Assembly (NCBI GenBank): GCA_017304685.1
Contig: JAFKLR010000007.1
Span: 1-54,506 of the forward strand
Length of the DNA: 54,506 nt
Direction of reading: 5' to 3'
From: Sphingobacteriia bacterium
Lineage (GTDB): Bacteria; Pseudomonadota; Alphaproteobacteria; Rickettsiales; 33-17
In this document: one piece after another, positions 1 to 54,506 of the stretch
How the letters are laid out: every line of letters starts with the position of its first letter
Numbering within the stretch: the stretch's first letter is position 1
Program-made: the position numbers and the translations under genes
Notes under the pieces: model-generated
Told to the model about the DNA's origin: nothing
Database searches by the model: none
What the model saw: only the letters and a program-made list of their open reading frames with translations

Positions 1-891
1 GGTTCTATATCAGAATATCAAAAGAACCTTAAAAATGTAGAGAAAGAAATATCCTCTAAAGATCTTAAAACCCAATTGAAGAATATTTTGTTTATAAGAG
101 AAATGTTACCTCATGTTCTAGATGAGAAAAAGCTCGCTACTATTGATATTTATAAATATAAGAACCTCAAGAAGCTTGAAAGCTTGTCTTTATCTGAAGA
201 TATTAAACCTGATAAAGCTGTGTCATTTGAGGAATTAAAGGCTTTAATAATAAACTTTAAGAAAATAAAATCATCTTATAATGATATTCAGTATTTCAAT
301 AATGAGTTATCTAAAGCTAATGCTAATATTTCTAATATAAATGATAAATATGAAGAAAGTACTCAAATTAGAGATTCAATAATTAATGAATTTAAAGAAA
401 CTTTACCAGAACTATTTATAAAAGATCCCTACGCATTAGAGCTTTTAATAAAACATGATAAATACACTAAAACTATAGATAAAATTAAATCTAAGGCAAA
501 TAAAGTCTATAATCCTTTATTAAAACGTATATTTAAAATTGGTGATAAAACCGTAGATAGTAAATTAAAGGAATTAAATAAGAAATTTAATGAATTAGCT
601 AGGGTTAACGATATTATTGCGATAACACCAAAAAGACTTGAAACGCAAAATAACGATAAATCTATAGCTGAAGATAAACTGAAAGAAGCTAATGTAATTT
701 GCAGGAATATTGATATTTCTAAAGAAGAGAAAAGAGTAATTGCCGTAATTAATAAAGCTGATATTTCAGAAGATCAAAAGAAAGAACTTGATACTCTTTT
801 TAAAGATATTACAGGAAGATCTGTTTCAAAAAAGTTTGAAAACCCAGAAGATACCGGTTATAAGCCTAACGGGTCTGGGTTTAAGTTTTAA
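1..891 (+). CDS. Coiled-coil protein, 5'-truncated by the window edge
   Basis: The frame is open from the first base, so the true start lies upstream and the ATG at 76 is only an internal methionine. The visible part is almost entirely charged, Lys/Glu/Asn-rich helix with heptad-like spacing (roughly residues 60-110 and 150-230 counted from that ATG). It ends in a Gly/Pro-rich tail. No catalytic motif is visible. It stops 17 bases before the next gene and probably shares its transcript. A long helical C-terminus beside conjugation genes could be the end of a relaxase/mobilisation protein or of a secreted effector, but nothing here decides this. I do not recognise the family. Confidence 0.6.
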   Translation, partial: GSISEYQKNLKNVEKEISSKDLKTQLKNILFIREMLPHVLDEKKLATIDIYKYKNLKKLESLSLSEDIKPDKAVSFEELKALIINFKKIKSSYNDIQYFNNELSKANANISNINDKYEESTQIRDSIINEFKETLPELFIKDPYALELLIKHDKYTKTIDKIKSKANKVYNPLLKRIFKIGDKTVDSKLKELNKKFNELARVNDIIAITPKRLETQNNDKSIAEDKLKEANVICRNIDISKEEKRVIAVINKADISEDQKKELDTLFKDITGRSVSKKFENPEDTGYKPNGSGFKF

Positions 892-908
892 TTAACTATA
901 GGAAAATT

Positions 909-1223
909 ATGAAAATAAAAAAGATTATTCAAAGTATTATACTAACAATAATTATTTCTTTAAATGCAATTAGTATTACAAACGCATATACAAATGATTC
1001 AAAATTTGATGAATTAAACTTTATAAAACATTCTAAAAAACAACCTAATTTGTTAGATAGAATAAATAACTTTTTGGATAGTGCTCTTCTTATAAGTTTA
1101 TTACTTATAATTTTACTCGTATGTATTTATGTTTTATATATTAGCTTACCTCGTAATCAATTTATATTCAGCACTATATTTCTAAGTATTGGATTTATAA
1201 TTTATATTTTAACTTTTCTGTAA
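909..1223 (+). CDS. Small membrane protein, unknown
   Basis: 104 residues. An N-terminal hydrophobic stretch (about 8-26, ending in a signal-peptidase-like TNA-Y) is followed by a short polar segment. Two further hydrophobic segments lie near 58-76 and 84-103. This looks like an exported or inner-membrane protein with a hairpin C-terminus. A good Shine-Dalgarno (AGGA) sits just before the ATG, and only 17 bases separate it from the coiled-coil gene upstream, so they are likely co-transcribed. Size and topology resemble small T4SS accessory or pilin-like proteins, but there is no diagnostic motif and no function is assigned. Confidence 0.6.
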   Translation: MKIKKIIQSIILTIIISLNAISITNAYTNDSKFDELNFIKHSKKQPNLLDRINNFLDSALLISLLLIILLVCIYVLYISLPRNQFIFSTIFLSIGFIIYILTFL

Positions 1224-1380
1224 TTTTATAGAATTTAAGCTTCTAGATTTTAACCATCTGAAATTTATAATTAAAAGTTAATATATTATAAAATAACCAA
1301 TTATTTTATTGATTTGGTTTCTTTTAAGAGTTATATTAATAATTCCTTAAATTATATGATACTTTTAATGGTTATATTAT

Positions 1381-1770
1381 ATGCTTAAAATTTCATTTTT
1401 AATTCTTACACTTGTATTAGTTGGAAATTGTTCGGATAATTCTACAAAACGTATTAATGAAAAAATATTAGAAAAAACAGTAGATTTAGGTAAGATGACT
1501 AAGAAAGATATAGAAATGTTGTTTGGCAAACCTAATGAGATTAATCGAGATACTAAAGAAAACATAGAATATTGGAATTATCAAGTTCAAGATAATAACT
1601 CAAGCTTATTTGATTTTAACAAACAAGCTGAAAATTTTCATAAAATCATTCAATTCTCATTTAATAACGATAGCTTGGTAATGAATTATACTATTTTAAA
1701 AGCTATTAAAGACGAAAAGTGGAGTAAACCACCTTCAGGGTCTTTATTTAAATACAGATTCAAAAACTAA
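1381..1770 (+). CDS. BamE/SmpA-like small lipoprotein
   Basis: 129 residues. The N-terminus is hydrophobic with a Cys at residue 17 in a loose lipobox (VGNC; Asn before Cys is atypical), suggesting a lipoprotein or secreted protein. The body contains a K-x-T-K-x-D-I-x-x-L-F-G-x-P-x-x-I segment and a following E-Y-W-N-Y strand, the pattern of the BamE/SmpA/OmlA fold. In that family this small domain supports outer-membrane protein assembly. The copy here stands alone between unrelated accessory genes, with 157 bases upstream and a weak ribosome-binding site. It is likely an accessory BamE-like protein rather than the housekeeping one. The fold call is moderate; the role is inference. Confidence 0.5.
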   Translation: MLKISFLILTLVLVGNCSDNSTKRINEKILEKTVDLGKMTKKDIEMLFGKPNEINRDTKENIEYWNYQVQDNNSSLFDFNKQAENFHKIIQFSFNNDSLVMNYTILKAIKDEKWSKPPSGSLFKYRFKN

Positions 1771-2077
1771 CTGGTAATTTAAAAAATTGCATAATTTACA
1801 TGTATAACTATATATTAAGCAAAATACATAGCTTTAATTAAAACAATTTGTATTTTATCAGTTATAAATAATGTCATCAGTTGATTTTGAATTAGAATAC
1901 TGGAGATTAATTTATCTAATAAGCGCTTAATTTCAGGTGTTTCAAGCGATAGTTTTCCATAAGATAAATTATAGGATCTTTATTTTGATAATTTCTCTTT
2001 CACTTTTATTTAGCTTATTTATCCAATATCTATAAAATTATTGTTCCCCACGAAAGAACTTAATGATAATTTATTGA
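1771..2077. other. 307-bp gap with a decayed minus-strand ORF
   Basis: There is no intact gene. On the minus strand, a frame of 54 codons (1976 to a stop at 1815) reads as helical protein (for example SYGKLSLETPEIKRLLDKL). The same kind of sequence seems to continue upstream in another frame (WINKLNKSEREIIKIK, about 1980-2040). This looks like the tail of a frameshifted gene sharing the direction of the gene at 2078. No promoter or hairpin is evident. Confidence 0.3.
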
Positions 2078-3064
2078 TTAAAATCTTTTAGAAAGGTTTT
2101 TTTCTATTGAATAATTATGAAAGTATCGATTTCTATTAGGAAAGTCTTGGGCATTTATATTGATAGATTTTGATTTAACATTTTTATATCGATGAAAAAG
2201 ATGTTCATCTTGAAGACTTATAAGTCGATCTAATTCTTCAAAACCTTTTAAATTATAACTACTTTTTGGAATTATTGAAATAGATATACAAAGAATTTTA
2301 CAAATTATTTCATTAGGTAAAGTATATGAATTGAAATGCGATATTAAGCAGTTTAATCCTTTTTTTGATAATGATTTTATATAATAAGAATAATCCTTCA
2401 AAGGTTTAAGATATTTATCTTTAATAAAGCAATATTTTAATATCATTGACTTGATAAGGAAAGAATCAAAAATCTGGATGAAAACTGGGTTACTAGAGGA
2501 CGTATCAAACTTTATCATCAAAAATTCAATAGGGCCATTATTCTCAATATATTCTTTAATTTCAAATACTTTCTCCATCAGTTTTCCAACCTTTTTGAGA
2601 GTGAAAGTTTTATCAAAATCCTTTGTAATATAGTTTTTAAACCAATCTTCGTATAAAGTTTCTGATTTAATATGAAGTCCATTATTTATTGTAAAAAATA
2701 ATTTTAATAAAAAAGATTTAATAATAATTTTATTAATATTAAAATCATCATTTCGTAATATCGAAAATAAAAGAGGCTTAAAATCGGAAATTCTTATGTT
2801 ATAAGATTTATATATCTCAAGTAATATATTTCCTAACTCATAATTGTGATTATCTATAATTATTTGTAAACTATAATGTCTGTTTTTATTAAATATTAGG
2901 TTAAGATTTATTCCTTGTCTGTTAGCTGTTTCTATAAAACCATAAAGTTGTTCGACTTTATTATCTTTAATAATATATATAAATTTTGATTCAAATAATT
3001 CATCTTCAGTTGCAAGAAATTTATTAATATATGAACCTGCAGCTTCTAATAACTTATTTATCAT
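2078..3064 (-). CDS. F-box-like/degenerate ankyrin protein, effector candidate
   Basis: About 328 residues from the ATG at 3064, which has AAGG five bases upstream; an in-frame ATG at 3076 has no ribosome-binding site. The N-terminal third has weak ankyrin-like helix pairs. The C-terminal part contains LPNEIICKIL followed by a hydrophobic stretch, the L-P-x-E-I-x-x-x-I pattern opening an F-box. The middle (FFTINNGLHIKSETLYEDWF) resembles the same region of the protein at 3867, and both place the F-box-like motif near the C-terminus, so I read them as distant paralogues. F-box proteins recruit host ubiquitin ligase, so this is a candidate effector of an intracellular bacterium. The F-box call rests on a short motif. 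Confidence 0.5.
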   Translation of the reverse strand: MINKLLEAAGSYINKFLATEDELFESKFIYIIKDNKVEQLYGFIETANRQGINLNLIFNKNRHYSLQIIIDNHNYELGNILLEIYKSYNIRISDFKPLLFSILRNDDFNINKIIIKSFLLKLFFTINNGLHIKSETLYEDWFKNYITKDFDKTFTLKKVGKLMEKVFEIKEYIENNGPIEFLMIKFDTSSSNPVFIQIFDSFLIKSMILKYCFIKDKYLKPLKDYSYYIKSLSKKGLNCLISHFNSYTLPNEIICKILCISISIIPKSSYNLKGFEELDRLISLQDEHLFHRYKNVKSKSININAQDFPNRNRYFHNYSIEKNLSKRF

Positions 3065-3161
3065 TTTTACCTTCATTTAAATACGGAGTACATATACAAT
3101 AATTTATTACGGTAAAATATTATAATACAAATAATTATAGTGTACTTCTAATTATAATAAT

Positions 3162-3665
3162 TTATAATTTTAACATTTGTTTAGCTTCTTCTATTTGTTG
3201 GAAATTATTAGTTAAAAGTTCTGAATTTTGCCCAGAATAAATAAAACATACTCCTTTAAAATTCATCCCTAAATATCGACAAATTTCTTGAAATATTGCT
3301 TCAAGGTTTTTTGGAGGAGATGTGCCAAAACAAGCTAGAACAAATAAATTTTTACCTCTTAATTTTTTACCTAAATCTTGTCTTATTTTTAAAAGGTCTG
3401 TGAAGCGATCAAGAAAAACTTTCATTTGACCACTCATAGTGTACCAATATATTGGGGTTGCTAGAATAAAAGTATCATAATTCATTATCTCTTCCATTAA
3501 AGTAAGGAAATCATCATGCTTATTCTTATGTTCGTAATCAAAGGGTAAAATATTATAATCATTTAAATCTATTAAACGAATTTTTTCTTCATATACCGTT
3601 TGTATTGCCTGCCATGTATTACCTCTGCTCCTTGAACTGCCTAATATTATGATAGGATTATTCAT
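3162..3665 (-). CDS. NAD(P)H-dependent FMN reductase, flavodoxin fold
   Basis: 167 residues, full length for the NADPH-dependent FMN reductase family. The N-terminal beta strand leads into GSSRSRGNTW, the FMN phosphate-binding loop (S-x-R-x-x-G-N-T). The second flavin loop is ATPIYWYTMSGQMKVFLDR, matching the P-x-Y-x-x-x-x-S-x-x-x-K-x-F-x-D-R signature. It has a clean GAGG ribosome-binding site and stands alone. It should reduce FMN or a quinone at NAD(P)H expense. It lies just outside the biosynthetic cluster, which holds a luciferase-like monooxygenase needing reduced flavin, so it could supply that cofactor. The fold is clear; the partnership is inference. Confidence 0.8.
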   Translation of the reverse strand: MNNPIIILGSSRSRGNTWQAIQTVYEEKIRLIDLNDYNILPFDYEHKNKHDDFLTLMEEIMNYDTFILATPIYWYTMSGQMKVFLDRFTDLLKIRQDLGKKLRGKNLFVLACFGTSPPKNLEAIFQEICRYLGMNFKGVCFIYSGQNSELLTNNFQQIEEAKQMLKL

Positions 3666-3823
3666 AATATAACCTCATTTAATATTGTTCTAATTAATTT
3701 ATAATAGTAATTTTAAGTTTTTTAAATATAAATTTAATAATATATTAGTATTCTACGTAGTAGAAAGTATAAATTATATCTTTAACATAATTACTAATTG
3801 AAATTACTTTTAATTTAATTAAA

Positions 3824-3868
3824 ATAATATTAGTATTTAATTGTTTATAAATTAAATACTAATATTAT
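3824..3868. promoter_or_regulatory. Perfect 18-bp inverted repeat overlapping a start codon
   Basis: The left arm ATAATATTAGTATTTAAT (3824-3841) and its exact reverse complement (3851-3868) are separated by nine bases. The right arm runs into the ATG at 3867-3869. There is no Shine-Dalgarno for that gene. The half-site ATATTAGTATT occurs again at 3742-3752, and a 15-bp palindrome TTCTAC-GTA-GTAGAA lies at 3751-3765. It may be a repressor operator, an mRNA hairpin hiding the start codon, or both. Confidence 0.6.
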
Positions 3869-4727
3869 GTTAGAAAAAGTTTTAAAAAAATCAATTAAAG
3901 AAGGTAATATTGATTATATACGACATTATTATAAACTTTCTAAACTTAATTGTTTTAAATATAGAAACTATTATCCAAAAAAAGGATATACAACAGTACT
4001 TCACTTAGCAGCACGTTATAATCAAATTGAAGTTATCCGATTTTATTGCCAGGAAATGAATATTGATATTAATATTCTAGATTCAAACAAAGAAAATATG
4101 CTTGCTTCAGCAAAAAAGCTTTCACTAGTAAAAGAATTATATAATTTAGAAATTAACATTATAGCGCTAAATAAAGAGAATAAAGGAATAATTGAAACAT
4201 CTTTATGTCAAAAAAATTATAGGAAAGCAATGTTTGTAACCACTATATTTTATTTAGTACATAATGTAAATTTACCTTACTTAAAAAATCTCTGGGATCA
4301 GCATTTTCGAAAGATAAATTTTGATGAACAAAAGAATCATACAATATTATTTTATCAAAAATTTTTCTTAAATTTAGAAATAGTGCATAGATTAAATTTT
4401 AATAAAACAACTAAAGAGCTTATTTCACTAAATTTTAATGAAATAATGAAAATTGCAGGTAAATGTTACAGAAATAATATTGAGAAGGCAGTTAAAATTT
4501 TTATAGCTAATAGATATTTAGGGAATTTAATGTTATTGTGTTCAAAAGATATTTATCTAAAATGTTTTTCAAAATCTATGGAGATTGAATTACCAAATGA
4601 AATTGTATGGACTATAGCTTCTTATTTAACTTCTTATTCAATTTCTTGGACAGAGTTGAATAGATCATATGTAGAAGCTCGTAAATCATCTAAAATTTTT
4701 AAAAATAATAATATAGGATTGAAATGA
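3867..4727 (+). CDS. Ankyrin/F-box-like protein coupled to the ketosynthase gene
   Basis: 286 residues. Residues about 45-110 hold ankyrin-like repeats (TTVLHLAARYNQIEVIRFYC, then a shorter helix pair). The middle is helical and unrecognised. Near residue 235 comes LPNEIVWTIASYL, a good match to the start of an F-box. The architecture parallels the protein at 2078. Its stop overlaps the ketosynthase start (ATGA at 4724-4727), so the two are translationally coupled, which is odd for a host-directed protein and a biosynthetic enzyme. An 18-bp inverted repeat covers its start codon. It could be an effector, or a scaffold or regulator of the pathway. Repeat and motif calls are moderate; the role is unknown. 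Confidence 0.55.
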   Translation: MLEKVLKKSIKEGNIDYIRHYYKLSKLNCFKYRNYYPKKGYTTVLHLAARYNQIEVIRFYCQEMNIDINILDSNKENMLASAKKLSLVKELYNLEINIIALNKENKGIIETSLCQKNYRKAMFVTTIFYLVHNVNLPYLKNLWDQHFRKINFDEQKNHTILFYQKFFLNLEIVHRLNFNKTTKELISLNFNEIMKIAGKCYRNNIEKAVKIFIANRYLGNLMLLCSKDIYLKCFSKSMEIELPNEIVWTIASYLTSYSISWTELNRSYVEARKSSKIFKNNNIGLK

Positions 4728-5824
4728 GTATTTGTGCGATTAAAGGTATAGGTATAGCTACATCATATGGCTTAGGTTTTGAAAAGCTTAAAGATGGATT
4801 ATTAAATAATTACTCTACTATTAAATATTCAAATTTATATAATAAATTTGTAGCTGAAATTCCTATAAAAAATAATTTTAAAATAAGCACCTATTCATTA
4901 TTAGAATATGTTATTAATGAAGCTCTAGATAATGCAAATTTAAGCAAAGAAAAATTAAAAGATAAGAATGTATTAGCTATAATATGTACAAGGTCAGGTA
5001 AAGTACCACAAAAACTTATTGACTTAACCGTAGAAAGTGAGTGGTTAAAAGATAAAGAATTCTTGATAAAGAAAATATTAAATTTAAAAAATATATATTT
5101 TGCTTCTATAAGCGCTGCTTGTGCCACAGTGAATTTTGCAATAAATCAGGCCATTAATTTATTAAAGGATCAGTCTTTATTTGATTATGCTATAATATTA
5201 GGTAGTGAATTATTAAATAAATATGAAATAGCTGGAATGGAAGCTACTAAAGCTTTAGGACAATTTCCTGCAAAACCATTCGACAAAGAACGCGCTGGTA
5301 TTAACTTAGGTGAAGGTGGTGGTGCAATAATAATAGAAAATTACAAAGGGGAAGATAATGCAAAGGCAATTATAAAAGGAGTTTCTACAAGAGTATCTGT
5401 TAAAAGCCCTACTCAAACGGACATATTAGCGTTTTCAAATGTTATAAAGGATGTTTTAAAGAACTCGAAAACTAATAGAATAGATATGATCAATGCACAT
5501 GCAACAGGAACAATAGAAGGTGATTCTGCAGAATGTAAGGCTTTAAATTTATGTGAATTATTAAATGGTGTGCCCGTGACTTCTATAAAGGGCGCCATTG
5601 GGCATTTACTTTACTCAGCTGGTTTTCCTTCAATTGTATCAAGTATTATTTTCATGCAAAATAATATAATACCTCCTACAATTGGGTTAGAGAATATCGA
5701 TACTGAATGTAATATTTCAGCTGTTAATAAAAACCCTATTAATAAAAAAATAAAAAATATACTTATTAATAGCGCAGGATTTTATGGAAACTATTCTAGT
5801 ATGATATTAAGTTCTCCTGTGTAG
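4724..5824 (+). CDS. Beta-ketoacyl synthase (KAS/FabF-like)
   Basis: 366 residues, a little shorter than FabF (about 410). The thiolase-fold triad is complete: Cys133 in SAACAT, His259 in NAHATGT and His294 in KGAIGHLLYSAG. Such enzymes condense an acyl thioester with a malonyl-type extender on a carrier protein. No acyltransferase, ketoreductase or free ACP is nearby, so it may use the NRPS carrier domain or host/housekeeping ACP. It starts inside the stop codon of the ankyrin gene and its last 29 bases overlap, tail to tail, the AMP ligase gene on the other strand. Company with an NRPS, PPTase and exporter argues for secondary metabolism rather than membrane lipid synthesis. Confidence 0.85.
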   Translation: MSICAIKGIGIATSYGLGFEKLKDGLLNNYSTIKYSNLYNKFVAEIPIKNNFKISTYSLLEYVINEALDNANLSKEKLKDKNVLAIICTRSGKVPQKLIDLTVESEWLKDKEFLIKKILNLKNIYFASISAACATVNFAINQAINLLKDQSLFDYAIILGSELLNKYEIAGMEATKALGQFPAKPFDKERAGINLGEGGGAIIIENYKGEDNAKAIIKGVSTRVSVKSPTQTDILAFSNVIKDVLKNSKTNRIDMINAHATGTIEGDSAECKALNLCELLNGVPVTSIKGAIGHLLYSAGFPSIVSSIIFMQNNIIPPTIGLENIDTECNISAVNKNPINKKIKNILINSAGFYGNYSSMILSSPV

Positions 5825-7184
5825 AGGAATAACACTGAGACGCTAAATTCTTCAGAGCTATTCTATCGATTTTACCATTCGAGTGATAGGGTAATGATTC
5901 AATTATAAAATAATACTTAGGAAATAATTCCTGGTGTAATTTCTCTAAACTCCATTTTTTAATATCTTCGATTATATTAGTATCCTTTGAATTAAGCTTT
6001 ACAAGAGCAGTTAATTTCTTATGGCCAAGGTCATTCATATCAATATAAGTTACACCGACTTCTTCTATATTTTTATGATTAAGCAATGTTTGTTCAATAG
6101 TTTCTGGATTGATATTATATCCATTTACAATTATAATATTTTTTTTTCTTCCTATTATTTTAATATATCCTTCTTCATCTATATTAACAATATCACCAGT
6201 GTAAAGCGTTTTATCTGCTATGTTAAAAGTATAATCTCCATTTTCAAATACCCAATATCCTTCCATGATACTTGGGCTTTCAACAACTAATTCACCATCT
6301 TTTTCTACCCAAGTCTGTATATTTTTTAAACATTTACCTACACTACCAAACCGAAAATTTTCTAATGTATTAATGGAAATATTAGGGCCCGCCTCAACTT
6401 GACCATATCCATCTAATATTGGTTTACCGGTAAGGTTATACCAAAGTTTTGCTAGTTTAAGTGGTAAAATATCCCCTCCACATCCCCAAATTCTAATAGA
6501 AGAAATTTTAGAAACATAATTTGGATTTTTTACTAAAAAATTATATAAAAAAGAATAAAATACAGGTGTACTATCATATGCAGAAGATTTAGTTATATTA
6601 ATAATTTCACATAAATGTTTAGGATTTAAAGTATCTGCTAAAATTAAATCCATTTTATATTTTTCCCACATATGTAAAATACTCAAACCATAAGCACACC
6701 ATAAGGGTAAGGATATTAAAAGTTTATCATCTGTCAGGTAGTTTAAATGATTAAAAGTGGCTGTTGATTGAAAGTTTATGCCATTATGATTCCAAGCAAT
6801 AAGTTTAGGCATACCAGTAGTACCAGAGGATCGACAGATAACAGCAACATTATTCAATTCTTTATTATTTAAAAATTTTTTGGATGAAATCTTTATATAC
6901 TCTAGTTTATTTTCTGTTTCTTTAATAAGTAAAGAAGCTCCAAATTTTTTAGCTTCTTCTTTTGCTTCAAGAGTTTTGTATATTATTAAAGGTATTAGAT
7001 TTAATTCTCTACACGCTAAATAAACCTTTAAAAATTCTAAATTAGATTTGAAATTAAGGCCTATAACTTCTTTATCATTTACACCTAATGATTTCAATTT
7101 ATATATTTGATGTTGTACTTCTTGTTGGAAAAAGGGATATAATTGCTCATTCAAATAAACCTTCCCATATCTTTTAAAGCTCAT
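5796..7184 (-). CDS. AMP-dependent acyl/aminoacyl ligase
   Basis: 462 residues of the ANL superfamily. Visible cores: P-loop SSGTTGMPK (119-127), GYGQVEAG (259-266, where GYGxTE is usual), YTGD (328-331) with the catalytic Asp, the hinge GRKKNIIIVNGYNINPETIE (345-364), and the C-terminal lysine in SNGKIDR (Lys438). It should activate a carboxylic acid as acyl-AMP and pass it to a carrier protein or CoA. There is no fused carrier domain, and it is short, as in standalone acyl- or aryl-activating enzymes. Its start overlaps the end of the TPP enzyme gene by 11 bases, so it is third in the exporter-TPP enzyme-ligase operon. The substrate cannot be read with confidence. Confidence 0.85.
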   Translation of the reverse strand: MSFKRYGKVYLNEQLYPFFQQEVQHQIYKLKSLGVNDKEVIGLNFKSNLEFLKVYLACRELNLIPLIIYKTLEAKEEAKKFGASLLIKETENKLEYIKISSKKFLNNKELNNVAVICRSSGTTGMPKLIAWNHNGINFQSTATFNHLNYLTDDKLLISLPLWCAYGLSILHMWEKYKMDLILADTLNPKHLCEIINITKSSAYDSTPVFYSFLYNFLVKNPNYVSKISSIRIWGCGGDILPLKLAKLWYNLTGKPILDGYGQVEAGPNISINTLENFRFGSVGKCLKNIQTWVEKDGELVVESPSIMEGYWVFENGDYTFNIADKTLYTGDIVNIDEEGYIKIIGRKKNIIIVNGYNINPETIEQTLLNHKNIEEVGVTYIDMNDLGHKKLTALVKLNSKDTNIIEDIKKWSLEKLHQELFPKYYFIIESLPYHSNGKIDRIALKNLASQCYSSTQENLISY

Positions 7185-8859
7185 GTCTCACCTCTTCTCC
7201 TAAATAATTTTCTTTAATACCTATTGGTATGTCTTGAACGTTTATTTGTAGCTCAATAATTGAAATATTATTATTAAGTGAATTAGTTAACGCTGATTCA
7301 ATACATTTATTTAATGATTCTAAATCGCTAGGGGAAAAATAAAATGCATCGAGTTGTTTAGCTAATGACTCAAGATTATCTTCTTTTTCGAATTTACATC
7401 CTATGGAAATATTTTGGGATTTTTGCGTCAATGCTGGCCATCCGAAACCCTTATTATTGAGAATTATATAAATTATACCTAGTTTTTTTTCAGCTGCCGT
7501 AAATAAAGCTGCTCTTCCAAAAGAAAAGGATCCATCACCTGTAACTGAGATTACAATTCGTTCTTTATTACTAATTTTAACCCCTACTGCAACACCTATA
7601 GGTAAACCTAATCCTGTATGTTCCCCAGGTGAGAAAAATTTATCGTGTTCACCATTTATGTGAACTGGATAAAAATAAGGCCACATATCGTTTAATCCAT
7701 TATCAGAAACTAAAGTAAAACCGTTTGGAATTTTTTCCTTTAATAATTTGAATAAAAACCTTACTTTATTGCTTTCAAAATTAATATTATCGGTCAAATA
7801 AAATTTTTGTTTATTTTTAACTTTTTGAATTTCCCTTAGCCAATCCTCATTATTGCTTTTATTTAATAATTTAAATTCCTGTATTAATAATTTTAGTGTT
7901 TCTTTAGCATCTCCTATAAGTTTATAATCTGCTTTTATGGATTTACCTATATCTTCGGGACAGATGTTAAGTTGTATTATTTTCTTTGATTCAAGTAATG
8001 ATTTTATCCCTATTAAAACAGTTTCTTCAATCTGACTTCCAATAAAGAAAATTACATCCGAGGTATTTAATAATATTTTAGAAGGAAGAGAAGTATACAA
8101 TCCAATTAAACCACAGCTTTGATTATGTGTTTCATTAATACTCCCTCGTCCAGAAGCGGTAGTAAAAGCTGCTGCAGAAAGAATTTCAGTGATTGAAGTA
8201 AATTCTTCCTTTGCAGAAGAAATCATACATCCTCCCCCTGCAATTAATAAAGGTTTTTGAGCGTCACTTAAGATCTTTGCTATAGTTTTAATATCTTGTA
8301 TTATAGGAGAATATACATATTTCTTAGTATCTAGCGAAATATGTCCTTCATAATTTGTAAAAATTAAATCATCAGGTATTTCTATATAAACGGGCCCTGG
8401 TTTACCGTTTATAGCTATATTACATGCTTTTTGTAAAATGGGTTTTATCATATCGTAAGATTCAACTCGGTAAGCGAATTTTGTTATTGCTGACATGAAT
8501 CCTACAGAGTTAAATTCTTGAAAAGCTCCAGTATTTTTAAGTGACCTAGACACTCCATTAGAAATAATAATCATAGGTATACATTGAGAATAGGCCTCCA
8601 AAATACCCATTGAAGCATTCGCTAAACCTGGCCCTGGATTACATGAAACAAAAACACATTTATTACTTTCTTGGGAAAATCCAATAGCGGCTGCTATAGC
8701 CACCCTTTGATCTCTAAATGTATAAGTTTTAAAACCTATTATTTTTGCAGTTGCTTCTAAAAGACCTATACCGTCTCCTACCATTCCAAATAAAGTATTT
8801 ATACCTGATTCTTTTAATGAATTAGCATATAAATCCCATACATTATCATATGATCTCAT
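7174..8859 (-). CDS. Acetolactate synthase-like TPP-dependent enzyme
   Basis: 561 residues with the usual PYR, central and PP domains. The thiamine-diphosphate/Mg site is GDGSF (441-445) with the trailing Asn-Asn at 468-469. Segments such as NPGPGLANA (74-82) and GKPGPVYIEIP (152-162) are typical of acetolactate synthase relatives. Oddity: the activating glutamate of the family, normally in an RHEQ-like stretch, aligns with Asp50 in FRDQ. The family decarboxylates 2-oxo acids and joins or releases the aldehyde unit, making acyloins or acetolactate-type products. A strong AAGGAG precedes the ATG. It sits between the exporter and ligase genes in one operon. No ilvN-type small subunit is present, so a dedicated pathway role is more likely than valine synthesis. 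Confidence 0.8.
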   Translation of the reverse strand: MRSYDNVWDLYANSLKESGINTLFGMVGDGIGLLEATAKIIGFKTYTFRDQRVAIAAAIGFSQESNKCVFVSCNPGPGLANASMGILEAYSQCIPMIIISNGVSRSLKNTGAFQEFNSVGFMSAITKFAYRVESYDMIKPILQKACNIAINGKPGPVYIEIPDDLIFTNYEGHISLDTKKYVYSPIIQDIKTIAKILSDAQKPLLIAGGGCMISSAKEEFTSITEILSAAAFTTASGRGSINETHNQSCGLIGLYTSLPSKILLNTSDVIFFIGSQIEETVLIGIKSLLESKKIIQLNICPEDIGKSIKADYKLIGDAKETLKLLIQEFKLLNKSNNEDWLREIQKVKNKQKFYLTDNINFESNKVRFLFKLLKEKIPNGFTLVSDNGLNDMWPYFYPVHINGEHDKFFSPGEHTGLGLPIGVAVGVKISNKERIVISVTGDGSFSFGRAALFTAAEKKLGIIYIILNNKGFGWPALTQKSQNISIGCKFEKEDNLESLAKQLDAFYFSPSDLESLNKCIESALTNSLNNNISIIELQINVQDIPIGIKENYLGEEVRHEL

Positions 8860-8885
8860 TTCAATTTCTCCTTAAAATATTTTTA

Positions 8886-11800
8886 TTACTTAAGATGGTT
8901 TAATAGACAAATTTTTTTTTCTTTAATTAAATAAACTCTATCATAATTAATTAATTTCGAATGTTTATGGGTAATTGTAATTACCGTAGAATTAGAAAAA
9001 TGCTCTTTTATAATATTATCTAGAAGTTTGGAATTTATCATATCTAAAGATGAATCTGGTTCATCTAATAAAATTAATGGTTTAGGGTTTAATATTGCTC
9101 TGCAAAAACTCAACAACTGTTGCTCACCTTTACTTAAAACCTGTTTTTCATTAGAGATTTGTATCTCTAAAGGATTGTTATTTATACTTTTAAGTTTTTT
9201 TAGTAAATTAACTTGTTCTAATGCCTTGAGAATTATCTCTTCTTCATGTTGATTATAAGGATCAATATTGTTTCTTATATTTGTAGGATATATAATTGGT
9301 TTTTGAGGGATCCAGGTAATTAAAGATTCTAATTGAAGTTTATTATATTTCTTAAGTTCTAAATTATTTAGTTTAATTGAGCCCTTATATTCTTTTATAA
9401 AACCCATAAGTGTCATAAATAATGTAGTTTTACCTACACCGCTTCTTCCAATTACAGCTATTTTTTCTCCAGAATTAATTGAAATATTTATCTCTTCTAA
9501 TAAAATTTCAGAATTAGGATACTTTAAACTTACATTATTAAAAGTGAGATTTAATTTAAAATTAGGATAAGTGATTACTCTATTTTCATAATTATTATAA
9601 TTTATTTTTCCATCTATATTACTATTAAAATTATCTATTCTTTCAAAGCTTCCTATATCATATTTTAATCTAATTATTTCAAGAATGCTTAAAGATAGAT
9701 GTTGAGTAATCATGAAGGAAGTTGATATTAAAAAACTTGATAAATTTTGTGAATTAGGTGTTTTAAAAAAGATTATAAATAAAATTAATAGACTAATAGT
9801 AATAATCCCAGCTAACTCGAGCATAAGCCAATAATAACTATAAGTTCCATTTTTAGTATAAGAAATATTAAGTATATTTATTAACTCATTTATAAATTTT
9901 TTATTAAAATAATTTGCAGCGGGTGTATTTCTTATTTGGGAGATATTAATTGAAGATTCATTAATATTTCCTAAAAGTGTGGAGATAGATTTTGCATTGT
10001 GATCAGATAAATAGGTAATTTTATATAAATATTTTTTTGCAGATTTATTAATAAACAAAAATGCTAATATATATATAATACTCATTTTAGGTTGATGCAA
10101 AATCACATAACCAACTGAACATACTAAAGAAGAAAATATATTCAAAGTAAAAGAATATTGAGAAGGTAGGTCGCAATCTAATTTATTTGTATCATAGGAT
10201 AATCTATTTATTAAATCACCAGACTTTATTATGGTTTTACTATATAAATCACATTGTAAAAATTTATTTATAATAGAATTAAAAAAATAAGAAGATAGCT
10301 TAATAGAATTAAAATATATTTTTTTTCTGATTAAGATATAAATAGTAACTGCGGATATATTTAATACAAAATAAATCAATAAAGCTGGAGTATTACCATA
10401 AATGAATTTATTATCATAATAGTAAGACAGCCAATTATTTGAAAATAATTGTAAAATTGAAGGTAATAATATAAGACCTATTAATATTTTATTTGAAAAG
10501 ATTTTATAAGTATACTGTATTAAAGAAGAAATAAGATTTGAAGAAGATTGGAAATCTTTAATATTCACTACTTCATCAATTTTTACATTCGTATCAGAAA
10601 TATTTGCTGTTGAAATTGAATTTAAAGCTAGATTAGATTTAATAGAGGTAATAGGATATTTTTTACAAGCCTCAAGGGGGTCCTCGTAAACTTTAAATTC
10701 GTTAGAACTTAAAATTATTATTTTGGAAATTCCTTCAATATTATCAATTTGTGAAGTTATGATAATTCTAGTTTTATTCTTAAGGAATTCTTTCATTAAC
10801 TTATTATATATAATAGAAACGCTATTAGGATCCTGAGAACAGAAAGGATCATCAAATATATAAATATCTGATTCTTTATAACATATTCTGGCAATATTTA
10901 TTCTTTGTTTTTGTCCCTCAGAAAGATTAATACCATTTTCTTGAATTATTGTTAAATCCCTAAAAGGTAAAAAATCTATATCGTCAACTAAATTTGCTTT
11001 TTCTATAACTTCCCTATATCTTTTTTCATCAAATTGCTCAAAAAAAATTATATTATTCTTTATTGAATCATTTATAATTAAGGGTTCTTGACCACAAAGA
11101 GCAACTTTACCATTAATCAATACACAATTTGATGAATTATTTACTAATGTATTTATAAAAGTAGTTTTACCTATACCAGTTTCCCCCCAAACAAGTACAC
11201 ACTCTCCAGGATTGATAATTCCTGTCAAATCGTCAGGTAATTTGTAATTAGAATTTGTGGTATACAAGTTCAAGTTAAAATGTTTGACAGAAATACTACC
11301 TTTATCAAGATCATAATTTTGATTTTGGTGCTTAATTATTTCATTCGTCAGCCATTCTGAAATAAAAAGGGTTATTCTTTGTGTTGCTACTTTAGAAATA
11401 TTAAATTCAATAAAACTTCTAGCAAAAAAGTATAAATGATAACGTATTAAAGTTAAAATAGTAATACTAGTAAAAATTTTTGAAATTTGAGCTTCTTTTA
11501 CTTGTAATAAATATAAAGATACGACAATACATGGAATAATTATAGAAATTGAATTTTGAAGAAAATCCAAAAGAAGTAAAAGTTTAGAACTTTTTTTTAT
11601 AACATTTTCTTCATTTTCCCTAATGCTTTTAAAATACCTATATGTAAAATGTTCAAATGAACAAATTTTTATTTCTTTAAAAAAATTTTTTAACCAGGTA
11701 AGGCAGTTAATTTTACTATCAAGAATGTCTTGAACTTCATTTTGTATTTTTTCAAATTTTTTTTCAGTATTTAAGTTTAAAAATATAAAAATTATTATTA

Positions 11801-12413
11801 TTATTAATGCTACTAATGAAATCCAGTCTACCAAATAATATAATAGCAAGGTGAAAAAGGATATAAAGATAGGACTTATGAACATAATCCCTTTAGACCA
11901 TTTACCCCCAATATTTTCGCAATCCTTTGCTATAATATTTATTATAGAAATTGAAGCTGGTAATTTAGAAATCTTAAGAGAAATATCATAAATCAATCCT
12001 CTAGTAAGTGCAGTTGTTCTACACTGTAATAAAGTAAAATGAAATTTATAATGTACGTATAAAATAATAGTTAAGAGTGGAATTAACGTTAAATTTAATA
12101 AAATGACGACTTTATTATATAATGTGCCATAATAAATTAAGTTGATATTTTTTAGACTTATGAATAAGCTTAACGCCCCGCAAAATTCAAATAAACTATA
12201 TAAAATGAATAAGAAAAGTACTTTTTTATAATCTCTTTTAAAAAAAGAGTTAATAGTATTTAAAAAACCATTTTCTTTAATATTTAATAAAGCTTTTTTT
12301 ATAGACTCTTCTAAATAAAGAGAAAAAGGGTCCTCATTTAAATGAAAGTTATTTTTAGTATGAAAAATACTATTTTTAGCCCAAAAAAAGAAAAAGTTAT
12401 ATTTTACTTGCAT
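8886..12413 (-). CDS. Full-length ABCC-type ABC exporter (TMD-NBD-TMD-NBD)
   Basis: 1175 residues in one chain. TMD1 covers about 65-340. NBD1 has Walker A GETGIGKT (410-417), LSEGQKQRINIARI (497-510) and Walker B IYIFDDPFCSQD (517-528). TMD2 begins near residue 645. NBD2 has GRSGVGKTT, LSKGEQQLL and LILLDEPDSSLD. NBD1 carries D-D-P in place of the catalytic Asp-Glu pair, while NBD2 keeps Asp-Glu. That asymmetry, and the order of NBD1 motifs, is the hallmark of the eukaryotic ABCC (MRP/CFTR) family; bacterial exporters are usually half-transporters. It would export the cluster product. It shares an operon with the TPP enzyme (26 bases downstream) and faces the HAD gene across a 63-bp gap. No clear ribosome-binding site is visible. 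Confidence 0.85.
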   Translation of the reverse strand: MQVKYNFFFFWAKNSIFHTKNNFHLNEDPFSLYLEESIKKALLNIKENGFLNTINSFFKRDYKKVLFLFILYSLFEFCGALSLFISLKNINLIYYGTLYNKVVILLNLTLIPLLTIILYVHYKFHFTLLQCRTTALTRGLIYDISLKISKLPASISIINIIAKDCENIGGKWSKGIMFISPIFISFFTLLLYYLVDWISLVALIIIIIFIFLNLNTEKKFEKIQNEVQDILDSKINCLTWLKNFFKEIKICSFEHFTYRYFKSIRENEENVIKKSSKLLLLLDFLQNSISIIIPCIVVSLYLLQVKEAQISKIFTSITILTLIRYHLYFFARSFIEFNISKVATQRITLFISEWLTNEIIKHQNQNYDLDKGSISVKHFNLNLYTTNSNYKLPDDLTGIINPGECVLVWGETGIGKTTFINTLVNNSSNCVLINGKVALCGQEPLIINDSIKNNIIFFEQFDEKRYREVIEKANLVDDIDFLPFRDLTIIQENGINLSEGQKQRINIARICYKESDIYIFDDPFCSQDPNSVSIIYNKLMKEFLKNKTRIIITSQIDNIEGISKIIILSSNEFKVYEDPLEACKKYPITSIKSNLALNSISTANISDTNVKIDEVVNIKDFQSSSNLISSLIQYTYKIFSNKILIGLILLPSILQLFSNNWLSYYYDNKFIYGNTPALLIYFVLNISAVTIYILIRKKIYFNSIKLSSYFFNSIINKFLQCDLYSKTIIKSGDLINRLSYDTNKLDCDLPSQYSFTLNIFSSLVCSVGYVILHQPKMSIIYILAFLFINKSAKKYLYKITYLSDHNAKSISTLLGNINESSINISQIRNTPAANYFNKKFINELINILNISYTKNGTYSYYWLMLELAGIITISLLILFIIFFKTPNSQNLSSFLISTSFMITQHLSLSILEIIRLKYDIGSFERIDNFNSNIDGKINYNNYENRVITYPNFKLNLTFNNVSLKYPNSEILLEEINISINSGEKIAVIGRSGVGKTTLFMTLMGFIKEYKGSIKLNNLELKKYNKLQLESLITWIPQKPIIYPTNIRNNIDPYNQHEEEIILKALEQVNLLKKLKSINNNPLEIQISNEKQVLSKGEQQLLSFCRAILNPKPLILLDEPDSSLDMINSKLLDNIIKEHFSNSTVITITHKHSKLINYDRVYLIKEKKICLLNHLK

Positions 12414-12476
12414 ATTATAATAAATGTTTAATTATATATTATGTATTAAACTAATATTTATAAATATTATAATCTA

Positions 12477-13325
12477 ATGAGTAAAGTTTTTTTAATAATA
12501 TTATTCACTTTTCTAAATTTGTTATATTGTAGGGCTGAAATTATATATCTTCAGCAAATAAAAGATTTGCCATTGCCAAAACCATTAAGTAAAACTCTAG
12601 TAGTATTTGACATTGATGAAACTATTATTGTTAATACCTCTATGATTTCTAATGGAACATATAGTGCAAAAGTGTGGATGCAAAGCAAACTAAAACTTTC
12701 CAATGACAATTTTACTAAACTGTATTCACATCTTATTACTTCAAATATCTTACCTGAAGAAAAATTAAATATTTATACTCAAATTTGTGATATTGGCGAT
12801 AAAAATAAAAAACTTGTTGAAAAACATACTCCTTTTATAATTAATAAATTACAGTCTATGGGTATACCTGTAATCGCATTAACATCACGAGTAAATGATG
12901 ATCCTAATTTATGGTATACGCTAAATAAAATTCAAATAGACTTTTCAAAACCTAAATTATTAAATAATAATGATTTTTTGAAAAAGCTTAAGAAACCTGA
13001 AATATTAAAAGCTTCACCCTTTAAACCAAGTTATGAAAAAGGAATAATATTTACTGATCTTGCAAATAAAGCTGAAACTTTAACTCTATTTTTAGAAGCT
13101 CTCGATTTTAAGCCCGATTCTATAATATTTGTAGATAATTCCTTAGACCATTGTTTAAATATTGAAGAAACATTAAGTAATAAGTTCAAAACTCAAGTTT
13201 ATTTTTATACAGCTTCTGAATTACAATTTGATGAAAAAATTGCTTTGATTCAATTTGAAACTTTTAAAAAAAATGGGGTTTTGTTAACTGATGAAACAGC
13301 TTATACACTATTATTAAAAAAATAA
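12477..13325 (+). CDS. Secreted HAD-like (DUF2608-type) protein
   Basis: 282 residues. Residues 1-21 form a signal peptide ending near YCRA-E. The mature part has HAD motif I FDIDETI (first Asp is the nucleophile), motif II ALTSR and a motif IV-like FVDNSLDHC. This matches the DUF2608/HAD-like acid phosphatase group often found in intracellular bacteria such as Legionella. It probably hydrolyses a phosphate ester in the periplasm or outside the cell. The next gene follows at once on the same strand, so they share a transcript. The combination of a kinase and an exported phosphatase around an exporter would suit a phosphorylated, inactive precursor that is dephosphorylated after export; this is inference from gene order alone. 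Confidence 0.75.
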   Translation: MSKVFLIILFTFLNLLYCRAEIIYLQQIKDLPLPKPLSKTLVVFDIDETIIVNTSMISNGTYSAKVWMQSKLKLSNDNFTKLYSHLITSNILPEEKLNIYTQICDIGDKNKKLVEKHTPFIINKLQSMGIPVIALTSRVNDDPNLWYTLNKIQIDFSKPKLLNNNDFLKKLKKPEILKASPFKPSYEKGIIFTDLANKAETLTLFLEALDFKPDSIIFVDNSLDHCLNIEETLSNKFKTQVYFYTASELQFDEKIALIQFETFKKNGVLLTDETAYTLLLKK

Positions 13326-13342
13326 ATTTTTTGGAGGAAACT

Positions 13343-14506
13343 ATGCTTTTTAAAACTATCGCCTCTTCATTTTATAAAAAATATCTTTATAATTATAGTC
13401 GAGATTTTAGTGCACATTATTTTAGAGGTAAAAAACTTATGTCAACATTCTCATTAGGAAAATTGAATGAGGTCCCTTCTGATCAACCAGATATAAATCA
13501 TATAATTGAAAACTTACCCTTCTTTAAAGATTCTTTATCAAATATAAAGGATATAAAGAAGCTTGATGGTTGGTCTAATCATAATTATTTAGTCTCTTTA
13601 TCAAAAAATAATATTATAAAAAAATATGTTTTAAGAGTTCCTGGTAAGGATTCTGAAAAACACATTAATCGAAATCATGAAGAGCACAATACTAATGTGG
13701 TAAGTTCAAACTTAGGCATTTGCCCTAAAAATTTGTATTTTGAAGCTAAAAGTGGCATTCTTGTCAGAGATTTTTTAGAAGGAAATCCTCCTTTGGATGA
13801 AGAGGAAAACATTTCTAATGAAAATATAAAGAAAATGGCAGTTACATTAAATAGATTACATAATTTAAAATCACCATTTGCTAATAATATCAATAATCTT
13901 TTGATTATAAAACATTATGAAAATATAATTTATAACTTAAATGGACAATTGTCTAATAGATATAAGGATTTATTACAAGAGTTAAAACAATTACAAGAGA
14001 TATTAAGTCATTACACTCTTCCACTTTCTCCAAGCCATAATGATCCAAATCCAAGGAATTTTCTAGAAACTAAAGATAAATTTATGTTATTAGATTGGGA
14101 ATATTCTGGAAATACTGATCCTTGTTGGGATATAGCTTATTTATCTACGCACTCAGAGTTTGACGAAAACCAAAATATATTACTTTTAAATGAATATTTT
14201 GGAACTTCTGTAGATTTATTTTCTTTTTATAGATTTAATGCATATAAACCAGCTACTGAGTTTATCTTGAGCATATGGATTCGTATGCAAATTCTGGGGA
14301 ACCATTATCCTGTACCGCTTGAAGAATTAGAAGAATGGGAAGTATTAGGATTAGATAAAACTGAAGAACATATTTCTAATCCTTTATATCAGGAGTCTAT
14401 AAAGTTCTTAAAGGAAAATATATATAAACAAAAATCAAGTATAAGAGAAAAAATTTCAATCAACGAGATGGAAAAACTTTATACACCTGAAAGAGGAAGT
14501 AATTAA
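13343..14506 (+). CDS. Choline kinase/APH-like phosphotransferase
   Basis: 387 residues. The ATG at 13343 follows GGAGGA by a normal spacing, so an in-frame TTG at 13331, which overlaps that site, is rejected. Kinase-fold core: SHNDPNPRN (231-239) is the Brenner catalytic loop with Asp234, and LDWEYS (250-255) is the metal-binding DFE equivalent. The C-terminal half reads like LicA/choline kinase, while the first 60 residues are an unusual extension. It should phosphorylate a hydroxyl group on choline, an amino alcohol or a metabolite. In a biosynthetic cluster, such kinases tailor the product or protect the producer. Its last 51 bases overlap, tail to tail, the PPTase gene. The acceptor is unknown. 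Confidence 0.8.
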   Translation: MLFKTIASSFYKKYLYNYSRDFSAHYFRGKKLMSTFSLGKLNEVPSDQPDINHIIENLPFFKDSLSNIKDIKKLDGWSNHNYLVSLSKNNIIKKYVLRVPGKDSEKHINRNHEEHNTNVVSSNLGICPKNLYFEAKSGILVRDFLEGNPPLDEEENISNENIKKMAVTLNRLHNLKSPFANNINNLLIIKHYENIIYNLNGQLSNRYKDLLQELKQLQEILSHYTLPLSPSHNDPNPRNFLETKDKFMLLDWEYSGNTDPCWDIAYLSTHSEFDENQNILLLNEYFGTSVDLFSFYRFNAYKPATEFILSIWIRMQILGNHYPVPLEELEEWEVLGLDKTEEHISNPLYQESIKFLKENIYKQKSSIREKISINEMEKLYTPERGSN

Positions 14507-15121
14507 ACTACAAAAGTAACTAGGAAAAGGCCTAAAATATAATTTAAATACATTCGGATTTTTATAATACTTTGCTAGTTTTTTAAAAGTTGAAGGGTTA
14601 TCGTAAGGTAAATTAGGAATTCCTTTTCCTAAGGCTTTTAATAAAGCCTCATATTCTGTCCATTTTTGAAAAAAATACCTTTTATCAAATGGATTAAAAA
14701 ATTGATTTATATCTTCTATAATATTTGGATCTTCTTTTTCTATATCTATTCCTAAAAATTTATTGTAAGAAAATGATATAGCTAAAATATTACCGGATTT
14801 ACTTAAAGAAAAGTTTAATGTAGAAGCTTGTCCATTTATTTTGATTTCTTCTTTACCATTTTTATTGGAATTTATTTGAATTTCCATTAAATCTTTTTTT
14901 TCATATTTAGAAATAAGCAATTTTAAAAATTTCCTTCTATTTATAAAAAGTAATTTATTACACATTGAATTTAATTTCTTTATTCTATCCTCTTCTAGTG
15001 AATTGGGGAAATAATTAATTATACTAAACTCTTTACTGTTTAAATTTACAAACCATAAGTGAATTTCTTCTTTCTTAAGTTCAAGATTATGAATATTATG
15101 TATAAGATGTTTAAGGTTCAT
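14456..15121 (-). CDS. Sfp-type 4'-phosphopantetheinyl transferase
   Basis: 221 residues, normal for the Sfp/Gsp group. Three family motifs are present: NFSLSKSGN (103-111), GIDIE (124-128) with the Mg-binding Asp126 and Glu128, and KWTEYEALLKALGKG (153-167), where the usual Lys-Glu-Ala is Tyr-Glu-Ala. It transfers the phosphopantetheine arm of CoA to a carrier-domain serine, here most likely Ser539 of the adjacent NRPS. It starts five bases after the monooxygenase stop, making it the third gene of the NRPS operon. A dedicated PPTase is strong evidence that the NRPS is meant to be active. Its 3' end overlaps the kinase gene on the opposite strand. Confidence 0.88.
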   Translation of the reverse strand: MNLKHLIHNIHNLELKKEEIHLWFVNLNSKEFSIINYFPNSLEEDRIKKLNSMCNKLLFINRRKFLKLLISKYEKKDLMEIQINSNKNGKEEIKINGQASTLNFSLSKSGNILAISFSYNKFLGIDIEKEDPNIIEDINQFFNPFDKRYFFQKWTEYEALLKALGKGIPNLPYDNPSTFKKLAKYYKNPNVFKLYFRPFPSYFCSLITSSFRCIKFFHLVD

Positions 15122-15125
15122 AAAT

Positions 15126-16157
15126 TTAGGAAAGAAAAATATTATTGAGATCAGATAAATATTTAAGGCCCGACATAATTTTTTTATCTTCTAGGCCGAA
15201 ATCAATTAAGCAAGCTATTTCATCAATACCGATTTTCTTTAACTGATTAACGTAAAATTTACAATTTTCAACAGTACCAAATAAGCCATTCTCAAAATAT
15301 TTTTCAAAAGCAAAATCTAAAAGAATCTCTTCATCATCATTATCTATTAATTCATCTATTCCTTTTGCTCTTTTTTCTAATTCCATCGAATTCTTCAAAT
15401 ATTTTATTAAGGGTTTATAAGCTAAATCGCGTATTACATCACTATTTTCCCCTAAATAAGTATGAAGCATTAACGTTACATGACCTTTAAAATTATTTTC
15501 TTTACAAACCTTATGATATAATTCAATTTTGTCTTTTAATTGGTTTATATCATGATTTAATAAATGTGTAAGAATATTACACCCAATTCTACCCGCTTTC
15601 TCAAAATTTTCTATACTACCTGCTGCTGTTAACCATAAAGGGAGTTTTTTTTGAATGGGTTTAGGAAATATACTAAATTGAATAAGTTTATTATTACCAT
15701 TATAAGCATCTACCTTCTGATCTTCCCAAAGCTTTTGAATTAATTCAATATTTTGATAAAGAATTTCATATCTTTTAGGGTAATTTTCAGGGTTTAGTAT
15801 AAAATCATCGGGGTGCCAACCAGCGGCAGCAGATAATCCGATTCGACCATTTGTCAGGTTATCTAAACAAGCCCATTGTTCGGCAATTAAAATAGGGTTA
15901 TTTAAAGGGAGTACAACACTTCCCGCTCTAATTTGTATTTCAGTCGTTAATGTCGATAATGCAGCACCAATTAATGCTGGATTAGGGAATAATCCGCCGA
16001 AATCATTAAAATGTCTCTCAGGAAGCCATACAGCCTTAAAATTATTTTTATCAGCAAATTTAGTAGCTTCTATTACTAAATTATATTTCTGACTTTCATT
16101 ATATGAAAATAAGCTAGAAAAAAAGAATAAACTAAATTGCATACCGATTCTCTTCAT
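15126..16157 (-). CDS. Luciferase-like FMN monooxygenase of secondary metabolism
   Basis: 343 residues, a bacterial-luciferase TIM barrel. Recognisable segments are the N-terminal strand GMQFSLFFFSS, WLPERHFNDFGGLFPNP (about 44-60), IRAGSVVLPLNNPI (about 75-88) and LSAAAGWHPDDF (about 108-119). These match the group of luciferase-like monooxygenases found inside or beside NRPS/PKS enzymes (the MupA-like natural-product LLM family). They need reduced FMN and oxygen and typically oxidise a carrier-bound intermediate. Here it is a free protein whose start overlaps the NRPS stop by 26 bases, so translation is coupled. Reduced flavin could come from the FMN reductase at 3162. The exact reaction is not predictable. 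Confidence 0.85.
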   Translation of the reverse strand: MKRIGMQFSLFFFSSLFSYNESQKYNLVIEATKFADKNNFKAVWLPERHFNDFGGLFPNPALIGAALSTLTTEIQIRAGSVVLPLNNPILIAEQWACLDNLTNGRIGLSAAAGWHPDDFILNPENYPKRYEILYQNIELIQKLWEDQKVDAYNGNNKLIQFSIFPKPIQKKLPLWLTAAGSIENFEKAGRIGCNILTHLLNHDINQLKDKIELYHKVCKENNFKGHVTLMLHTYLGENSDVIRDLAYKPLIKYLKNSMELEKRAKGIDELIDNDDEEILLDFAFEKYFENGLFGTVENCKFYVNQLKKIGIDEIACLIDFGLEDKKIMSGLKYLSDLNNIFLS

Positions 16158-19100
16158 TATAAATTATATCCTTTATTTTTATAAAAGGATTATCTGATAC
16201 GTTTTTTACTAATAGTTTAAAATCATCAATAAAAGATTCAATAAACTCTTTGCTATAAAGCTCAGTAGAAAATTCTATTGCTCCTTCAATAGAATTTTGG
16301 GTGGTCCAAATATCCATAATAAAATAAAGGATTGAGGTTTTTGGATGTCTTTGCATTTTAAATGATTGGATTTCATTACCTAAATTAATATCGCTTGTAA
16401 GATTGTTTCGAAAGTTTAATTGAACCATCCCCAAATGTTTATATTTCATTAAATATTCTTTTTCTAACTCCTCTAATATATATTCGAATGGTATGTTTTG
16501 ATTGTTTAAACTATCAATAACATTATTTTTTACTTGTTCTAGATGTTCCGTAAACCCTAATTCATTATTGATTTCTATCGGTATTAGTAAAGTATTCATT
16601 AACAACCCTACCGTAGTTTCGAACTCTTCTGTTACTCTATTAGCAACATTAGTGCTTATTATTATATTTTGATTATCCGTATTTCGTTTATATATTACCA
16701 TAACAAAGATAGCGGTAAAAAAGGTAAAGATTGTAAGATTATAAGATTTACAAATATTATTAATATTTTCTATTATAATGGAATTTTCTAATTTGAAATA
16801 TTTTATATCTCCTCTATAATCCTTTCTTTCATCAATATCTTCTTTAAGTATAAGAATATCATTATTTGATAGTATCTCTTTCCAATATTTTAACTGGGCT
16901 CTACCTTCATCAGAATGTATAAATTTATTTTCCCATTGAACAAATTCTTTGAATTGTACTACTTCCTTACTATTTTTATGAGTTTGATTTTTATAAAAAT
17001 TACATACTTCATCCAAGATGATAGATTTTGACCAACCATCTACAATAATATGATGAAAATTTATCAAGAGTATATGCTCTAGTGGGGAGCTTTTAATTAT
17101 GGAGACGTTAAATAAAGGCGGCTTAGTAAGGTCAATTATCAAATTTTCATTTTCAATAATATAATTTTCTATTTCTTTATATTTTAAAGAATCATTCAAC
17201 TGAGAGATATCATGTATTATAATATCAAATTCAACATTACTATGGATGGACTGTTTAAGCTCGTTTTGTAAATGAATAAAACTAGATCTTAATGAATCAT
17301 GTCTATTAATTACATATTTAAAAGCTTTTTTAAGTAATTCTATATCGAGTAATCCTTTAATATTCCAACTAGAAGGTAGTTTTAACGCTAACCCACCTCC
17401 TTCACTTACTTCTTTAAAATTAGTTAACTGAGCAAAAGTCACTGGAATGAGATTTTCAGAAAAAGTAGATAAATTACTTATTTGATAGGAAATTCCAATT
17501 TTCTTTTTTATTATTTTATTTAAATTGCCAAAAGTAATATTTTCAAGTATTTCTCTCATTGTTAATGAACAAGCAATTTCTTTTCTTATTTTCGACAGTA
17601 ATCTTGCAGCCATTAATGAATGTCCCCCTAAATGAAAGAAGTTACTTGAATCATCTATCTGCTTAACTTTTAAAAGATCTTCCCAAATTGTTTTTAATTT
17701 GTTCGTAATATTGTCCTGATTTTCTACAATAGAATTCCGATCTTTTTCTGAAAGCGTTAATGATTTATTCTCTAACATTTCTTTTATATTTTTTCTGTCG
17801 ATCTTACCATTTAAAGAAATTGGAATAGAAGAACAAAAATGATAATAGGTTGGACACATATAACTTGGTAGATACATTGAAATATGCTCCTTTATCTCGC
17901 TCTCATTTAAGGTACTTTCTTTTTTTATTATTACTGCATGTAAATGATCTTCTTCATTTAGTTTTAGAGGTAATACTATCGACACTTCAACTTTATCATG
18001 AAGATTAATAATTTTTTCAATTTCTCCTATCTCGATCCTGTAGCCTCTTAATTTAATTAGCGAGTCATTCCGCCCTACATAAATTAACCCTTTATCAACT
18101 CTTCTTACTATATCCCCAGTTTTATATAATCTTCCATATAAAGGGTGATTTATAAAACTTTTAGTCGTCAGGTTTTCATTTTTCCAATATGAATCTGCAA
18201 CACTTGAACCTCCTATAAACAACTCTCCTTCAATTGTAGTATGCAAATTCTCATTTAAAATAAAATAAAAATAATTTTCTAAAGGATCTCCTAGATAGAT
18301 TTCTTTTTCTCCTTTACCTACTAATGAACATGATGACCAAATAGTTGCTTCTGTTGGTCCATACATATTCCATAATTCGCAATTATCATTTATAATACTA
18401 AATATTTGGTTTGCTAAACTTGCGTCCCAATACTCACCACCACAAAGGACCTTCTTTAAATTATAAAATGTTTCATTTGAATTAATTAACATCCTTAAAG
18501 TAGAAGGAGTTGACTGAAAAATGGTAATTTGATTTGATGATAATTGTTGGGAAATATAGTCTATATCAGTCCTTAAATGGTTAGGACATATTATTACTTG
18601 AGCTTGGGAAATAAGGGTTAAATAAAATTCTAACCCAAATATATCAAAGGATACGGGTGTTAGAGAGAATAAAATATCGTTTTGATTAACTTTTATCTTT
18701 TTAGAAATAGAATATAAAAAATTAGTTAAATGTTTCCTTTTTATTACTACACCTTTAGGATGACCAGTTGAACCTGATGTATAAATTACATAAGCAATGT
18801 TATCAGGATTGTACGAAGTTTTATATGGCTCTTCATTAATATAAGTTAATAATTCTTTAATAGAAAATGGAATATTTGTTATTTTGAACTCTACGTCTAA
18901 ATTTTTAAGAATATCTTCTTTTTGTGATATTAAAAGCTTACATTCTGCATCTTTTAAAATATATTTAGCACGTTCAATAGGATAATTTACATCTATAGGC
19001 ACATAACCTGCTCCACATTTTAATATGCCTAATATTACTATACTTAATTCACAAGATGAAAATAATCTAACTCCAATTAAATCGTTATCTTTTACACCAA

Positions 19101-19233
19101 GCCTCCTTAATTTAATGCAGAATAAATCGCTTAGTTCATCTAATTCTTTATAAGATAAAGACCTTTTTTCATCCTTAATTGCAATTTTATCACTTTTGTA
19201 TGTAATTAATTCCAATACATCTTTAGTAATCAT
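16132..19233 (-). CDS. NRPS module A-T-C, predicted glycine-activating
   Basis: 1033 residues. The adenylation domain (about 5-490) has YTSGSTGHPKG (151-161), YGPTE (291-295), YKTGD (370-374) and the catalytic Lys477 in NGKIDR. The carrier domain (about 505-575) has LGGHS with Ser539 as phosphopantetheine site. The C-terminal condensation domain (about 590-1030) has HHIIVDG (727-733), intact. Reading the specificity positions by eye gives D-I-L-Q-L-G-M-I-W-K, one change from the glycine code DILQLGLIWK. The A-T-C order and lack of a thioesterase mean the condensation domain probably joins the carrier-bound unit to a free amine or to another protein's substrate. It is first in the operon with the monooxygenase and PPTase. 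Confidence 0.92.
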   Translation of the reverse strand: MITKDVLELITYKSDKIAIKDEKRSLSYKELDELSDLFCIKLRRLGVKDNDLIGVRLFSSCELSIVILGILKCGAGYVPIDVNYPIERAKYILKDAECKLLISQKEDILKNLDVEFKITNIPFSIKELLTYINEEPYKTSYNPDNIAYVIYTSGSTGHPKGVVIKRKHLTNFLYSISKKIKVNQNDILFSLTPVSFDIFGLEFYLTLISQAQVIICPNHLRTDIDYISQQLSSNQITIFQSTPSTLRMLINSNETFYNLKKVLCGGEYWDASLANQIFSIINDNCELWNMYGPTEATIWSSCSLVGKGEKEIYLGDPLENYFYFILNENLHTTIEGELFIGGSSVADSYWKNENLTTKSFINHPLYGRLYKTGDIVRRVDKGLIYVGRNDSLIKLRGYRIEIGEIEKIINLHDKVEVSIVLPLKLNEEDHLHAVIIKKESTLNESEIKEHISMYLPSYMCPTYYHFCSSIPISLNGKIDRKNIKEMLENKSLTLSEKDRNSIVENQDNITNKLKTIWEDLLKVKQIDDSSNFFHLGGHSLMAARLLSKIRKEIACSLTMREILENITFGNLNKIIKKKIGISYQISNLSTFSENLIPVTFAQLTNFKEVSEGGGLALKLPSSWNIKGLLDIELLKKAFKYVINRHDSLRSSFIHLQNELKQSIHSNVEFDIIIHDISQLNDSLKYKEIENYIIENENLIIDLTKPPLFNVSIIKSSPLEHILLINFHHIIVDGWSKSIILDEVCNFYKNQTHKNSKEVVQFKEFVQWENKFIHSDEGRAQLKYWKEILSNNDILILKEDIDERKDYRGDIKYFKLENSIIIENINNICKSYNLTIFTFFTAIFVMVIYKRNTDNQNIIISTNVANRVTEEFETTVGLLMNTLLIPIEINNELGFTEHLEQVKNNVIDSLNNQNIPFEYILEELEKEYLMKYKHLGMVQLNFRNNLTSDINLGNEIQSFKMQRHPKTSILYFIMDIWTTQNSIEGAIEFSTELYSKEFIESFIDDFKLLVKNVSDNPFIKIKDIIYNEENRYAI

Positions 19234-19265
19234 GCCTTGCTCATTCTAAAGTTAATTAGTTATTT

Positions 19266-19292
19266 ATTATATCAAATTTTAATAGTTGACAA
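19266..19292 (-). promoter_or_regulatory. Promoter of the NRPS operon (extended -10)
   Basis: On the minus strand, TTGTCA (19292-19287) is followed after 15 bases by TATAAT (19271-19266), preceded by TG one base away (TGATATAAT, extended -10). Transcription would begin about 25 bases before the NRPS ATG. The -35 overlaps a TTGACA read the other way, so the divergent operon probably shares this region. Confidence 0.6.
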
Positions 19293-19313
19293 ATAGTTTA
19301 TTATAAATAATTA
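19286..19313 (+). promoter_or_regulatory. Possible divergent promoter of the ALDH operon
   Basis: TTGACA at 19286-19291 is a perfect -35. The best -10 after 16 bases is TAATTA, which is weak. It overlaps the NRPS -35, so one regulator or one RNA polymerase could exclude the other. The gene itself has a good ribosome-binding site (GAGGGAAGG) before 19381. Confidence 0.4.
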
Positions 19314-19380
19314 ATTAATAGTTGCGTTAATTAGTGTAAAAAAATATTAAATATTAAACCGTATTGAGGGAAGGTATAAC

Positions 19381-20610
19381 ATGGTAATTTCTGAATATAA
19401 AATTTTTGATCAATATGCAGAATTCATTGATCAAAATCGAAACGTTATATTTGAAATATTGACTGAAATTGCTACTTATAAAAGTATTGAAGATGAAATT
19501 GAAAGATCTATAAGAGTTTTAAAAAATGCAGCTAGTGAATTAATAAAGGAAAATCCACCTCAAATCAATAATATTGCAATTTATCATTCTTCTAATGCAA
19601 TTTTATATACATTTGTGCTATACTGTCTTATTGCATCGGCCTATACTAAAAATATATATATAAGACCTTCGCATCAAGTTTCCTCACCTACTTCAAAAAT
19701 AGTAGAATTATTTACTAACCATTTTAAAACTCCAATTAAACTATGTAATTTTGGACAAAGAACCTTTGCATATAATGTTGGTTTTTCTGATGTAATAATT
19801 TTTACAGGTAGATATGAAAATAGTTTGGAAGTAATATCAAGACATAAGCATCACTTATTTCTATTTTTCGGGTCTGGGACTAATGCAATGATCTTAGGAA
19901 ATAATTTTGATTTAGAAGAATTTACTAATAAAAGCATAAGTTCCAGAATATTTAATTCTGGCCAAGATTGTATGTGTCCAAACATTATTTTTGTTCCCAA
20001 TTCAATTGTTGATGATTATGCTACACTTTTGATAAAAAAGCTCGAGCTTTTAAAATATGGTCCAAGAAATAATCCTTCAGTAGACTACTCTGATATTTTT
20101 TATGAAGGGGTTGTGGAAGATGTTCAAAAATATCTTACTGAAAACCATAAATGGGTTATTTACAATAAAAATCGTGAAGAAGTAGAGAATAATAATTTAC
20201 TGCATCCAATTGTATTGAAATCTTCTATAAAAAATATGGCAGGAATTATGGAATATTTTTCTCCTGTTTTCAATATTGTTGCTTATGATAATTTTGAAGA
20301 ATTAAGTCAGTTTTTATCAAATGATCACTCTTTGGAACATGCAATGTTTCTTTCTGTTTTTGGAGAAGAAACCTTATCAGAATCATTACATAATTATTAC
20401 TGTATATCTAAAAACCAGACTATATTTGAATTTGAAAATGGAAATTACCCTTTTGGAGGTTATGGTATAAAAGCAAATTTTGTAAAAAGTGAAAACATCT
20501 CTGTTGGTAAACCTATATTAATTTCAAAAGAAATAGCCAATCATTTTAATAAAATTAAAAATAATGAGTCTACTAATGATAATCAAGAATCGATTAAGTT
20601 GTCTGTATGA
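19381..20610 (+). CDS. Aldehyde dehydrogenase-fold enzyme, possible thioester reductase
   Basis: 409 residues, shorter than typical ALDH (about 480). The catalytic-cysteine stretch FNSGQDCMCP (191-200) places the nucleophile at Cys197. The C-terminal NYPFGGYGIKANF matches the closing ALDH motif. The region normally giving E-L-G-G-K, with the general-base Glu, reads FFGSGTNAMIL (162-172), so that Glu is missing. Glu loss is typical of ALDH-fold enzymes acting on acyl thioesters or acyl phosphates (LuxC- or ProA-like). A role in reductive release of the NRPS carrier-bound product as an aldehyde would fit, since no thioesterase or reductase domain is present. It is first in a four-gene operon diverging from the NRPS. 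Confidence 0.75.
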   Translation: MVISEYKIFDQYAEFIDQNRNVIFEILTEIATYKSIEDEIERSIRVLKNAASELIKENPPQINNIAIYHSSNAILYTFVLYCLIASAYTKNIYIRPSHQVSSPTSKIVELFTNHFKTPIKLCNFGQRTFAYNVGFSDVIIFTGRYENSLEVISRHKHHLFLFFGSGTNAMILGNNFDLEEFTNKSISSRIFNSGQDCMCPNIIFVPNSIVDDYATLLIKKLELLKYGPRNNPSVDYSDIFYEGVVEDVQKYLTENHKWVIYNKNREEVENNNLLHPIVLKSSIKNMAGIMEYFSPVFNIVAYDNFEELSQFLSNDHSLEHAMFLSVFGEETLSESLHNYYCISKNQTIFEFENGNYPFGGYGIKANFVKSENISVGKPILISKEIANHFNKIKNNESTNDNQESIKLSV

Positions 20611-21568
20611 AAGTATGTATATTGCTCTCAAAATAATAAATTTCGATTATTATTTTGAAGCAATTACAAGTCCTTTAGGGTTTGCTATTGAAGCAAACAT
20701 AAAATCAAGAGGTTGGATTTTATGTGGACAAAGCGATTTAGATTATTTTGAACCTAAATTTAATATGGGAATTAAAAGCGAATGGGAAATTATAAAATCT
20801 ATTGATTTGAAAAAAATATTGAGAACTGAATTAAAATTAAAGCCTGTAATTATAGATACCGAACCATTATTTATCGATTATTATCATCATATCGGTGTGG
20901 GCATAGGTATGCCTCATACTATTACAATTTTAGATTATAATGAAACCCAAAATAGTGTCCTTATATATGATAAACTTTCTCCAAATACAATGGATAAAAA
21001 TAAAGAGGGGTTTTTTTGGATTTCTTTAGAGGTTTTTAATAAAGCTTTTGAAAATAGATTATATTTTCTAAAATATCAGTTATCTTCAACAGATCTTAAC
21101 TGGGAAAAGGAATTTTTCGAATTAATAAAACAGAGTTATATTAATATGCGAAAAACAGTTAGTCGTGAATTTATTAATATGCAAGCATTAGGTATCGAAG
21201 GAATTAAGACTTTTAGCGAAACAATTCGATATTTTGACCCAAATTACTATGATGATTCTTTAACTATTTGGTTATTTACTAATAGAATACCTATTTATAT
21301 TGCTCAATCTGTACTAGGAAATAGATATATATTTACAAAAGCCTTTGAAAAAACATTTCACAATAGACAATTTAATTTTATAGATGAGACCATTCTTGCA
21401 TTAAAAGAAGTAATGCAAAAATGGGTAAATTTAAGGAAAACATTTATTAAAACTGGTAACGGAGAATTAAATTTTGAAAATTTAGCGGATGAACTTTTAG
21501 AAATTGCGTATACCGAAGAAAAACTCAGTTTTACATTAGAAAATTTCTATATGAGTAATTGTAAATGA
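20564..21568 (+). CDS. BtrH-like acyltransferase (cysteine-protease fold)
   Basis: 334 residues. The N-terminal half matches the BtrH_N pattern: Cys13 in RLSCLYES, His118 in GMPHTITILDY and Asp136 in VLIYDKL form a papain/C39-like triad. In butirosin synthesis BtrH moves an acyl group from a carrier protein to an aminoglycoside amine. The helical C-terminal half resembles the DUF4872 partner of that domain. The start at 20564 lies inside the preceding gene (47-base overlap) and is preferred, or the in-frame ATG at 20576, because later ATGs would lose Cys13. Here it could transfer the carrier-bound chain to an amine, releasing the product. Family call good, substrate unknown. Confidence 0.7.
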   Translation: MSLLMIIKNRLSCLYESMYIALKIINFDYYFEAITSPLGFAIEANIKSRGWILCGQSDLDYFEPKFNMGIKSEWEIIKSIDLKKILRTELKLKPVIIDTEPLFIDYYHHIGVGIGMPHTITILDYNETQNSVLIYDKLSPNTMDKNKEGFFWISLEVFNKAFENRLYFLKYQLSSTDLNWEKEFFELIKQSYINMRKTVSREFINMQALGIEGIKTFSETIRYFDPNYYDDSLTIWLFTNRIPIYIAQSVLGNRYIFTKAFEKTFHNRQFNFIDETILALKEVMQKWVNLRKTFIKTGNGELNFENLADELLEIAYTEEKLSFTLENFYMSNCK

Positions 21569-22248
21569 AACTAATGCATTTTCAAATGATACAATTTAAT
21601 AAAAAAGTATTTTCTGATTATAGTCATTCAGAATTGAACAATAAAATCAACTTACTATACACTGAGAATTTAACACCTCAATTAATACAAACTATTGTCT
21701 TTCCTTTAATAAATGATTTTTATAACAAATATCCAGGATTAGATTGCAAAACTAACCTTATCATAAATTGTGAAAACATTATCAGTGCATATTTAGAAAA
21801 TTTTACTACCCAAGTTAATAATAATGAACGGATTCGCCCTTCCTCTTCTTTAAATATTGAAGTAAGTGCTTTAGCTAATACGGTTGCCACTTTTCTTAAT
21901 ATTAATGGTCAAATCGAAACAATTTTGCTTGATTATAATTCTATTATTCCTTTAATAAGAACTTTAACCCCTTTAGAAGGGGAAATACATACATTCAATA
22001 TATTGGTAAATATTAAGCTTGATCCAGACTCTTTTAAAATTGAAAAGATTTCCCTATTTACAGTATTGTTATCGCATGAGAATTATAATACAGAATTAAA
22101 TTTTGAGTTAGTTAACTCCTTAAATAAAAACTCTGAATTAATAGAATCATTTGATAAATTAGTAATAAATTTATTTAATTCAAAAGATAATAACACATTT
22201 TACTACGGATTTAACAACAACTACATTAAATTTACCAAATTAACTTAA
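21565..22248 (+). CDS. Unknown protein in the acyltransferase operon
   Basis: 227 residues, no signal peptide or membrane segment. I do not recognise the family. The sequence mixes beta strands (HTFNILVNIKLDPDSFKIEKISLF) with helices and ends in GFNNNYIKF. The start overlaps the BtrH-like stop by four bases (ATGA), so the two are translationally coupled and probably work together, perhaps as subunits or successive enzymes. The 17-base gap to the TPR gene keeps it in the same operon. Candidates include a carrier-protein-binding or condensation-like accessory protein, but no motif supports either. Confidence 0.7.
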   Translation: MKLMHFQMIQFNKKVFSDYSHSELNNKINLLYTENLTPQLIQTIVFPLINDFYNKYPGLDCKTNLIINCENIISAYLENFTTQVNNNERIRPSSSLNIEVSALANTVATFLNINGQIETILLDYNSIIPLIRTLTPLEGEIHTFNILVNIKLDPDSFKIEKISLFTVLLSHENYNTELNFELVNSLNKNSELIESFDKLVINLFNSKDNNTFYYGFNNNYIKFTKLT

Positions 22249-22265
22249 AGAGGTATAATAAATTT

Positions 22266-23234
22266 ATGCTTACTAAAGATAACCAAGATCTTAAACATGA
22301 TATTATTTTAACAGCACATGGTCTTTATAAATCAAGGTTATATAATGAAGCACTAACTATTTATGAACAAATTCTTAAAATAAAGCCTACTTTGTCAGAG
22401 GCTTGGAATGGAAAAGGAAATTGTTTATATTATTTAAAGAGATATGAGGAAGCTGAATCGTGTTTTGATAAAGTTCTTGAGAATGGAACAAATTCTATTA
22501 ATGCTTTAAGCGGTAAGGGCATTATTTGTTTAAAAAAAAAAGAATATTCTAAATCTATTGAGTATTTTAATGAGGTTTTAAAACTAAACCCAAACAATGG
22601 AAAAATATGGTCTATAAGAGCTAAAATATTTATATTATACATTTATAGAGAGTTTACCAATACTCTAAATGAACAAGAAATATCTCATTTAAAAAAAATT
22701 AAACTAGCTTTTACACAAAATAATACTTATGCCTTAATTGAAAATTATTCCAAAGTACTTAACGAAAAAAATTATTTAGGAAGATTAATATGTTTTGAAT
22801 ATTTATCAGTGCTTTCTCCTACATCTGAAAAATATTCAAATGAATATTTAAAAAATTTGATTATTGTTGATCCTATATTAGCTAAACAAGTATGTCTAAA
22901 GTTTTTATCTAGTGATTCTTATATGTATAATGAAATTGCAGTATCTTATTTAAAAAAGTTTCTTTTAGAATCAAAAGGTAAACATGAAGTAAAATCTTTA
23001 TTTCTAAGCTCGTTAACTTATATTTTGAATCATCATCATGCTTTAAATAATTTATTTCCAAATAAAATGACATTGTATGAAAAAGCCTTAATAGAAGGTG
23101 TATTTAATGGATTAATTATAAAAGAATTGTGTAACACGATAAATTTTCCCCAAAAAGATAGTATTAATATTAGAGCACAGAATTTAAAAGAATCAGGATA
23201 TGGGCATAGGTGGTCCAATAATAGAATTTTATAA
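22266..23234 (+). CDS. TPR-repeat protein
   Basis: 322 residues. Three consecutive tetratricopeptide repeats occupy about 15-118 (YNEALTIYEQILKIKPTLSEAW, then YEEAESCFDKVLENGTNSINAL, then YSKSIEYFNEVLKLNPNNGKIW, each with the usual small and Pro positions). The rest is alpha-helical, perhaps degenerate repeats. A clean AAGAGG site precedes the ATG. It closes the ALDH-BtrH operon and is the last gene of the cluster. TPR proteins act as scaffolds, and this one may bring pathway enzymes together or bind a host partner. Its end is overlapped, on the other strand, by a read-through remnant ORF (see 23235). Confidence 0.8.
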   Translation: MLTKDNQDLKHDIILTAHGLYKSRLYNEALTIYEQILKIKPTLSEAWNGKGNCLYYLKRYEEAESCFDKVLENGTNSINALSGKGIICLKKKEYSKSIEYFNEVLKLNPNNGKIWSIRAKIFILYIYREFTNTLNEQEISHLKKIKLAFTQNNTYALIENYSKVLNEKNYLGRLICFEYLSVLSPTSEKYSNEYLKNLIIVDPILAKQVCLKFLSSDSYMYNEIAVSYLKKFLLESKGKHEVKSLFLSSLTYILNHHHALNNLFPNKMTLYEKALIEGVFNGLIIKELCNTINFPQKDSINIRAQNLKESGYGHRWSNNRIL

Positions 23235-23320
23235 TTAATAATATGCCACTTATTATATTTTCTAAGATTTTCTCTATTTTCTTTATATTTTTTAATTTCA
23301 TTTTCAATAGTTTCGTCCAT
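23235..23320 (-). pseudogene. Truncated ORF at the cluster/T4SS junction
   Basis: A minus-strand start at 23320 with GGAG at good spacing begins MDETIENEIKKYKENREN, a plausible charged helical protein. After about 30 codons the frame simply runs into the antisense of the TPR gene. It overlaps nothing else and follows the pseudogene at 23330, so it looks like the next gene of the T4SS-direction operon, cut off where the biosynthetic block joins. Confidence 0.4.
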
Positions 23321-23329
23321 ATAGATCTC

Positions 23330-23804
23330 CTAGTTTATGTAATCAAATTCTAAGTTATTTTCTTGATGAAAATATACACCTTCATCTAGTTTTGTAATAT
23401 GAAAGTTTTGATATGTATAATCCGATTGACGATCAATTACCTCTGAATAAGTTTTGTTATATTTTTATTTCTAAATACATTGTTTTCTTTTTTGAAGTGG
23501 TTAAATAACTTGCCAGGATTAGGATTGTTAAAGGTAGACTCTATGATTTCATGCTGTTTATAAGAATTTTCATCGTTACTATATGTAACATGGGTGAACT
23601 TCCCTTTTATTTCTTCATTGATATACTTTAATGTATCTGAAGGGCCTGTTTTTTCAGGATAAGAATACTCTATAACAGTCGAAAATTACTATTATTTTCA
23701 TCTGTAAAGGTTATATTTATATACTTTGGAACATATAAAGCCGTATCATAAAAACTTACAGTTTTAAGAGCCTGATGAATATTTACTTTGTAATGTTGTA
23801 TCAT
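23330..23804 (-). pseudogene. Frameshifted gene downstream of the T4SS ankyrin gene
   Basis: From ATG 23804 (ribosome-binding site CGGAGAA) the protein reads MIQHYKVNIHQALKTVSFYD and on to a stop near 23672. Coding resumes in another frame (STVIEYSYPEKTGPSDTLKY, then FTHVTYSNDENSYKQHEI). A second shift near 23455-23466 gives TYSEVIDRQSDYTYQNFHI and ends at TAG 23330-23332. The original was about 155 residues, soluble and of no recognised family. Both breaks are at short homopolymers, so sequencing error is possible. It is co-directional with, and 16 bases after, the ankyrin gene. Confidence 0.55.
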
Positions 23805-23819
23805 AATCATTTCTCCGAT

Positions 23820-24839
23820 TTAATTAAAAATATATTCATTTTCGTTTTCATAATTTTCTCCCTGAGCAACTTCTTCTTTGATAAAATGATAACTTTCTAC
23901 GCTAATATTTTTCATATTAAATTCTTTATTTATCTCATACATTTTCGCTCCATTTTCCTTCAAAATTTCTTCAAATTTATTTTTATTTAAATAAGTAGCT
24001 CTAAATAGAGGAGTTTCTCCATCTATATCAGGCATATTCACATCAGCTCCTTTTTGTAATAAGAAACTTAAAATATTAGTATTACTAGGATGAGAATTTG
24101 AAATAAAATAATTTAAAGGAGTTTCACCTTGGTCATTTTGGATATTAATGTAGGAATCATTTTCAAAAAATCTATCTATCGCATGAAAATTATAACTATT
24201 AACAATATAGTGGTGTGGGGTATTACCATATTTATCTTTAATAGTTAAATCACCACCTAAATCTAAAAGTAAATCTATAACACTTGCAGGCATATCCCTA
24301 CAAAAATGTAAAACTGTTTTTCCCTCCACATTTTGAATGTTCAGATTTATATCATAGTCAACCATAACTGCCATTGCACCTTTTTTATCGTGATAAAGTG
24401 CATATGAAAATGGGGTAAAGCCACAATTATTTTGTATATTTAAATTAAAGTTTTTCTTACAGAGTATCTCTATAAATTCTTTACCTTGATAATTTTTATC
24501 AATAGCTAAATGTATAGGTGCAGCACTATCACTGTTAGAAATATAAGGATTAGCTCCTCTATCTAATAAAAATTTCATTATTCCAGGATTGTTTTCATAG
24601 ACAGCTATGTGTAGTGCAGTGTTACCGCTATCGTCTTGAATATTAATATCCGCACCTTTATCTAATAATAGCTTTATCACTTTCAAGTTGCCTTTTCTAA
24701 TTGCAGTAAACAAAGGAATTTTCAATTGATAATCTATTTTAAAGGATTTTAATTCAACATTTTGACTAATTAATTCTTTTATTTTTCCTATATCATTCTT
24801 TTCAATAGAAATAATAAATTCTTTATTTAAATCACTCAT
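23820..24839 (-). CDS. Ankyrin-repeat protein at the end of the T4SS operon
   Basis: 339 residues from the ATG at 24839, which follows GGAGG; an in-frame TTG at 24851 overlaps that site and is rejected. About eight ankyrin repeats run from residue 30 to 295, with many canonical units (DDSGNTALHIAVYENNPGIMKFLLDRGA, cited in part: G-N-T-A-L-H-I-A and K-F-L-L-D-R-G-A). There is no signal peptide or membrane segment. The gene lies 13 bases after virB1, so it is expressed with the secretion apparatus. Ankyrin proteins of intracellular bacteria are common T4SS effectors, and the position makes this the best effector candidate in the window. It could also be a structural or immunity protein. Confidence 0.85.
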   Translation of the reverse strand: MSDLNKEFIISIEKNDIGKIKELISQNVELKSFKIDYQLKIPLFTAIRKGNLKVIKLLLDKGADINIQDDSGNTALHIAVYENNPGIMKFLLDRGANPYISNSDSAAPIHLAIDKNYQGKEFIEILCKKNFNLNIQNNCGFTPFSYALYHDKKGAMAVMVDYDINLNIQNVEGKTVLHFCRDMPASVIDLLLDLGGDLTIKDKYGNTPHHYIVNSYNFHAIDRFFENDSYINIQNDQGETPLNYFISNSHPSNTNILSFLLQKGADVNMPDIDGETPLFRATYLNKNKFEEILKENGAKMYEINKEFNMKNISVESYHFIKEEVAQGENYENENEYIFN

Positions 24840-24852
24840 ATAATCCTCCAAT

Positions 24853-25335
24853 TTAATTAAATGTATGAAAGTCTCTTAAAAACTTTCCTAAATAAACTTG
24901 TCCTAGCCTTTCTTCTTTAGAATGAAATGCGGCTACGGCTTTTTTCCAGTCTTTGAATTCTTTATAATTTGTACTCAAAAACTTAGCAGCATAAGTTACA
25001 TTAATCTCAGGTTCAAACATTTCTTCTAAATTTGTAAAGTTTTTACCATGATATTTGAAATTTACTTGCATGCAGCCTATATCTATATTTTTATATCCTG
25101 CTTTAATTAGCTTATTAACATAATCAACCGCATATTCCTTAGTTTTGAAATAATATCCTTTACCTTTTACATTTATTGTCCATGGATGTTTTCTGGCTTC
25201 AATATGAGAGACAGTTTGAAGTACTCCATTTGGTATACCAAAATCACTTGAAGCTCTTTTAAAGTATGGTTTACAACTCTCTGCAAGCGTTATACTAGGG
25301 AAGAATAAGAATGTTAATAAAATTAATCTAACCAT
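24853..25335 (-). CDS. virB1: VirB1-like lytic transglycosylase
   Basis: 160 residues. Signal peptide 1-18 (ending TLA-E). The SLT/lysozyme-like core follows: an N-terminal helix leading to SHIEARKHPW with the probable catalytic Glu, then the DIGCMQVNFKYH block (equivalent to the G-x-M-Q-x-x loop) and AAKFLSTNY helices. The glycan-cutting enzyme opens the peptidoglycan for assembly of the secretion channel. It overlaps the virD4 stop by 13 bases. In Agrobacterium virB1 opens the operon, but here it is near the end, after virD4, an unusual order seen in some plasmid T4SSs. Confidence 0.82.
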   Translation of the reverse strand: MVRLILLTFLFFPSITLAESCKPYFKRASSDFGIPNGVLQTVSHIEARKHPWTINVKGKGYYFKTKEYAVDYVNKLIKAGYKNIDIGCMQVNFKYHGKNFTNLEEMFEPEINVTYAAKFLSTNYKEFKDWKKAVAAFHSKEERLGQVYLGKFLRDFHTFN

Positions 25336-26909
25336 GAAACTAACCTTTGATTTGAATGCCAGTAAGGTACATTTGCTAAAATAGGACGGTTATAAGAGCC
25401 TTCTAAAAGAATTAAACATTTTTTATCTGAAAGGTTTAAAATCTCTTGCGCAGAGATTAAAGCTTTGTCTTGTTTAGAAGATGAAATAGATAATCTATTA
25501 CCTTTACTTATAGTTTTTTTCTCAATAACTTTAGTACCAATCATATCACTTATAAGCTTTGAAGTTTCCAAATCATTTTGACCTAATACTATTTTATAAG
25601 CACAGTTGTTTAATAACACCCTAGTGGAGAGTTTACCATAAGTTTCTTCTATCTGTCCTATATCTTGGGCTACATACAAAGCATTAACTTTATAATGTCT
25701 TGATATTGTTGGTAATTTAACTAGTTTATTTAATTTACCCAGTAAGGGAAATTCATCGATCAAAAGTGTAACACTGTGATCAAGATCAGAAGGCATCTCA
25801 GCAATAAGATTATTTGCAAGACTATTGAATACTAGTGCTACAAGTTTACTTAACTTATCTTGGCTTGCAGGAGGAACAATTATATATACAGTAAGAGGTC
25901 TTTCAAGTTTTCGTAAGTTAGAAGGTATTATATCACTTTTACCATCAGTAGCATTTATTACATTAGGGCTTCTAAATACTTCAAGAGAGTTTGATAAAAC
26001 CCCGGTAACTCCACTCCATTGTTCATGGCTATAAGTATCATTTAGGATATCATTACAATCTCTTTTAAGCCAATCTGGTGTACTTTCATCATTAAGGATA
26101 GCTTTAAAAATTACATCAGCCCTATCAGAGGTATATAACTCTCTTACTTTAGGTAATGAAGTTTCACCTTTTTTTATTATTTGATAACAAGTAAGTACAT
26201 ATAATGCGATCTTTGCTCTACTGTTGAAAAATTCAGTGTTTCCATATTCATTAGGCTTCCTTTCAATTAAAATCTCTATAGCTTGCGTTACATAATCTAT
26301 TAACTTGCTTGTATCTTTGGGTAATAATTCTTTTGAAAAAACATTAAATACGCATGATTTTTCATCTTCAGGGCTAAAAACTAAAATATCTGAGAAGTTA
26401 GATCTTTGCTCCTGTGTTTTTTCAAATATTTCTCCTTTTGGATCATGACAAACAATTGAGTTTTTACATGTAAACATAATAGGTATAATAAAACCTGATG
26501 TTTTACCTTTTCCTGCAGGAGCAATTAACAAGCCTGATTTAGGGCTATCATTAAATAGAAATTTACTACCCCTCTTACCTAAAATAATGCCCTTATTGTA
26601 ATCAATCTTTTTCTTGTATTTAAAATATAAAATGTCAAACCATGTAGCAAAGCGAGACTCTTTTTCAGGGTTTTCTAACCGAGCATTCAAATTATAGCCA
26701 TAAGCTATAAATAACATACCAGCTATTATTGAGCAAACATATGGCATAGGTAAAAACAAACCATATTTTTTTAAAACATCTGCTAAAATGTATAAGGATA
26801 AACGATGGTGGCTATCTCCTAACCAAGTATTAGGTATTGCAGCAATAAAACTAGCATATAAAGAAAAACTAAGGATTATAAACCCTTTATGCAGCAAATT
26901 CATGAGCAA
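25323..26909 (-). CDS. virD4: VirD4/TraG-type coupling ATPase
   Basis: 528 residues. Two N-terminal membrane segments (about 8-26 and 52-72) anchor it. The Walker A is APAGKGKT (130-137), where the first Gly of the usual motif is Ala. Walker B is LLIDEFPLLGK, and the RecA-like core runs to the C-terminus. It delivers DNA-protein or protein substrates to the channel. It overlaps virB11 by 23 bases and virB1 by 13. With virB11 and virB4 it supplies the three ATPases of a P-type system. No relaxase is visible in the window, so the DNA-processing partner must be elsewhere. Confidence 0.9.
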   Translation of the reverse strand: MLMNLLHKGFIILSFSLYASFIAAIPNTWLGDSHHRLSLYILADVLKKYGLFLPMPYVCSIIAGMLFIAYGYNLNARLENPEKESRFATWFDILYFKYKKKIDYNKGIILGKRGSKFLFNDSPKSGLLIAPAGKGKTSGFIIPIMFTCKNSIVCHDPKGEIFEKTQEQRSNFSDILVFSPEDEKSCVFNVFSKELLPKDTSKLIDYVTQAIEILIERKPNEYGNTEFFNSRAKIALYVLTCYQIIKKGETSLPKVRELYTSDRADVIFKAILNDESTPDWLKRDCNDILNDTYSHEQWSGVTGVLSNSLEVFRSPNVINATDGKSDIIPSNLRKLERPLTVYIIVPPASQDKLSKLVALVFNSLANNLIAEMPSDLDHSVTLLIDEFPLLGKLNKLVKLPTISRHYKVNALYVAQDIGQIEETYGKLSTRVLLNNCAYKIVLGQNDLETSKLISDMIGTKVIEKKTISKGNRLSISSSKQDKALISAQEILNLSDKKCLILLEGSYNRPILANVPYWHSNQRLVSWLD

Positions 26910-27885
26910 ATTCCTTAGTTAAATGAAATCGTCTATTTACTTTACCGTCCCCACTATTTTCTAAATGAACAACCCCATAAATATTATCAATAAGAAGATC
27001 TTTTATATCTTGAGCACCATAATCACTCACGTCACCGTTATCTTTTAAATATCTAATAATTCTATCAATTGCAGCCATTGGGCTATTAGCATGAATAGTT
27101 GCAAGTGTTCCATTATGTCCATTATCTAAAGCTGATACAAAAGCACAGGCATTTTCCAATCTTATTTCGCCAATTATAACTCGATCCGGACGCATTCTTA
27201 GAGTTGTATTTAATAGTTCTTTTAATATATTTTTTTCTTTTAATCCGTATTTTTCAGGATAAAGTATCGAACACCAGTTAGGATGAGGTAAAATAAGTTC
27301 TTTAGTACCCTCTAAAGTTATAATTCTTTCATTTAGATTTATTTTTCTAGCTAAAGCATTTAAAAGGGTAGTTTTGCGAGTACCAGTAGCACCTGCTATT
27401 AAAATTGTTCTTTTAGATTCAACTGCCTTACTCAAAATATCTGAAAATGTAGAATCTTTTTCAAATTCAAGTAAGTTATTATATTCGCGAATAGAGTATG
27501 ACGAATCATATATGTCATTAAAATTTAATTCGTTTTCTTCAAAAATTTTACCCCTATTAAGCCTTATAGCTGCTGCAAATCTATTCTTCGTATATTCGCC
27601 TGAAATCACCTGGATTCTGTTACCACTAAACTCAAGTGAGGTTACAGGGGTTTCATATGGATCATAAAAAATATCTTGAGCTGCTGCTAAGTGAAATATA
27701 AATCTATCTAAATTGTATAAACTTAAATTCTCATCTTCATGTCTTTCCCAATCTTTACTGATAGTCTCTAAAAACACTTCTCCTGGTTTATTAATAATAA
27801 TTTCAGTCACATCTTCTCTTTCAAAGTATTTCTGTAAGTATTTATAAAAATCTCTTAAATAAATAGATTTATTAAGTAATTCCAT
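26887..27885 (-). CDS. virB11: VirB11-type secretion ATPase with altered Walker A
   Basis: 332 residues. N-terminal domain with FEREDVTEIIINKPGEVFLE (21-40) as in VirB11. Further C-terminal motifs are present: RMRPDRVIIGEIR (Asp box/Walker B region) and NGHNGTLATIHANSP (His box). The Walker A is GATGTRKTT (165-173), where GxxxxGKT is expected, so Arg170 replaces the second Gly (codon CGC at 27378-27376, one base from GGC). This ATPase powers substrate transfer and pilus assembly. It follows the 630-residue protein directly and overlaps virD4. Activity may be reduced unless the change is tolerated. Confidence 0.9.
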   Translation of the reverse strand: MELLNKSIYLRDFYKYLQKYFEREDVTEIIINKPGEVFLETISKDWERHEDENLSLYNLDRFIFHLAAAQDIFYDPYETPVTSLEFSGNRIQVISGEYTKNRFAAAIRLNRGKIFEENELNFNDIYDSSYSIREYNNLLEFEKDSTFSDILSKAVESKRTILIAGATGTRKTTLLNALARKINLNERIITLEGTKELILPHPNWCSILYPEKYGLKEKNILKELLNTTLRMRPDRVIIGEIRLENACAFVSALDNGHNGTLATIHANSPMAAIDRIIRYLKDNGDVSDYGAQDIKDLLIDNIYGVVHLENSGDGKVNRRFHLTKEFAHEFAA

Positions 27886-27886
27886 T

Positions 27887-29779
27887 CTACTTACCTATTT
27901 CTTTTAAATATTTTTGCACCTCTGGGGTATTTAATTCATCTAATAAAGTTCCTGTACCACAGACCTTCTCCTTACCAATTAATTCCTGTTTATTTATGAA
28001 TAATGAACCATCACCTCTTTTATAGGTTTTATATTTATTAAAAGTTACTAAATCACATTTAGGTTCTGTACAATCAAGCTTAAATATTGGTTGATTTTTT
28101 CTATCTTTAGTTCTACCAGTATTATATAATGAAACTTTCCAATACGGTAATTGATCACTTAGAATATCATTAACAACTGTTCCATTAGCTATCCAAGGTT
28201 TACTATTTCTAGGATTATCCATTAAACAATATTCATAAACATCAGTTATGTAAGGACTATAACCATGATCTCCGTTTGATAAACCATATGAGGCTTTCAA
28301 TTCGCCAAAATTATATTTTTTTGCATGGTATTTAAATTTTGGATCTACTCTACTTATTAAGGTTCCGTAACCTTCATTTGTTTGAGGGAAATAATTTAAA
28401 ATATCTCCAGCATAAATTAATGGATTATTCGTAGCTGCGTTAAAAATATTTTCATTTCTTAAATGAATTCTAGCCCCAGACTGGGTTTCTTCTTTTACAT
28501 ATGCAGCATTTGATAATAATGAATAAGGTATATCTAAGATAGTCTTACAACCTTCAACTAATATTTCCTTTTCTTGATCTTTAATATAGGTTGAAACTTT
28601 GAATTTTGATATTTTATCTAGGTCATTGTTATCATAACCACAATCTTTGTAAAAATGTTCTAAAGCATCGCCAGAAGGAGTACATCTTTCTCCTACATAA
28701 ATTTTTTGACCATTTTCAATGTAAAAAGTGCTTTTATTTATTTTAGAATAACCACCATTTTCATTAGTTTTAATAAAATGTGTATAGCGGTCTTCACAAT
28801 CTTCTGTATGGAAATTAGTATTATCTTCTGCATAACACCCAGGGGCTAATTCTTTCATTCTACCATTTAAAACGTAGTATCTTCTTTTATATACTAATGG
28901 ACCCACATCAGTTTCAGTGACTTTACAGCCATCAGTTGTCTCTTCAATGCTTATAATTTGATCTAAATCATCTTTACACCCTTCTACAGGAATTACAGAT
29001 CCGTTAGAATTATTAGTGTAATTTAACTTATATTGATTATATACCCTTCCCTCATCTATCTTAATGTTTACACCACATGAGTCATAATCCTTTACGATTG
29101 GAAAGATGGTGGTTGATTCTTTACAGTCATTTTGAGGTACACCATCAATTAATGTTTGCTCTTGAACAATCGCTTTCATAGAAGCTAAGTCTACTTTAAT
29201 TTCACAGCCGTCAGTAGTTTTAAGTACTACAGGTTTTTGCTTTGCAGTAAAAATATCCTTAATTTCAGGAAGTGTCTTTTCTTTCTGTGCGTTACCATAA
29301 CCCCCAACAAATGAGGGGTTAGTTGAATTATAATTAGGTTGTTTGATATTTTCTTTTTTGTCCTCTCTTATCTGTTGTTTTTTTAATGCTTCATATGCTT
29401 CAACGAGAACTTGAGGGTCGCCTATAGCATTTATTTTATCACCTACTTCTAAACCTTTTTCTTTTTTTACCGTAATATCACTTTCAAAAGTTTTAGAAAG
29501 AGGAATTGTTTTATCATTTAAAGTGGCACTATGCCATTGTATCTTATTCTTTTGATTGGTTCCGTTATCTTTAACATCACTTATATTACCTATAAGTTTC
29601 ATATTATTAATACCATACTCAACGCCTTTATCTTTTACTTCACTAATCTTAGCAACTTGCTTTTCTTTAATATTTTCAACTGAAAGCCTTACAATTTTCT
29701 TATTTGGTTTATCCACTTCTGCACTAGCACTCCAAATAGCAAATGATATTAAAAACACGCTTAATATTAATCTTAGCAT
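27887..29779 (-). CDS. Secreted Cys-rich repeat protein inside the virB operon
   Basis: 630 residues with a signal peptide (1-20). After a Lys-rich linker (about 30-170) come several degenerate repeats of about 45-50 residues sharing a D-G-C start and a G-C end (for example TTDGCEIKVD, EETTDGCKV, DSCGVNIK, PVEGCKDDL, APGCYAEDN, DCGYDNNDL). A C-terminal region without repeats holds more Cys. It sits between virB10 and virB11, where no core virB gene belongs, with one base to virB11. It looks like an exported, disulfide-bonded surface protein, possibly a mating-pair stabiliser or adhesin linked to the T4SS. I do not recognise the family. Confidence 0.75.
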   Translation of the reverse strand: MLRLILSVFLISFAIWSASAEVDKPNKKIVRLSVENIKEKQVAKISEVKDKGVEYGINNMKLIGNISDVKDNGTNQKNKIQWHSATLNDKTIPLSKTFESDITVKKEKGLEVGDKINAIGDPQVLVEAYEALKKQQIREDKKENIKQPNYNSTNPSFVGGYGNAQKEKTLPEIKDIFTAKQKPVVLKTTDGCEIKVDLASMKAIVQEQTLIDGVPQNDCKESTTIFPIVKDYDSCGVNIKIDEGRVYNQYKLNYTNNSNGSVIPVEGCKDDLDQIISIEETTDGCKVTETDVGPLVYKRRYYVLNGRMKELAPGCYAEDNTNFHTEDCEDRYTHFIKTNENGGYSKINKSTFYIENGQKIYVGERCTPSGDALEHFYKDCGYDNNDLDKISKFKVSTYIKDQEKEILVEGCKTILDIPYSLLSNAAYVKEETQSGARIHLRNENIFNAATNNPLIYAGDILNYFPQTNEGYGTLISRVDPKFKYHAKKYNFGELKASYGLSNGDHGYSPYITDVYEYCLMDNPRNSKPWIANGTVVNDILSDQLPYWKVSLYNTGRTKDRKNQPIFKLDCTEPKCDLVTFNKYKTYKRGDGSLFINKQELIGKEKVCGTGTLLDELNTPEVQKYLKEIGK

Positions 29780-30816
29780 TATTTTCTCCCTTCAATTATT
29801 TGTCCCATTACGACCGCTTCATCAGGTTCAGGAAATATAATATTATCCTCAATAATTAACTGAGCGAGAGTAGCTTTAGGTACTCTTATAGTTGGATTAA
29901 TATCTAAGTTTTTCTCTAAAGACTTAGCATTAACCTGATTAAATTCTCTCTGTATAGAATTTGCTACGGCTCTTCCTCGTTCATCATAAATTGGAATTGC
30001 TAACTGCGAACTTGCTGCAATTGTTGCAACAAGCAGCGCCATTCCATATTTTTCTTTTAATTTGTTATCTAATTCTCCTGCTAACCCTGATTTTCCTTCT
30101 TGATCTGAAAGCAAAGTTTCATTTGTAAATTTTATAAATCTGCCATCAGGAGTGATTATCTTTGTGATAATCATATTTAATCTATCATCCCCTACTTTGG
30201 ATAAAGGCTTATAAGAGCCCATAATGCTTGACCCTCTTGGAATTAATATTTTATTACCATGAGAGGCATATATATTTTCTGATACCTGACCTAATATTTT
30301 ACCCGATAAGGTAGATAGGGTTTCATTATAAAGCGTTACATCTATTATACTTCCTGCCACTAACGTTCTTTTTAAATTTATAGGAGCAGTAGTTGTTGCT
30401 ATTGGTTCTTCAATATCACGAAGAAGTAAGTTAGATTGTTGGTTTTCTCTTAATATGAACTTATTATCATCTTTTGAATCAAGAAGAATATGTTGCCTAG
30501 CTCTTTCAGCATGTTTCAGTTTTATTAATTCTTCACGTTGCTTTCTAATTTTTATAGAATCATCATCTATTTCATTATATTTGAACAAATGCTCAGGCTT
30601 TGGCGCTTCTACTATTTCTTCTTTGACTTCTTCATTATGTTCTGGAAAAAAATCTTCAGGTAAATTACCTTCCTTCTGATTAGATTTATGAATAATAATA
30701 TTTTTTGCATTATTATTATGTGAATCTACATTTCTTAAGTAAAGAAGGAGAGTTCCTAGACCAAATAATACAAAAACTATACTTGCGATAATCAGAGCTT
30801 TAGTCTTATCCATCAT
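29779..30816 (-). CDS. virB10: VirB10-type T4SS scaffold
   Basis: 345 residues. An N-terminal transmembrane helix lies at about 8-26, then a charged linker (35-120). The C-terminal TrbI/VirB10 domain starts near LVAGSIIDVTLYNETLSTLS and includes ILIPRGSSIMGSY, typical of the family. It spans both membranes and senses ATPase energy for channel gating. The start has GGAG at good spacing to the second ATG (30813) as well. It follows virB9 with a few bases' overlap, consistent with the classical virB8-9-10 order. The usual proline-rich linker is replaced by a Glu/Lys/Asn-rich one. Confidence 0.88.
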   Translation of the reverse strand: MMDKTKALIIASIVFVLFGLGTLLLYLRNVDSHNNNAKNIIIHKSNQKEGNLPEDFFPEHNEEVKEEIVEAPKPEHLFKYNEIDDDSIKIRKQREELIKLKHAERARQHILLDSKDDNKFILRENQQSNLLLRDIEEPIATTTAPINLKRTLVAGSIIDVTLYNETLSTLSGKILGQVSENIYASHGNKILIPRGSSIMGSYKPLSKVGDDRLNMIITKIITPDGRFIKFTNETLLSDQEGKSGLAGELDNKLKEKYGMALLVATIAASSQLAIPIYDERGRAVANSIQREFNQVNAKSLEKNLDINPTIRVPKATLAQLIIEDNIIFPEPDEAVVMGQIIEGRK

Positions 30817-31724
30817 TTTCTCCTTTTAACGCAAACTACTTTATCACCATGTCGGATAGTAAAGTTTTCAAGAGAAATAGTTTTAACAATTACAAACCCG
30901 TCAGCATGTTCTCTATTAACGAGATTGTCATAACCATCACGTACAACATATATAACGGGATAGCGACCAGTAAAGAACGGTTTGCGGTAATCGAAATAAG
31001 TAAATTCACCATTATCATATACTGCGATAGGTGCAATATCTTCAGAGCCTGGAGAGGCTAAAATATCATATTTGGTATTTATTTTATCTGGGTCCACGCC
31101 AGTTTCTAAGAAATCATATCTTTTTTGAGCAATTTCAAATTTTTTTGAAAGATTTGGTTCTTCTAAATTACTACTATATAATTGAAAAATACCTAAAGGA
31201 TCAATTACTCTATTATTTACATAAACAAGAAAATGAGGTTTTTCAGTTGAATTGGTATTTATACTTTTGATGTAAAAAACATATCTAGTTCCTGATTCAC
31301 CATAAACTTTTATGTCAGTATCAACCCCTGAGGTTAAGGCTTTTAATACTAAATCAGTCTTATTATCAGGTACGATTTCTCCCCAAAACCCTACCCTATC
31401 ACCTAAAATAAAGCTTTTAATTCTTTCTGGTAGAACTATTGTGGTAGTAGAGAATAACCTCAAAGTTAAGGGAATAGTTTTCTTACGATCGAAGTCTACT
31501 TCAATTATAGTTTCAGGATTTTTAGATTTAGCAAGTACATGCTGAATTGCGTCCATTTCTATAGATGTATTTAATAAATCTTTACTTTCTTCTTTTAATT
31601 TATCTTCTACAGCAGAAATTTCATCGCTCACCACTTCAGCTAAAGTGATATTTAATGATAATAATTGGAATGTTATAAGGAATGTACTTAATCCTAAATA
31701 CTTAATCACTTTCTTTTTCATCAT
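30813..31724 (-). CDS. virB9: VirB9-type outer-membrane complex protein
   Basis: About 303 residues from ATG 31724, with AGG six bases before it; an in-frame TTG at 31736 is rejected. The signal peptide ends near TLA-E. The N-terminal beta domain contains IVLPERIKSFILGD and W-G-E-I; the C-terminal domain contains FTYFDYRKPFFTGRYPVIYVV, as in VirB9/CagX/TrbG. With VirB7 and VirB10 it forms the outer-membrane core. It overlaps the virB8 stop and nearly touches virB10. N-terminal divergence from classical VirB9 leaves a TraK-like reading possible, but the gene order favours VirB9. Confidence 0.82.
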   Translation of the reverse strand: MMKKKVIKYLGLSTFLITFQLLSLNITLAEVVSDEISAVEDKLKEESKDLLNTSIEMDAIQHVLAKSKNPETIIEVDFDRKKTIPLTLRLFSTTTIVLPERIKSFILGDRVGFWGEIVPDNKTDLVLKALTSGVDTDIKVYGESGTRYVFYIKSINTNSTEKPHFLVYVNNRVIDPLGIFQLYSSNLEEPNLSKKFEIAQKRYDFLETGVDPDKINTKYDILASPGSEDIAPIAVYDNGEFTYFDYRKPFFTGRYPVIYVVRDGYDNLVNREHADGFVIVKTISLENFTIRHGDKVVCVKRRK

Positions 31725-32376
31725 TTTTTGCCTCAATTGTGTAAGAAGTAATTAAAAGACCTATAGGATTACTATCTGCTCTTTCATGGGTAACAATTCT
31801 TTCACCCTGAAGTTCAAAACCTATTTCAGCTTTCCAAGATTTAGAAATCCTTTTCTCATTTGGTGAAACATCAATCGTATCAAAATCAATTACCGCAGTA
31901 TTATTAGAAAGTAAGGTAGCAGATTTTATAACCACTTTCCTTTTGTAGTTACTTAGCTTATTGATGTAATCATTGTATTCTTTTGCCGCTGATTTAAGTA
32001 ATTCTGGGTCAGAATAAGTTTTTAAAAACGCTACTCTTTGTATATCTTTATTAAAGCCTTCAATCCCGTGTCTATTTTGTACATATTTTCTTAGGAAATA
32101 TTTTATAGTTAGATTTCTCTCATTATCTCCTTGTTCTTCAATACTAGGCATTACTTTAAAGGCTACGCTATCCGTATCCGACAGAATAACAAATAATGGT
32201 TTTGGTTTATAAGCAGCAATAACTAGCCCTAAAACTAATATGACTAAAAAAGCAAAACCTAAAAGCACAGTTAAGAGTTTATTATTTTTAGAAAGAATTT
32301 CATTTAAGCGCGCTTCTTTTATATAAGTTTGAAAAAGCGTGATTGAATTTTCTTTAGTATCATCAATTATCTGCAT
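31702..32376 (-). CDS. virB8: VirB8-type inner-membrane assembly protein
   Basis: 224 residues. A short cytoplasmic N-terminus, one transmembrane helix (about 34-56) and a periplasmic domain with alternating helices and strands (KYFLRKYVQNRHGIEGF, then VVIKSATLLSNNTAVIDFD). The layout and the neighbours match VirB8. It is a scaffold for channel assembly in the inner membrane. It starts 14 bases inside the end of the tiny virB7 gene, and its end overlaps virB9. The central fold is diverged, as is usual in virB8 families. Confidence 0.85.
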   Translation of the reverse strand: MQIIDDTKENSITLFQTYIKEARLNEILSKNNKLLTVLLGFAFLVILVLGLVIAAYKPKPLFVILSDTDSVAFKVMPSIEEQGDNERNLTIKYFLRKYVQNRHGIEGFNKDIQRVAFLKTYSDPELLKSAAKEYNDYINKLSNYKRKVVIKSATLLSNNTAVIDFDTIDVSPNEKRISKSWKAEIGFELQGERIVTHERADSNPIGLLITSYTIEAKNDEKESD

Positions 32377-32524
32377 GATTTTTAAGCCTCTTCATGTTTT
32401 TACAGTCACCAGCGCAAGGACTTCTGTAATCGTAACTAGTATTTTTTTTAGGTCCCAATACGGAATTCGCTGATGAACTACACCCGCCTAGAATTAATAA
32501 ACAAACAATCAAAAACTTTTTCAT
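32363..32524 (-). CDS. virB7: VirB7-type lipoprotein
   Basis: 53 residues, short enough to be missed by automatic gene calling. It begins MKKFLIVCLLILGGCSSS: a lipoprotein signal peptide with lipobox LGGC, so the mature protein starts at Cys15. The remainder is polar with two more cysteines (PCAGDC). VirB7 lipoproteins of this size anchor VirB9 to the outer membrane. The position, between virB6 and virB8, is the expected one. Overlap with virB8 is 14 bases; the upstream virB6 stop lies 10 bases before its start. The call rests on order, length and lipobox. Confidence 0.8.
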   Translation of the reverse strand: MKKFLIVCLLILGGCSSSANSVLGPKKNTSYDYRSPCAGDCKNMKRLKNHADN

Positions 32525-32534
32525 ATCAGCTCTC

Positions 32535-33557
32535 TTACTTTTTAATTATAAAACTATGGTTGTTACCAAATTCCTTAGCCATCTCGGTACTAATATTTGA
32601 GATAGTACCTTTACTTTTTTGAGCAAGACCACCAAGAATCTTACCAGCTGAAGTACCTAAAAAACTACCTGTAGCGGTAGCAAGCATTGTGGCTGCACCT
32701 TGAAAACCTTGTGAAGTGCTTCCTGAAAGAATAGCATCGGATAATTCATAAGAACGCTTTATTAAAAATAAGGTTATTAAAGAATATCCTAATATTGAAA
32801 AAAGTAATTCCACCAGGTTATGTGGAGGTTCGTTTGAATTGAGTAAAGCATCTACTTCACTACCTATTTTTAATTTTATGACATTAATTGTAATTGCCAC
32901 TATTAAGGTTGCAAATATTGGAGGTAAATTGTAATGAAAATACCCTTTAATCATTGCTTTAAAATATTTACGGCTTTCAGGAAATACTGCTAAAGGAATT
33001 GTTATAGGAGCCGTACAGAATAATACTATTCCAGCAATATTTCCTAATATAAATAAATACGCTATATAAAGAGATAAAATAAAGAATATAAATTCAATAA
33101 TCCAAGCTAAAATAGTGATCTTCCAGCTCGTTAGTTTAAAACCTATTATTGAGGTTTCTGTATCGGCCGTAATTTTATCTGATAAATTATTAATTTTAAC
33201 TGTCATGTTGTGAAATTCATCAAAGACATTACTTCCTTCATTAGAAATCAATGACAATATGAACTGAGGCATTTTAGTTATAAAATGATCTAAAGGCTTA
33301 TAAATGGTATTGATAAAAAATGTGCTATTTGTTGCAATTGATAATGCGAAAGGAATACCTATTGTTATCATACAAAGATTAGTTAGGTCTAATTTTGAAG
33401 ACCCAGCTCTTAATTGCATAAAATAATAAATATAAAAAACAGCTATTATTGCACCGTAAAATGACGCAAAGGATTGTCCTATACCATCATATAATACAGC
33501 TAATGTAATAGGTAAACCTTTAGTAAAATTTGCGGCAAATACAGCAATATTTATCAT
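32535..33557 (-). CDS. virB6: VirB6-type polytopic inner-membrane protein
   Basis: 340 residues with about five to seven hydrophobic segments (for instance near 28-47, 62-80, 150-190 and 205-230), an extended loop between the first pair and the central group, and a polar, Gly-rich C-terminus. This fits the TrbL/VirB6 family, which forms part of the inner-membrane channel. It overlaps the virB5 stop by four bases. Position between virB5 and virB7 supports the name. No sequence motif is diagnostic. Confidence 0.8.
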   Translation of the reverse strand: MINIAVFAANFTKGLPITLAVLYDGIGQSFASFYGAIIAVFYIYYFMQLRAGSSKLDLTNLCMITIGIPFALSIATNSTFFINTIYKPLDHFITKMPQFILSLISNEGSNVFDEFHNMTVKINNLSDKITADTETSIIGFKLTSWKITILAWIIEFIFFILSLYIAYLFILGNIAGIVLFCTAPITIPLAVFPESRKYFKAMIKGYFHYNLPPIFATLIVAITINVIKLKIGSEVDALLNSNEPPHNLVELLFSILGYSLITLFLIKRSYELSDAILSGSTSQGFQGAATMLATATGSFLGTSAGKILGGLAQKSKGTISNISTEMAKEFGNNHSFIIKK

Positions 33558-34384
33558 TTACAATACCCCATAGCTTTTAAAGCAGAAGTACATTCATCAA
33601 ATTCAAGTTTTTTCTTTGGATTATTTAGATTTTTTCTCGAATTTTCTAAGATTTGCTCAGTGGTCGGTATTATACCTTTCCTTTTCTTAGTATTCTCACT
33701 TACTTCAGATTCTACACCAACATATTTAGAGGTTGCTTCAGCTACTGCTAATTTATCAAGAGTTCTTGATATTTTAAGTATAGCTACTAAAATTTCAGCT
33801 AAATATCTATTTTCTAAATCAGCTTTTTCAGCTAAATCTTTAGTTGTGTTGATTTCTTGAGCAAGCCTTTCAGCATTTTTTAAGGATCTTTCAGATTCAC
33901 TTAAATTACTTTGAGAATTTATAATCAGATCTTTTAAAGCTCTTTGTCTCACTTCATTTCTTTGGTTTTCAAATAGGTAAGACATTTCTTTAGAAGAAGG
34001 AACAAAAGTATCATCTAATGCTTTACTTATTACTTCGTAATTACTGATATCTGAATTACTACTGTTTGCTATCAACTTATGAAATACAGGTATTTGATTT
34101 TTTATATTATTTCTAATTTTACTTATATCTTGGTCTAAACCTATACCTTTGTTGTAATTACCTTCTAAACCCGAGCGCATTTGCTTTATTTCACTAGTGT
34201 TTTGCTTCAAGTTAGTAATCATTTTATTTAAAGCTTCTAAATTAGCTTCAAATTTTCCATATGCCCCTGGGTCATTAACTACGTACGCACCTCCAGGTAT
34301 TGGACCTAAGGCTTGAGTTGATTGATTTAATAGACAGGTACTTAAAACGGTTGTTATCATAAGGTTTTTAATCATTTTATTCAT
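33554..34384 (-). CDS. virB5: VirB5-type pilus-tip protein
   Basis: 276 residues. A signal peptide ends near QSTQA-LG. The rest is mostly helix with coiled-coil spacing (for example about 40-75 and 140-200) and two C-terminal cysteines. VirB5 proteins are minor pilus components that contact the recipient. GGGGGA stands at a proper distance before the ATG. It lies directly after virB4 and overlaps virB6. Identity is mainly from position and predicted structure, because virB5 sequences are poorly conserved. Confidence 0.75.
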   Translation of the reverse strand: MNKMIKNLMITTVLSTCLLNQSTQALGPIPGGAYVVNDPGAYGKFEANLEALNKMITNLKQNTSEIKQMRSGLEGNYNKGIGLDQDISKIRNNIKNQIPVFHKLIANSSNSDISNYEVISKALDDTFVPSSKEMSYLFENQRNEVRQRALKDLIINSQSNLSESERSLKNAERLAQEINTTKDLAEKADLENRYLAEILVAILKISRTLDKLAVAEATSKYVGVESEVSENTKKRKGIIPTTEQILENSRKNLNNPKKKLEFDECTSALKAMGYCK

Positions 34385-36751
34385 TTATTCCCCCAAATAT
34401 TTTTCTATCCAATTATCTGGATATTGTTGTTTATATGATTTCATAGCTTCTACATTGTCTTTTTGAGAACTAAGTAATTTTAGGTTTTTACCTAAATGTG
34501 ATAGGTTTACATCTAGTATTACTGATTTTCCACTTTCTTTCTTTTTAACAAGAACTTGATAAGGTTCAGTACAATTAACAATCCAGTTAAACTCACTTTC
34601 GTTTAAACCTAATGATTCTATGTAATATTTTTTTTGATCTTTAGCGCTACTATTAGGAAAGAAAATAGCTGTCGCCATATTATTTATAAATGATTGACCT
34701 GCTGGTGTTTCAATAACGGTTTTAACATCTTGAATAACACCTATAATAGCGCCAGTAACTTTACGCCATTCTCTTACTGCAATGTCTATAAATCTAGCAA
34801 ATAAAGGGTGTGTTATAAATTTATGCAATTCATCGATAACGCACACAAATGGTACATTTTCTCTTTGCGTATAGTCCATAAAGGCATGAAAAATATATGT
34901 CGCAAGTGGTTCTATTATTTTTTCATCCTTTAATGCTTCGTCCATATCAAAGCATACTATTCTTTTCTGAAACGCAAGGTCATCTTCTTTATTATCAAAA
35001 AGGCTCGCAAAGACATTCGAGTCATTATGGGCCGTATATTCTTTTGTCCATTTACTTAATTTAGACTTTAAAGATGAAGAATCTTTCTCATTACTTATAA
35101 AAGAAACAAGAGCCTTTGAAAGAGTTATAACGTCAGAATGTTTAGCATTATAAAAATCGCTTACATTTTTCCTTATTACGTTTGCTTGCTGATCAGTAAC
35201 ATTTCCCGCTAAACTAACTAAGAAATTTTCTAAAAATGCTCTATTTTTCATCGAATCAGGTAACGAAAAGGGATTAAGCTTTATTTTATCATTTATCGGA
35301 TCAGAATAAGCTCCATCAAATGCTTCAGTGAATATTTTCATACCACTTTTACTATCAAAACCAAGAATCCGTAAGTCTTTGTATTTAAGGCAATTCAATA
35401 AAAGATAAGTGATAAGAGTAGTTTTTCCACGTCCTGAAGAACCAAATATTAAGGTATGCCCTTTAACTTTTTCTTCATCACTATCATGAAATATAAACCC
35501 GTAATAACTATTACCTGGAGTTCTAAAATAAGCTACAGGTTCATTACCAAAATCACATTTAGTAAAACCATGATCAGACGCAATAAAATTTATAGACGAA
35601 GCAACATTCATTGAGGTTACTTCTCTTCCCCTGGCTTTTACAAGTGATTCATAAAAATCTGGATACACACCAAAGAAAGCTGCTTTAATATTTAAAGTTT
35701 CAAAAGTTATATCAATACCAAATTGATTGAATAACGCTCTTACTTGACTGTATGAATTATCAAGATCCTCTTGGCTTGAAGCTTTTATTCTTAAAGTGAA
35801 GGTTTGCTTAGGAATATTTAACTCATCAAAACTTACTTTTTCTCCTATTTCTTCAAGCTCCATTACACTTGTTTGAGCAAACCTCTTGATCATAGCAAGT
35901 TTACCTTGCCTACTTTCAATCTCTTTAAGGGTTTTTTCTTTATTAAGGCCTTTTACAATTTGATATAAATTATACTCAATTGGCATTTCATTTAGTTTTG
36001 TAAACATCCAAGAATAAATTTCTTTAGAAAGCTCCTTAATTACTACATATTTACAATATCTTTTTTCATTTTTATCTTTGTCTTCGTAAGTTATAACTCC
36101 AGTAAATGGGTCCATCTCTACATTTGTTAGACCTAATTTATAACCCAAATCTACTAAATTATTCTCCCTTTTAAGTGGATTTAGATAGTCACTTGAGCCA
36201 TTAACGTAATCTTTCCAAAAGTTTAAAAGTTCATTATTTACGTTAAGTATTTTTGGCGCTATATAATTAAAATAATTTATAACTTCTGTTACCTTTTCAT
36301 TTAAGGAAATAGTCGAGCGTTCTATATCAAGCAAGTTTATAGATTTACCTTTTCTAGCTAGAACACTAATAACTATATAATCCTGTTGAATATATACTTC
36401 ACCTACCCTTTTTAATGATAAGTCCACTATTTCTTTTAAATAAGGATTTTCACTGTTGTTAGTAAGAGTAAGCTTTCCAGCCTTTTTTCTAATTGAATGA
36501 AAACAGTAACTAAAATTAGAATCTATTTTCTTAAGGAAGTTATGTCTCAAATTATAATGATTTATATTGTCTTCTTCTGTCAGGCAAGTATAGTCAATGC
36601 CACTTAATTTAATTACTTGTAGTAAATGCCCTTCTTTTGTGACAATAGTTTTTCCATCCTTTAAAACTTCTAATAAAGGAATTTCATCAGCATAAAAATA
36701 ATAATCTGTTTTTTGCTTGGTTTCAGTAAAAGGCAGAATTTTAGCTAACAT
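34385..36751 (-). CDS. virB4: VirB4-type secretion ATPase
   Basis: 788 residues, normal for VirB4. The CagE/TrbE N-terminal domain is followed by the ATPase core with Walker A GSSGRGKTT (437-445) and Walker B CVIDELHKF. The C-terminal HerA/VirD4-like part ends near NWIEKYLGE. It energises pilus biogenesis and substrate passage at the inner membrane. It overlaps virB3 by 11 bases and abuts virB5. It is intact, and is the best marker for the secretion-system class in this window. Confidence 0.92.
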   Translation of the reverse strand: MLAKILPFTETKQKTDYYFYADEIPLLEVLKDGKTIVTKEGHLLQVIKLSGIDYTCLTEEDNINHYNLRHNFLKKIDSNFSYCFHSIRKKAGKLTLTNNSENPYLKEIVDLSLKRVGEVYIQQDYIVISVLARKGKSINLLDIERSTISLNEKVTEVINYFNYIAPKILNVNNELLNFWKDYVNGSSDYLNPLKRENNLVDLGYKLGLTNVEMDPFTGVITYEDKDKNEKRYCKYVVIKELSKEIYSWMFTKLNEMPIEYNLYQIVKGLNKEKTLKEIESRQGKLAMIKRFAQTSVMELEEIGEKVSFDELNIPKQTFTLRIKASSQEDLDNSYSQVRALFNQFGIDITFETLNIKAAFFGVYPDFYESLVKARGREVTSMNVASSINFIASDHGFTKCDFGNEPVAYFRTPGNSYYGFIFHDSDEEKVKGHTLIFGSSGRGKTTLITYLLLNCLKYKDLRILGFDSKSGMKIFTEAFDGAYSDPINDKIKLNPFSLPDSMKNRAFLENFLVSLAGNVTDQQANVIRKNVSDFYNAKHSDVITLSKALVSFISNEKDSSSLKSKLSKWTKEYTAHNDSNVFASLFDNKEDDLAFQKRIVCFDMDEALKDEKIIEPLATYIFHAFMDYTQRENVPFVCVIDELHKFITHPLFARFIDIAVREWRKVTGAIIGVIQDVKTVIETPAGQSFINNMATAIFFPNSSAKDQKKYYIESLGLNESEFNWIVNCTEPYQVLVKKKESGKSVILDVNLSHLGKNLKLLSSQKDNVEAMKSYKQQYPDNWIEKYLGE

Positions 36752-37034
36752 ATTTTACCTTTTTATTTAATGATTTTAACAAAAATGGATTACTAATATT
36801 TGCAATTACTATTTTTACAAAAAATGGATCTTTTTTTTGTTGTTTACGGCAATAAATAACTAAAAAAGAAGATAAAAAAGCACCTACTAATATGCATAAG
36901 TTTATATCTATATCAAAAACCATAGGAAGGAAAAAAGCAGCAGCGGCAACTGCGCCTAAGCAAACATACCAAACTTCTATGCTTACTCCTAAAAATCTTA
37001 TAGGTTCTGATAATGATTTATAAACTACAGACAT
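36741..37034 (-). CDS. virB3: VirB3-type membrane protein
   Basis: 97 residues. The N-terminus V-Y-K-S-L-S-E-P-I-R-F-L-G-V is typical of VirB3/TrbD (a short polar start leading into hydrophobic helices). Two transmembrane segments follow (about 24-42 and 45-62), then a basic C-terminus. It helps VirB4 in pilus assembly. It lies eight bases after virB2 and overlaps virB4 by 11. Size, topology and place all agree. Confidence 0.85.
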   Translation of the reverse strand: MSVVYKSLSEPIRFLGVSIEVWYVCLGAVAAAAFFLPMVFDIDINLCILVGAFLSSFLVIYCRKQQKKDPFFVKIVIANISNPFLLKSLNKKVKYVS

Positions 37035-37042
37035 TATTTGAT

Positions 37043-37369
37043 CTAAAATGAAACTCCAAAAATACTTAGAAAACGCTTAAGATTTGCTATTATCAATGAA
37101 GCAATCGCTAAACTTACGGTAATTAAAGTTTCGGGTTTACCATTTTTAATCCAATTTAGTACGTATCCGCCCCATATAATTAGAAGCATTCCAGGTAAGA
37201 CAAAACGCTGAAATGATTCATAGAGTTCATTTGAAACCCTATGAGCTTCTCCCCATGCATCTTTATTTCCTGCCGCTAAAGCTAAATCACTTTGTAATAT
37301 AACTACCGTAATAGTTAGAAGTGTTGCTTTTATTATTTCTTTTTTGGTAAATTTAAAACTTGAAACCAT
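37043..37369 (-). CDS. virB2: VirB2-type pilin, long leader
   Basis: 108 residues from the ATG at 37369, which follows GAGGAG seven bases upstream. A signal peptide ends near ALA-AG (residue 34). The mature pilin has two hydrophobic helices (VLPGMLLIIWGGYVLNWI and LITVSLAIASLIIANL) separated by a short polar loop, the VirB2 layout. The frame stays open to an upstream ATG at 37513, adding 48 amphipathic residues (METKLAELINRLGLL onward) and overlapping the previous gene by 16 bases. Either two products are made or the longer form carries an unusual leader. I prefer the internal start because of the signal peptide and the ribosome-binding site. Confidence 0.75.
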   Translation of the reverse strand: MVSSFKFTKKEIIKATLLTITVVILQSDLALAAGNKDAWGEAHRVSNELYESFQRFVLPGMLLIIWGGYVLNWIKNGKPETLITVSLAIASLIIANLKRFLSIFGVSF

Positions 37370-37497
37370 TAATTTCTCCTCAGCTTTATTTATTAAATCA
37401 GCAATAGTTACATTTATATCTTTAACCAATTGAATTTGCTCATGTGTTAAGTCAAGATTTGTTTTAATTAATAACCCTAACCGATTTATTAATTCTG

Positions 37498-37737
37498 CTA
37501 ATTTCGTTTCCATGTTTTTACCCTTAATTTCGCTCTTTCAAGCTGTGACCTTTCATTAATCTCATTTTCAAGAATGATTTTGAGATCATTTAGATCACAG
37601 CCATATTTTTTAAGCATAAAATTAATATCTTCTATCATTTTATTTATTTCTTTCTTAGAAAATTGAGTAATCTCTCTTAAACCATTTAATATTAGCTTAA
37701 ACTGCAAAAAATCAGTTGGCTCTAATTTAAATGACAT
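37498..37737 (-). CDS. Small unknown protein heading the virB operon
   Basis: 79 residues, soluble, with two predicted amphipathic helices and a basic C-terminus (RAKLRVKTWKRN). A GGAAGAGGG site precedes the ATG. As the first gene of the T4SS operon, it may be a regulatory or assembly factor; it is not a known VirB protein. It overlaps the longer form of virB2 by 16 bases, suggesting that the long virB2 start is also translated. I recognise no family. Confidence 0.6.
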   Translation of the reverse strand: MSFKLEPTDFLQFKLILNGLREITQFSKKEINKMIEDINFMLKKYGCDLNDLKIILENEINERSQLERAKLRVKTWKRN

Positions 37738-37808
37738 TTTTCCCTCTTCCTTCTCAACTATCTAAATTTTAAAATTTGATATAAAATATTAATTTTATAA
37801 TTTTTATA

Positions 37809-37827
37809 AATACGAATATCTCGTATT
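37809..37827. promoter_or_regulatory. Operator-like palindrome near the virB operon
   Basis: AATACGA-ATATC-TCGTATT, perfect 7-bp arms. It lies 72 bases before the first gene of the virB operon, where a promoter would be. The same consensus (AATACGA-N5-TCGTATT) recurs at 37900-37918, which suggests one regulator, probably the adjacent XRE/S24-like protein. Confidence 0.6.
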
Positions 37828-37895
37828 ATGTCGTAAGCCTTCAGTTTCTTCCTAAACCTATTCTTATATTAATAATAATTTGGTAGGTTGCAAGT

Positions 37896-37922
37896 AAAAA
37901 ATACGAATGTTTCGTATTTTTT
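37896..37922. promoter_or_regulatory. Operator-like palindrome near the regulator gene
   Basis: Perfect 12-bp arms around TGT (AAAAAATACGAA / TTCGTATTTTTT), containing AATACGA-N5-TCGTATT at 37900-37918. It lies 84 bases before the regulator ATG. A T-run after the hairpin makes a terminator possible, but no gene reads into it, so an operator is favoured. Confidence 0.6.
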
Positions 37923-38005
37923 ATATTTTTCTTTTTAACATATGAATTTACATAAGGAGTTATTGGAGATAAAAAGAAAGTATTAATTTTGTATGAAATA
38001 TTATA

Positions 38006-38647
38006 ATGAATGATAGAGAACGTATAAGGTTTCTAAGGCAAATGATAGGCATATCCAGAGAAACTATTGAAAAAAAATATGATTTAAGTTCCAGCACTCT
38101 TTTTTCATGGGAAAACGGTAGATTACCTCTCACCGATAAGGGTATTAAGCGTTGTTTAGAGATATTTAGGAAAGAGGGTATATCTGTTACTGAGGAATGG
38201 ATAAGACATGGCACTGGCTATGAACCAATATTCACTAAAGAAAGTTCTTCTTTTTTAGTAATGCCTACTACTAAATCACTCCCTGCAAATTCGAAAATTG
38301 ATACTTTAAAAGAAATAGAGATTATAAAGACTCTTTATTCAGACATCATAATTTATTTTATTGATACTCAAGAAATGAGCCCAAAGTTTAATGTTGGGGA
38401 TTACGTTGCTGGCAAAGTTTGCCATAATGAAATATATGAACTACATAATATGAACTGTATTGTGCATTTAGAAACAGGTGAATATATTTTTCGCAGGATT
38501 ATTGTTAATAATGATAATTCTTACACTTTGATATGTGATAACCCTTTATCAAGTCCAAATCCTGTAATATATAATCCACCAATAAAGAAAATAGCACCTG
38601 TTATGTTTCATAGAATTTCAAATATTGATAAGAATCTCAAATACTAA
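38006..38647 (+). CDS. XRE/S24-like transcriptional regulator of the T4SS
   Basis: 213 residues. An N-terminal helix-turn-helix (about 5-45, with ISRETIEKKYDLSSSTLFSWENG) is followed by an S24/LexA-like domain (about 105-200). In the S24 core the expected S-M-x-P is EMSPKF, so the nucleophilic Ser is Glu, and the Lys region reads YIFRRI; autocleavage is unlikely. It diverges from the virB operon, and paired AATACGA-N5-TCGTATT sites lie between them. It probably represses both. Such C-terminal domains may sense a ligand or dimerise. AAGGAG stands well upstream, with a longer spacing than normal. Confidence 0.82.
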   Translation: MNDRERIRFLRQMIGISRETIEKKYDLSSSTLFSWENGRLPLTDKGIKRCLEIFRKEGISVTEEWIRHGTGYEPIFTKESSSFLVMPTTKSLPANSKIDTLKEIEIIKTLYSDIIIYFIDTQEMSPKFNVGDYVAGKVCHNEIYELHNMNCIVHLETGEYIFRRIIVNNDNSYTLICDNPLSSPNPVIYNPPIKKIAPVMFHRISNIDKNLKY

Positions 38648-39921
38648 TTTATTTCTGGAAATATTAATTTAAACTCTGTATACCTTCCCTCTTCAGATGC
38701 ACAAATAATCTCTCCTCCAATCTTTCTCATTACAAGTTGACTAAAAGAAAGTCCTATGCCTGCCCCATATTCTGTTTTAGTAAAAAAACGCTCAAATATA
38801 TAAGGTAAAATATCAGCAGCGATCCCTTTACCAGTATCTCTAAATACTAGAATATTCTTATTAACTTCTTTTTTACATTTTATCTCTATAAAACTTTTTT
38901 CAGTTGAAAAATGGAGAGCATTTTTTATTAAATTAAATAAAACATGTTTGATTAAAATTTCATCACCTTTAAATTCAAAATTATAATCCTGAATCCATTT
39001 AATTTTATGCTTTTCTGACCTACTAAAATGGTAATCTTTTAATGCATTTGATATACAATCCTGAATTTTAACTTTATTAAATTTTTTTTCTTCAAGTGTA
39101 TCATTAAGTTTTACCCTAAATATCTCATTTATATTATTTATTTTCTTCAAAGTATTATTAACATTATTTATAGTTTTTATTAGGCTTTTATATTTTGTAT
39201 CGCTAATTCTTTTAACGGGTATTCCCATTTCTTTTGCTTTTTCATAGGCATCTAAAAAAACAGGTAGATTTTCATCAATTGCATTATTTAATGCTTTTAA
39301 TGAAGCTATAGGAGTATTTAATTCATGTGATAATATACTGCTAACAAATTTAAAGTGATTTATTTTCTCTTGTTCAATTAAATAACGGTTTCTTGAAAAG
39401 AAGGTCACTATTACAAAAGAGATTATATAACTATAAATAATAACAAAACATTGTTCAGTATATATCAAATCATGCACATTAATATTAAAGCCAATCTTGT
39501 TTAGATAAATTAATAAAGCTATAGAAAAACCCAGTACTAATAATATTATATAACTAAGCCAATCCGTTAAAATTGCTAACATAAACAAAGATAATGCATT
39601 CCCAATTATAGTATCAAGCTTAGCATTATAATTATATATTAAGTAAGTGGATAAAAATGGTAGACAATACAGAAGTGCAAAATACCAATATACGCAATGA
39701 TATTTTTCTAATTTTTGAGGCCAAAGCTCTTCTTTAAAATACATCAAAAAATAAATAGTAAGCCCTAATAATGTGTATATATCACAACAATATTCAGCGC
39801 CTGTTATACATGCAAATACGTAACTTATTAAACCATAAACAGAGAATCCGTGAAATTGAGGCTTAATAACTTGTGTTTTAATATAACAAAAATTATATAT
39901 ATTTTTAAATATCTTATTCAT
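38644..39921 (-). CDS. Sensor histidine kinase with Cqs/Lqs-type membrane module
   Basis: About 425 residues from ATG 39921, which lies one base after the regulator's stop; an in-frame TTG at 39960 would add 13 residues. Six hydrophobic segments (about 25-180) contain the pattern W-P-x-K-L-x-x-Y and YWYFALLYCLPFLSTYL, like CqsS/LqsS receptors for alpha-hydroxyketones. HisKA has SHELNTP, and HATPase has N-box NLIKNAL, RDTGKGI and GAGIGLSFS, all intact. It is co-transcribed with the LqsR-like regulator. The membrane module also occurs in the symporter-kinase at 49297. Kinase call firm; ligand inference. Confidence 0.88.
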   Translation of the reverse strand: MNKIFKNIYNFCYIKTQVIKPQFHGFSVYGLISYVFACITGAEYCCDIYTLLGLTIYFLMYFKEELWPQKLEKYHCVYWYFALLYCLPFLSTYLIYNYNAKLDTIIGNALSLFMLAILTDWLSYIILLVLGFSIALLIYLNKIGFNINVHDLIYTEQCFVIIYSYIISFVIVTFFSRNRYLIEQEKINHFKFVSSILSHELNTPIASLKALNNAIDENLPVFLDAYEKAKEMGIPVKRISDTKYKSLIKTINNVNNTLKKINNINEIFRVKLNDTLEEKKFNKVKIQDCISNALKDYHFSRSEKHKIKWIQDYNFEFKGDEILIKHVLFNLIKNALHFSTEKSFIEIKCKKEVNKNILVFRDTGKGIAADILPYIFERFFTKTEYGAGIGLSFSQLVMRKIGGEIICASEEGRYTEFKLIFPEIN

Positions 39922-39922
39922 T

Positions 39923-40897
39923 TTAATTATTACAAAGTTTTTTATTTCTATATGACTCAAAGAATGTGTGGTTTTGTAAGTCGATTCGCTTAATATTGTT
40001 TATAAAAGCATAGTAATATTTATTTTCTTCATCAAAACAATATATTGGATATAAGTTTTTAGTTAATTCTTTTCTATCATATTCAAGAAAGTCATAGCAA
40101 AATAACATTTTACGATAAAGTTTAAGTTCATTTACTATATTTTCAGGATATTCCTCTTCTTCCATAAATTTAATATCATGCTTAATTTCACTTTCATTCG
40201 TAATTAGTAAAGCACTACCATTACCTTTTGCATCAAATAATAATAGGCTTCCTTTATTATCAATAAGATAATATTCTACTATTTGTTCCTTATTTAATAT
40301 TTCATCAGCAAGTTTTTTGTAGCAAGAATTGTAAAATATCTCTGCTAATGGAGTTTCATCCTGCCCAGGTAATTCTAAATTATAGTAAGATGAATTATAT
40401 TGATCTATTAACTGAATTAACTTTTTAAGACCGTCCGTATCTTGTTTTTTAATGTAATTATCAATGAGACCTTCATTAAAAGCTTTATTTGCTATTACCT
40501 CATCAGCTACACCTGTTAATAAAACCTTCTTTAAATTTTTATTTTTGATTTTTTTTAGTAGCTCAAGACCATTCAAGGTTTTCATTTGATAGTCGATAAC
40601 CAACATTGATATATTTGAGAATCTATCTGGATTAGATAATCTTTCAAAAACCTCTTCTTGATCTAAATACACAGCTTTTTCATCATTATATTTATTCAAG
40701 TATCCTTTAATATCTAATAACGAAATTTCTTTATTATTTATAAGATAATCAATTGCCTTTAAAGGATCACTAAATACGGTATAGTGATTTCTATTATCTG
40801 GTAACGCACTTAATAATGCTTCCAAAAACTCTTCATCATCATCTACTATTACTATATTAGTAGGGATGGAAAAATGTGTAGGTGAAAAATTATTCAT
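39923..40897 (-). CDS. LqsR-like response regulator
   Basis: 324 residues. The receiver domain has the acidic pair in IVIVDDDEEF, the phospho-Asp in MLVIDYQM, the switch Thr in VLLTGVAD and the Lys in YIKKQD. About 40 extra residues lie between the second and third strands, as in LqsR-type regulators. The C-terminal 160 residues form a domain without a DNA-binding motif that I recognise; in LqsR the output is likewise atypical. It is immediately followed by the sensor kinase gene. No ribosome-binding site is obvious, and the gene starts beside the long intergenic region at 40898. Confidence 0.78.
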   Translation of the reverse strand: MNNFSPTHFSIPTNIVIVDDDEEFLEALLSALPDNRNHYTVFSDPLKAIDYLINNKEISLLDIKGYLNKYNDEKAVYLDQEEVFERLSNPDRFSNISMLVIDYQMKTLNGLELLKKIKNKNLKKVLLTGVADEVIANKAFNEGLIDNYIKKQDTDGLKKLIQLIDQYNSSYYNLELPGQDETPLAEIFYNSCYKKLADEILNKEQIVEYYLIDNKGSLLLFDAKGNGSALLITNESEIKHDIKFMEEEEYPENIVNELKLYRKMLFCYDFLEYDRKELTKNLYPIYCFDEENKYYYAFINNIKRIDLQNHTFFESYRNKKLCNN

Positions 40898-41553
40898 AAA
40901 ACTATTAAATTCAATCTATTAATATTTAAAACTAATTAATGAAGTGTATCTTACCATTTAATGGTTAACAATCCATTAATATTTGTTTAACTAATTTAAA
41001 ATTTAATATTTTTCATATATATTCAGATACTTATTAAAAAAGTTTAGGAGTTAAAATAAAACTAGCAAAATCAAATAATATCATGGCTCCAAGTTTAAGC
41101 ATCCAATTATTTATCCTACTTTCTTTATAACGCCTCAAGTTACGTTAAGAAAGTTAACATTGAGAGAGTTCAGAAAACAGACCCTCATATACATGTAATA
41201 TTAATATAAAGAAATAAATAGGTAATACAGTATTAAGAAATTACGCAAATATAAGTTTTATACTTTAAAAAAATTACGACCATTTAAATACAGAATTACC
41301 AAGACGCTTAATAAGACTAAAGAAAATGAACTTTTAAAGAGTACAAATACTGACCTCTTATTTACATGTAATAAAGTAAATATAAATATTAATAACTACA
41401 TAAAATTAAACTTTTAAACTCATTAAAAATGATAAAAAATACGGTTTTAATTTTTAAAAATTAATAATTGAGTAAAAAAAAGTATTGAGAAAGCCTTCTT
41501 GTTTTTAAATTATACGCAAGAAAGATTTAATTTTAATAATTGTTAAAAAGTTA

Positions 41554-41582
41554 TTGACACCCTTAAATCAGTACAGTAGAGT
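41554..41582 (+). promoter_or_regulatory. Promoter of the RHH gene
   Basis: TTGACA (41554-41559), 17-base spacer, TAGAGT (41577-41582). This is one of the clearest promoters in the window. It lies about 100 bases before the RHH gene and just upstream of the repeat block at 41591-41647. Confidence 0.6.
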
Positions 41583-41590
41583 AATGTATA

Positions 41591-41647
41591 TTATTGTAAA
41601 CTAATGTTTTTTATTGTAATTTACATAAAGTACATTATTTACATAAA
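41591..41647. repeat. Operator-like repeats before the RHH gene
   Basis: TTATTGTAA at 41591-41599 and again at 41611-41619 (20-base period), then TTTACATAAA at 41620-41629 and 41638-41647 (18-base period). The two words are near-inverted copies of each other. They lie between the promoter and the gene, as expected for autoregulation by a ribbon-helix-helix protein. Confidence 0.5.
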
Positions 41648-41682
41648 AAATAAAAAGGCTTATTGATAGATAGGTAGTTAAA

Positions 41683-41877
41683 ATGGCAAAAAAACGTAAA
41701 CAAGAATTTGTAACTATAGATGATGAATCTTTAGAGTTTCTTGAAATATTAGCTCGTGATACTGGCTTTTCTAAATCACATCTTATAAGACATGCCGTAT
41801 TTAGTTACGTTAAAAAAGCAAAAAGTATGTATGAATCATTAGGAGAAGAGAAGCAGTTAATATTATTTAAGATATAA
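41683..41877 (+). CDS. Ribbon-helix-helix (CopG-like) DNA-binding protein
   Basis: 64 residues. The strand EFVTIDDESLEFLEILA is followed by the two-helix core TGFSKSHLIRHAVFSYV, the RHH/MetJ-Arc pattern with basic N-terminal arm KKRKQ. Such proteins bind short direct or inverted repeats as dimers and often control plasmid copy number or toxin-antitoxin operons. A strong promoter and repeat words lie just upstream, and a good terminator follows, so it is a single-gene unit before the candidate Rep gene. No toxin partner is adjacent, so a copy-control or partition regulator is the better guess. Confidence 0.75.
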   Translation: MAKKRKQEFVTIDDESLEFLEILARDTGFSKSHLIRHAVFSYVKKAKSMYESLGEEKQLILFKI

Positions 41878-41881
41878 AAAA

Positions 41882-41911
41882 AGCCCTCTTGGCGGAGGGC
41901 TGTTTTTTTAA
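41882..41911 (+). terminator. Rho-independent terminator after the RHH gene
   Basis: The stem AGCCCTC / GAGGGCT around TTGGCG (41882-41901) is followed by a T-run (41903-41909). An A-run stands before it, so it may also work in the opposite direction. It is the best terminator in the window and unusually GC-rich for its surroundings. Confidence 0.88.
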
Positions 41912-42025
41912 GATTTGAACACTTTTAGTAAAATGCTAAAATGCTAAATCAATTTCCTAAACCTGATAATAGCATTCCTAAAAGGTCAAGTCAACACCTT
42001 AATATAAAAATTTTATGGGAATGTT

Positions 42026-43615
42026 ATGACTAGCAACATTTGTCAGTACATTAACTTACGTTTCAATAACGTAACTGGTGATATATTGACACTCGAAGAA
42101 AGGGAGATCTTAAAAAAGATCAACTTTTATATAAATCATGCTAAAAAGTACAATAAAACCGAATGTTTTCATGATGGAAAATATTGGGCAGAATTATCTG
42201 CAAAAAAGTTTTTAGAACAAACAAAGCTTTTTAGTAGAACCACATTTTTTAAATATATAAAATCTCTTAGAGAGAAAGGAATACTTGAAACTAAAAGATT
42301 AAGAAGTAAAAGAGAAGACCAAACAAATTTCTTCATGCTTGCTTATGATAAGTTAATAAGATTAGGCGTTACGGTCATAAATTATAATCCAAGTAACAAT
42401 TCAACCTATACTTTAAAGTTACAAGATTTAGTTTCAATTGATGAAACCCCTTCTTCTCAAGAAGTTAAAATTTCTAGAGATTATAGATATAGTCTACTAA
42501 AAGAAATATCTTTAACTTTTAAAATAGAAATCAAAAGGCTTGAAGAATTAACTGCTAATAGGCCTAATGAAATCTTATCAAAAAATATTCAATATATTAA
42601 ATACAGATTAGCTAAAGGTAACATTACTAATCCTCGTGGATTCGTTGAAAAAGCTTTATCAGATAATTATCTATCTCAAGTGGATAAACTAGCTTTTGAT
42701 TCGCAGAAGCAACTCAATGAAGTTATTCATGCTGTAGAAAATAATAATACTGATGATAAAACTATCAATGATATTGTAATCAATATACTAAATGATAAAG
42801 CAGAAGAATTGAATGAAACGTTAGAAATAAATCTAAAAGGCGTAACTATTAAAAATAATAAGATTCATGTTTTGTTTTATAATCAGGCTGAAAATATTAA
42901 ACCTTTATATGAAAACCTAAAATATAAAATTCATGAGAAAACTAACTTAGAGGTGCATATTTCGTTTGTAACGCCCTCACCTCTTGAAATTTATAAATTA
43001 TCAAAATACGTTCCTAATAAAGCTAAACTTGCTTCTTTAAATCATTTAATAAATTTAGTTAACCATAATCTTGGCAGTTTTGAAGAAATACTAAACAAAG
43101 TTAAGTGTATTCCTCTTGGTTATAATAATCATTATTATTTCGTAAATGATATAACCACCGCAAATGTACTTCATAACCTTAATATTAAAAATATCATATT
43201 AAGCAAATTTTCTTCGGAAGACTTAAAAGTATATTATAAAGATATAACTTTAGATTGTTATAATAATATAATTGCCGATAACAAAGCTATAAAAGATCAG
43301 AGAGCTTTCTATAATCATCTGGAAGTGTATTCAAATAGAATTGTCAACATACCTTACAATGATTTACAAAGTTACATAAGTTTGTTGCTAAAGGAATTTG
43401 GTTTTGAAAATAAAGTTAATGCAATATTATCTATACATCTGATAAATGGAATAGAATCTAATTCGTTTATTTTAAATACAAATGATTTAGAAATATTTAC
43501 TTTCTTCAATAATCCTCTTTTTAGCCAGCTTATAACTTTTAAAGTTTCTAAGAGTTATATGATTAATACTGATATAAATGTTTATTATTCTGAACTATGT
43601 AATGAGGAAGTATAA
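42026..43615 (+). CDS. Candidate plasmid replication initiator
   Basis: 529 residues, without membrane segments. The N-terminal 110 residues contain a winged-helix-like core (LSAKKFLEQTKLFSRTTFFKYI and SLREKGILETKRLRS), suited to DNA binding. The remainder has helical stretches and beta-rich segments (LEINLKGVTIKNNKIHVLFYN, about 262-285) reminiscent of plasmid DnaA-N-like Rep proteins of Rickettsiales. It sits between an AT-rich non-coding region and parAB, the usual place for rep. GGGA precedes the ATG. I cannot name the family with certainty; a transcription factor is the alternative. Confidence 0.55.
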   Translation: MTSNICQYINLRFNNVTGDILTLEEREILKKINFYINHAKKYNKTECFHDGKYWAELSAKKFLEQTKLFSRTTFFKYIKSLREKGILETKRLRSKREDQTNFFMLAYDKLIRLGVTVINYNPSNNSTYTLKLQDLVSIDETPSSQEVKISRDYRYSLLKEISLTFKIEIKRLEELTANRPNEILSKNIQYIKYRLAKGNITNPRGFVEKALSDNYLSQVDKLAFDSQKQLNEVIHAVENNNTDDKTINDIVINILNDKAEELNETLEINLKGVTIKNNKIHVLFYNQAENIKPLYENLKYKIHEKTNLEVHISFVTPSPLEIYKLSKYVPNKAKLASLNHLINLVNHNLGSFEEILNKVKCIPLGYNNHYYFVNDITTANVLHNLNIKNIILSKFSSEDLKVYYKDITLDCYNNIIADNKAIKDQRAFYNHLEVYSNRIVNIPYNDLQSYISLLLKEFGFENKVNAILSIHLINGIESNSFILNTNDLEIFTFFNNPLFSQLITFKVSKSYMINTDINVYYSELCNEEV

Positions 43616-43636
43616 ACTTTAAAAACTTAAAAATGT

Positions 43637-43787
43637 AAAAAGTGAAAAACTGCAGTTTTGTAATTCTGATAAATTGCAGTTTTAACTTAAGATCTTGTTT
43701 TTCTTTGAAATCTATAATAATATCTAAAAATGAAGTTTTTAAAAACTTAAATATTGAATATTTGAAAAAGTGAAAAACTGCAGTTTT
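43637..43787. repeat. Candidate centromere (parS) repeats upstream of parA
   Basis: A 23-bp unit, AAAAAGTGA followed by AAAACTGCAGTTTT, occurs exactly at 43637-43659 and 43765-43787. A half copy (AAATTGCAGTTTT) lies at 43671-43683. The core is a palindrome centred on CTGCAG. The same unit occurs inverted after the partner gene. The pattern fits the binding site of a ParB-type protein, with possible autoregulation of parA. Confidence 0.7.
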
Positions 43788-43811
43788 TAAAGTTTATAAT
43801 TAGGAGTAAAA

Positions 43812-44468
43812 ATGTTACCACATGTAATTACGTTAGCCACTTCAAAAGGTGGTACAGGAAAATCATCCTTAGCTAGAAGTATAGCTGGTTATTATTTTCA
43901 AAGAGGTTTTAAGGTAGCTGTCGTTGATGCAGATCCACAGGGAAGTATTATAAATAGACATTCAGAAGATGGTCCTCTTAAAGATTTATGTGTAGTGGCT
44001 GAACCTGAAGAGATAGTTGATTTAAAAATAGAAGAGCTTAAGGAAAACTACAATCCTATTATAGTAGATACGCCAGGTTTTAGTAATAAAACTACAGTAA
44101 AGGCATTAGTAGCAAGCGATTTAGTTATTGTTCCATTAAAACCATCAGCAGATGATTTGGTTGCAGCTATTGAAACAATTGATCTGATTAATGAGATTAA
44201 TGAAACTAAAGAGAGAAAAGGTAACCCTATTATTTATAGACTTGTAATAACAATGTCTCAACAAGGTACAATTATTGCAAAACATGTTCGTAAAGAATTA
44301 GAAGTAAATGGTTATGGTGACTTTTTACTTCAAGCAGAAATGTATTTAAGAGTTGCCTACCCTGAGACTGGAATTAATGGATTGTCTCCTTGTGTAACAG
44401 ATCCTAATGGTGCAGCTTCAAGAGATATAGCAGCAATAATGAAAGAAATTACAAAACTGAAAAAGTGA
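43812..44468 (+). CDS. parA: ParA/MinD-type partition ATPase
   Basis: 218 residues, the short form without an N-terminal DNA-binding domain. The deviant Walker A is KGGTGKSS (12-19), Walker A' gives DADPQGS, and the switch contains VDTPGFSN. Such ATPases coat the nucleoid and move plasmid copies through ParB and parS. It lies 24 bases after a 23-bp repeat and is followed closely by the ParB-like gene. Short ParA with a small partner is the type Ib arrangement. The system marks this block as a low-copy replicon. Confidence 0.9.
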   Translation: MLPHVITLATSKGGTGKSSLARSIAGYYFQRGFKVAVVDADPQGSIINRHSEDGPLKDLCVVAEPEEIVDLKIEELKENYNPIIVDTPGFSNKTTVKALVASDLVIVPLKPSADDLVAAIETIDLINEINETKERKGNPIIYRLVITMSQQGTIIAKHVRKELEVNGYGDFLLQAEMYLRVAYPETGINGLSPCVTDPNGAASRDIAAIMKEITKLKK

Positions 44469-44475
44469 CAAATTG

Positions 44476-44504
44476 AAAAACTGCAATTTTTCAATTCTGA
44501 TAAA
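44476..44504. repeat. Diverged repeat between parA and the ParB-like gene
   Basis: AAAAACTGCAATTTTT (44476-44491), lying in a longer palindrome 44473-44494, is followed by AATTCTGATAAA (44493-44504). The same AATTCTGATAAA word follows the first repeat (43662-43673). It is a degenerate member of the family flanking parA. Confidence 0.55.
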
Positions 44505-44529
44505 ATGAAATTTTATATTGAGTAATTAT

Positions 44530-44895
44530 ATGTCAAAATCATTAAATAGCATATTAAGTAAGAGACCTTCCGCAACGCCAAATGTTTCTTACTCTGAACC
44601 TAAAAATGAAAGTGTATCAAATAATAATGAAAGTAAATTAAAAAAGGCTGATTCAGCTAATGATACAGATAAAAAAAATCTTCAAAAGGAAAATCAACAA
44701 GTTTCTAAATCATACGAAGGTAAAAAAGGTAGAATCGTTGCTGACGTTCCCTTTGATGTAAAAATTCAAATCAAAAGGTATTTAATAGATCATCCTGAAG
44801 ATACTGAAAAAACTGTTATTTTAAAAGCATTAAAAGCCTTAGGCTTTATAATTAATGAAAATGATTTATTAGATCAAAGAGGAAAAACTAAATAA
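44530..44895 (+). CDS. parB: ParB-like centromere-binding partner
   Basis: 121 residues from the ATG at 44530; an in-frame TTG at 44518 is less likely. The N-terminal 60 residues are Asn/Ser/Lys-rich and disordered. The rest (GRIVADVPFDVKIQIKRYLIDH and TEKTVILKALKALGFI) has a strand-helix-helix layout like ribbon-helix-helix ParB/ParG partners. The flexible tail could stimulate ParA ATPase. It follows parA with palindromic repeats on both sides. The gene name is by function and position; it is not a canonical HTH ParB. Confidence 0.65.
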   Translation: MSKSLNSILSKRPSATPNVSYSEPKNESVSNNNESKLKKADSANDTDKKNLQKENQQVSKSYEGKKGRIVADVPFDVKIQIKRYLIDHPEDTEKTVILKALKALGFIINENDLLDQRGKTK

Positions 44896-44905
44896 TTTAA
44901 AAACT

Positions 44906-44947
44906 GAAAAAGTGAATAATTACAAAACTGCAGTTTTTCACTTTTTC
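44906..44947. repeat. Inverted third copy of the parS-like repeat
   Basis: The 23-bp unit appears exactly, in the opposite direction, at 44924-44946. GAAAAAGTGA (44906-44915) and TCACTTTTTC (44938-44947) form a further inverted repeat. It lies between convergent genes, so it may also act as a two-way terminator. Confidence 0.65.
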
Positions 44948-44966
44948 AAAACTTAAACTTTGTAAA

Positions 44967-47516
44967 TTAATCTTTTGAAATATCAGATAGTACTCTTTTT
45001 CTTAAATCATTGTTTTCAGTTGTAAATCTGAATATCTGGTTCATGGCGTATCTTTTAAGATAGTTATAAGAATATTGACTATCATTAAGTTTTTCCAAAT
45101 CCGAATATGATTTGATGTTATCACCTTTATATGTTTGTGAGCCTAGTGGTAGAATACAAGTTGTAACTCTGTCTCTTTTTTCAATAGAGTTTGAAGACAC
45201 AGCTAATGTATTTAGATTATCCAGTTCTTTTTCATAATTTTCCTTATCGAAATCAATCTTAGTTTCATCTATATAAGATTCTTTTATAAGTAAGTTTAAA
45301 ACCTTTAAAATACACTTCACTGAAAATGCGCGTACATTAGTAAAGAAGAAATTAGAGGTTTTACTACCTACTTTTTTAAGTTCATTTACGAATAAAAAAG
45401 CAAAATCTTGGTTGTTTAAAAGATTACTAAACTTATTATTTCTAATATCTTCTCTTTTTTGTATTTCTAATTTAAGAATAGTATTTGCAAAAGGTGGTAT
45501 AAGAGAAGAGAGAGAAGTTAAAACTTTGTTTTTCATTGAAAGTAAAAATATGTGAAAATCAAATTCATTGAAATGTTTTTTAATAATGAAATTCCTTATC
45601 ATTGAATTTTCAACAAAGGTCTTTTTTAAATCTTTTAATGAAATGATTGTGTTTTCTAATGTATGTGTATTTTGAATATTACCATTATTACGTATGCATA
45701 AATAATTACGGGTAGGGGAGGGTGTATTAGTAGTTATACCTTCAAATTCTAAGAATATTTCATTACGAATATTACTTTCTAAAGTGTTACTTAAAAAAGA
45801 TATTCCTGTAAGGATTTGTTTTACATTTTTAAAGTTGATTATACTAATCTCATATAATTCTAACTCTTTATTATACATAAGCTGAATTATACTTTTATCA
45901 ATTAATTGTTGAATATAACTATAGTTTTTCTTTATTTCAGCTTTAGGAATATGAATCGTTTTAGAAGTAGAATTACTTTGTTCTAACTTCAGTAATTTTA
46001 ATATTGTACCTTTAGTTAATAATACTAAATTTTCAATCTTTTCTAATTCTATGCGTTTTTCATATGAATTAGCGTAATTAATAGTACCTACCGTTTGTAT
46101 TACTTGTATAATCAATTTATTTGATAATTCTTGTCCAACGTTCCTTATTTGTAAATTTTCATCTATTTTAAATTCTTCCTTTTCAGAATACTTAAAGTTA
46201 TTACAAAGAACTTCTTTTGATAAATAAAGGCTTGTTAGATTTAAAATTAATTTATTTAAATCATTTATTTTAATTTTGAATTGAGTTTTAAATGAGCCTA
46301 TTAAATACTTTTGTTCTATTATGCATAAGTTATTTATTGAAGAAATGACTTTCTGTAATGGAATACTGCATTTTTGAGGAACTTGAATACAAATTTCCTC
46401 TACATGTAAAATAGCAAATTCAGCATTAAAATTTCTTCTTAGGAATTTACTTAATTTAATTTCATTTGCCCAATTTGGGTCTGTTAAGATCTCTAAATTA
46501 ATATTATCATTTAATAAATCTAATACATCATTAAGATTTCCATGTAAAAATTCCGTTGCAGGTTTTAAAGTTTTTGAAGCTAAAAACCCTAATCCTAGTT
46601 GTACAGGGATTACTTTATCTAAAAATACTTTATACGCTATATTAGGAGTCGCTAGCACAGCTGTACCTATAAAAGATACGGTTAAACTTCCTATTATGAA
46701 TGTTTTATAATCTTCTTTATTGTCATGAAATTGAATTAAAGAATTCTTATCTTTTATTCTTACTAATTCTTGCTTTTCAGTGATAAATAAATTCTTTTTA
46801 TTTGATAATTCATATCTATGAACAAAAGTATTAGTTGTAAATGGGCTTAAAACCTCATTATATTCAGGATTATTTCTTAGAAAGATAGAAAGTTTTTTAG
46901 TATTTAAGGGTAACACTAGGCTTACTTCTGAACTATGGAGGTGTGGAGCTGCGTCTACATAATTTTCTAAATAATTAGAATATCCACCCATATTTTTCAA
47001 AAAAGGGGCGTATTTTATAATTTTACTAAAGTTATTATATTTCTTTGTAGATACTTCATGGTCAATCCACGTAAAGATAGGAGGTAAGATATCTTCAATT
47101 TCTATATCGCTATAAATTACTTCTAAAATGATTCTTGATTGATTTAAAAAATCTTCGTTTATACTTTGTTCTTTGGAATATAAACTTCTACGAGCTTCTA
47201 AGGTATTATTATAATGAGTATCAAGATTGGCTATATAATTATCTATAAGATTCTGTCTTAACTCTTTTTCATATTGTTCAATTGTTATAAAGCTAAGTGG
47301 TAAAATCTCTATTATATTATCAGAAATTTTAAAGGTATTATCGGTTATTTCTTCAAAAAAGTTATTTATGCTAAGTCTTTGTAATAATCCTAAAGCTAAT
47401 ATATTTTTTTTGTTTATTTTAAATGTATATTCAAACAAATCTTTGTCTTTAACTCTTAGCTCTATGTTATTTTCTAATAAATAAAGCTCAAAGGATTTGA
47501 TTGTAGTTTCTTTCAT
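44967..47516 (-). CDS. Large unknown membrane-associated protein
   Basis: 849 residues. One clear hydrophobic segment (about 271-290, FIIGSLTVSFIGTAVLATP), perhaps continuing to 312. The rest is helix-rich without a signal peptide or motif that I recognise. It overlaps the stop of the pentapeptide-repeat gene by four bases and so is translated with it. Large size, eukaryote-like low-complexity sequence and linkage to a second membrane protein suggest a surface or secreted factor, possibly an effector or a contact-dependent toxin, but no feature shows this. It ends near the parS-like repeat. Confidence 0.65.
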   Translation of the reverse strand: MKETTIKSFELYLLENNIELRVKDKDLFEYTFKINKKNILALGLLQRLSINNFFEEITDNTFKISDNIIEILPLSFITIEQYEKELRQNLIDNYIANLDTHYNNTLEARRSLYSKEQSINEDFLNQSRIILEVIYSDIEIEDILPPIFTWIDHEVSTKKYNNFSKIIKYAPFLKNMGGYSNYLENYVDAAPHLHSSEVSLVLPLNTKKLSIFLRNNPEYNEVLSPFTTNTFVHRYELSNKKNLFITEKQELVRIKDKNSLIQFHDNKEDYKTFIIGSLTVSFIGTAVLATPNIAYKVFLDKVIPVQLGLGFLASKTLKPATEFLHGNLNDVLDLLNDNINLEILTDPNWANEIKLSKFLRRNFNAEFAILHVEEICIQVPQKCSIPLQKVISSINNLCIIEQKYLIGSFKTQFKIKINDLNKLILNLTSLYLSKEVLCNNFKYSEKEEFKIDENLQIRNVGQELSNKLIIQVIQTVGTINYANSYEKRIELEKIENLVLLTKGTILKLLKLEQSNSTSKTIHIPKAEIKKNYSYIQQLIDKSIIQLMYNKELELYEISIINFKNVKQILTGISFLSNTLESNIRNEIFLEFEGITTNTPSPTRNYLCIRNNGNIQNTHTLENTIISLKDLKKTFVENSMIRNFIIKKHFNEFDFHIFLLSMKNKVLTSLSSLIPPFANTILKLEIQKREDIRNNKFSNLLNNQDFAFLFVNELKKVGSKTSNFFFTNVRAFSVKCILKVLNLLIKESYIDETKIDFDKENYEKELDNLNTLAVSSNSIEKRDRVTTCILPLGSQTYKGDNIKSYSDLEKLNDSQYSYNYLKRYAMNQIFRFTTENNDLRKRVLSDISKD

Positions 47517-48637
47517 AACACTCTCTCAATTTGATTGCTTTGTTCTTTCTCTACTAATGCTCTCTGTTCTTTTTGATCATTAGCATCAAATGAAAATGCT
47601 GAATAAAGGGTAGTTGAAGGAGAAGGATCAGGTACATTAATTATATCTTTACCGCAAATTTTTTCTTTGATTTGAAAGTACTCTTTTTTAAGAGTTAATA
47701 ATTCTTCTTTGAATTTTACTAGGACATACTTTATTTGATCGCTTAAGTATGAAGATAGGTCATATATAAATTTTAATGATGTACTTGTTATAATTCCTAT
47801 TAAAACTGATTGAAGAGCACTGTAATAGGTTAAACTTAGACAAATAGAGGAGATTGCTAAAACTAAGAAAGCTAATTTTTTATATTCTTTAGAGGAATTA
47901 TTATGTTTTGTATTATCTAATGGTAAAATTTGTTCATTATTTTCAGTATTAGATGTAATTAATTTATTAGGATTTGCAGATAATTGATATTCTTTTGGTA
48001 TTGTTAGTTCTAAATCATATTCATTTTTAACTTGTGAAAGAAAATTCTCCATAATTTCTAAGTGAAAAGATTCTTCCTTAAAAGTTGTATCAAAATCAAA
48101 ATTATAATTTGCGCTTATCTTCTTAAGGTTTTTTGATCTATTACTAATAAATGTATTTTTGAAAGCTTCTGATGACACATCTTGGAAATTGCAGTTAATA
48201 AAAATAGCACCCCTAAAATCAGTATTATAAAAGGTACAGTTTTTACCAAATTTTACATTAATAAATATTGTATTTTGAAATTTGCAGAAATCGAAATTGC
48301 TTTGAGAAAAAACTGTATCAAATATCAATACATTAGATAAGTCAGTGGCTAAGAAATTAGCTGTATAAACATTATTATAGTCCAACCCTTCAAAATCATA
48401 TTCATTATGACCATGAAAGCATACGTAGTAAGGGTAATTATCCACCTCAAGTGCGGCATTATCAATGGCAATATTTCTATGAAAGTAATATTCTCTTAAG
48501 CTAGCATTTTGTTTATATGTACCTAAGACTATTTCTCTTAAAAAAGAAGGTTTTTCTTGATTCAATACTACATCATTGGCCTTAACAGTAATAAGGTCAA
48601 CATCAGTATGGTAAAGATTATAGCGTACTCTAGACAT
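47513..48637 (-). CDS. Pentapeptide-repeat membrane protein
   Basis: 374 residues. Residues about 80-155 show degenerate pentapeptide repeats (for example ANFLATDLSNV, SNFDFCKFQNTIFIN, TDFRGAIFINCNF), forming a quadrilateral beta helix. Two transmembrane helices follow (about 252-290), then a cytoplasmic, charged C-terminus. CGGGAG precedes the ATG. It forms an operon with the 849-residue gene. Pentapeptide proteins of intracellular bacteria occur as effectors and as gyrase protectors. The membrane anchor here argues against a DNA mimic and rather for a host- or envelope-facing role. Function unknown. Confidence 0.7.
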   Translation of the reverse strand: MSRVRYNLYHTDVDLITVKANDVVLNQEKPSFLREIVLGTYKQNASLREYYFHRNIAIDNAALEVDNYPYYVCFHGHNEYDFEGLDYNNVYTANFLATDLSNVLIFDTVFSQSNFDFCKFQNTIFINVKFGKNCTFYNTDFRGAIFINCNFQDVSSEAFKNTFISNRSKNLKKISANYNFDFDTTFKEESFHLEIMENFLSQVKNEYDLELTIPKEYQLSANPNKLITSNTENNEQILPLDNTKHNNSSKEYKKLAFLVLAISSICLSLTYYSALQSVLIGIITSTSLKFIYDLSSYLSDQIKYVLVKFKEELLTLKKEYFQIKEKICGKDIINVPDPSPSTTLYSAFSFDANDQKEQRALVEKEQSNQIERVL

Positions 48638-48731
48638 ACGAACTCCCGAAATAATGATTTCATTTCGAGAGATTATTTAAGAAGAGGGAGATCTTATATT
48701 TATTACAATCTTATTAATACTATGTCAATAG

Positions 48732-49307
48732 TTAACAAGAATTTAATTGTGTATTTATAACTGGCTTTGAATCATCATCAAAAATGTAAGCAATTTCTAT
48801 ATATCTTTTTTTATCAACAGGGATATCAATGGACCCATAGATTCTCCCACCTAATTTCTCATAAAAATTACAAGCCATTTTATTATTTTTTAAAGTCCAA
48901 AGTATAAAGGGATATAGATTCGTTTGTTCTAAAAATTTCGATGCTTGTCCAAAAAGTTTTTTCCCAATCCCCTGACGTTGAAATTTTTCAAGAATATACA
49001 TCATATAAATTTCACCTGGTTTCGAGTAAATTTGCCTTTGATTAGAAATTTCAATATTTTCATGAACTCTAAATTTCCCTAAATCACAAAACCCAATTAC
49101 TTTCTTTTCGTACACTGCAATAAATGTACATGCGTGTTTAAGAGATAAAAGTCTTCTTCTTCTGTTTATAATATCTTCCTTTTTAACGCTATTGACTAAA
49201 TTTTCATCGAATAAATCTTTATAAGTTGTTATCCAAGAATTTAGGTAAACATCAGCTATTTCATGTTCTAAATCAAAATTCTGTATTTCAAATATTTCAA
49301 TTTTCAT
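48732..49307 (-). CDS. GNAT-family N-acetyltransferase
   Basis: 191 residues. The acetyl-CoA pyrophosphate loop is Q-R-Q-G-I-G-K-K-L-F (motif A, Q/R-x-x-G-x-G/A), preceded by the strand EIYMMYILEKF. Motif B includes ACNFYEKLGGRIYGS. It transfers an acetyl group from acetyl-CoA to an amine; the closest style is the small-molecule/ribosomal or antibiotic-acetylating GNAT class. It overlaps the end of the symporter-kinase gene by 11 bases, so they share an operon. Substrate unknown; self-protection or signal modification is possible. Confidence 0.85.
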   Translation of the reverse strand: MKIEIFEIQNFDLEHEIADVYLNSWITTYKDLFDENLVNSVKKEDIINRRRRLLSLKHACTFIAVYEKKVIGFCDLGKFRVHENIEISNQRQIYSKPGEIYMMYILEKFQRQGIGKKLFGQASKFLEQTNLYPFILWTLKNNKMACNFYEKLGGRIYGSIDIPVDKKRYIEIAYIFDDDSKPVINTQLNSC

Positions 49308-52092
49308 TTTTATTATAAGGTAAAATAAATTTTATAATAGAACCCTCTGGATAATTATGTTCTGCCCAAATTTTTCCACCATGAGCTTCTATAATATTTT
49401 TGCTTATACTCAAAGATAAACCTCTACCCCCAGCATTTGATTTAGTACGAGAGCTTTCATAAAATGGTTCAAATATAACCTCTAATTCTTCTTTAGGAAT
49501 ACCAATACCTGTATCAGTAATTGCAAATAAAATATTGTTATCAATTAAATTTAATTCAATTTTAATTGAGCCATTTTCTTTATTAAATTTAATTGCATTA
49601 TGAATTAAACTTAATATTATTTTTTCGATTTTTTCCTTATCTATTTTTAAGTTAATTTCTTCATAAAATACAGTTTCTATAGATAGGTTTTTATTTCTTG
49701 CGCTTTCTTTGATATTTAATAAAGTTTGTTCAACCAAATTATTCAAATTTTCATGTGTAATGAATAAATCAACCTTTCCTACAATGTATTTAGCCTTATC
49801 TAAAATATTTGAATGGTAACTTTCTAAGCGTGCTGCATCAGCCTTTAATGTACTTAATATTTTACTCTTGGCTTCTTGTGTAAGTTTTTCCCAATCATTA
49901 TTAAGAAATTCTATAGCTGTTAAAATCCCCTGTACAGGTGTTTTAGTTTCATGGCTAAGATTATTTAAGAAACGAGTAGGAATAGAAAGGGCAGAAATAA
50001 CTGCTTCATCTATACTTTCTCTTTTTCCTATTTCATACTTAATAGATTGTTCAAAAGGCTTTTCTTTATATCTTGTAAAGATTAACCCCATTAATATAGC
50101 GAATATTGAGATATAACTGATATTGAATATTTGCTCATTTGAAAGATGTATAGCTGCGTTATTATGTAGAGCTTTATACATTATAAAACCAAAATACGTA
50201 CCAAATGATTGTAAAATTATAAAGCTAAGCCAATCTACTAAAATTGATAAAGCAAATAATGATAGAGCGAGATTTAGAATCCAAAAATTTGTGCAGTAAT
50301 TTAAGAAAAAATATGTGGTAGAAACTGGAAAGCAGAACATTAAAGTTAAATGCCAATATGTTGGAAAAAACTTTTTAAGCTTTTCAGGCCAATAATCTTT
50401 CAATAATAAATTTATACATAATAAAGCTGATATAGTCCTTATTATTAAATCATAGGACTTATTAATATTTATAGCTTGAGGTGACCACATAAAGAATGGT
50501 ATTGCGTAATTATAAACTGCGAATGCTCCAAATGAGATATAGTTTGCCCCATATATTTTCACTCTTTCATTAGAAAAATTAATAATGGATTTGATCGGTG
50601 AAAATATAAAACTAAGTACTGGATTGAATAATTTGATTAGTTTGTTTTGAAATTTTGACTGATTATTTTGTTTTTCATATTCAACAAACCCTAAATGCCT
50701 ATCTATAAGAGTTAATATGGTGTAACTTATCATATTAGCAAATAATGCTGGTAAAACACTACCAATTGCATAATTACTTTCTAACTCTAAAACATTCCAG
50801 CTTATTGCGGTAAAACCTCCAATTATACCAGAGATAATAAAAGTACGTAATGTACCTTTAAAACCCCATACACCGCACATAAGAGGGAATGTAATGACTG
50901 GTAGCCAAAAGTTTTGAATTAATATGATTATTTCAAATAAACTTTTAGTAAAACTTGCTATATAAACTACCCCAAAACCAAGGAAAACTGTCGCTAATTT
51001 AATCCAAAGTAGTTCGGTCTTTGGGTTTAAGTCATTTTTACTTAATGGTTTTATTACATCGTGTACTACATTTAGTGCTATTACGTTTAAAGCCGAATCT
51101 GCGGTAGACATTAGAACAGCAAACAATCCTGCAAGTAAAATTCCTTTAGCTGCATTTGGTAAAACATCAGTTATTACATAAGGCATTGCAAGTTTCGGCT
51201 CTAATTCAGGATTTAATACAAATGCAATCAGCCCAATGGTTGCAACCACAAAATAAAATGGAACAAATACAGCAGCAGTTAAACGAAATGAATTTATTGC
51301 ATGACTAGAATCTTTAGCCATCAATATTCTTTGTATTAATTGAGGAAATAGAGAAGGTATAGCCCATATTATAAGAAGGTATATGACTTTCCATTTAGGT
51401 AAATAGCTTGGAAATATTTTTAAATGTTCAGTAGGTAGTTGCTGTATCAATCCTTGGTATCCACCAACTTTTTCTAAGCCTAAATAACATGCTAAAGGAA
51501 TTCCAATAGCTAAAGCATAAAATTGTATAATATCAGTGTAAGTTACTGATTTAATACCACCGAATGCTGAGTATATAACTACAATTCCACTACCAATTAA
51601 AGCACCTGTAAAAGGGGTTATATTAAAAAAGGAGTGAAATAAATAACCGATTGCAATTATTTGTAAACCTAACCATCCTGCCGCTATAAATGTACTAGAT
51701 ATACCAGTAATTACTCTGGCTGGCTTACCAAAAAAGCTTTCCATTATTTCACCAGCCGATATTAAGCCTTTGAATTTATATATTTTCGATACAAATATTT
51801 CAGAAATTATAAGAACTGAAATTACGTCACCTAGAAAAATAACAAAATAGCTAATTCCATATTTATAAACGCTTTCTACACTTCCAAATGTCGACCCGCC
51901 ACCTATCCAGGTTGCTGCAATTGTTGCAAGTAGCACTGGGGCTATAAATTTACCATCACCAACAGCAAATTCTTTTACAGTTTTTACGTTTCTGCCCTTA
52001 TATATACCATAAAATAGAGTTGCCGCTAAATAAACACCTACTATTAGTAAATCAATAAACGTTAAGCCTTTTGGAATTACATTAGAAAACAT
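49297..52092 (-). CDS. Sodium:solute symporter-histidine kinase fusion
   Basis: 931 residues. The N-terminal half (about 10-470) is a sodium:solute symporter with some 13 helices (start IDLLIVGVYLAATLFYGIYKG; AATWIGGGSTFGSVESVYKYG). A second membrane module (about 515-665, with WPEKLKKFFPTYWHLTLMF and VDWLSFIILQS) is like that of the kinase at 38644. HisKA (NNLSHETKTP) and HATPase (HNAIKFN, TDTGIGIP, GGRGLSLS) complete it. CbrA-type fusions sense solutes; the added Cqs/Lqs-like module is unusual. AAGGAC precedes the ATG. The CheY-like gene upstream may be its partner. Confidence 0.9.
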   Translation of the reverse strand: MFSNVIPKGLTFIDLLIVGVYLAATLFYGIYKGRNVKTVKEFAVGDGKFIAPVLLATIAATWIGGGSTFGSVESVYKYGISYFVIFLGDVISVLIISEIFVSKIYKFKGLISAGEIMESFFGKPARVITGISSTFIAAGWLGLQIIAIGYLFHSFFNITPFTGALIGSGIVVIYSAFGGIKSVTYTDIIQFYALAIGIPLACYLGLEKVGGYQGLIQQLPTEHLKIFPSYLPKWKVIYLLIIWAIPSLFPQLIQRILMAKDSSHAINSFRLTAAVFVPFYFVVATIGLIAFVLNPELEPKLAMPYVITDVLPNAAKGILLAGLFAVLMSTADSALNVIALNVVHDVIKPLSKNDLNPKTELLWIKLATVFLGFGVVYIASFTKSLFEIIILIQNFWLPVITFPLMCGVWGFKGTLRTFIISGIIGGFTAISWNVLELESNYAIGSVLPALFANMISYTILTLIDRHLGFVEYEKQNNQSKFQNKLIKLFNPVLSFIFSPIKSIINFSNERVKIYGANYISFGAFAVYNYAIPFFMWSPQAININKSYDLIIRTISALLCINLLLKDYWPEKLKKFFPTYWHLTLMFCFPVSTTYFFLNYCTNFWILNLALSLFALSILVDWLSFIILQSFGTYFGFIMYKALHNNAAIHLSNEQIFNISYISIFAILMGLIFTRYKEKPFEQSIKYEIGKRESIDEAVISALSIPTRFLNNLSHETKTPVQGILTAIEFLNNDWEKLTQEAKSKILSTLKADAARLESYHSNILDKAKYIVGKVDLFITHENLNNLVEQTLLNIKESARNKNLSIETVFYEEINLKIDKEKIEKIILSLIHNAIKFNKENGSIKIELNLIDNNILFAITDTGIGIPKEELEVIFEPFYESSRTKSNAGGRGLSLSISKNIIEAHGGKIWAEHNYPEGSIIKFILPYNKNEN

Positions 52093-52230
52093 AATTATAG
52101 TCCTTTATATGGTTTTTTAATAAATTACTTTATAAAAGTATAAAGGTAAATGTTAAATATTTATGTTTTGTTAATTTTACATTTAAATCATAGTGTTATG
52201 ATAAAATTGTATTAATAAAATCATTTGAAA

Positions 52231-52599
52231 CTAATTTATCTTTATATTCTGTATTGCTTCAGTGATTATTTTAGGAAAGTAAGGTTTTGTGATGCAGGCT
52301 TTAGCACCAAGTGCCATGCATTGATTTGTTGCATTAGGGTTTGCAATGCCTGTCTGGATAATTACTGGTATATTTGCTGTACTATTATTATTTTTAAGTC
52401 TTTTTAGTACTTCGATACCATCAATCTCAGGCATCATTAAATCAAGTAATATAATATCAATATTCTCTGAATTTGCGAAAATATATTGTAAACCCTCTTT
52501 AGGGCTTAAAAAAGCCATTAAATTATACCCATTTACTAATGAACATAAGCTTAGGGTAGAATGATAAGTTATTTCATCATCGATAAGAACTATATTCAT
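52231..52599 (-). CDS. CheY-like single-domain response regulator
   Basis: 122 residues, receiver domain only. Acidic pair Asp7-Asp8, phosphorylation site Asp53 in LLDLMMPEIDG, switch Thr83 in IQTGI and Lys105 in ITKPYF are all present. It has no output domain, so it works by protein contact. It lies 138 bases upstream of the symporter-kinase gene on the same strand and is its probable partner. It may also shuttle phosphate from the kinase at 38644. Confidence 0.88.
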   Translation of the reverse strand: MNIVLIDDEITYHSTLSLCSLVNGYNLMAFLSPKEGLQYIFANSENIDIILLDLMMPEIDGIEVLKRLKNNNSTANIPVIIQTGIANPNATNQCMALGAKACITKPYFPKIITEAIQNIKIN

Positions 52600-52660
52600 A
52601 TATTAATTTGCTAAAATATTACAATAATATTAGTTATAGCGATAAATAGTTAAATAATTA

Positions 52661-53068
52661 TTAATTTTTATAGTGATATTGACTAAAATTTTCTGTAATT
52701 TCAAAAAAGTTATATTTTTCAGCTAGTTCTCGAGGGCTACAATTAAGTTTATTCTTTAGGGTAGGGTTAGCCCCATATTTTAGAAGTATTTTAACAATAT
52801 TTATATTCTTAAATAGAACTGCTTCAAACAAAGGAGTATATTGTAAAGAGTCAAAGCTATTTGGATTAGCTCCATGCTTTAATAGCTCTTCTACTACTTC
52901 TAAAGCTTCATTTTTTATAGCTAAATGTAAAAGAGTAGTTCCTGTAGTTGTATCAAGCTTATTAAGAAAATAATTTCTCATATTTTCTGGGACTAAGCTT
53001 ATTTCATTTCTTAATAATTCTAAGTCGTTAGTGTTACAAGCTTTCTTTAAGTTAATATAATTATTCAT
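52661..53068 (-). CDS. Short ankyrin-repeat protein
   Basis: 135 residues from the ATG at 53068; an in-frame TTG at 53080 is not needed. Three ankyrin repeats occupy about 35-125 (TGTTLLHLAIKNEALEVVEEL then LKHGANPNS, then LQYTPLFEAVLF, then ILLKYGANPTL). There is no signal peptide or other domain. It is a stand-alone unit near the umuC pseudogene. Like the other ankyrin proteins here, it may bind a host protein or be an effector. Confidence 0.8.
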   Translation of the reverse strand: MNNYINLKKACNTNDLELLRNEISLVPENMRNYFLNKLDTTTGTTLLHLAIKNEALEVVEELLKHGANPNSFDSLQYTPLFEAVLFKNINIVKILLKYGANPTLKNKLNCSPRELAEKYNFFEITENFSQYHYKN

Positions 53069-53155
53069 TTTATCTCTCAAGAATGTGTAATTTTAATTAA
53101 ATTATATATAAATAATTAAGAAAATGTCAATACAAAAAATTGAATTAATAGCAAT

Positions 53156-54359
53156 TTATACAACTTTTATTATTTCATTCCATTTAGTTGTATATCTTGG
53201 CGATCTATTTGAAGCTTTCATTTGCCACTCATGCTTAACACCTTGAGCAGCAAAAAATATTGTAGCTTTACCAAAATCATTATTAAGTTTGTCCATTACT
53301 TTCATTAACTTTTCATTTGGAATATGAGAAGGGAGGAGGGTAGTCTGAACTTTTTCTTTAGGTAATAAATCTAAAAAAACTACTCCAGCTTTTTTATATT
53401 CAAGATTAGGAATATAAATTTCTTCAAGTAATTGTTTAGCTGTTCTAATCATAAAACCTGTATCATCAGTAGGTTCAGTAAAGGTATGTATCATTGAATT
53501 TTGATAATAATCTTCTTTAAACCTATTAGTTCTAACAAAAACATACATTGCTTTTGCGTATGAATTTTGATTTCTGATTTTCTCAGCGCCTCTTGCTACG
53601 TAATTTGCAACAGCTTCGGATAGTTGATCTAATTCTTTAATTGGCTTTCCAAATGAGCGAGTTGAGGCTATCGATTTTTTATTATTTGGTACATCTTCTA
53701 ATTCAAAACATGAAGTGCCATTTAATTCTAAGATTAACCTTTCAAGCATTACGTTGTACACTTTTCGCATTTGTTTAGGATCAATATTTGCAAGTTCTAA
53801 AGCTGTATTGATTCCTAATGCTTTTAGTTTAATTGATAATTGTCTACCAACTCCCCATATATCTTCAATAGGAAAGTTTCTTAAACATTCTATGCGGTTA
53901 TTTTCATCGATAATAAATACGCCAGTAGTTGTATGTTTTTTTGCATAATGATTAGCAAGTTTAGCAAGGGTTTTAGTTTTTGCTATTCCAATACAAGTAG
54001 GAACTCCAATTTCTTTTAAAACTTTCTGTCTTAGAGTTAAAGCAAAGCTTCCAATATTCCATACATTCGTAAGATCAAGAAAAGCTTCGTCAATTGAATA
54101 TATTTCTATTCTAGGAGCATTATTAGCAAGGGTTGTCATTACTCTTGCTGAGATATCACCATATAATTCATAATTAGACGAGAATATTTGAATGTCGTGT
54201 TTTTTTACTAAATCTTTTATTTTAAATAAAGGGCAAGCCATAGGTATACCTAAAGCTTTAGCTTCATTTGATCTAGCAATCACACATCCATCATTATTTG
54301 AAAGAACTACAACTGGGCTTAGCCTTAAGCTTCGGATTGAATATTCTTTCACAAGAAGC
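53156..54359 (-). pseudogene. umuC: umuC-like Y-family polymerase, interrupted and frameshifted
   Basis: Residues from PVVVLSNNDGCVIARSNE onward match UmuC: YSIDEAFLD active site, IGIAKTKTLAKLANHYAKK, the little-finger region and the C-terminal SPRYTTKW. The 5' part is missing: FYASCE should precede, but coding starts at 54359 with ASCERIFNPKLKAKP directly after a group II intron end. The ASCE part and the PVVV part are in different frames, separated by one surplus C in CCC (ggg at 54315-54317). Thus even after splicing the message would be out of frame, unless this is a sequencing error. The first exon lies outside the window. Confidence 0.8.
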
Positions 54360-54506
54360 ATAGTCGAGTAGGCGGTAAGAGTTACCAATTACCACCCCTC
54401 TAAGAACCGTACTTGCGAGTTTCCCCGCATACGGCTCAAGCTTTGATAACATCTTTTATGAATTTAGAAGATGCAGCGGTTAAAAAATGTTTAGTTGATC
54501 TATTTG
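54360..54506 (-). mobile_element. 3' end of a group II intron (domains V and VI)
   Basis: Reading the minus strand, a 34-base domain V (54437-54404) runs from GAGCCGTATGCG through a GAAA-type loop to AGTACGGTTC. It has the AGC catalytic triad and the paired GAGCCGT / ACGGTTC. Domain VI follows (54403-54361), and the intron ends ...CGACTAT at 54360, with the AY 3' end. The next bases are umuC codons GCT TCT TGT GAA. The intron body and any reverse transcriptase lie outside the window. Confidence 0.88.

Follow-up and report, generated by a model that had tools for sequence, protein, structure and literature searches.

The window, the whole stretch of 54,506 nucleotides that was analysed, contains a compact cluster of 14 open reading frames at positions 3867-23234. 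The cluster is 98.6% coding, and seven of its 13 gene junctions overlap; its genes form five transcription blocks on both strands. The features of the cluster and its surroundings are as follows.

3162..3665, minus strand: NADPH-dependent FMN reductase (Pfam FMN_red, 69.1 bits), just outside the cluster
3867..4727, plus strand: ankyrin-like protein (Ank_3, 25.5 bits)
4724..5824, plus strand: ketosynthase (KS) of the FusC type; Cys-His-His motifs present
5796..7184, minus strand: AMP-dependent acyl ligase of the FusF type (profile match)
7174..8859, minus strand: acetolactate-synthase-like TPP enzyme of the FusD type; Asp replaces the catalytic Glu
8886..12413, minus strand: full-length ABC exporter, two TMD-NBD halves (TMD-NBD-TMD-NBD)
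12477..13325, plus strand: DUF2608 HAD-type phosphatase-like protein (92.6 bits; DIDET, TSR and FVDN motifs)
13331..14506, plus strand: choline-kinase/aminoglycoside-phosphotransferase (APH)-like kinase (profile matches and motifs)
14456..15121, minus strand: Sfp-like phosphopantetheinyl transferase (PPTase), a weak match
15126..16157, minus strand: MupA/Atu3671-family FMN-dependent luciferase-like monooxygenase (LLM; TIGR04020, 420.7 bits, cut-off 244.45)
16132..19233, minus strand: A-T-C NRPS (T serine motif GGHS; C domain HHIIVD)
19381..20610, plus strand: ALDH-fold enzyme of the FusE type; catalytic Cys197, without the general-base Glu
20564..21568, plus strand: weakly BtrH/DarH-like protein, a predicted acyltransferase with RLSC, MPHT and LIYDK segments
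21565..22248, plus strand: degenerate, chain-length-factor-like ketosynthase partner
22266..23234, plus strand: TPR protein, final gene of the ALDH block (gap 17 bp)
25323..37034, minus strand: type IV secretion genes (VirB3, weak; VirB4/B5/B6/B8/B9/B10/B11; VirD4)

Every cluster gene named in the preliminary description is found at or near the position given there, although two calls are weak: the PPTase scores 21.3 bits in Pfam (cut-off 25) and 56.8 in NCBIfam HetI (cut-off 370), and the BtrH-like protein scores 14.5 bits to DarH (cut-off 300). The ankyrin-like gene stop and the KS gene start share 4 bp, and the monooxygenase gene overlaps the NRPS gene. By eye, no stand-alone acyl carrier protein is apparent among short reading frames with a carrier-like serine motif.

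Four of these genes, for the KS, TPP enzyme, ALDH and AMP ligase, recur together as a conserved quartet. Among 80 loci found via the uncommon ALDH, the TPP enzyme is present in 78 (within 300 bp of the ALDH in 65), the AMP ligase in 69 and the KS in 68; all three accompany the ALDH in 57. These counts are the same after NRPS-like frames are removed. The quartet is the lipid module of fusaricidin, a lipopeptide of the Paenibacillus polymyxa group with a guanidino-3-hydroxy fatty acid (C15 chain); in the fus cluster the four enzymes are FusC (KS), FusD (TPP enzyme), FusE (ALDH) and FusF (acyl ligase). The fus cluster additionally has an enoyl reductase (fusG), fusB (presumably a dehydratase) and a multi-module NRPS, none of which is recognised among the cluster reading frames of the window. 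Conversely, the window has a single glycine module, a half-size KS partner, the LLM, the BtrH-like protein, the kinase and the exporter.

Knock-outs in Paenibacillus strain WLY78 show that fusC, fusD, fusE and fusF are each essential for fusaricidin (PMC6829208). In the window the four Fus-type enzymes are likewise encoded together, and their active sites fit such an acyl module: Asp occupies the catalytic Glu column of the TPP enzyme in 81 of 81 aligned proteins, and the ALDH alignment has the catalytic Cys in 84 of 84 and Glu at the general-base column in none (0/84). All catalytic motifs that were checked in the window are intact. The co-occurrence of the quartet, its match to essential fus genes and the intact motifs support the joint function proposed in the preliminary description. 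The division into five blocks on the two strands, and nearest relatives of mixed origin, might suggest that unrelated genes gained by horizontal transfer came together by chance or are decaying, and that they make no common product; given the dense, overlapping coding, the intact motifs and the conserved co-occurrence of the quartet, this is very improbable.

The TPP enzyme falls in one clade with those of Photorhabdus L010, Bacillus L015 and L017 and Brevibacillus laterosporus L009 (support 1.0); the AMP ligase shares a clade with L009, L015 and L017 (support 1.0). The KS groups among eleven actinomycete KSs (support 0.935), and L009, L015, L017 and L013 form the next clade out. In L015 and L017 the quartet is joined to an NRPS with the A domain code DVGEVGTIE, which shows the module at work for more than one peptide product. 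Photorhabdus tasmaniensis L010 has the TPP enzyme and the ALDH that stand nearest to those of the window in the trees (support 0.868 and 0.97); it also has an AMP ligase and a glycine-like A domain (DILQIGFIWK). Unlike the window, L010 has a radical-SAM-like gene (by eye); it has no KS within its 17.8 kb stretch and no close LLM in its genome.

The A domain of the window has the specificity code DILQLGMIWK, and its A-T portion is predicted to load glycine on the carrier. As a control, the code readout gives DFWNIGMVHK, which we take to be a threonine code, for the first A domain in five Paenibacillus loci. The C domain of this NRPS is the only condensation domain in the whole genome. A PF01648 search of the rest of the genome gives one AcpS-size match; this search is insensitive and overlooked the PPTase of the window.

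The LLM, whose nearest solved structure is PuwE, is predicted from its family and from the overlap of its gene with the NRPS gene to hydroxylate the alpha carbon of carrier-bound glycine, and the FMN reductase encoded just outside the cluster could be a source of reduced FMN. Modules of the solanimycin SolF and myxothiazol type are similar in that a glycine-specific A domain is paired with an FMN-dependent monooxygenase that acts on the alpha carbon; they differ in that the domain is embedded in a megasynthase and the products are much larger. A survey of 93 glycine domains reports the code DILQLGMIWK for every one of its four MOX-bearing members, whose MOX is said to cleave the carbon backbone of glycine. 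For myxothiazol and melithiazol the reported route is hydroxylation and then cleavage of the carbinolamide. The monooxygenase of the window might therefore cleave carrier-bound glycine to leave a primary amide of a basic acyl chain. This is distinctly unlikely: the LLM is a separate protein and not inside the A domain, the C domain downstream of the carrier would have no evident role, and hydroxyglycine is kept in solanimycin.

Spergualin was first described in 1981. It consists of a 7-guanidino-3-hydroxyacyl chain joined to alpha-hydroxyglycine and spermidine, and B. laterosporus is the species named for it; its acyclic alpha-hydroxyglycine is the only other one reported by the solanimycin authors. 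A literature search found no gene cluster assigned to spergualin. L009 shares with the window the KS, half-size KS partner, TPP enzyme, ALDH, AMP ligase, LLM and an ABC exporter, and is a candidate spergualin cluster. In L009 the A-T-C protein is replaced by an aaRS-like carrier-protein ligase and an ACP (the latter by eye); the ligase is homologous to the amino acid:[carrier protein] ligase Bll0957 (2.1e-28), a type regarded as glycine-specific. The L009 exporter is encoded by three genes (by eye) while that of the window is fused, and the 21 kb stretch of L009 has no PPTase, kinase or DUF2608 match. The preliminary description held that the gene set matches no known cluster and suggested a search for the KS, TPP enzyme, BtrH-like and LLM combination elsewhere. 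The first claim is only half right: the quartet is that of fusaricidin, and L009 has most of the combination, namely the KS, TPP enzyme and LLM, with BtrH-like proteins recognised by one sub-threshold Pfam match and by-eye likeness. The BtrH-like protein of the window has no direct match in L009.

The 227-residue protein beside the BtrH-like gene is, by sequence, a degenerate KS partner like those of the Brevibacillus and Bacillus loci; it matches half-size counterparts in L009, L015 and L017. A phmmer search with it against 6802 reading frames has the L009 partner as its sole match, and a search of 5.8 billion proteins gives four protein clusters. Its structure model is of low confidence (pLDDT 52.8) and resembles ketosynthase folds; the fourth Foldseek match of this model is 6qsp_B (E 0.042), a likeness of ApeC type in fold only. 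In the ApeO-ApeC ketosynthase/chain-length-factor pair, which makes aryl polyenes, a complete KS is likewise accompanied by a smaller protein, some 240 residues long. The BtrH-like protein has six Streptomyces relatives, all inside quartet loci, and its assignment draws on these as well as on the DarH score; its own structure model is too poor for use.

The quartet, the nearest relatives of its TPP enzyme and AMP ligase, the half-size KS partner, the glycine module with its monooxygenase and the location of L009 in B. laterosporus tentatively favour a spergualin-type amide as the product, an omega-amino or guanidino 3-hydroxyacyl chain joined to alpha-hydroxyglycine and an amine such as spermidine, at somewhat less than even confidence. 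The TPP enzyme would act first, decarboxylating a 2-oxo acid derived from a basic amino acid to give an aldehyde with an omega-amino or guanidino group; the odd-numbered chains, C7 and C15, are consistent with a C5 starter of the lysine or homoarginine type. The ALDH, with its Cys kept and the hydrolytic Glu absent, may handle this aldehyde as a thioester, and the AMP ligase would activate free acid. The KS and its half-size partner would add one malonyl unit, and a housekeeping reductase would form the 3-hydroxyl. After priming by the PPTase, A-T would load glycine, which the LLM would hydroxylate with the FMN reductase. The BtrH-like enzyme would join acyl to glycine, and the terminal C domain would release the chain onto a free amine. 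This acceptor is probably host spermidine, since PF01564, the only polyamine route searched, has no spermidine synthase match in the genome. Against it, no amidinotransferase that would account for a guanidine group is recognised in the window or in a non-exhaustive scan of the L009 stretch.

Several results count against this spergualin-type product. The window KS groups with actinomycete KSs, the BtrH-like protein is unmatched in L009, and the LLM family is common: it occurs in 913 plasmid records, with the nearest (46.6%) in Nostoc. Within the L009 genome, two LLMs outside the locus are closer to the window LLM (46% and 41%) than is the one inside L009 (39%). The BtrH and KS results slightly lowered the probability assigned to the spergualin-type product. 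A lipid or peptide in which an omega-amino or guanidino acyl chain is joined to glycine but to no polyamine, a fusaricidin relative trimmed to one amino acid, would agree with the KS grouping, with the NRPS-linked quartet of L015 and L017 and with fusaricidin as the best-known setting of the quartet. It is nevertheless somewhat unlikely: the enoyl reductase (fusG) and fusB-type protein required for a long chain are not recognised among the cluster reading frames, and in an ORF search of the quartet loci the LLM is found in L009, one Paenibacillus locus (L042) and, as a trace (0.0058), L078, and in no further loci.

For export of the spergualin-type amide, the kinase may phosphorylate the product before it leaves the cell through the ABC exporter; outside, it may be restored by the HAD phosphatase-like protein, which has an N-terminal hydrophobic segment (residues 4-26). 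This is the weakest of the proposed steps. The genome has four further DUF2608 copies, so DUF2608 need not serve the cluster pathway. A DUF2608 gene lies together with an ABC exporter gene and that of a related kinase (1.1e-10) at C3:984-989 kb, and with an ABC gene at C4:88-91 kb; at E 0.01, neither the kinase nor DUF2608 has a homologue in the reading frames of the other loci. It is quite possible, if short of probable, that in this lineage the three genes make up a resistance-type module which lies in the cluster by chance; this fits any product. Against it, they sit tightly among biosynthetic genes, with only 63 bp (ABC/DUF2608), 5 bp (DUF2608/kinase) and 26 bp (ABC/TPP gene) between neighbours.

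The preliminary description placed the cluster on a conjugative element, which is only partly supported. Type IV secretion and VirD4-type genes do lie nearby (VirB3 is weak, at 18.8 bits vs 23.9) and could help the cluster spread; no relaxase is recognised by Pfam in the reading frames scanned, and the contig ends have no overlap that would indicate a circle. Its view that such clusters are rare in genomes of this kind agrees with a search of 343 genomes of the order. A full-length ALDH of the subfamily (>240 bits) occurs in seven, the source genome included; of seven other genomes with an ALDH of at least 146 bits, none has the TPP enzyme or AMP ligase nearby, and the quartet is seen in the source genome alone. 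Biosynthetic clusters with other gene sets do occur in intracellular Rickettsiales: clusters of the antibiotic type are reported from Rickettsia buchneri, and a Megaera polyxenophila plasmid carries a different NRPS cluster, with no ALDH or acetolactate-synthase-like gene among its 33 annotated features.

The quartet suggests one shared scheme for making basic acyl chains, such as those of fusaricidin (C15) and spergualin (C7). Its source bacterium here is likely intracellular, so that a polyamine-like product would have eukaryotic targets within direct reach; it may act on the host or serve as a signal. Spergualin gave rise to the immunosuppressant gusperimus, and deoxyspergualin is reported to bind Hsp70 in Plasmodium; it is also reported to block eIF5A activation via deoxyhypusine synthase at a millimolar dose. 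The most extended proposal is unlikely as a whole: that a symbiont carries a spergualin-type cluster on a type IV secretion element, that its polyamine-mimicking amide, built on host spermidine, hits eIF5A, Hsp70 or immunity, that phosphorylation, export and reactivation provide self-protection, and that L009 is spergualin's own cluster.

The cluster at 3867-23234 lies on contig C7 (54,506 bp) of a 2.12 Mb genome in 11 contigs that is 99.1% complete. Fourteen ORFs cover 98.6% of the cluster, and 7 of the 13 ORF junctions overlap, by 4 to 51 bp. With protein families taken from Pfam and NCBIfam, the genes are arranged as follows:

3162-3665: FMN reductase, directly outside the cluster
Block on the (+) strand: ankyrin-like protein, ketosynthase (KS)
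Block on the (-) strand: ABC exporter, acetolactate-synthase-like TPP enzyme, AMP ligase
Block on the (+) strand: DUF2608 protein, kinase
Block on the (-) strand: A-T-C enzyme, luciferase-like monooxygenase (LLM), PPTase
Block on the (+) strand: aldehyde dehydrogenase (ALDH), BtrH-like protein, half-KS, TPR protein

The KS, TPP enzyme, ALDH and AMP ligase (the quartet) co-occur in other bacteria. Used as a protein query, the ALDH brought up 51 sequences including itself, and the closest of the others shares 46% identity. A metagenomic ALDH, P0002, on an 88.9-kb contig, is 46% identical to it. This search depends on shared 5-residue words, and relatives found later had been missed. The ALDH, TPP enzyme and AMP ligase are consecutive on two Streptomyces plasmids (with a small gene between in one), and one of the two additionally carries a KS. 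Scanning named GTDB genomes with the ALDH alignment gave 119 loci. Among the best 80 of these, the TPP enzyme is found in 78 (within 300 bp in 65), the AMP ligase in 69, the KS in 68 and all three partners in 57 (E 1e-5); matches were counted anywhere in loci of up to 21 kb and may include the KS or ligase of other pathways. The counts are the same after NRPS-like frames are taken out. They rest on six-frame ORFs because a simple gene caller broke up or overlooked genes in G+C-rich loci. Contig ends account for some of the missing partners, but not for all. The control is partial, with seven loci from other genomes of the order (Rickettsiales) and no random loci.

In Paenibacillus ottowii (L022) and its relatives, the quartet arrangement is the fusaricidin cluster. 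The L022 ligase (1461 bp), ALDH (1224 bp) and TPP gene (1701 bp) agree in order and length with Table 1 in PMC6829208. The entries of that table are fusG (enoyl reductase), fusF (acyl-CoA ligase), fusE (aldehyde dehydrogenase), fusD (acetolactate synthase), fusC (3-oxoacyl synthase), fusB ('(3R)-hydroxymyristoyl-acyl carrier protein') and fusA (NRPS). According to the same paper, antifungal activity and fusaricidin peaks are lost in each deletion from fusB to fusG. Fusaricidins and fus genes are also reported for a P. ottowii strain other than that of L022. For the quartet chemistry, the literature search brought up a macrolide paper, set aside as irrelevant, and found no pathway proposal in the accessible parts of its sources, fus papers included.

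Seven Streptomyces loci with quartet genes (L005, L006, L057, L062, L064, L065 and L079) are another cluster family; L005 and L006 have tyrosine aminomutase, NikS and ATP-grasp genes beside them. Bacillus cereus-group names on a half-KS protein (P0173, 71 member sequences) and an ALDH (P0014, 88) point to a quartet cluster in that group.

In the alignment of 84 ALDHs, window included, Cys197 is present in 84/84 and Glu in none at the general-base column, set by eye against a solved ALDH, or at the next column. By what is established for ALDHs, the missing Glu suggests that these enzymes would work on thioesters and not simply form the acid. The catalytic-Glu column of the TPP enzyme, likewise set by eye from alignment to a solved structure, holds Asp in all 81 sequences. 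The window KS retains its Cys and two His motifs.

The TPP tree (81 tips) places the window with Photorhabdus tasmaniensis L010, Bacillus L015 and L017, and Brevibacillus laterosporus L009 (support 1.0), and the AMP-ligase tree (63 tips) places it with L009, L015 and L017 (1.0). The tree of 84 ALDHs pairs it with L010 (0.97), and the others join weakly (0.57). The KS tree (33 tips) is in part at odds with these three: eleven actinomycete KSs group with the window KS (0.935), and L009, L015, L017 and L013, a Symbiobacteriaceae locus, enter at the next clade (1.0). A KS pair of the amipurimycin/cispentacin type (AmcF, 76.6 of 325 bits in NCBIfam) was dropped, as the window KS falls among the KSs of quartet loci. 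Because L044, the S. nigrescens streptoaminal/5aTHQ cluster, has the ALDH, it was examined too, and no tie to the quartet module was made; a review gives this cluster two KS/CLF sets and an aminotransferase.

The half-KS (21565-22248) is a putative degenerate KS partner of 227 residues. Among 6802 ORFs of the loci its sole match is an L009 protein (2.6e-4) encoded directly before the KS, which itself has a weak ketoacyl-synt match. A profile of the L009, L015 and L017 partners scores the window half-KS at 20 bits and also matches a 250-residue ORF beside the L013 ALDH (11017-11766; 7.2e-8). Because of this L013 match, half-size partners may be more widespread in the quartet module than the searches show. 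The half-KS alignment, run against 5.8 billion proteins, had 2376 candidates scored and returned four clusters, one with 71 Bacillus paranthracis-type members; the L009 protein is absent from all four. A low-confidence half-KS model (pLDDT 52.8) has mostly ketosynthase folds as top Foldseek matches, with the ApeC chain-length factor among them; no match reaches E <=0.001, and the model serves as a hint only.

Within the order, 39 of 343 genomes have an ALDH match at 1e-20; quartets with a different ALDH would escape this survey. Seven genomes exceed 240 bits (the window's own included), one more reaches 146.7 bits, and the other 31 align to part of the profile with no more than 86.2 bits. In the regions fetched from the seven other genomes above 146 bits, neither TPP enzyme nor AMP ligase is found near the ALDH (0/7), and the sole KS-like match is weak (2.3e-05). 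Since these relatives have no such partners and the nearest relatives of the cluster are in Bacillota and Photorhabdus, the distribution suggests horizontal gain. ALDH relatives in L101-L105 and L117, mostly of 650-700 residues and from other genomes of the order, occur without quartet partners and represent the same fold in a separate role.

Biosynthetic clusters are reported for R. buchneri. On plasmid pPCS109 of Candidatus Megaera polyxenophila (L107, 13888-19929), an NRPS with a glycine-like second A domain (DILQLGVIWK) stands beside genes for an oxygenase and a MATE exporter, and the annotation nearby has no quartet genes. The R. buchneri and Megaera examples show that Rickettsiales can carry clusters of this kind.

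The ten specificity positions of the window A domain read DILQLGMIWK. The same script gives DFWNIGMVHK, which we take to be a threonine code, for the leading A domain at five Paenibacillus loci (L022, L030, L033, L042 and L048). Other Paenibacillus A domains read DFWNIGMVYK (L019 and L020) and DVWHFSLVDK (L032), and L029 has one other domain. PMC12283262 covers 93 glycine domains, among which the four with a MOX domain, described as cleaving the glycine backbone, all read DILQLGMIWK. According to PMC10204066, glycine modules with FMO domains account for alpha-hydroxyglycine in solanimycin B and for hydroxylation plus cleavage in myxothiazol and melithiazol. The one further acyclic alpha-hydroxyglycine that its authors found is in spergualin, from Bacillus laterosporus BMG162-aF2. 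These MOX and FMO domains are likened to the window LLM by reported role rather than family kinship.

The L009 locus encodes a 373-residue protein matching the amino acid:[carrier protein] ligase Bll0957 (2.1e-28), a ligase type that is presumably glycine-specific. Next to it are an LLM and a protein of 87 residues that by eye is an ACP. L009 would thus load by carrier-protein ligase and ACP, whereas the window has an A-T-C enzyme in their place. The Photorhabdus A domain (L010) reads DILQIGFIWK, and no close LLM is found in that genome. Because of the two codes and the Bll0957-like ligase, glycine-type loading is predicted in three of the four cluster types of the TPP clade. LLM likeness as a sign of orthology with L009 was rejected after wider LLM comparisons. 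One B. laterosporus genome (G344) has three LLMs of the same family (L113, L115 and L116); one, within a 1896-residue open frame, is nearest the window LLM (46%), and the other two are at 41% and 39%.

In spergualin, alpha-hydroxyglycine links spermidine to a basic C7 acyl chain with a 3-hydroxyl. BtrH transfers acyl groups from carrier to amine. A 7-guanidino-3-hydroxyacyl name for spergualin stands in the reference list of PMC10204066, and deoxyspergualin breaks down to glyoxyspermidine and guanidinoheptanoate amide. L009, a candidate spergualin cluster, combines the acyl module with carrier loading, an LLM and two proteins that look BtrH-like: the first has a BtrH_N match below threshold (26.8 of 29.7 bits), and the second was judged by eye. 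The window is comparably equipped, with the A-T-C enzyme where L009 has ligase and ACP; its BtrH-like protein, however, matches six of the seven Streptomyces loci (all but L006) and not L009. A BtrH-like structure model was set aside (pLDDT 40.8). A C5 starter would fit a C7 as well as a C15 acyl chain, because both are odd. It could come from the five-carbon skeleton of decarboxylated lysine or homoarginine; that of arginine would have four. The literature matches listed (open-licence PMC subset, mostly titles and abstract starts) contain no spergualin cluster assignment.

Some antibiotic producers protect themselves by phosphorylating the product inside the cell, exporting it and dephosphorylating it outside. 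The window kinase, ABC exporter and DUF2608 protein could act on the product in this way. The genome has five DUF2608 genes, the window's included; of the four elsewhere, two adjoin ABC exporters and two do not. Beside one of the ABC-adjacent pair there is also a kinase akin to that of the window (1.1e-10). Because this grouping, once with the kinase, recurs elsewhere in the genome, the window set repeats an arrangement of this lineage. L108 (G000:C3:983000-993000; ABC exporter, DUF2608 and APH/choline-kinase-like gene at 1356-5838) and L109 (G000:C4:86000-95000; ABC exporter and DUF2608 gene at 2416-5010) show this resistance-type arrangement again elsewhere in the genome, and the genes surrounding them include some that are acetyltransferase-like by eye. 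The guanitoxin kinase GntI was rejected for the window kinase as a distant match only (108.8 of 357 bits); the nearest solved structures are choline kinases.

G+C content is 25.8% in the cluster, 29.8% in the T4SS region and 29.1-31.4% in four stretches of the large contigs. Intracellular life fits the ankyrin proteins, the T4SS and the small A+T-rich genome. Judged by eye, the 16S gene is alphaproteobacterial in appearance, and Rickettsiales would be a tentative placement from it. Two proteins (2078-3076 and 3867-4727), one ankyrin-like and one without matches, have a common LPNEI stretch on the C-terminal side; it is F-box-like by eye, and Pfam gives no F-box. A histidine kinase fused to a sodium:solute symporter domain is encoded at 49297-52092, and a response regulator gene lies at 52231-52599.
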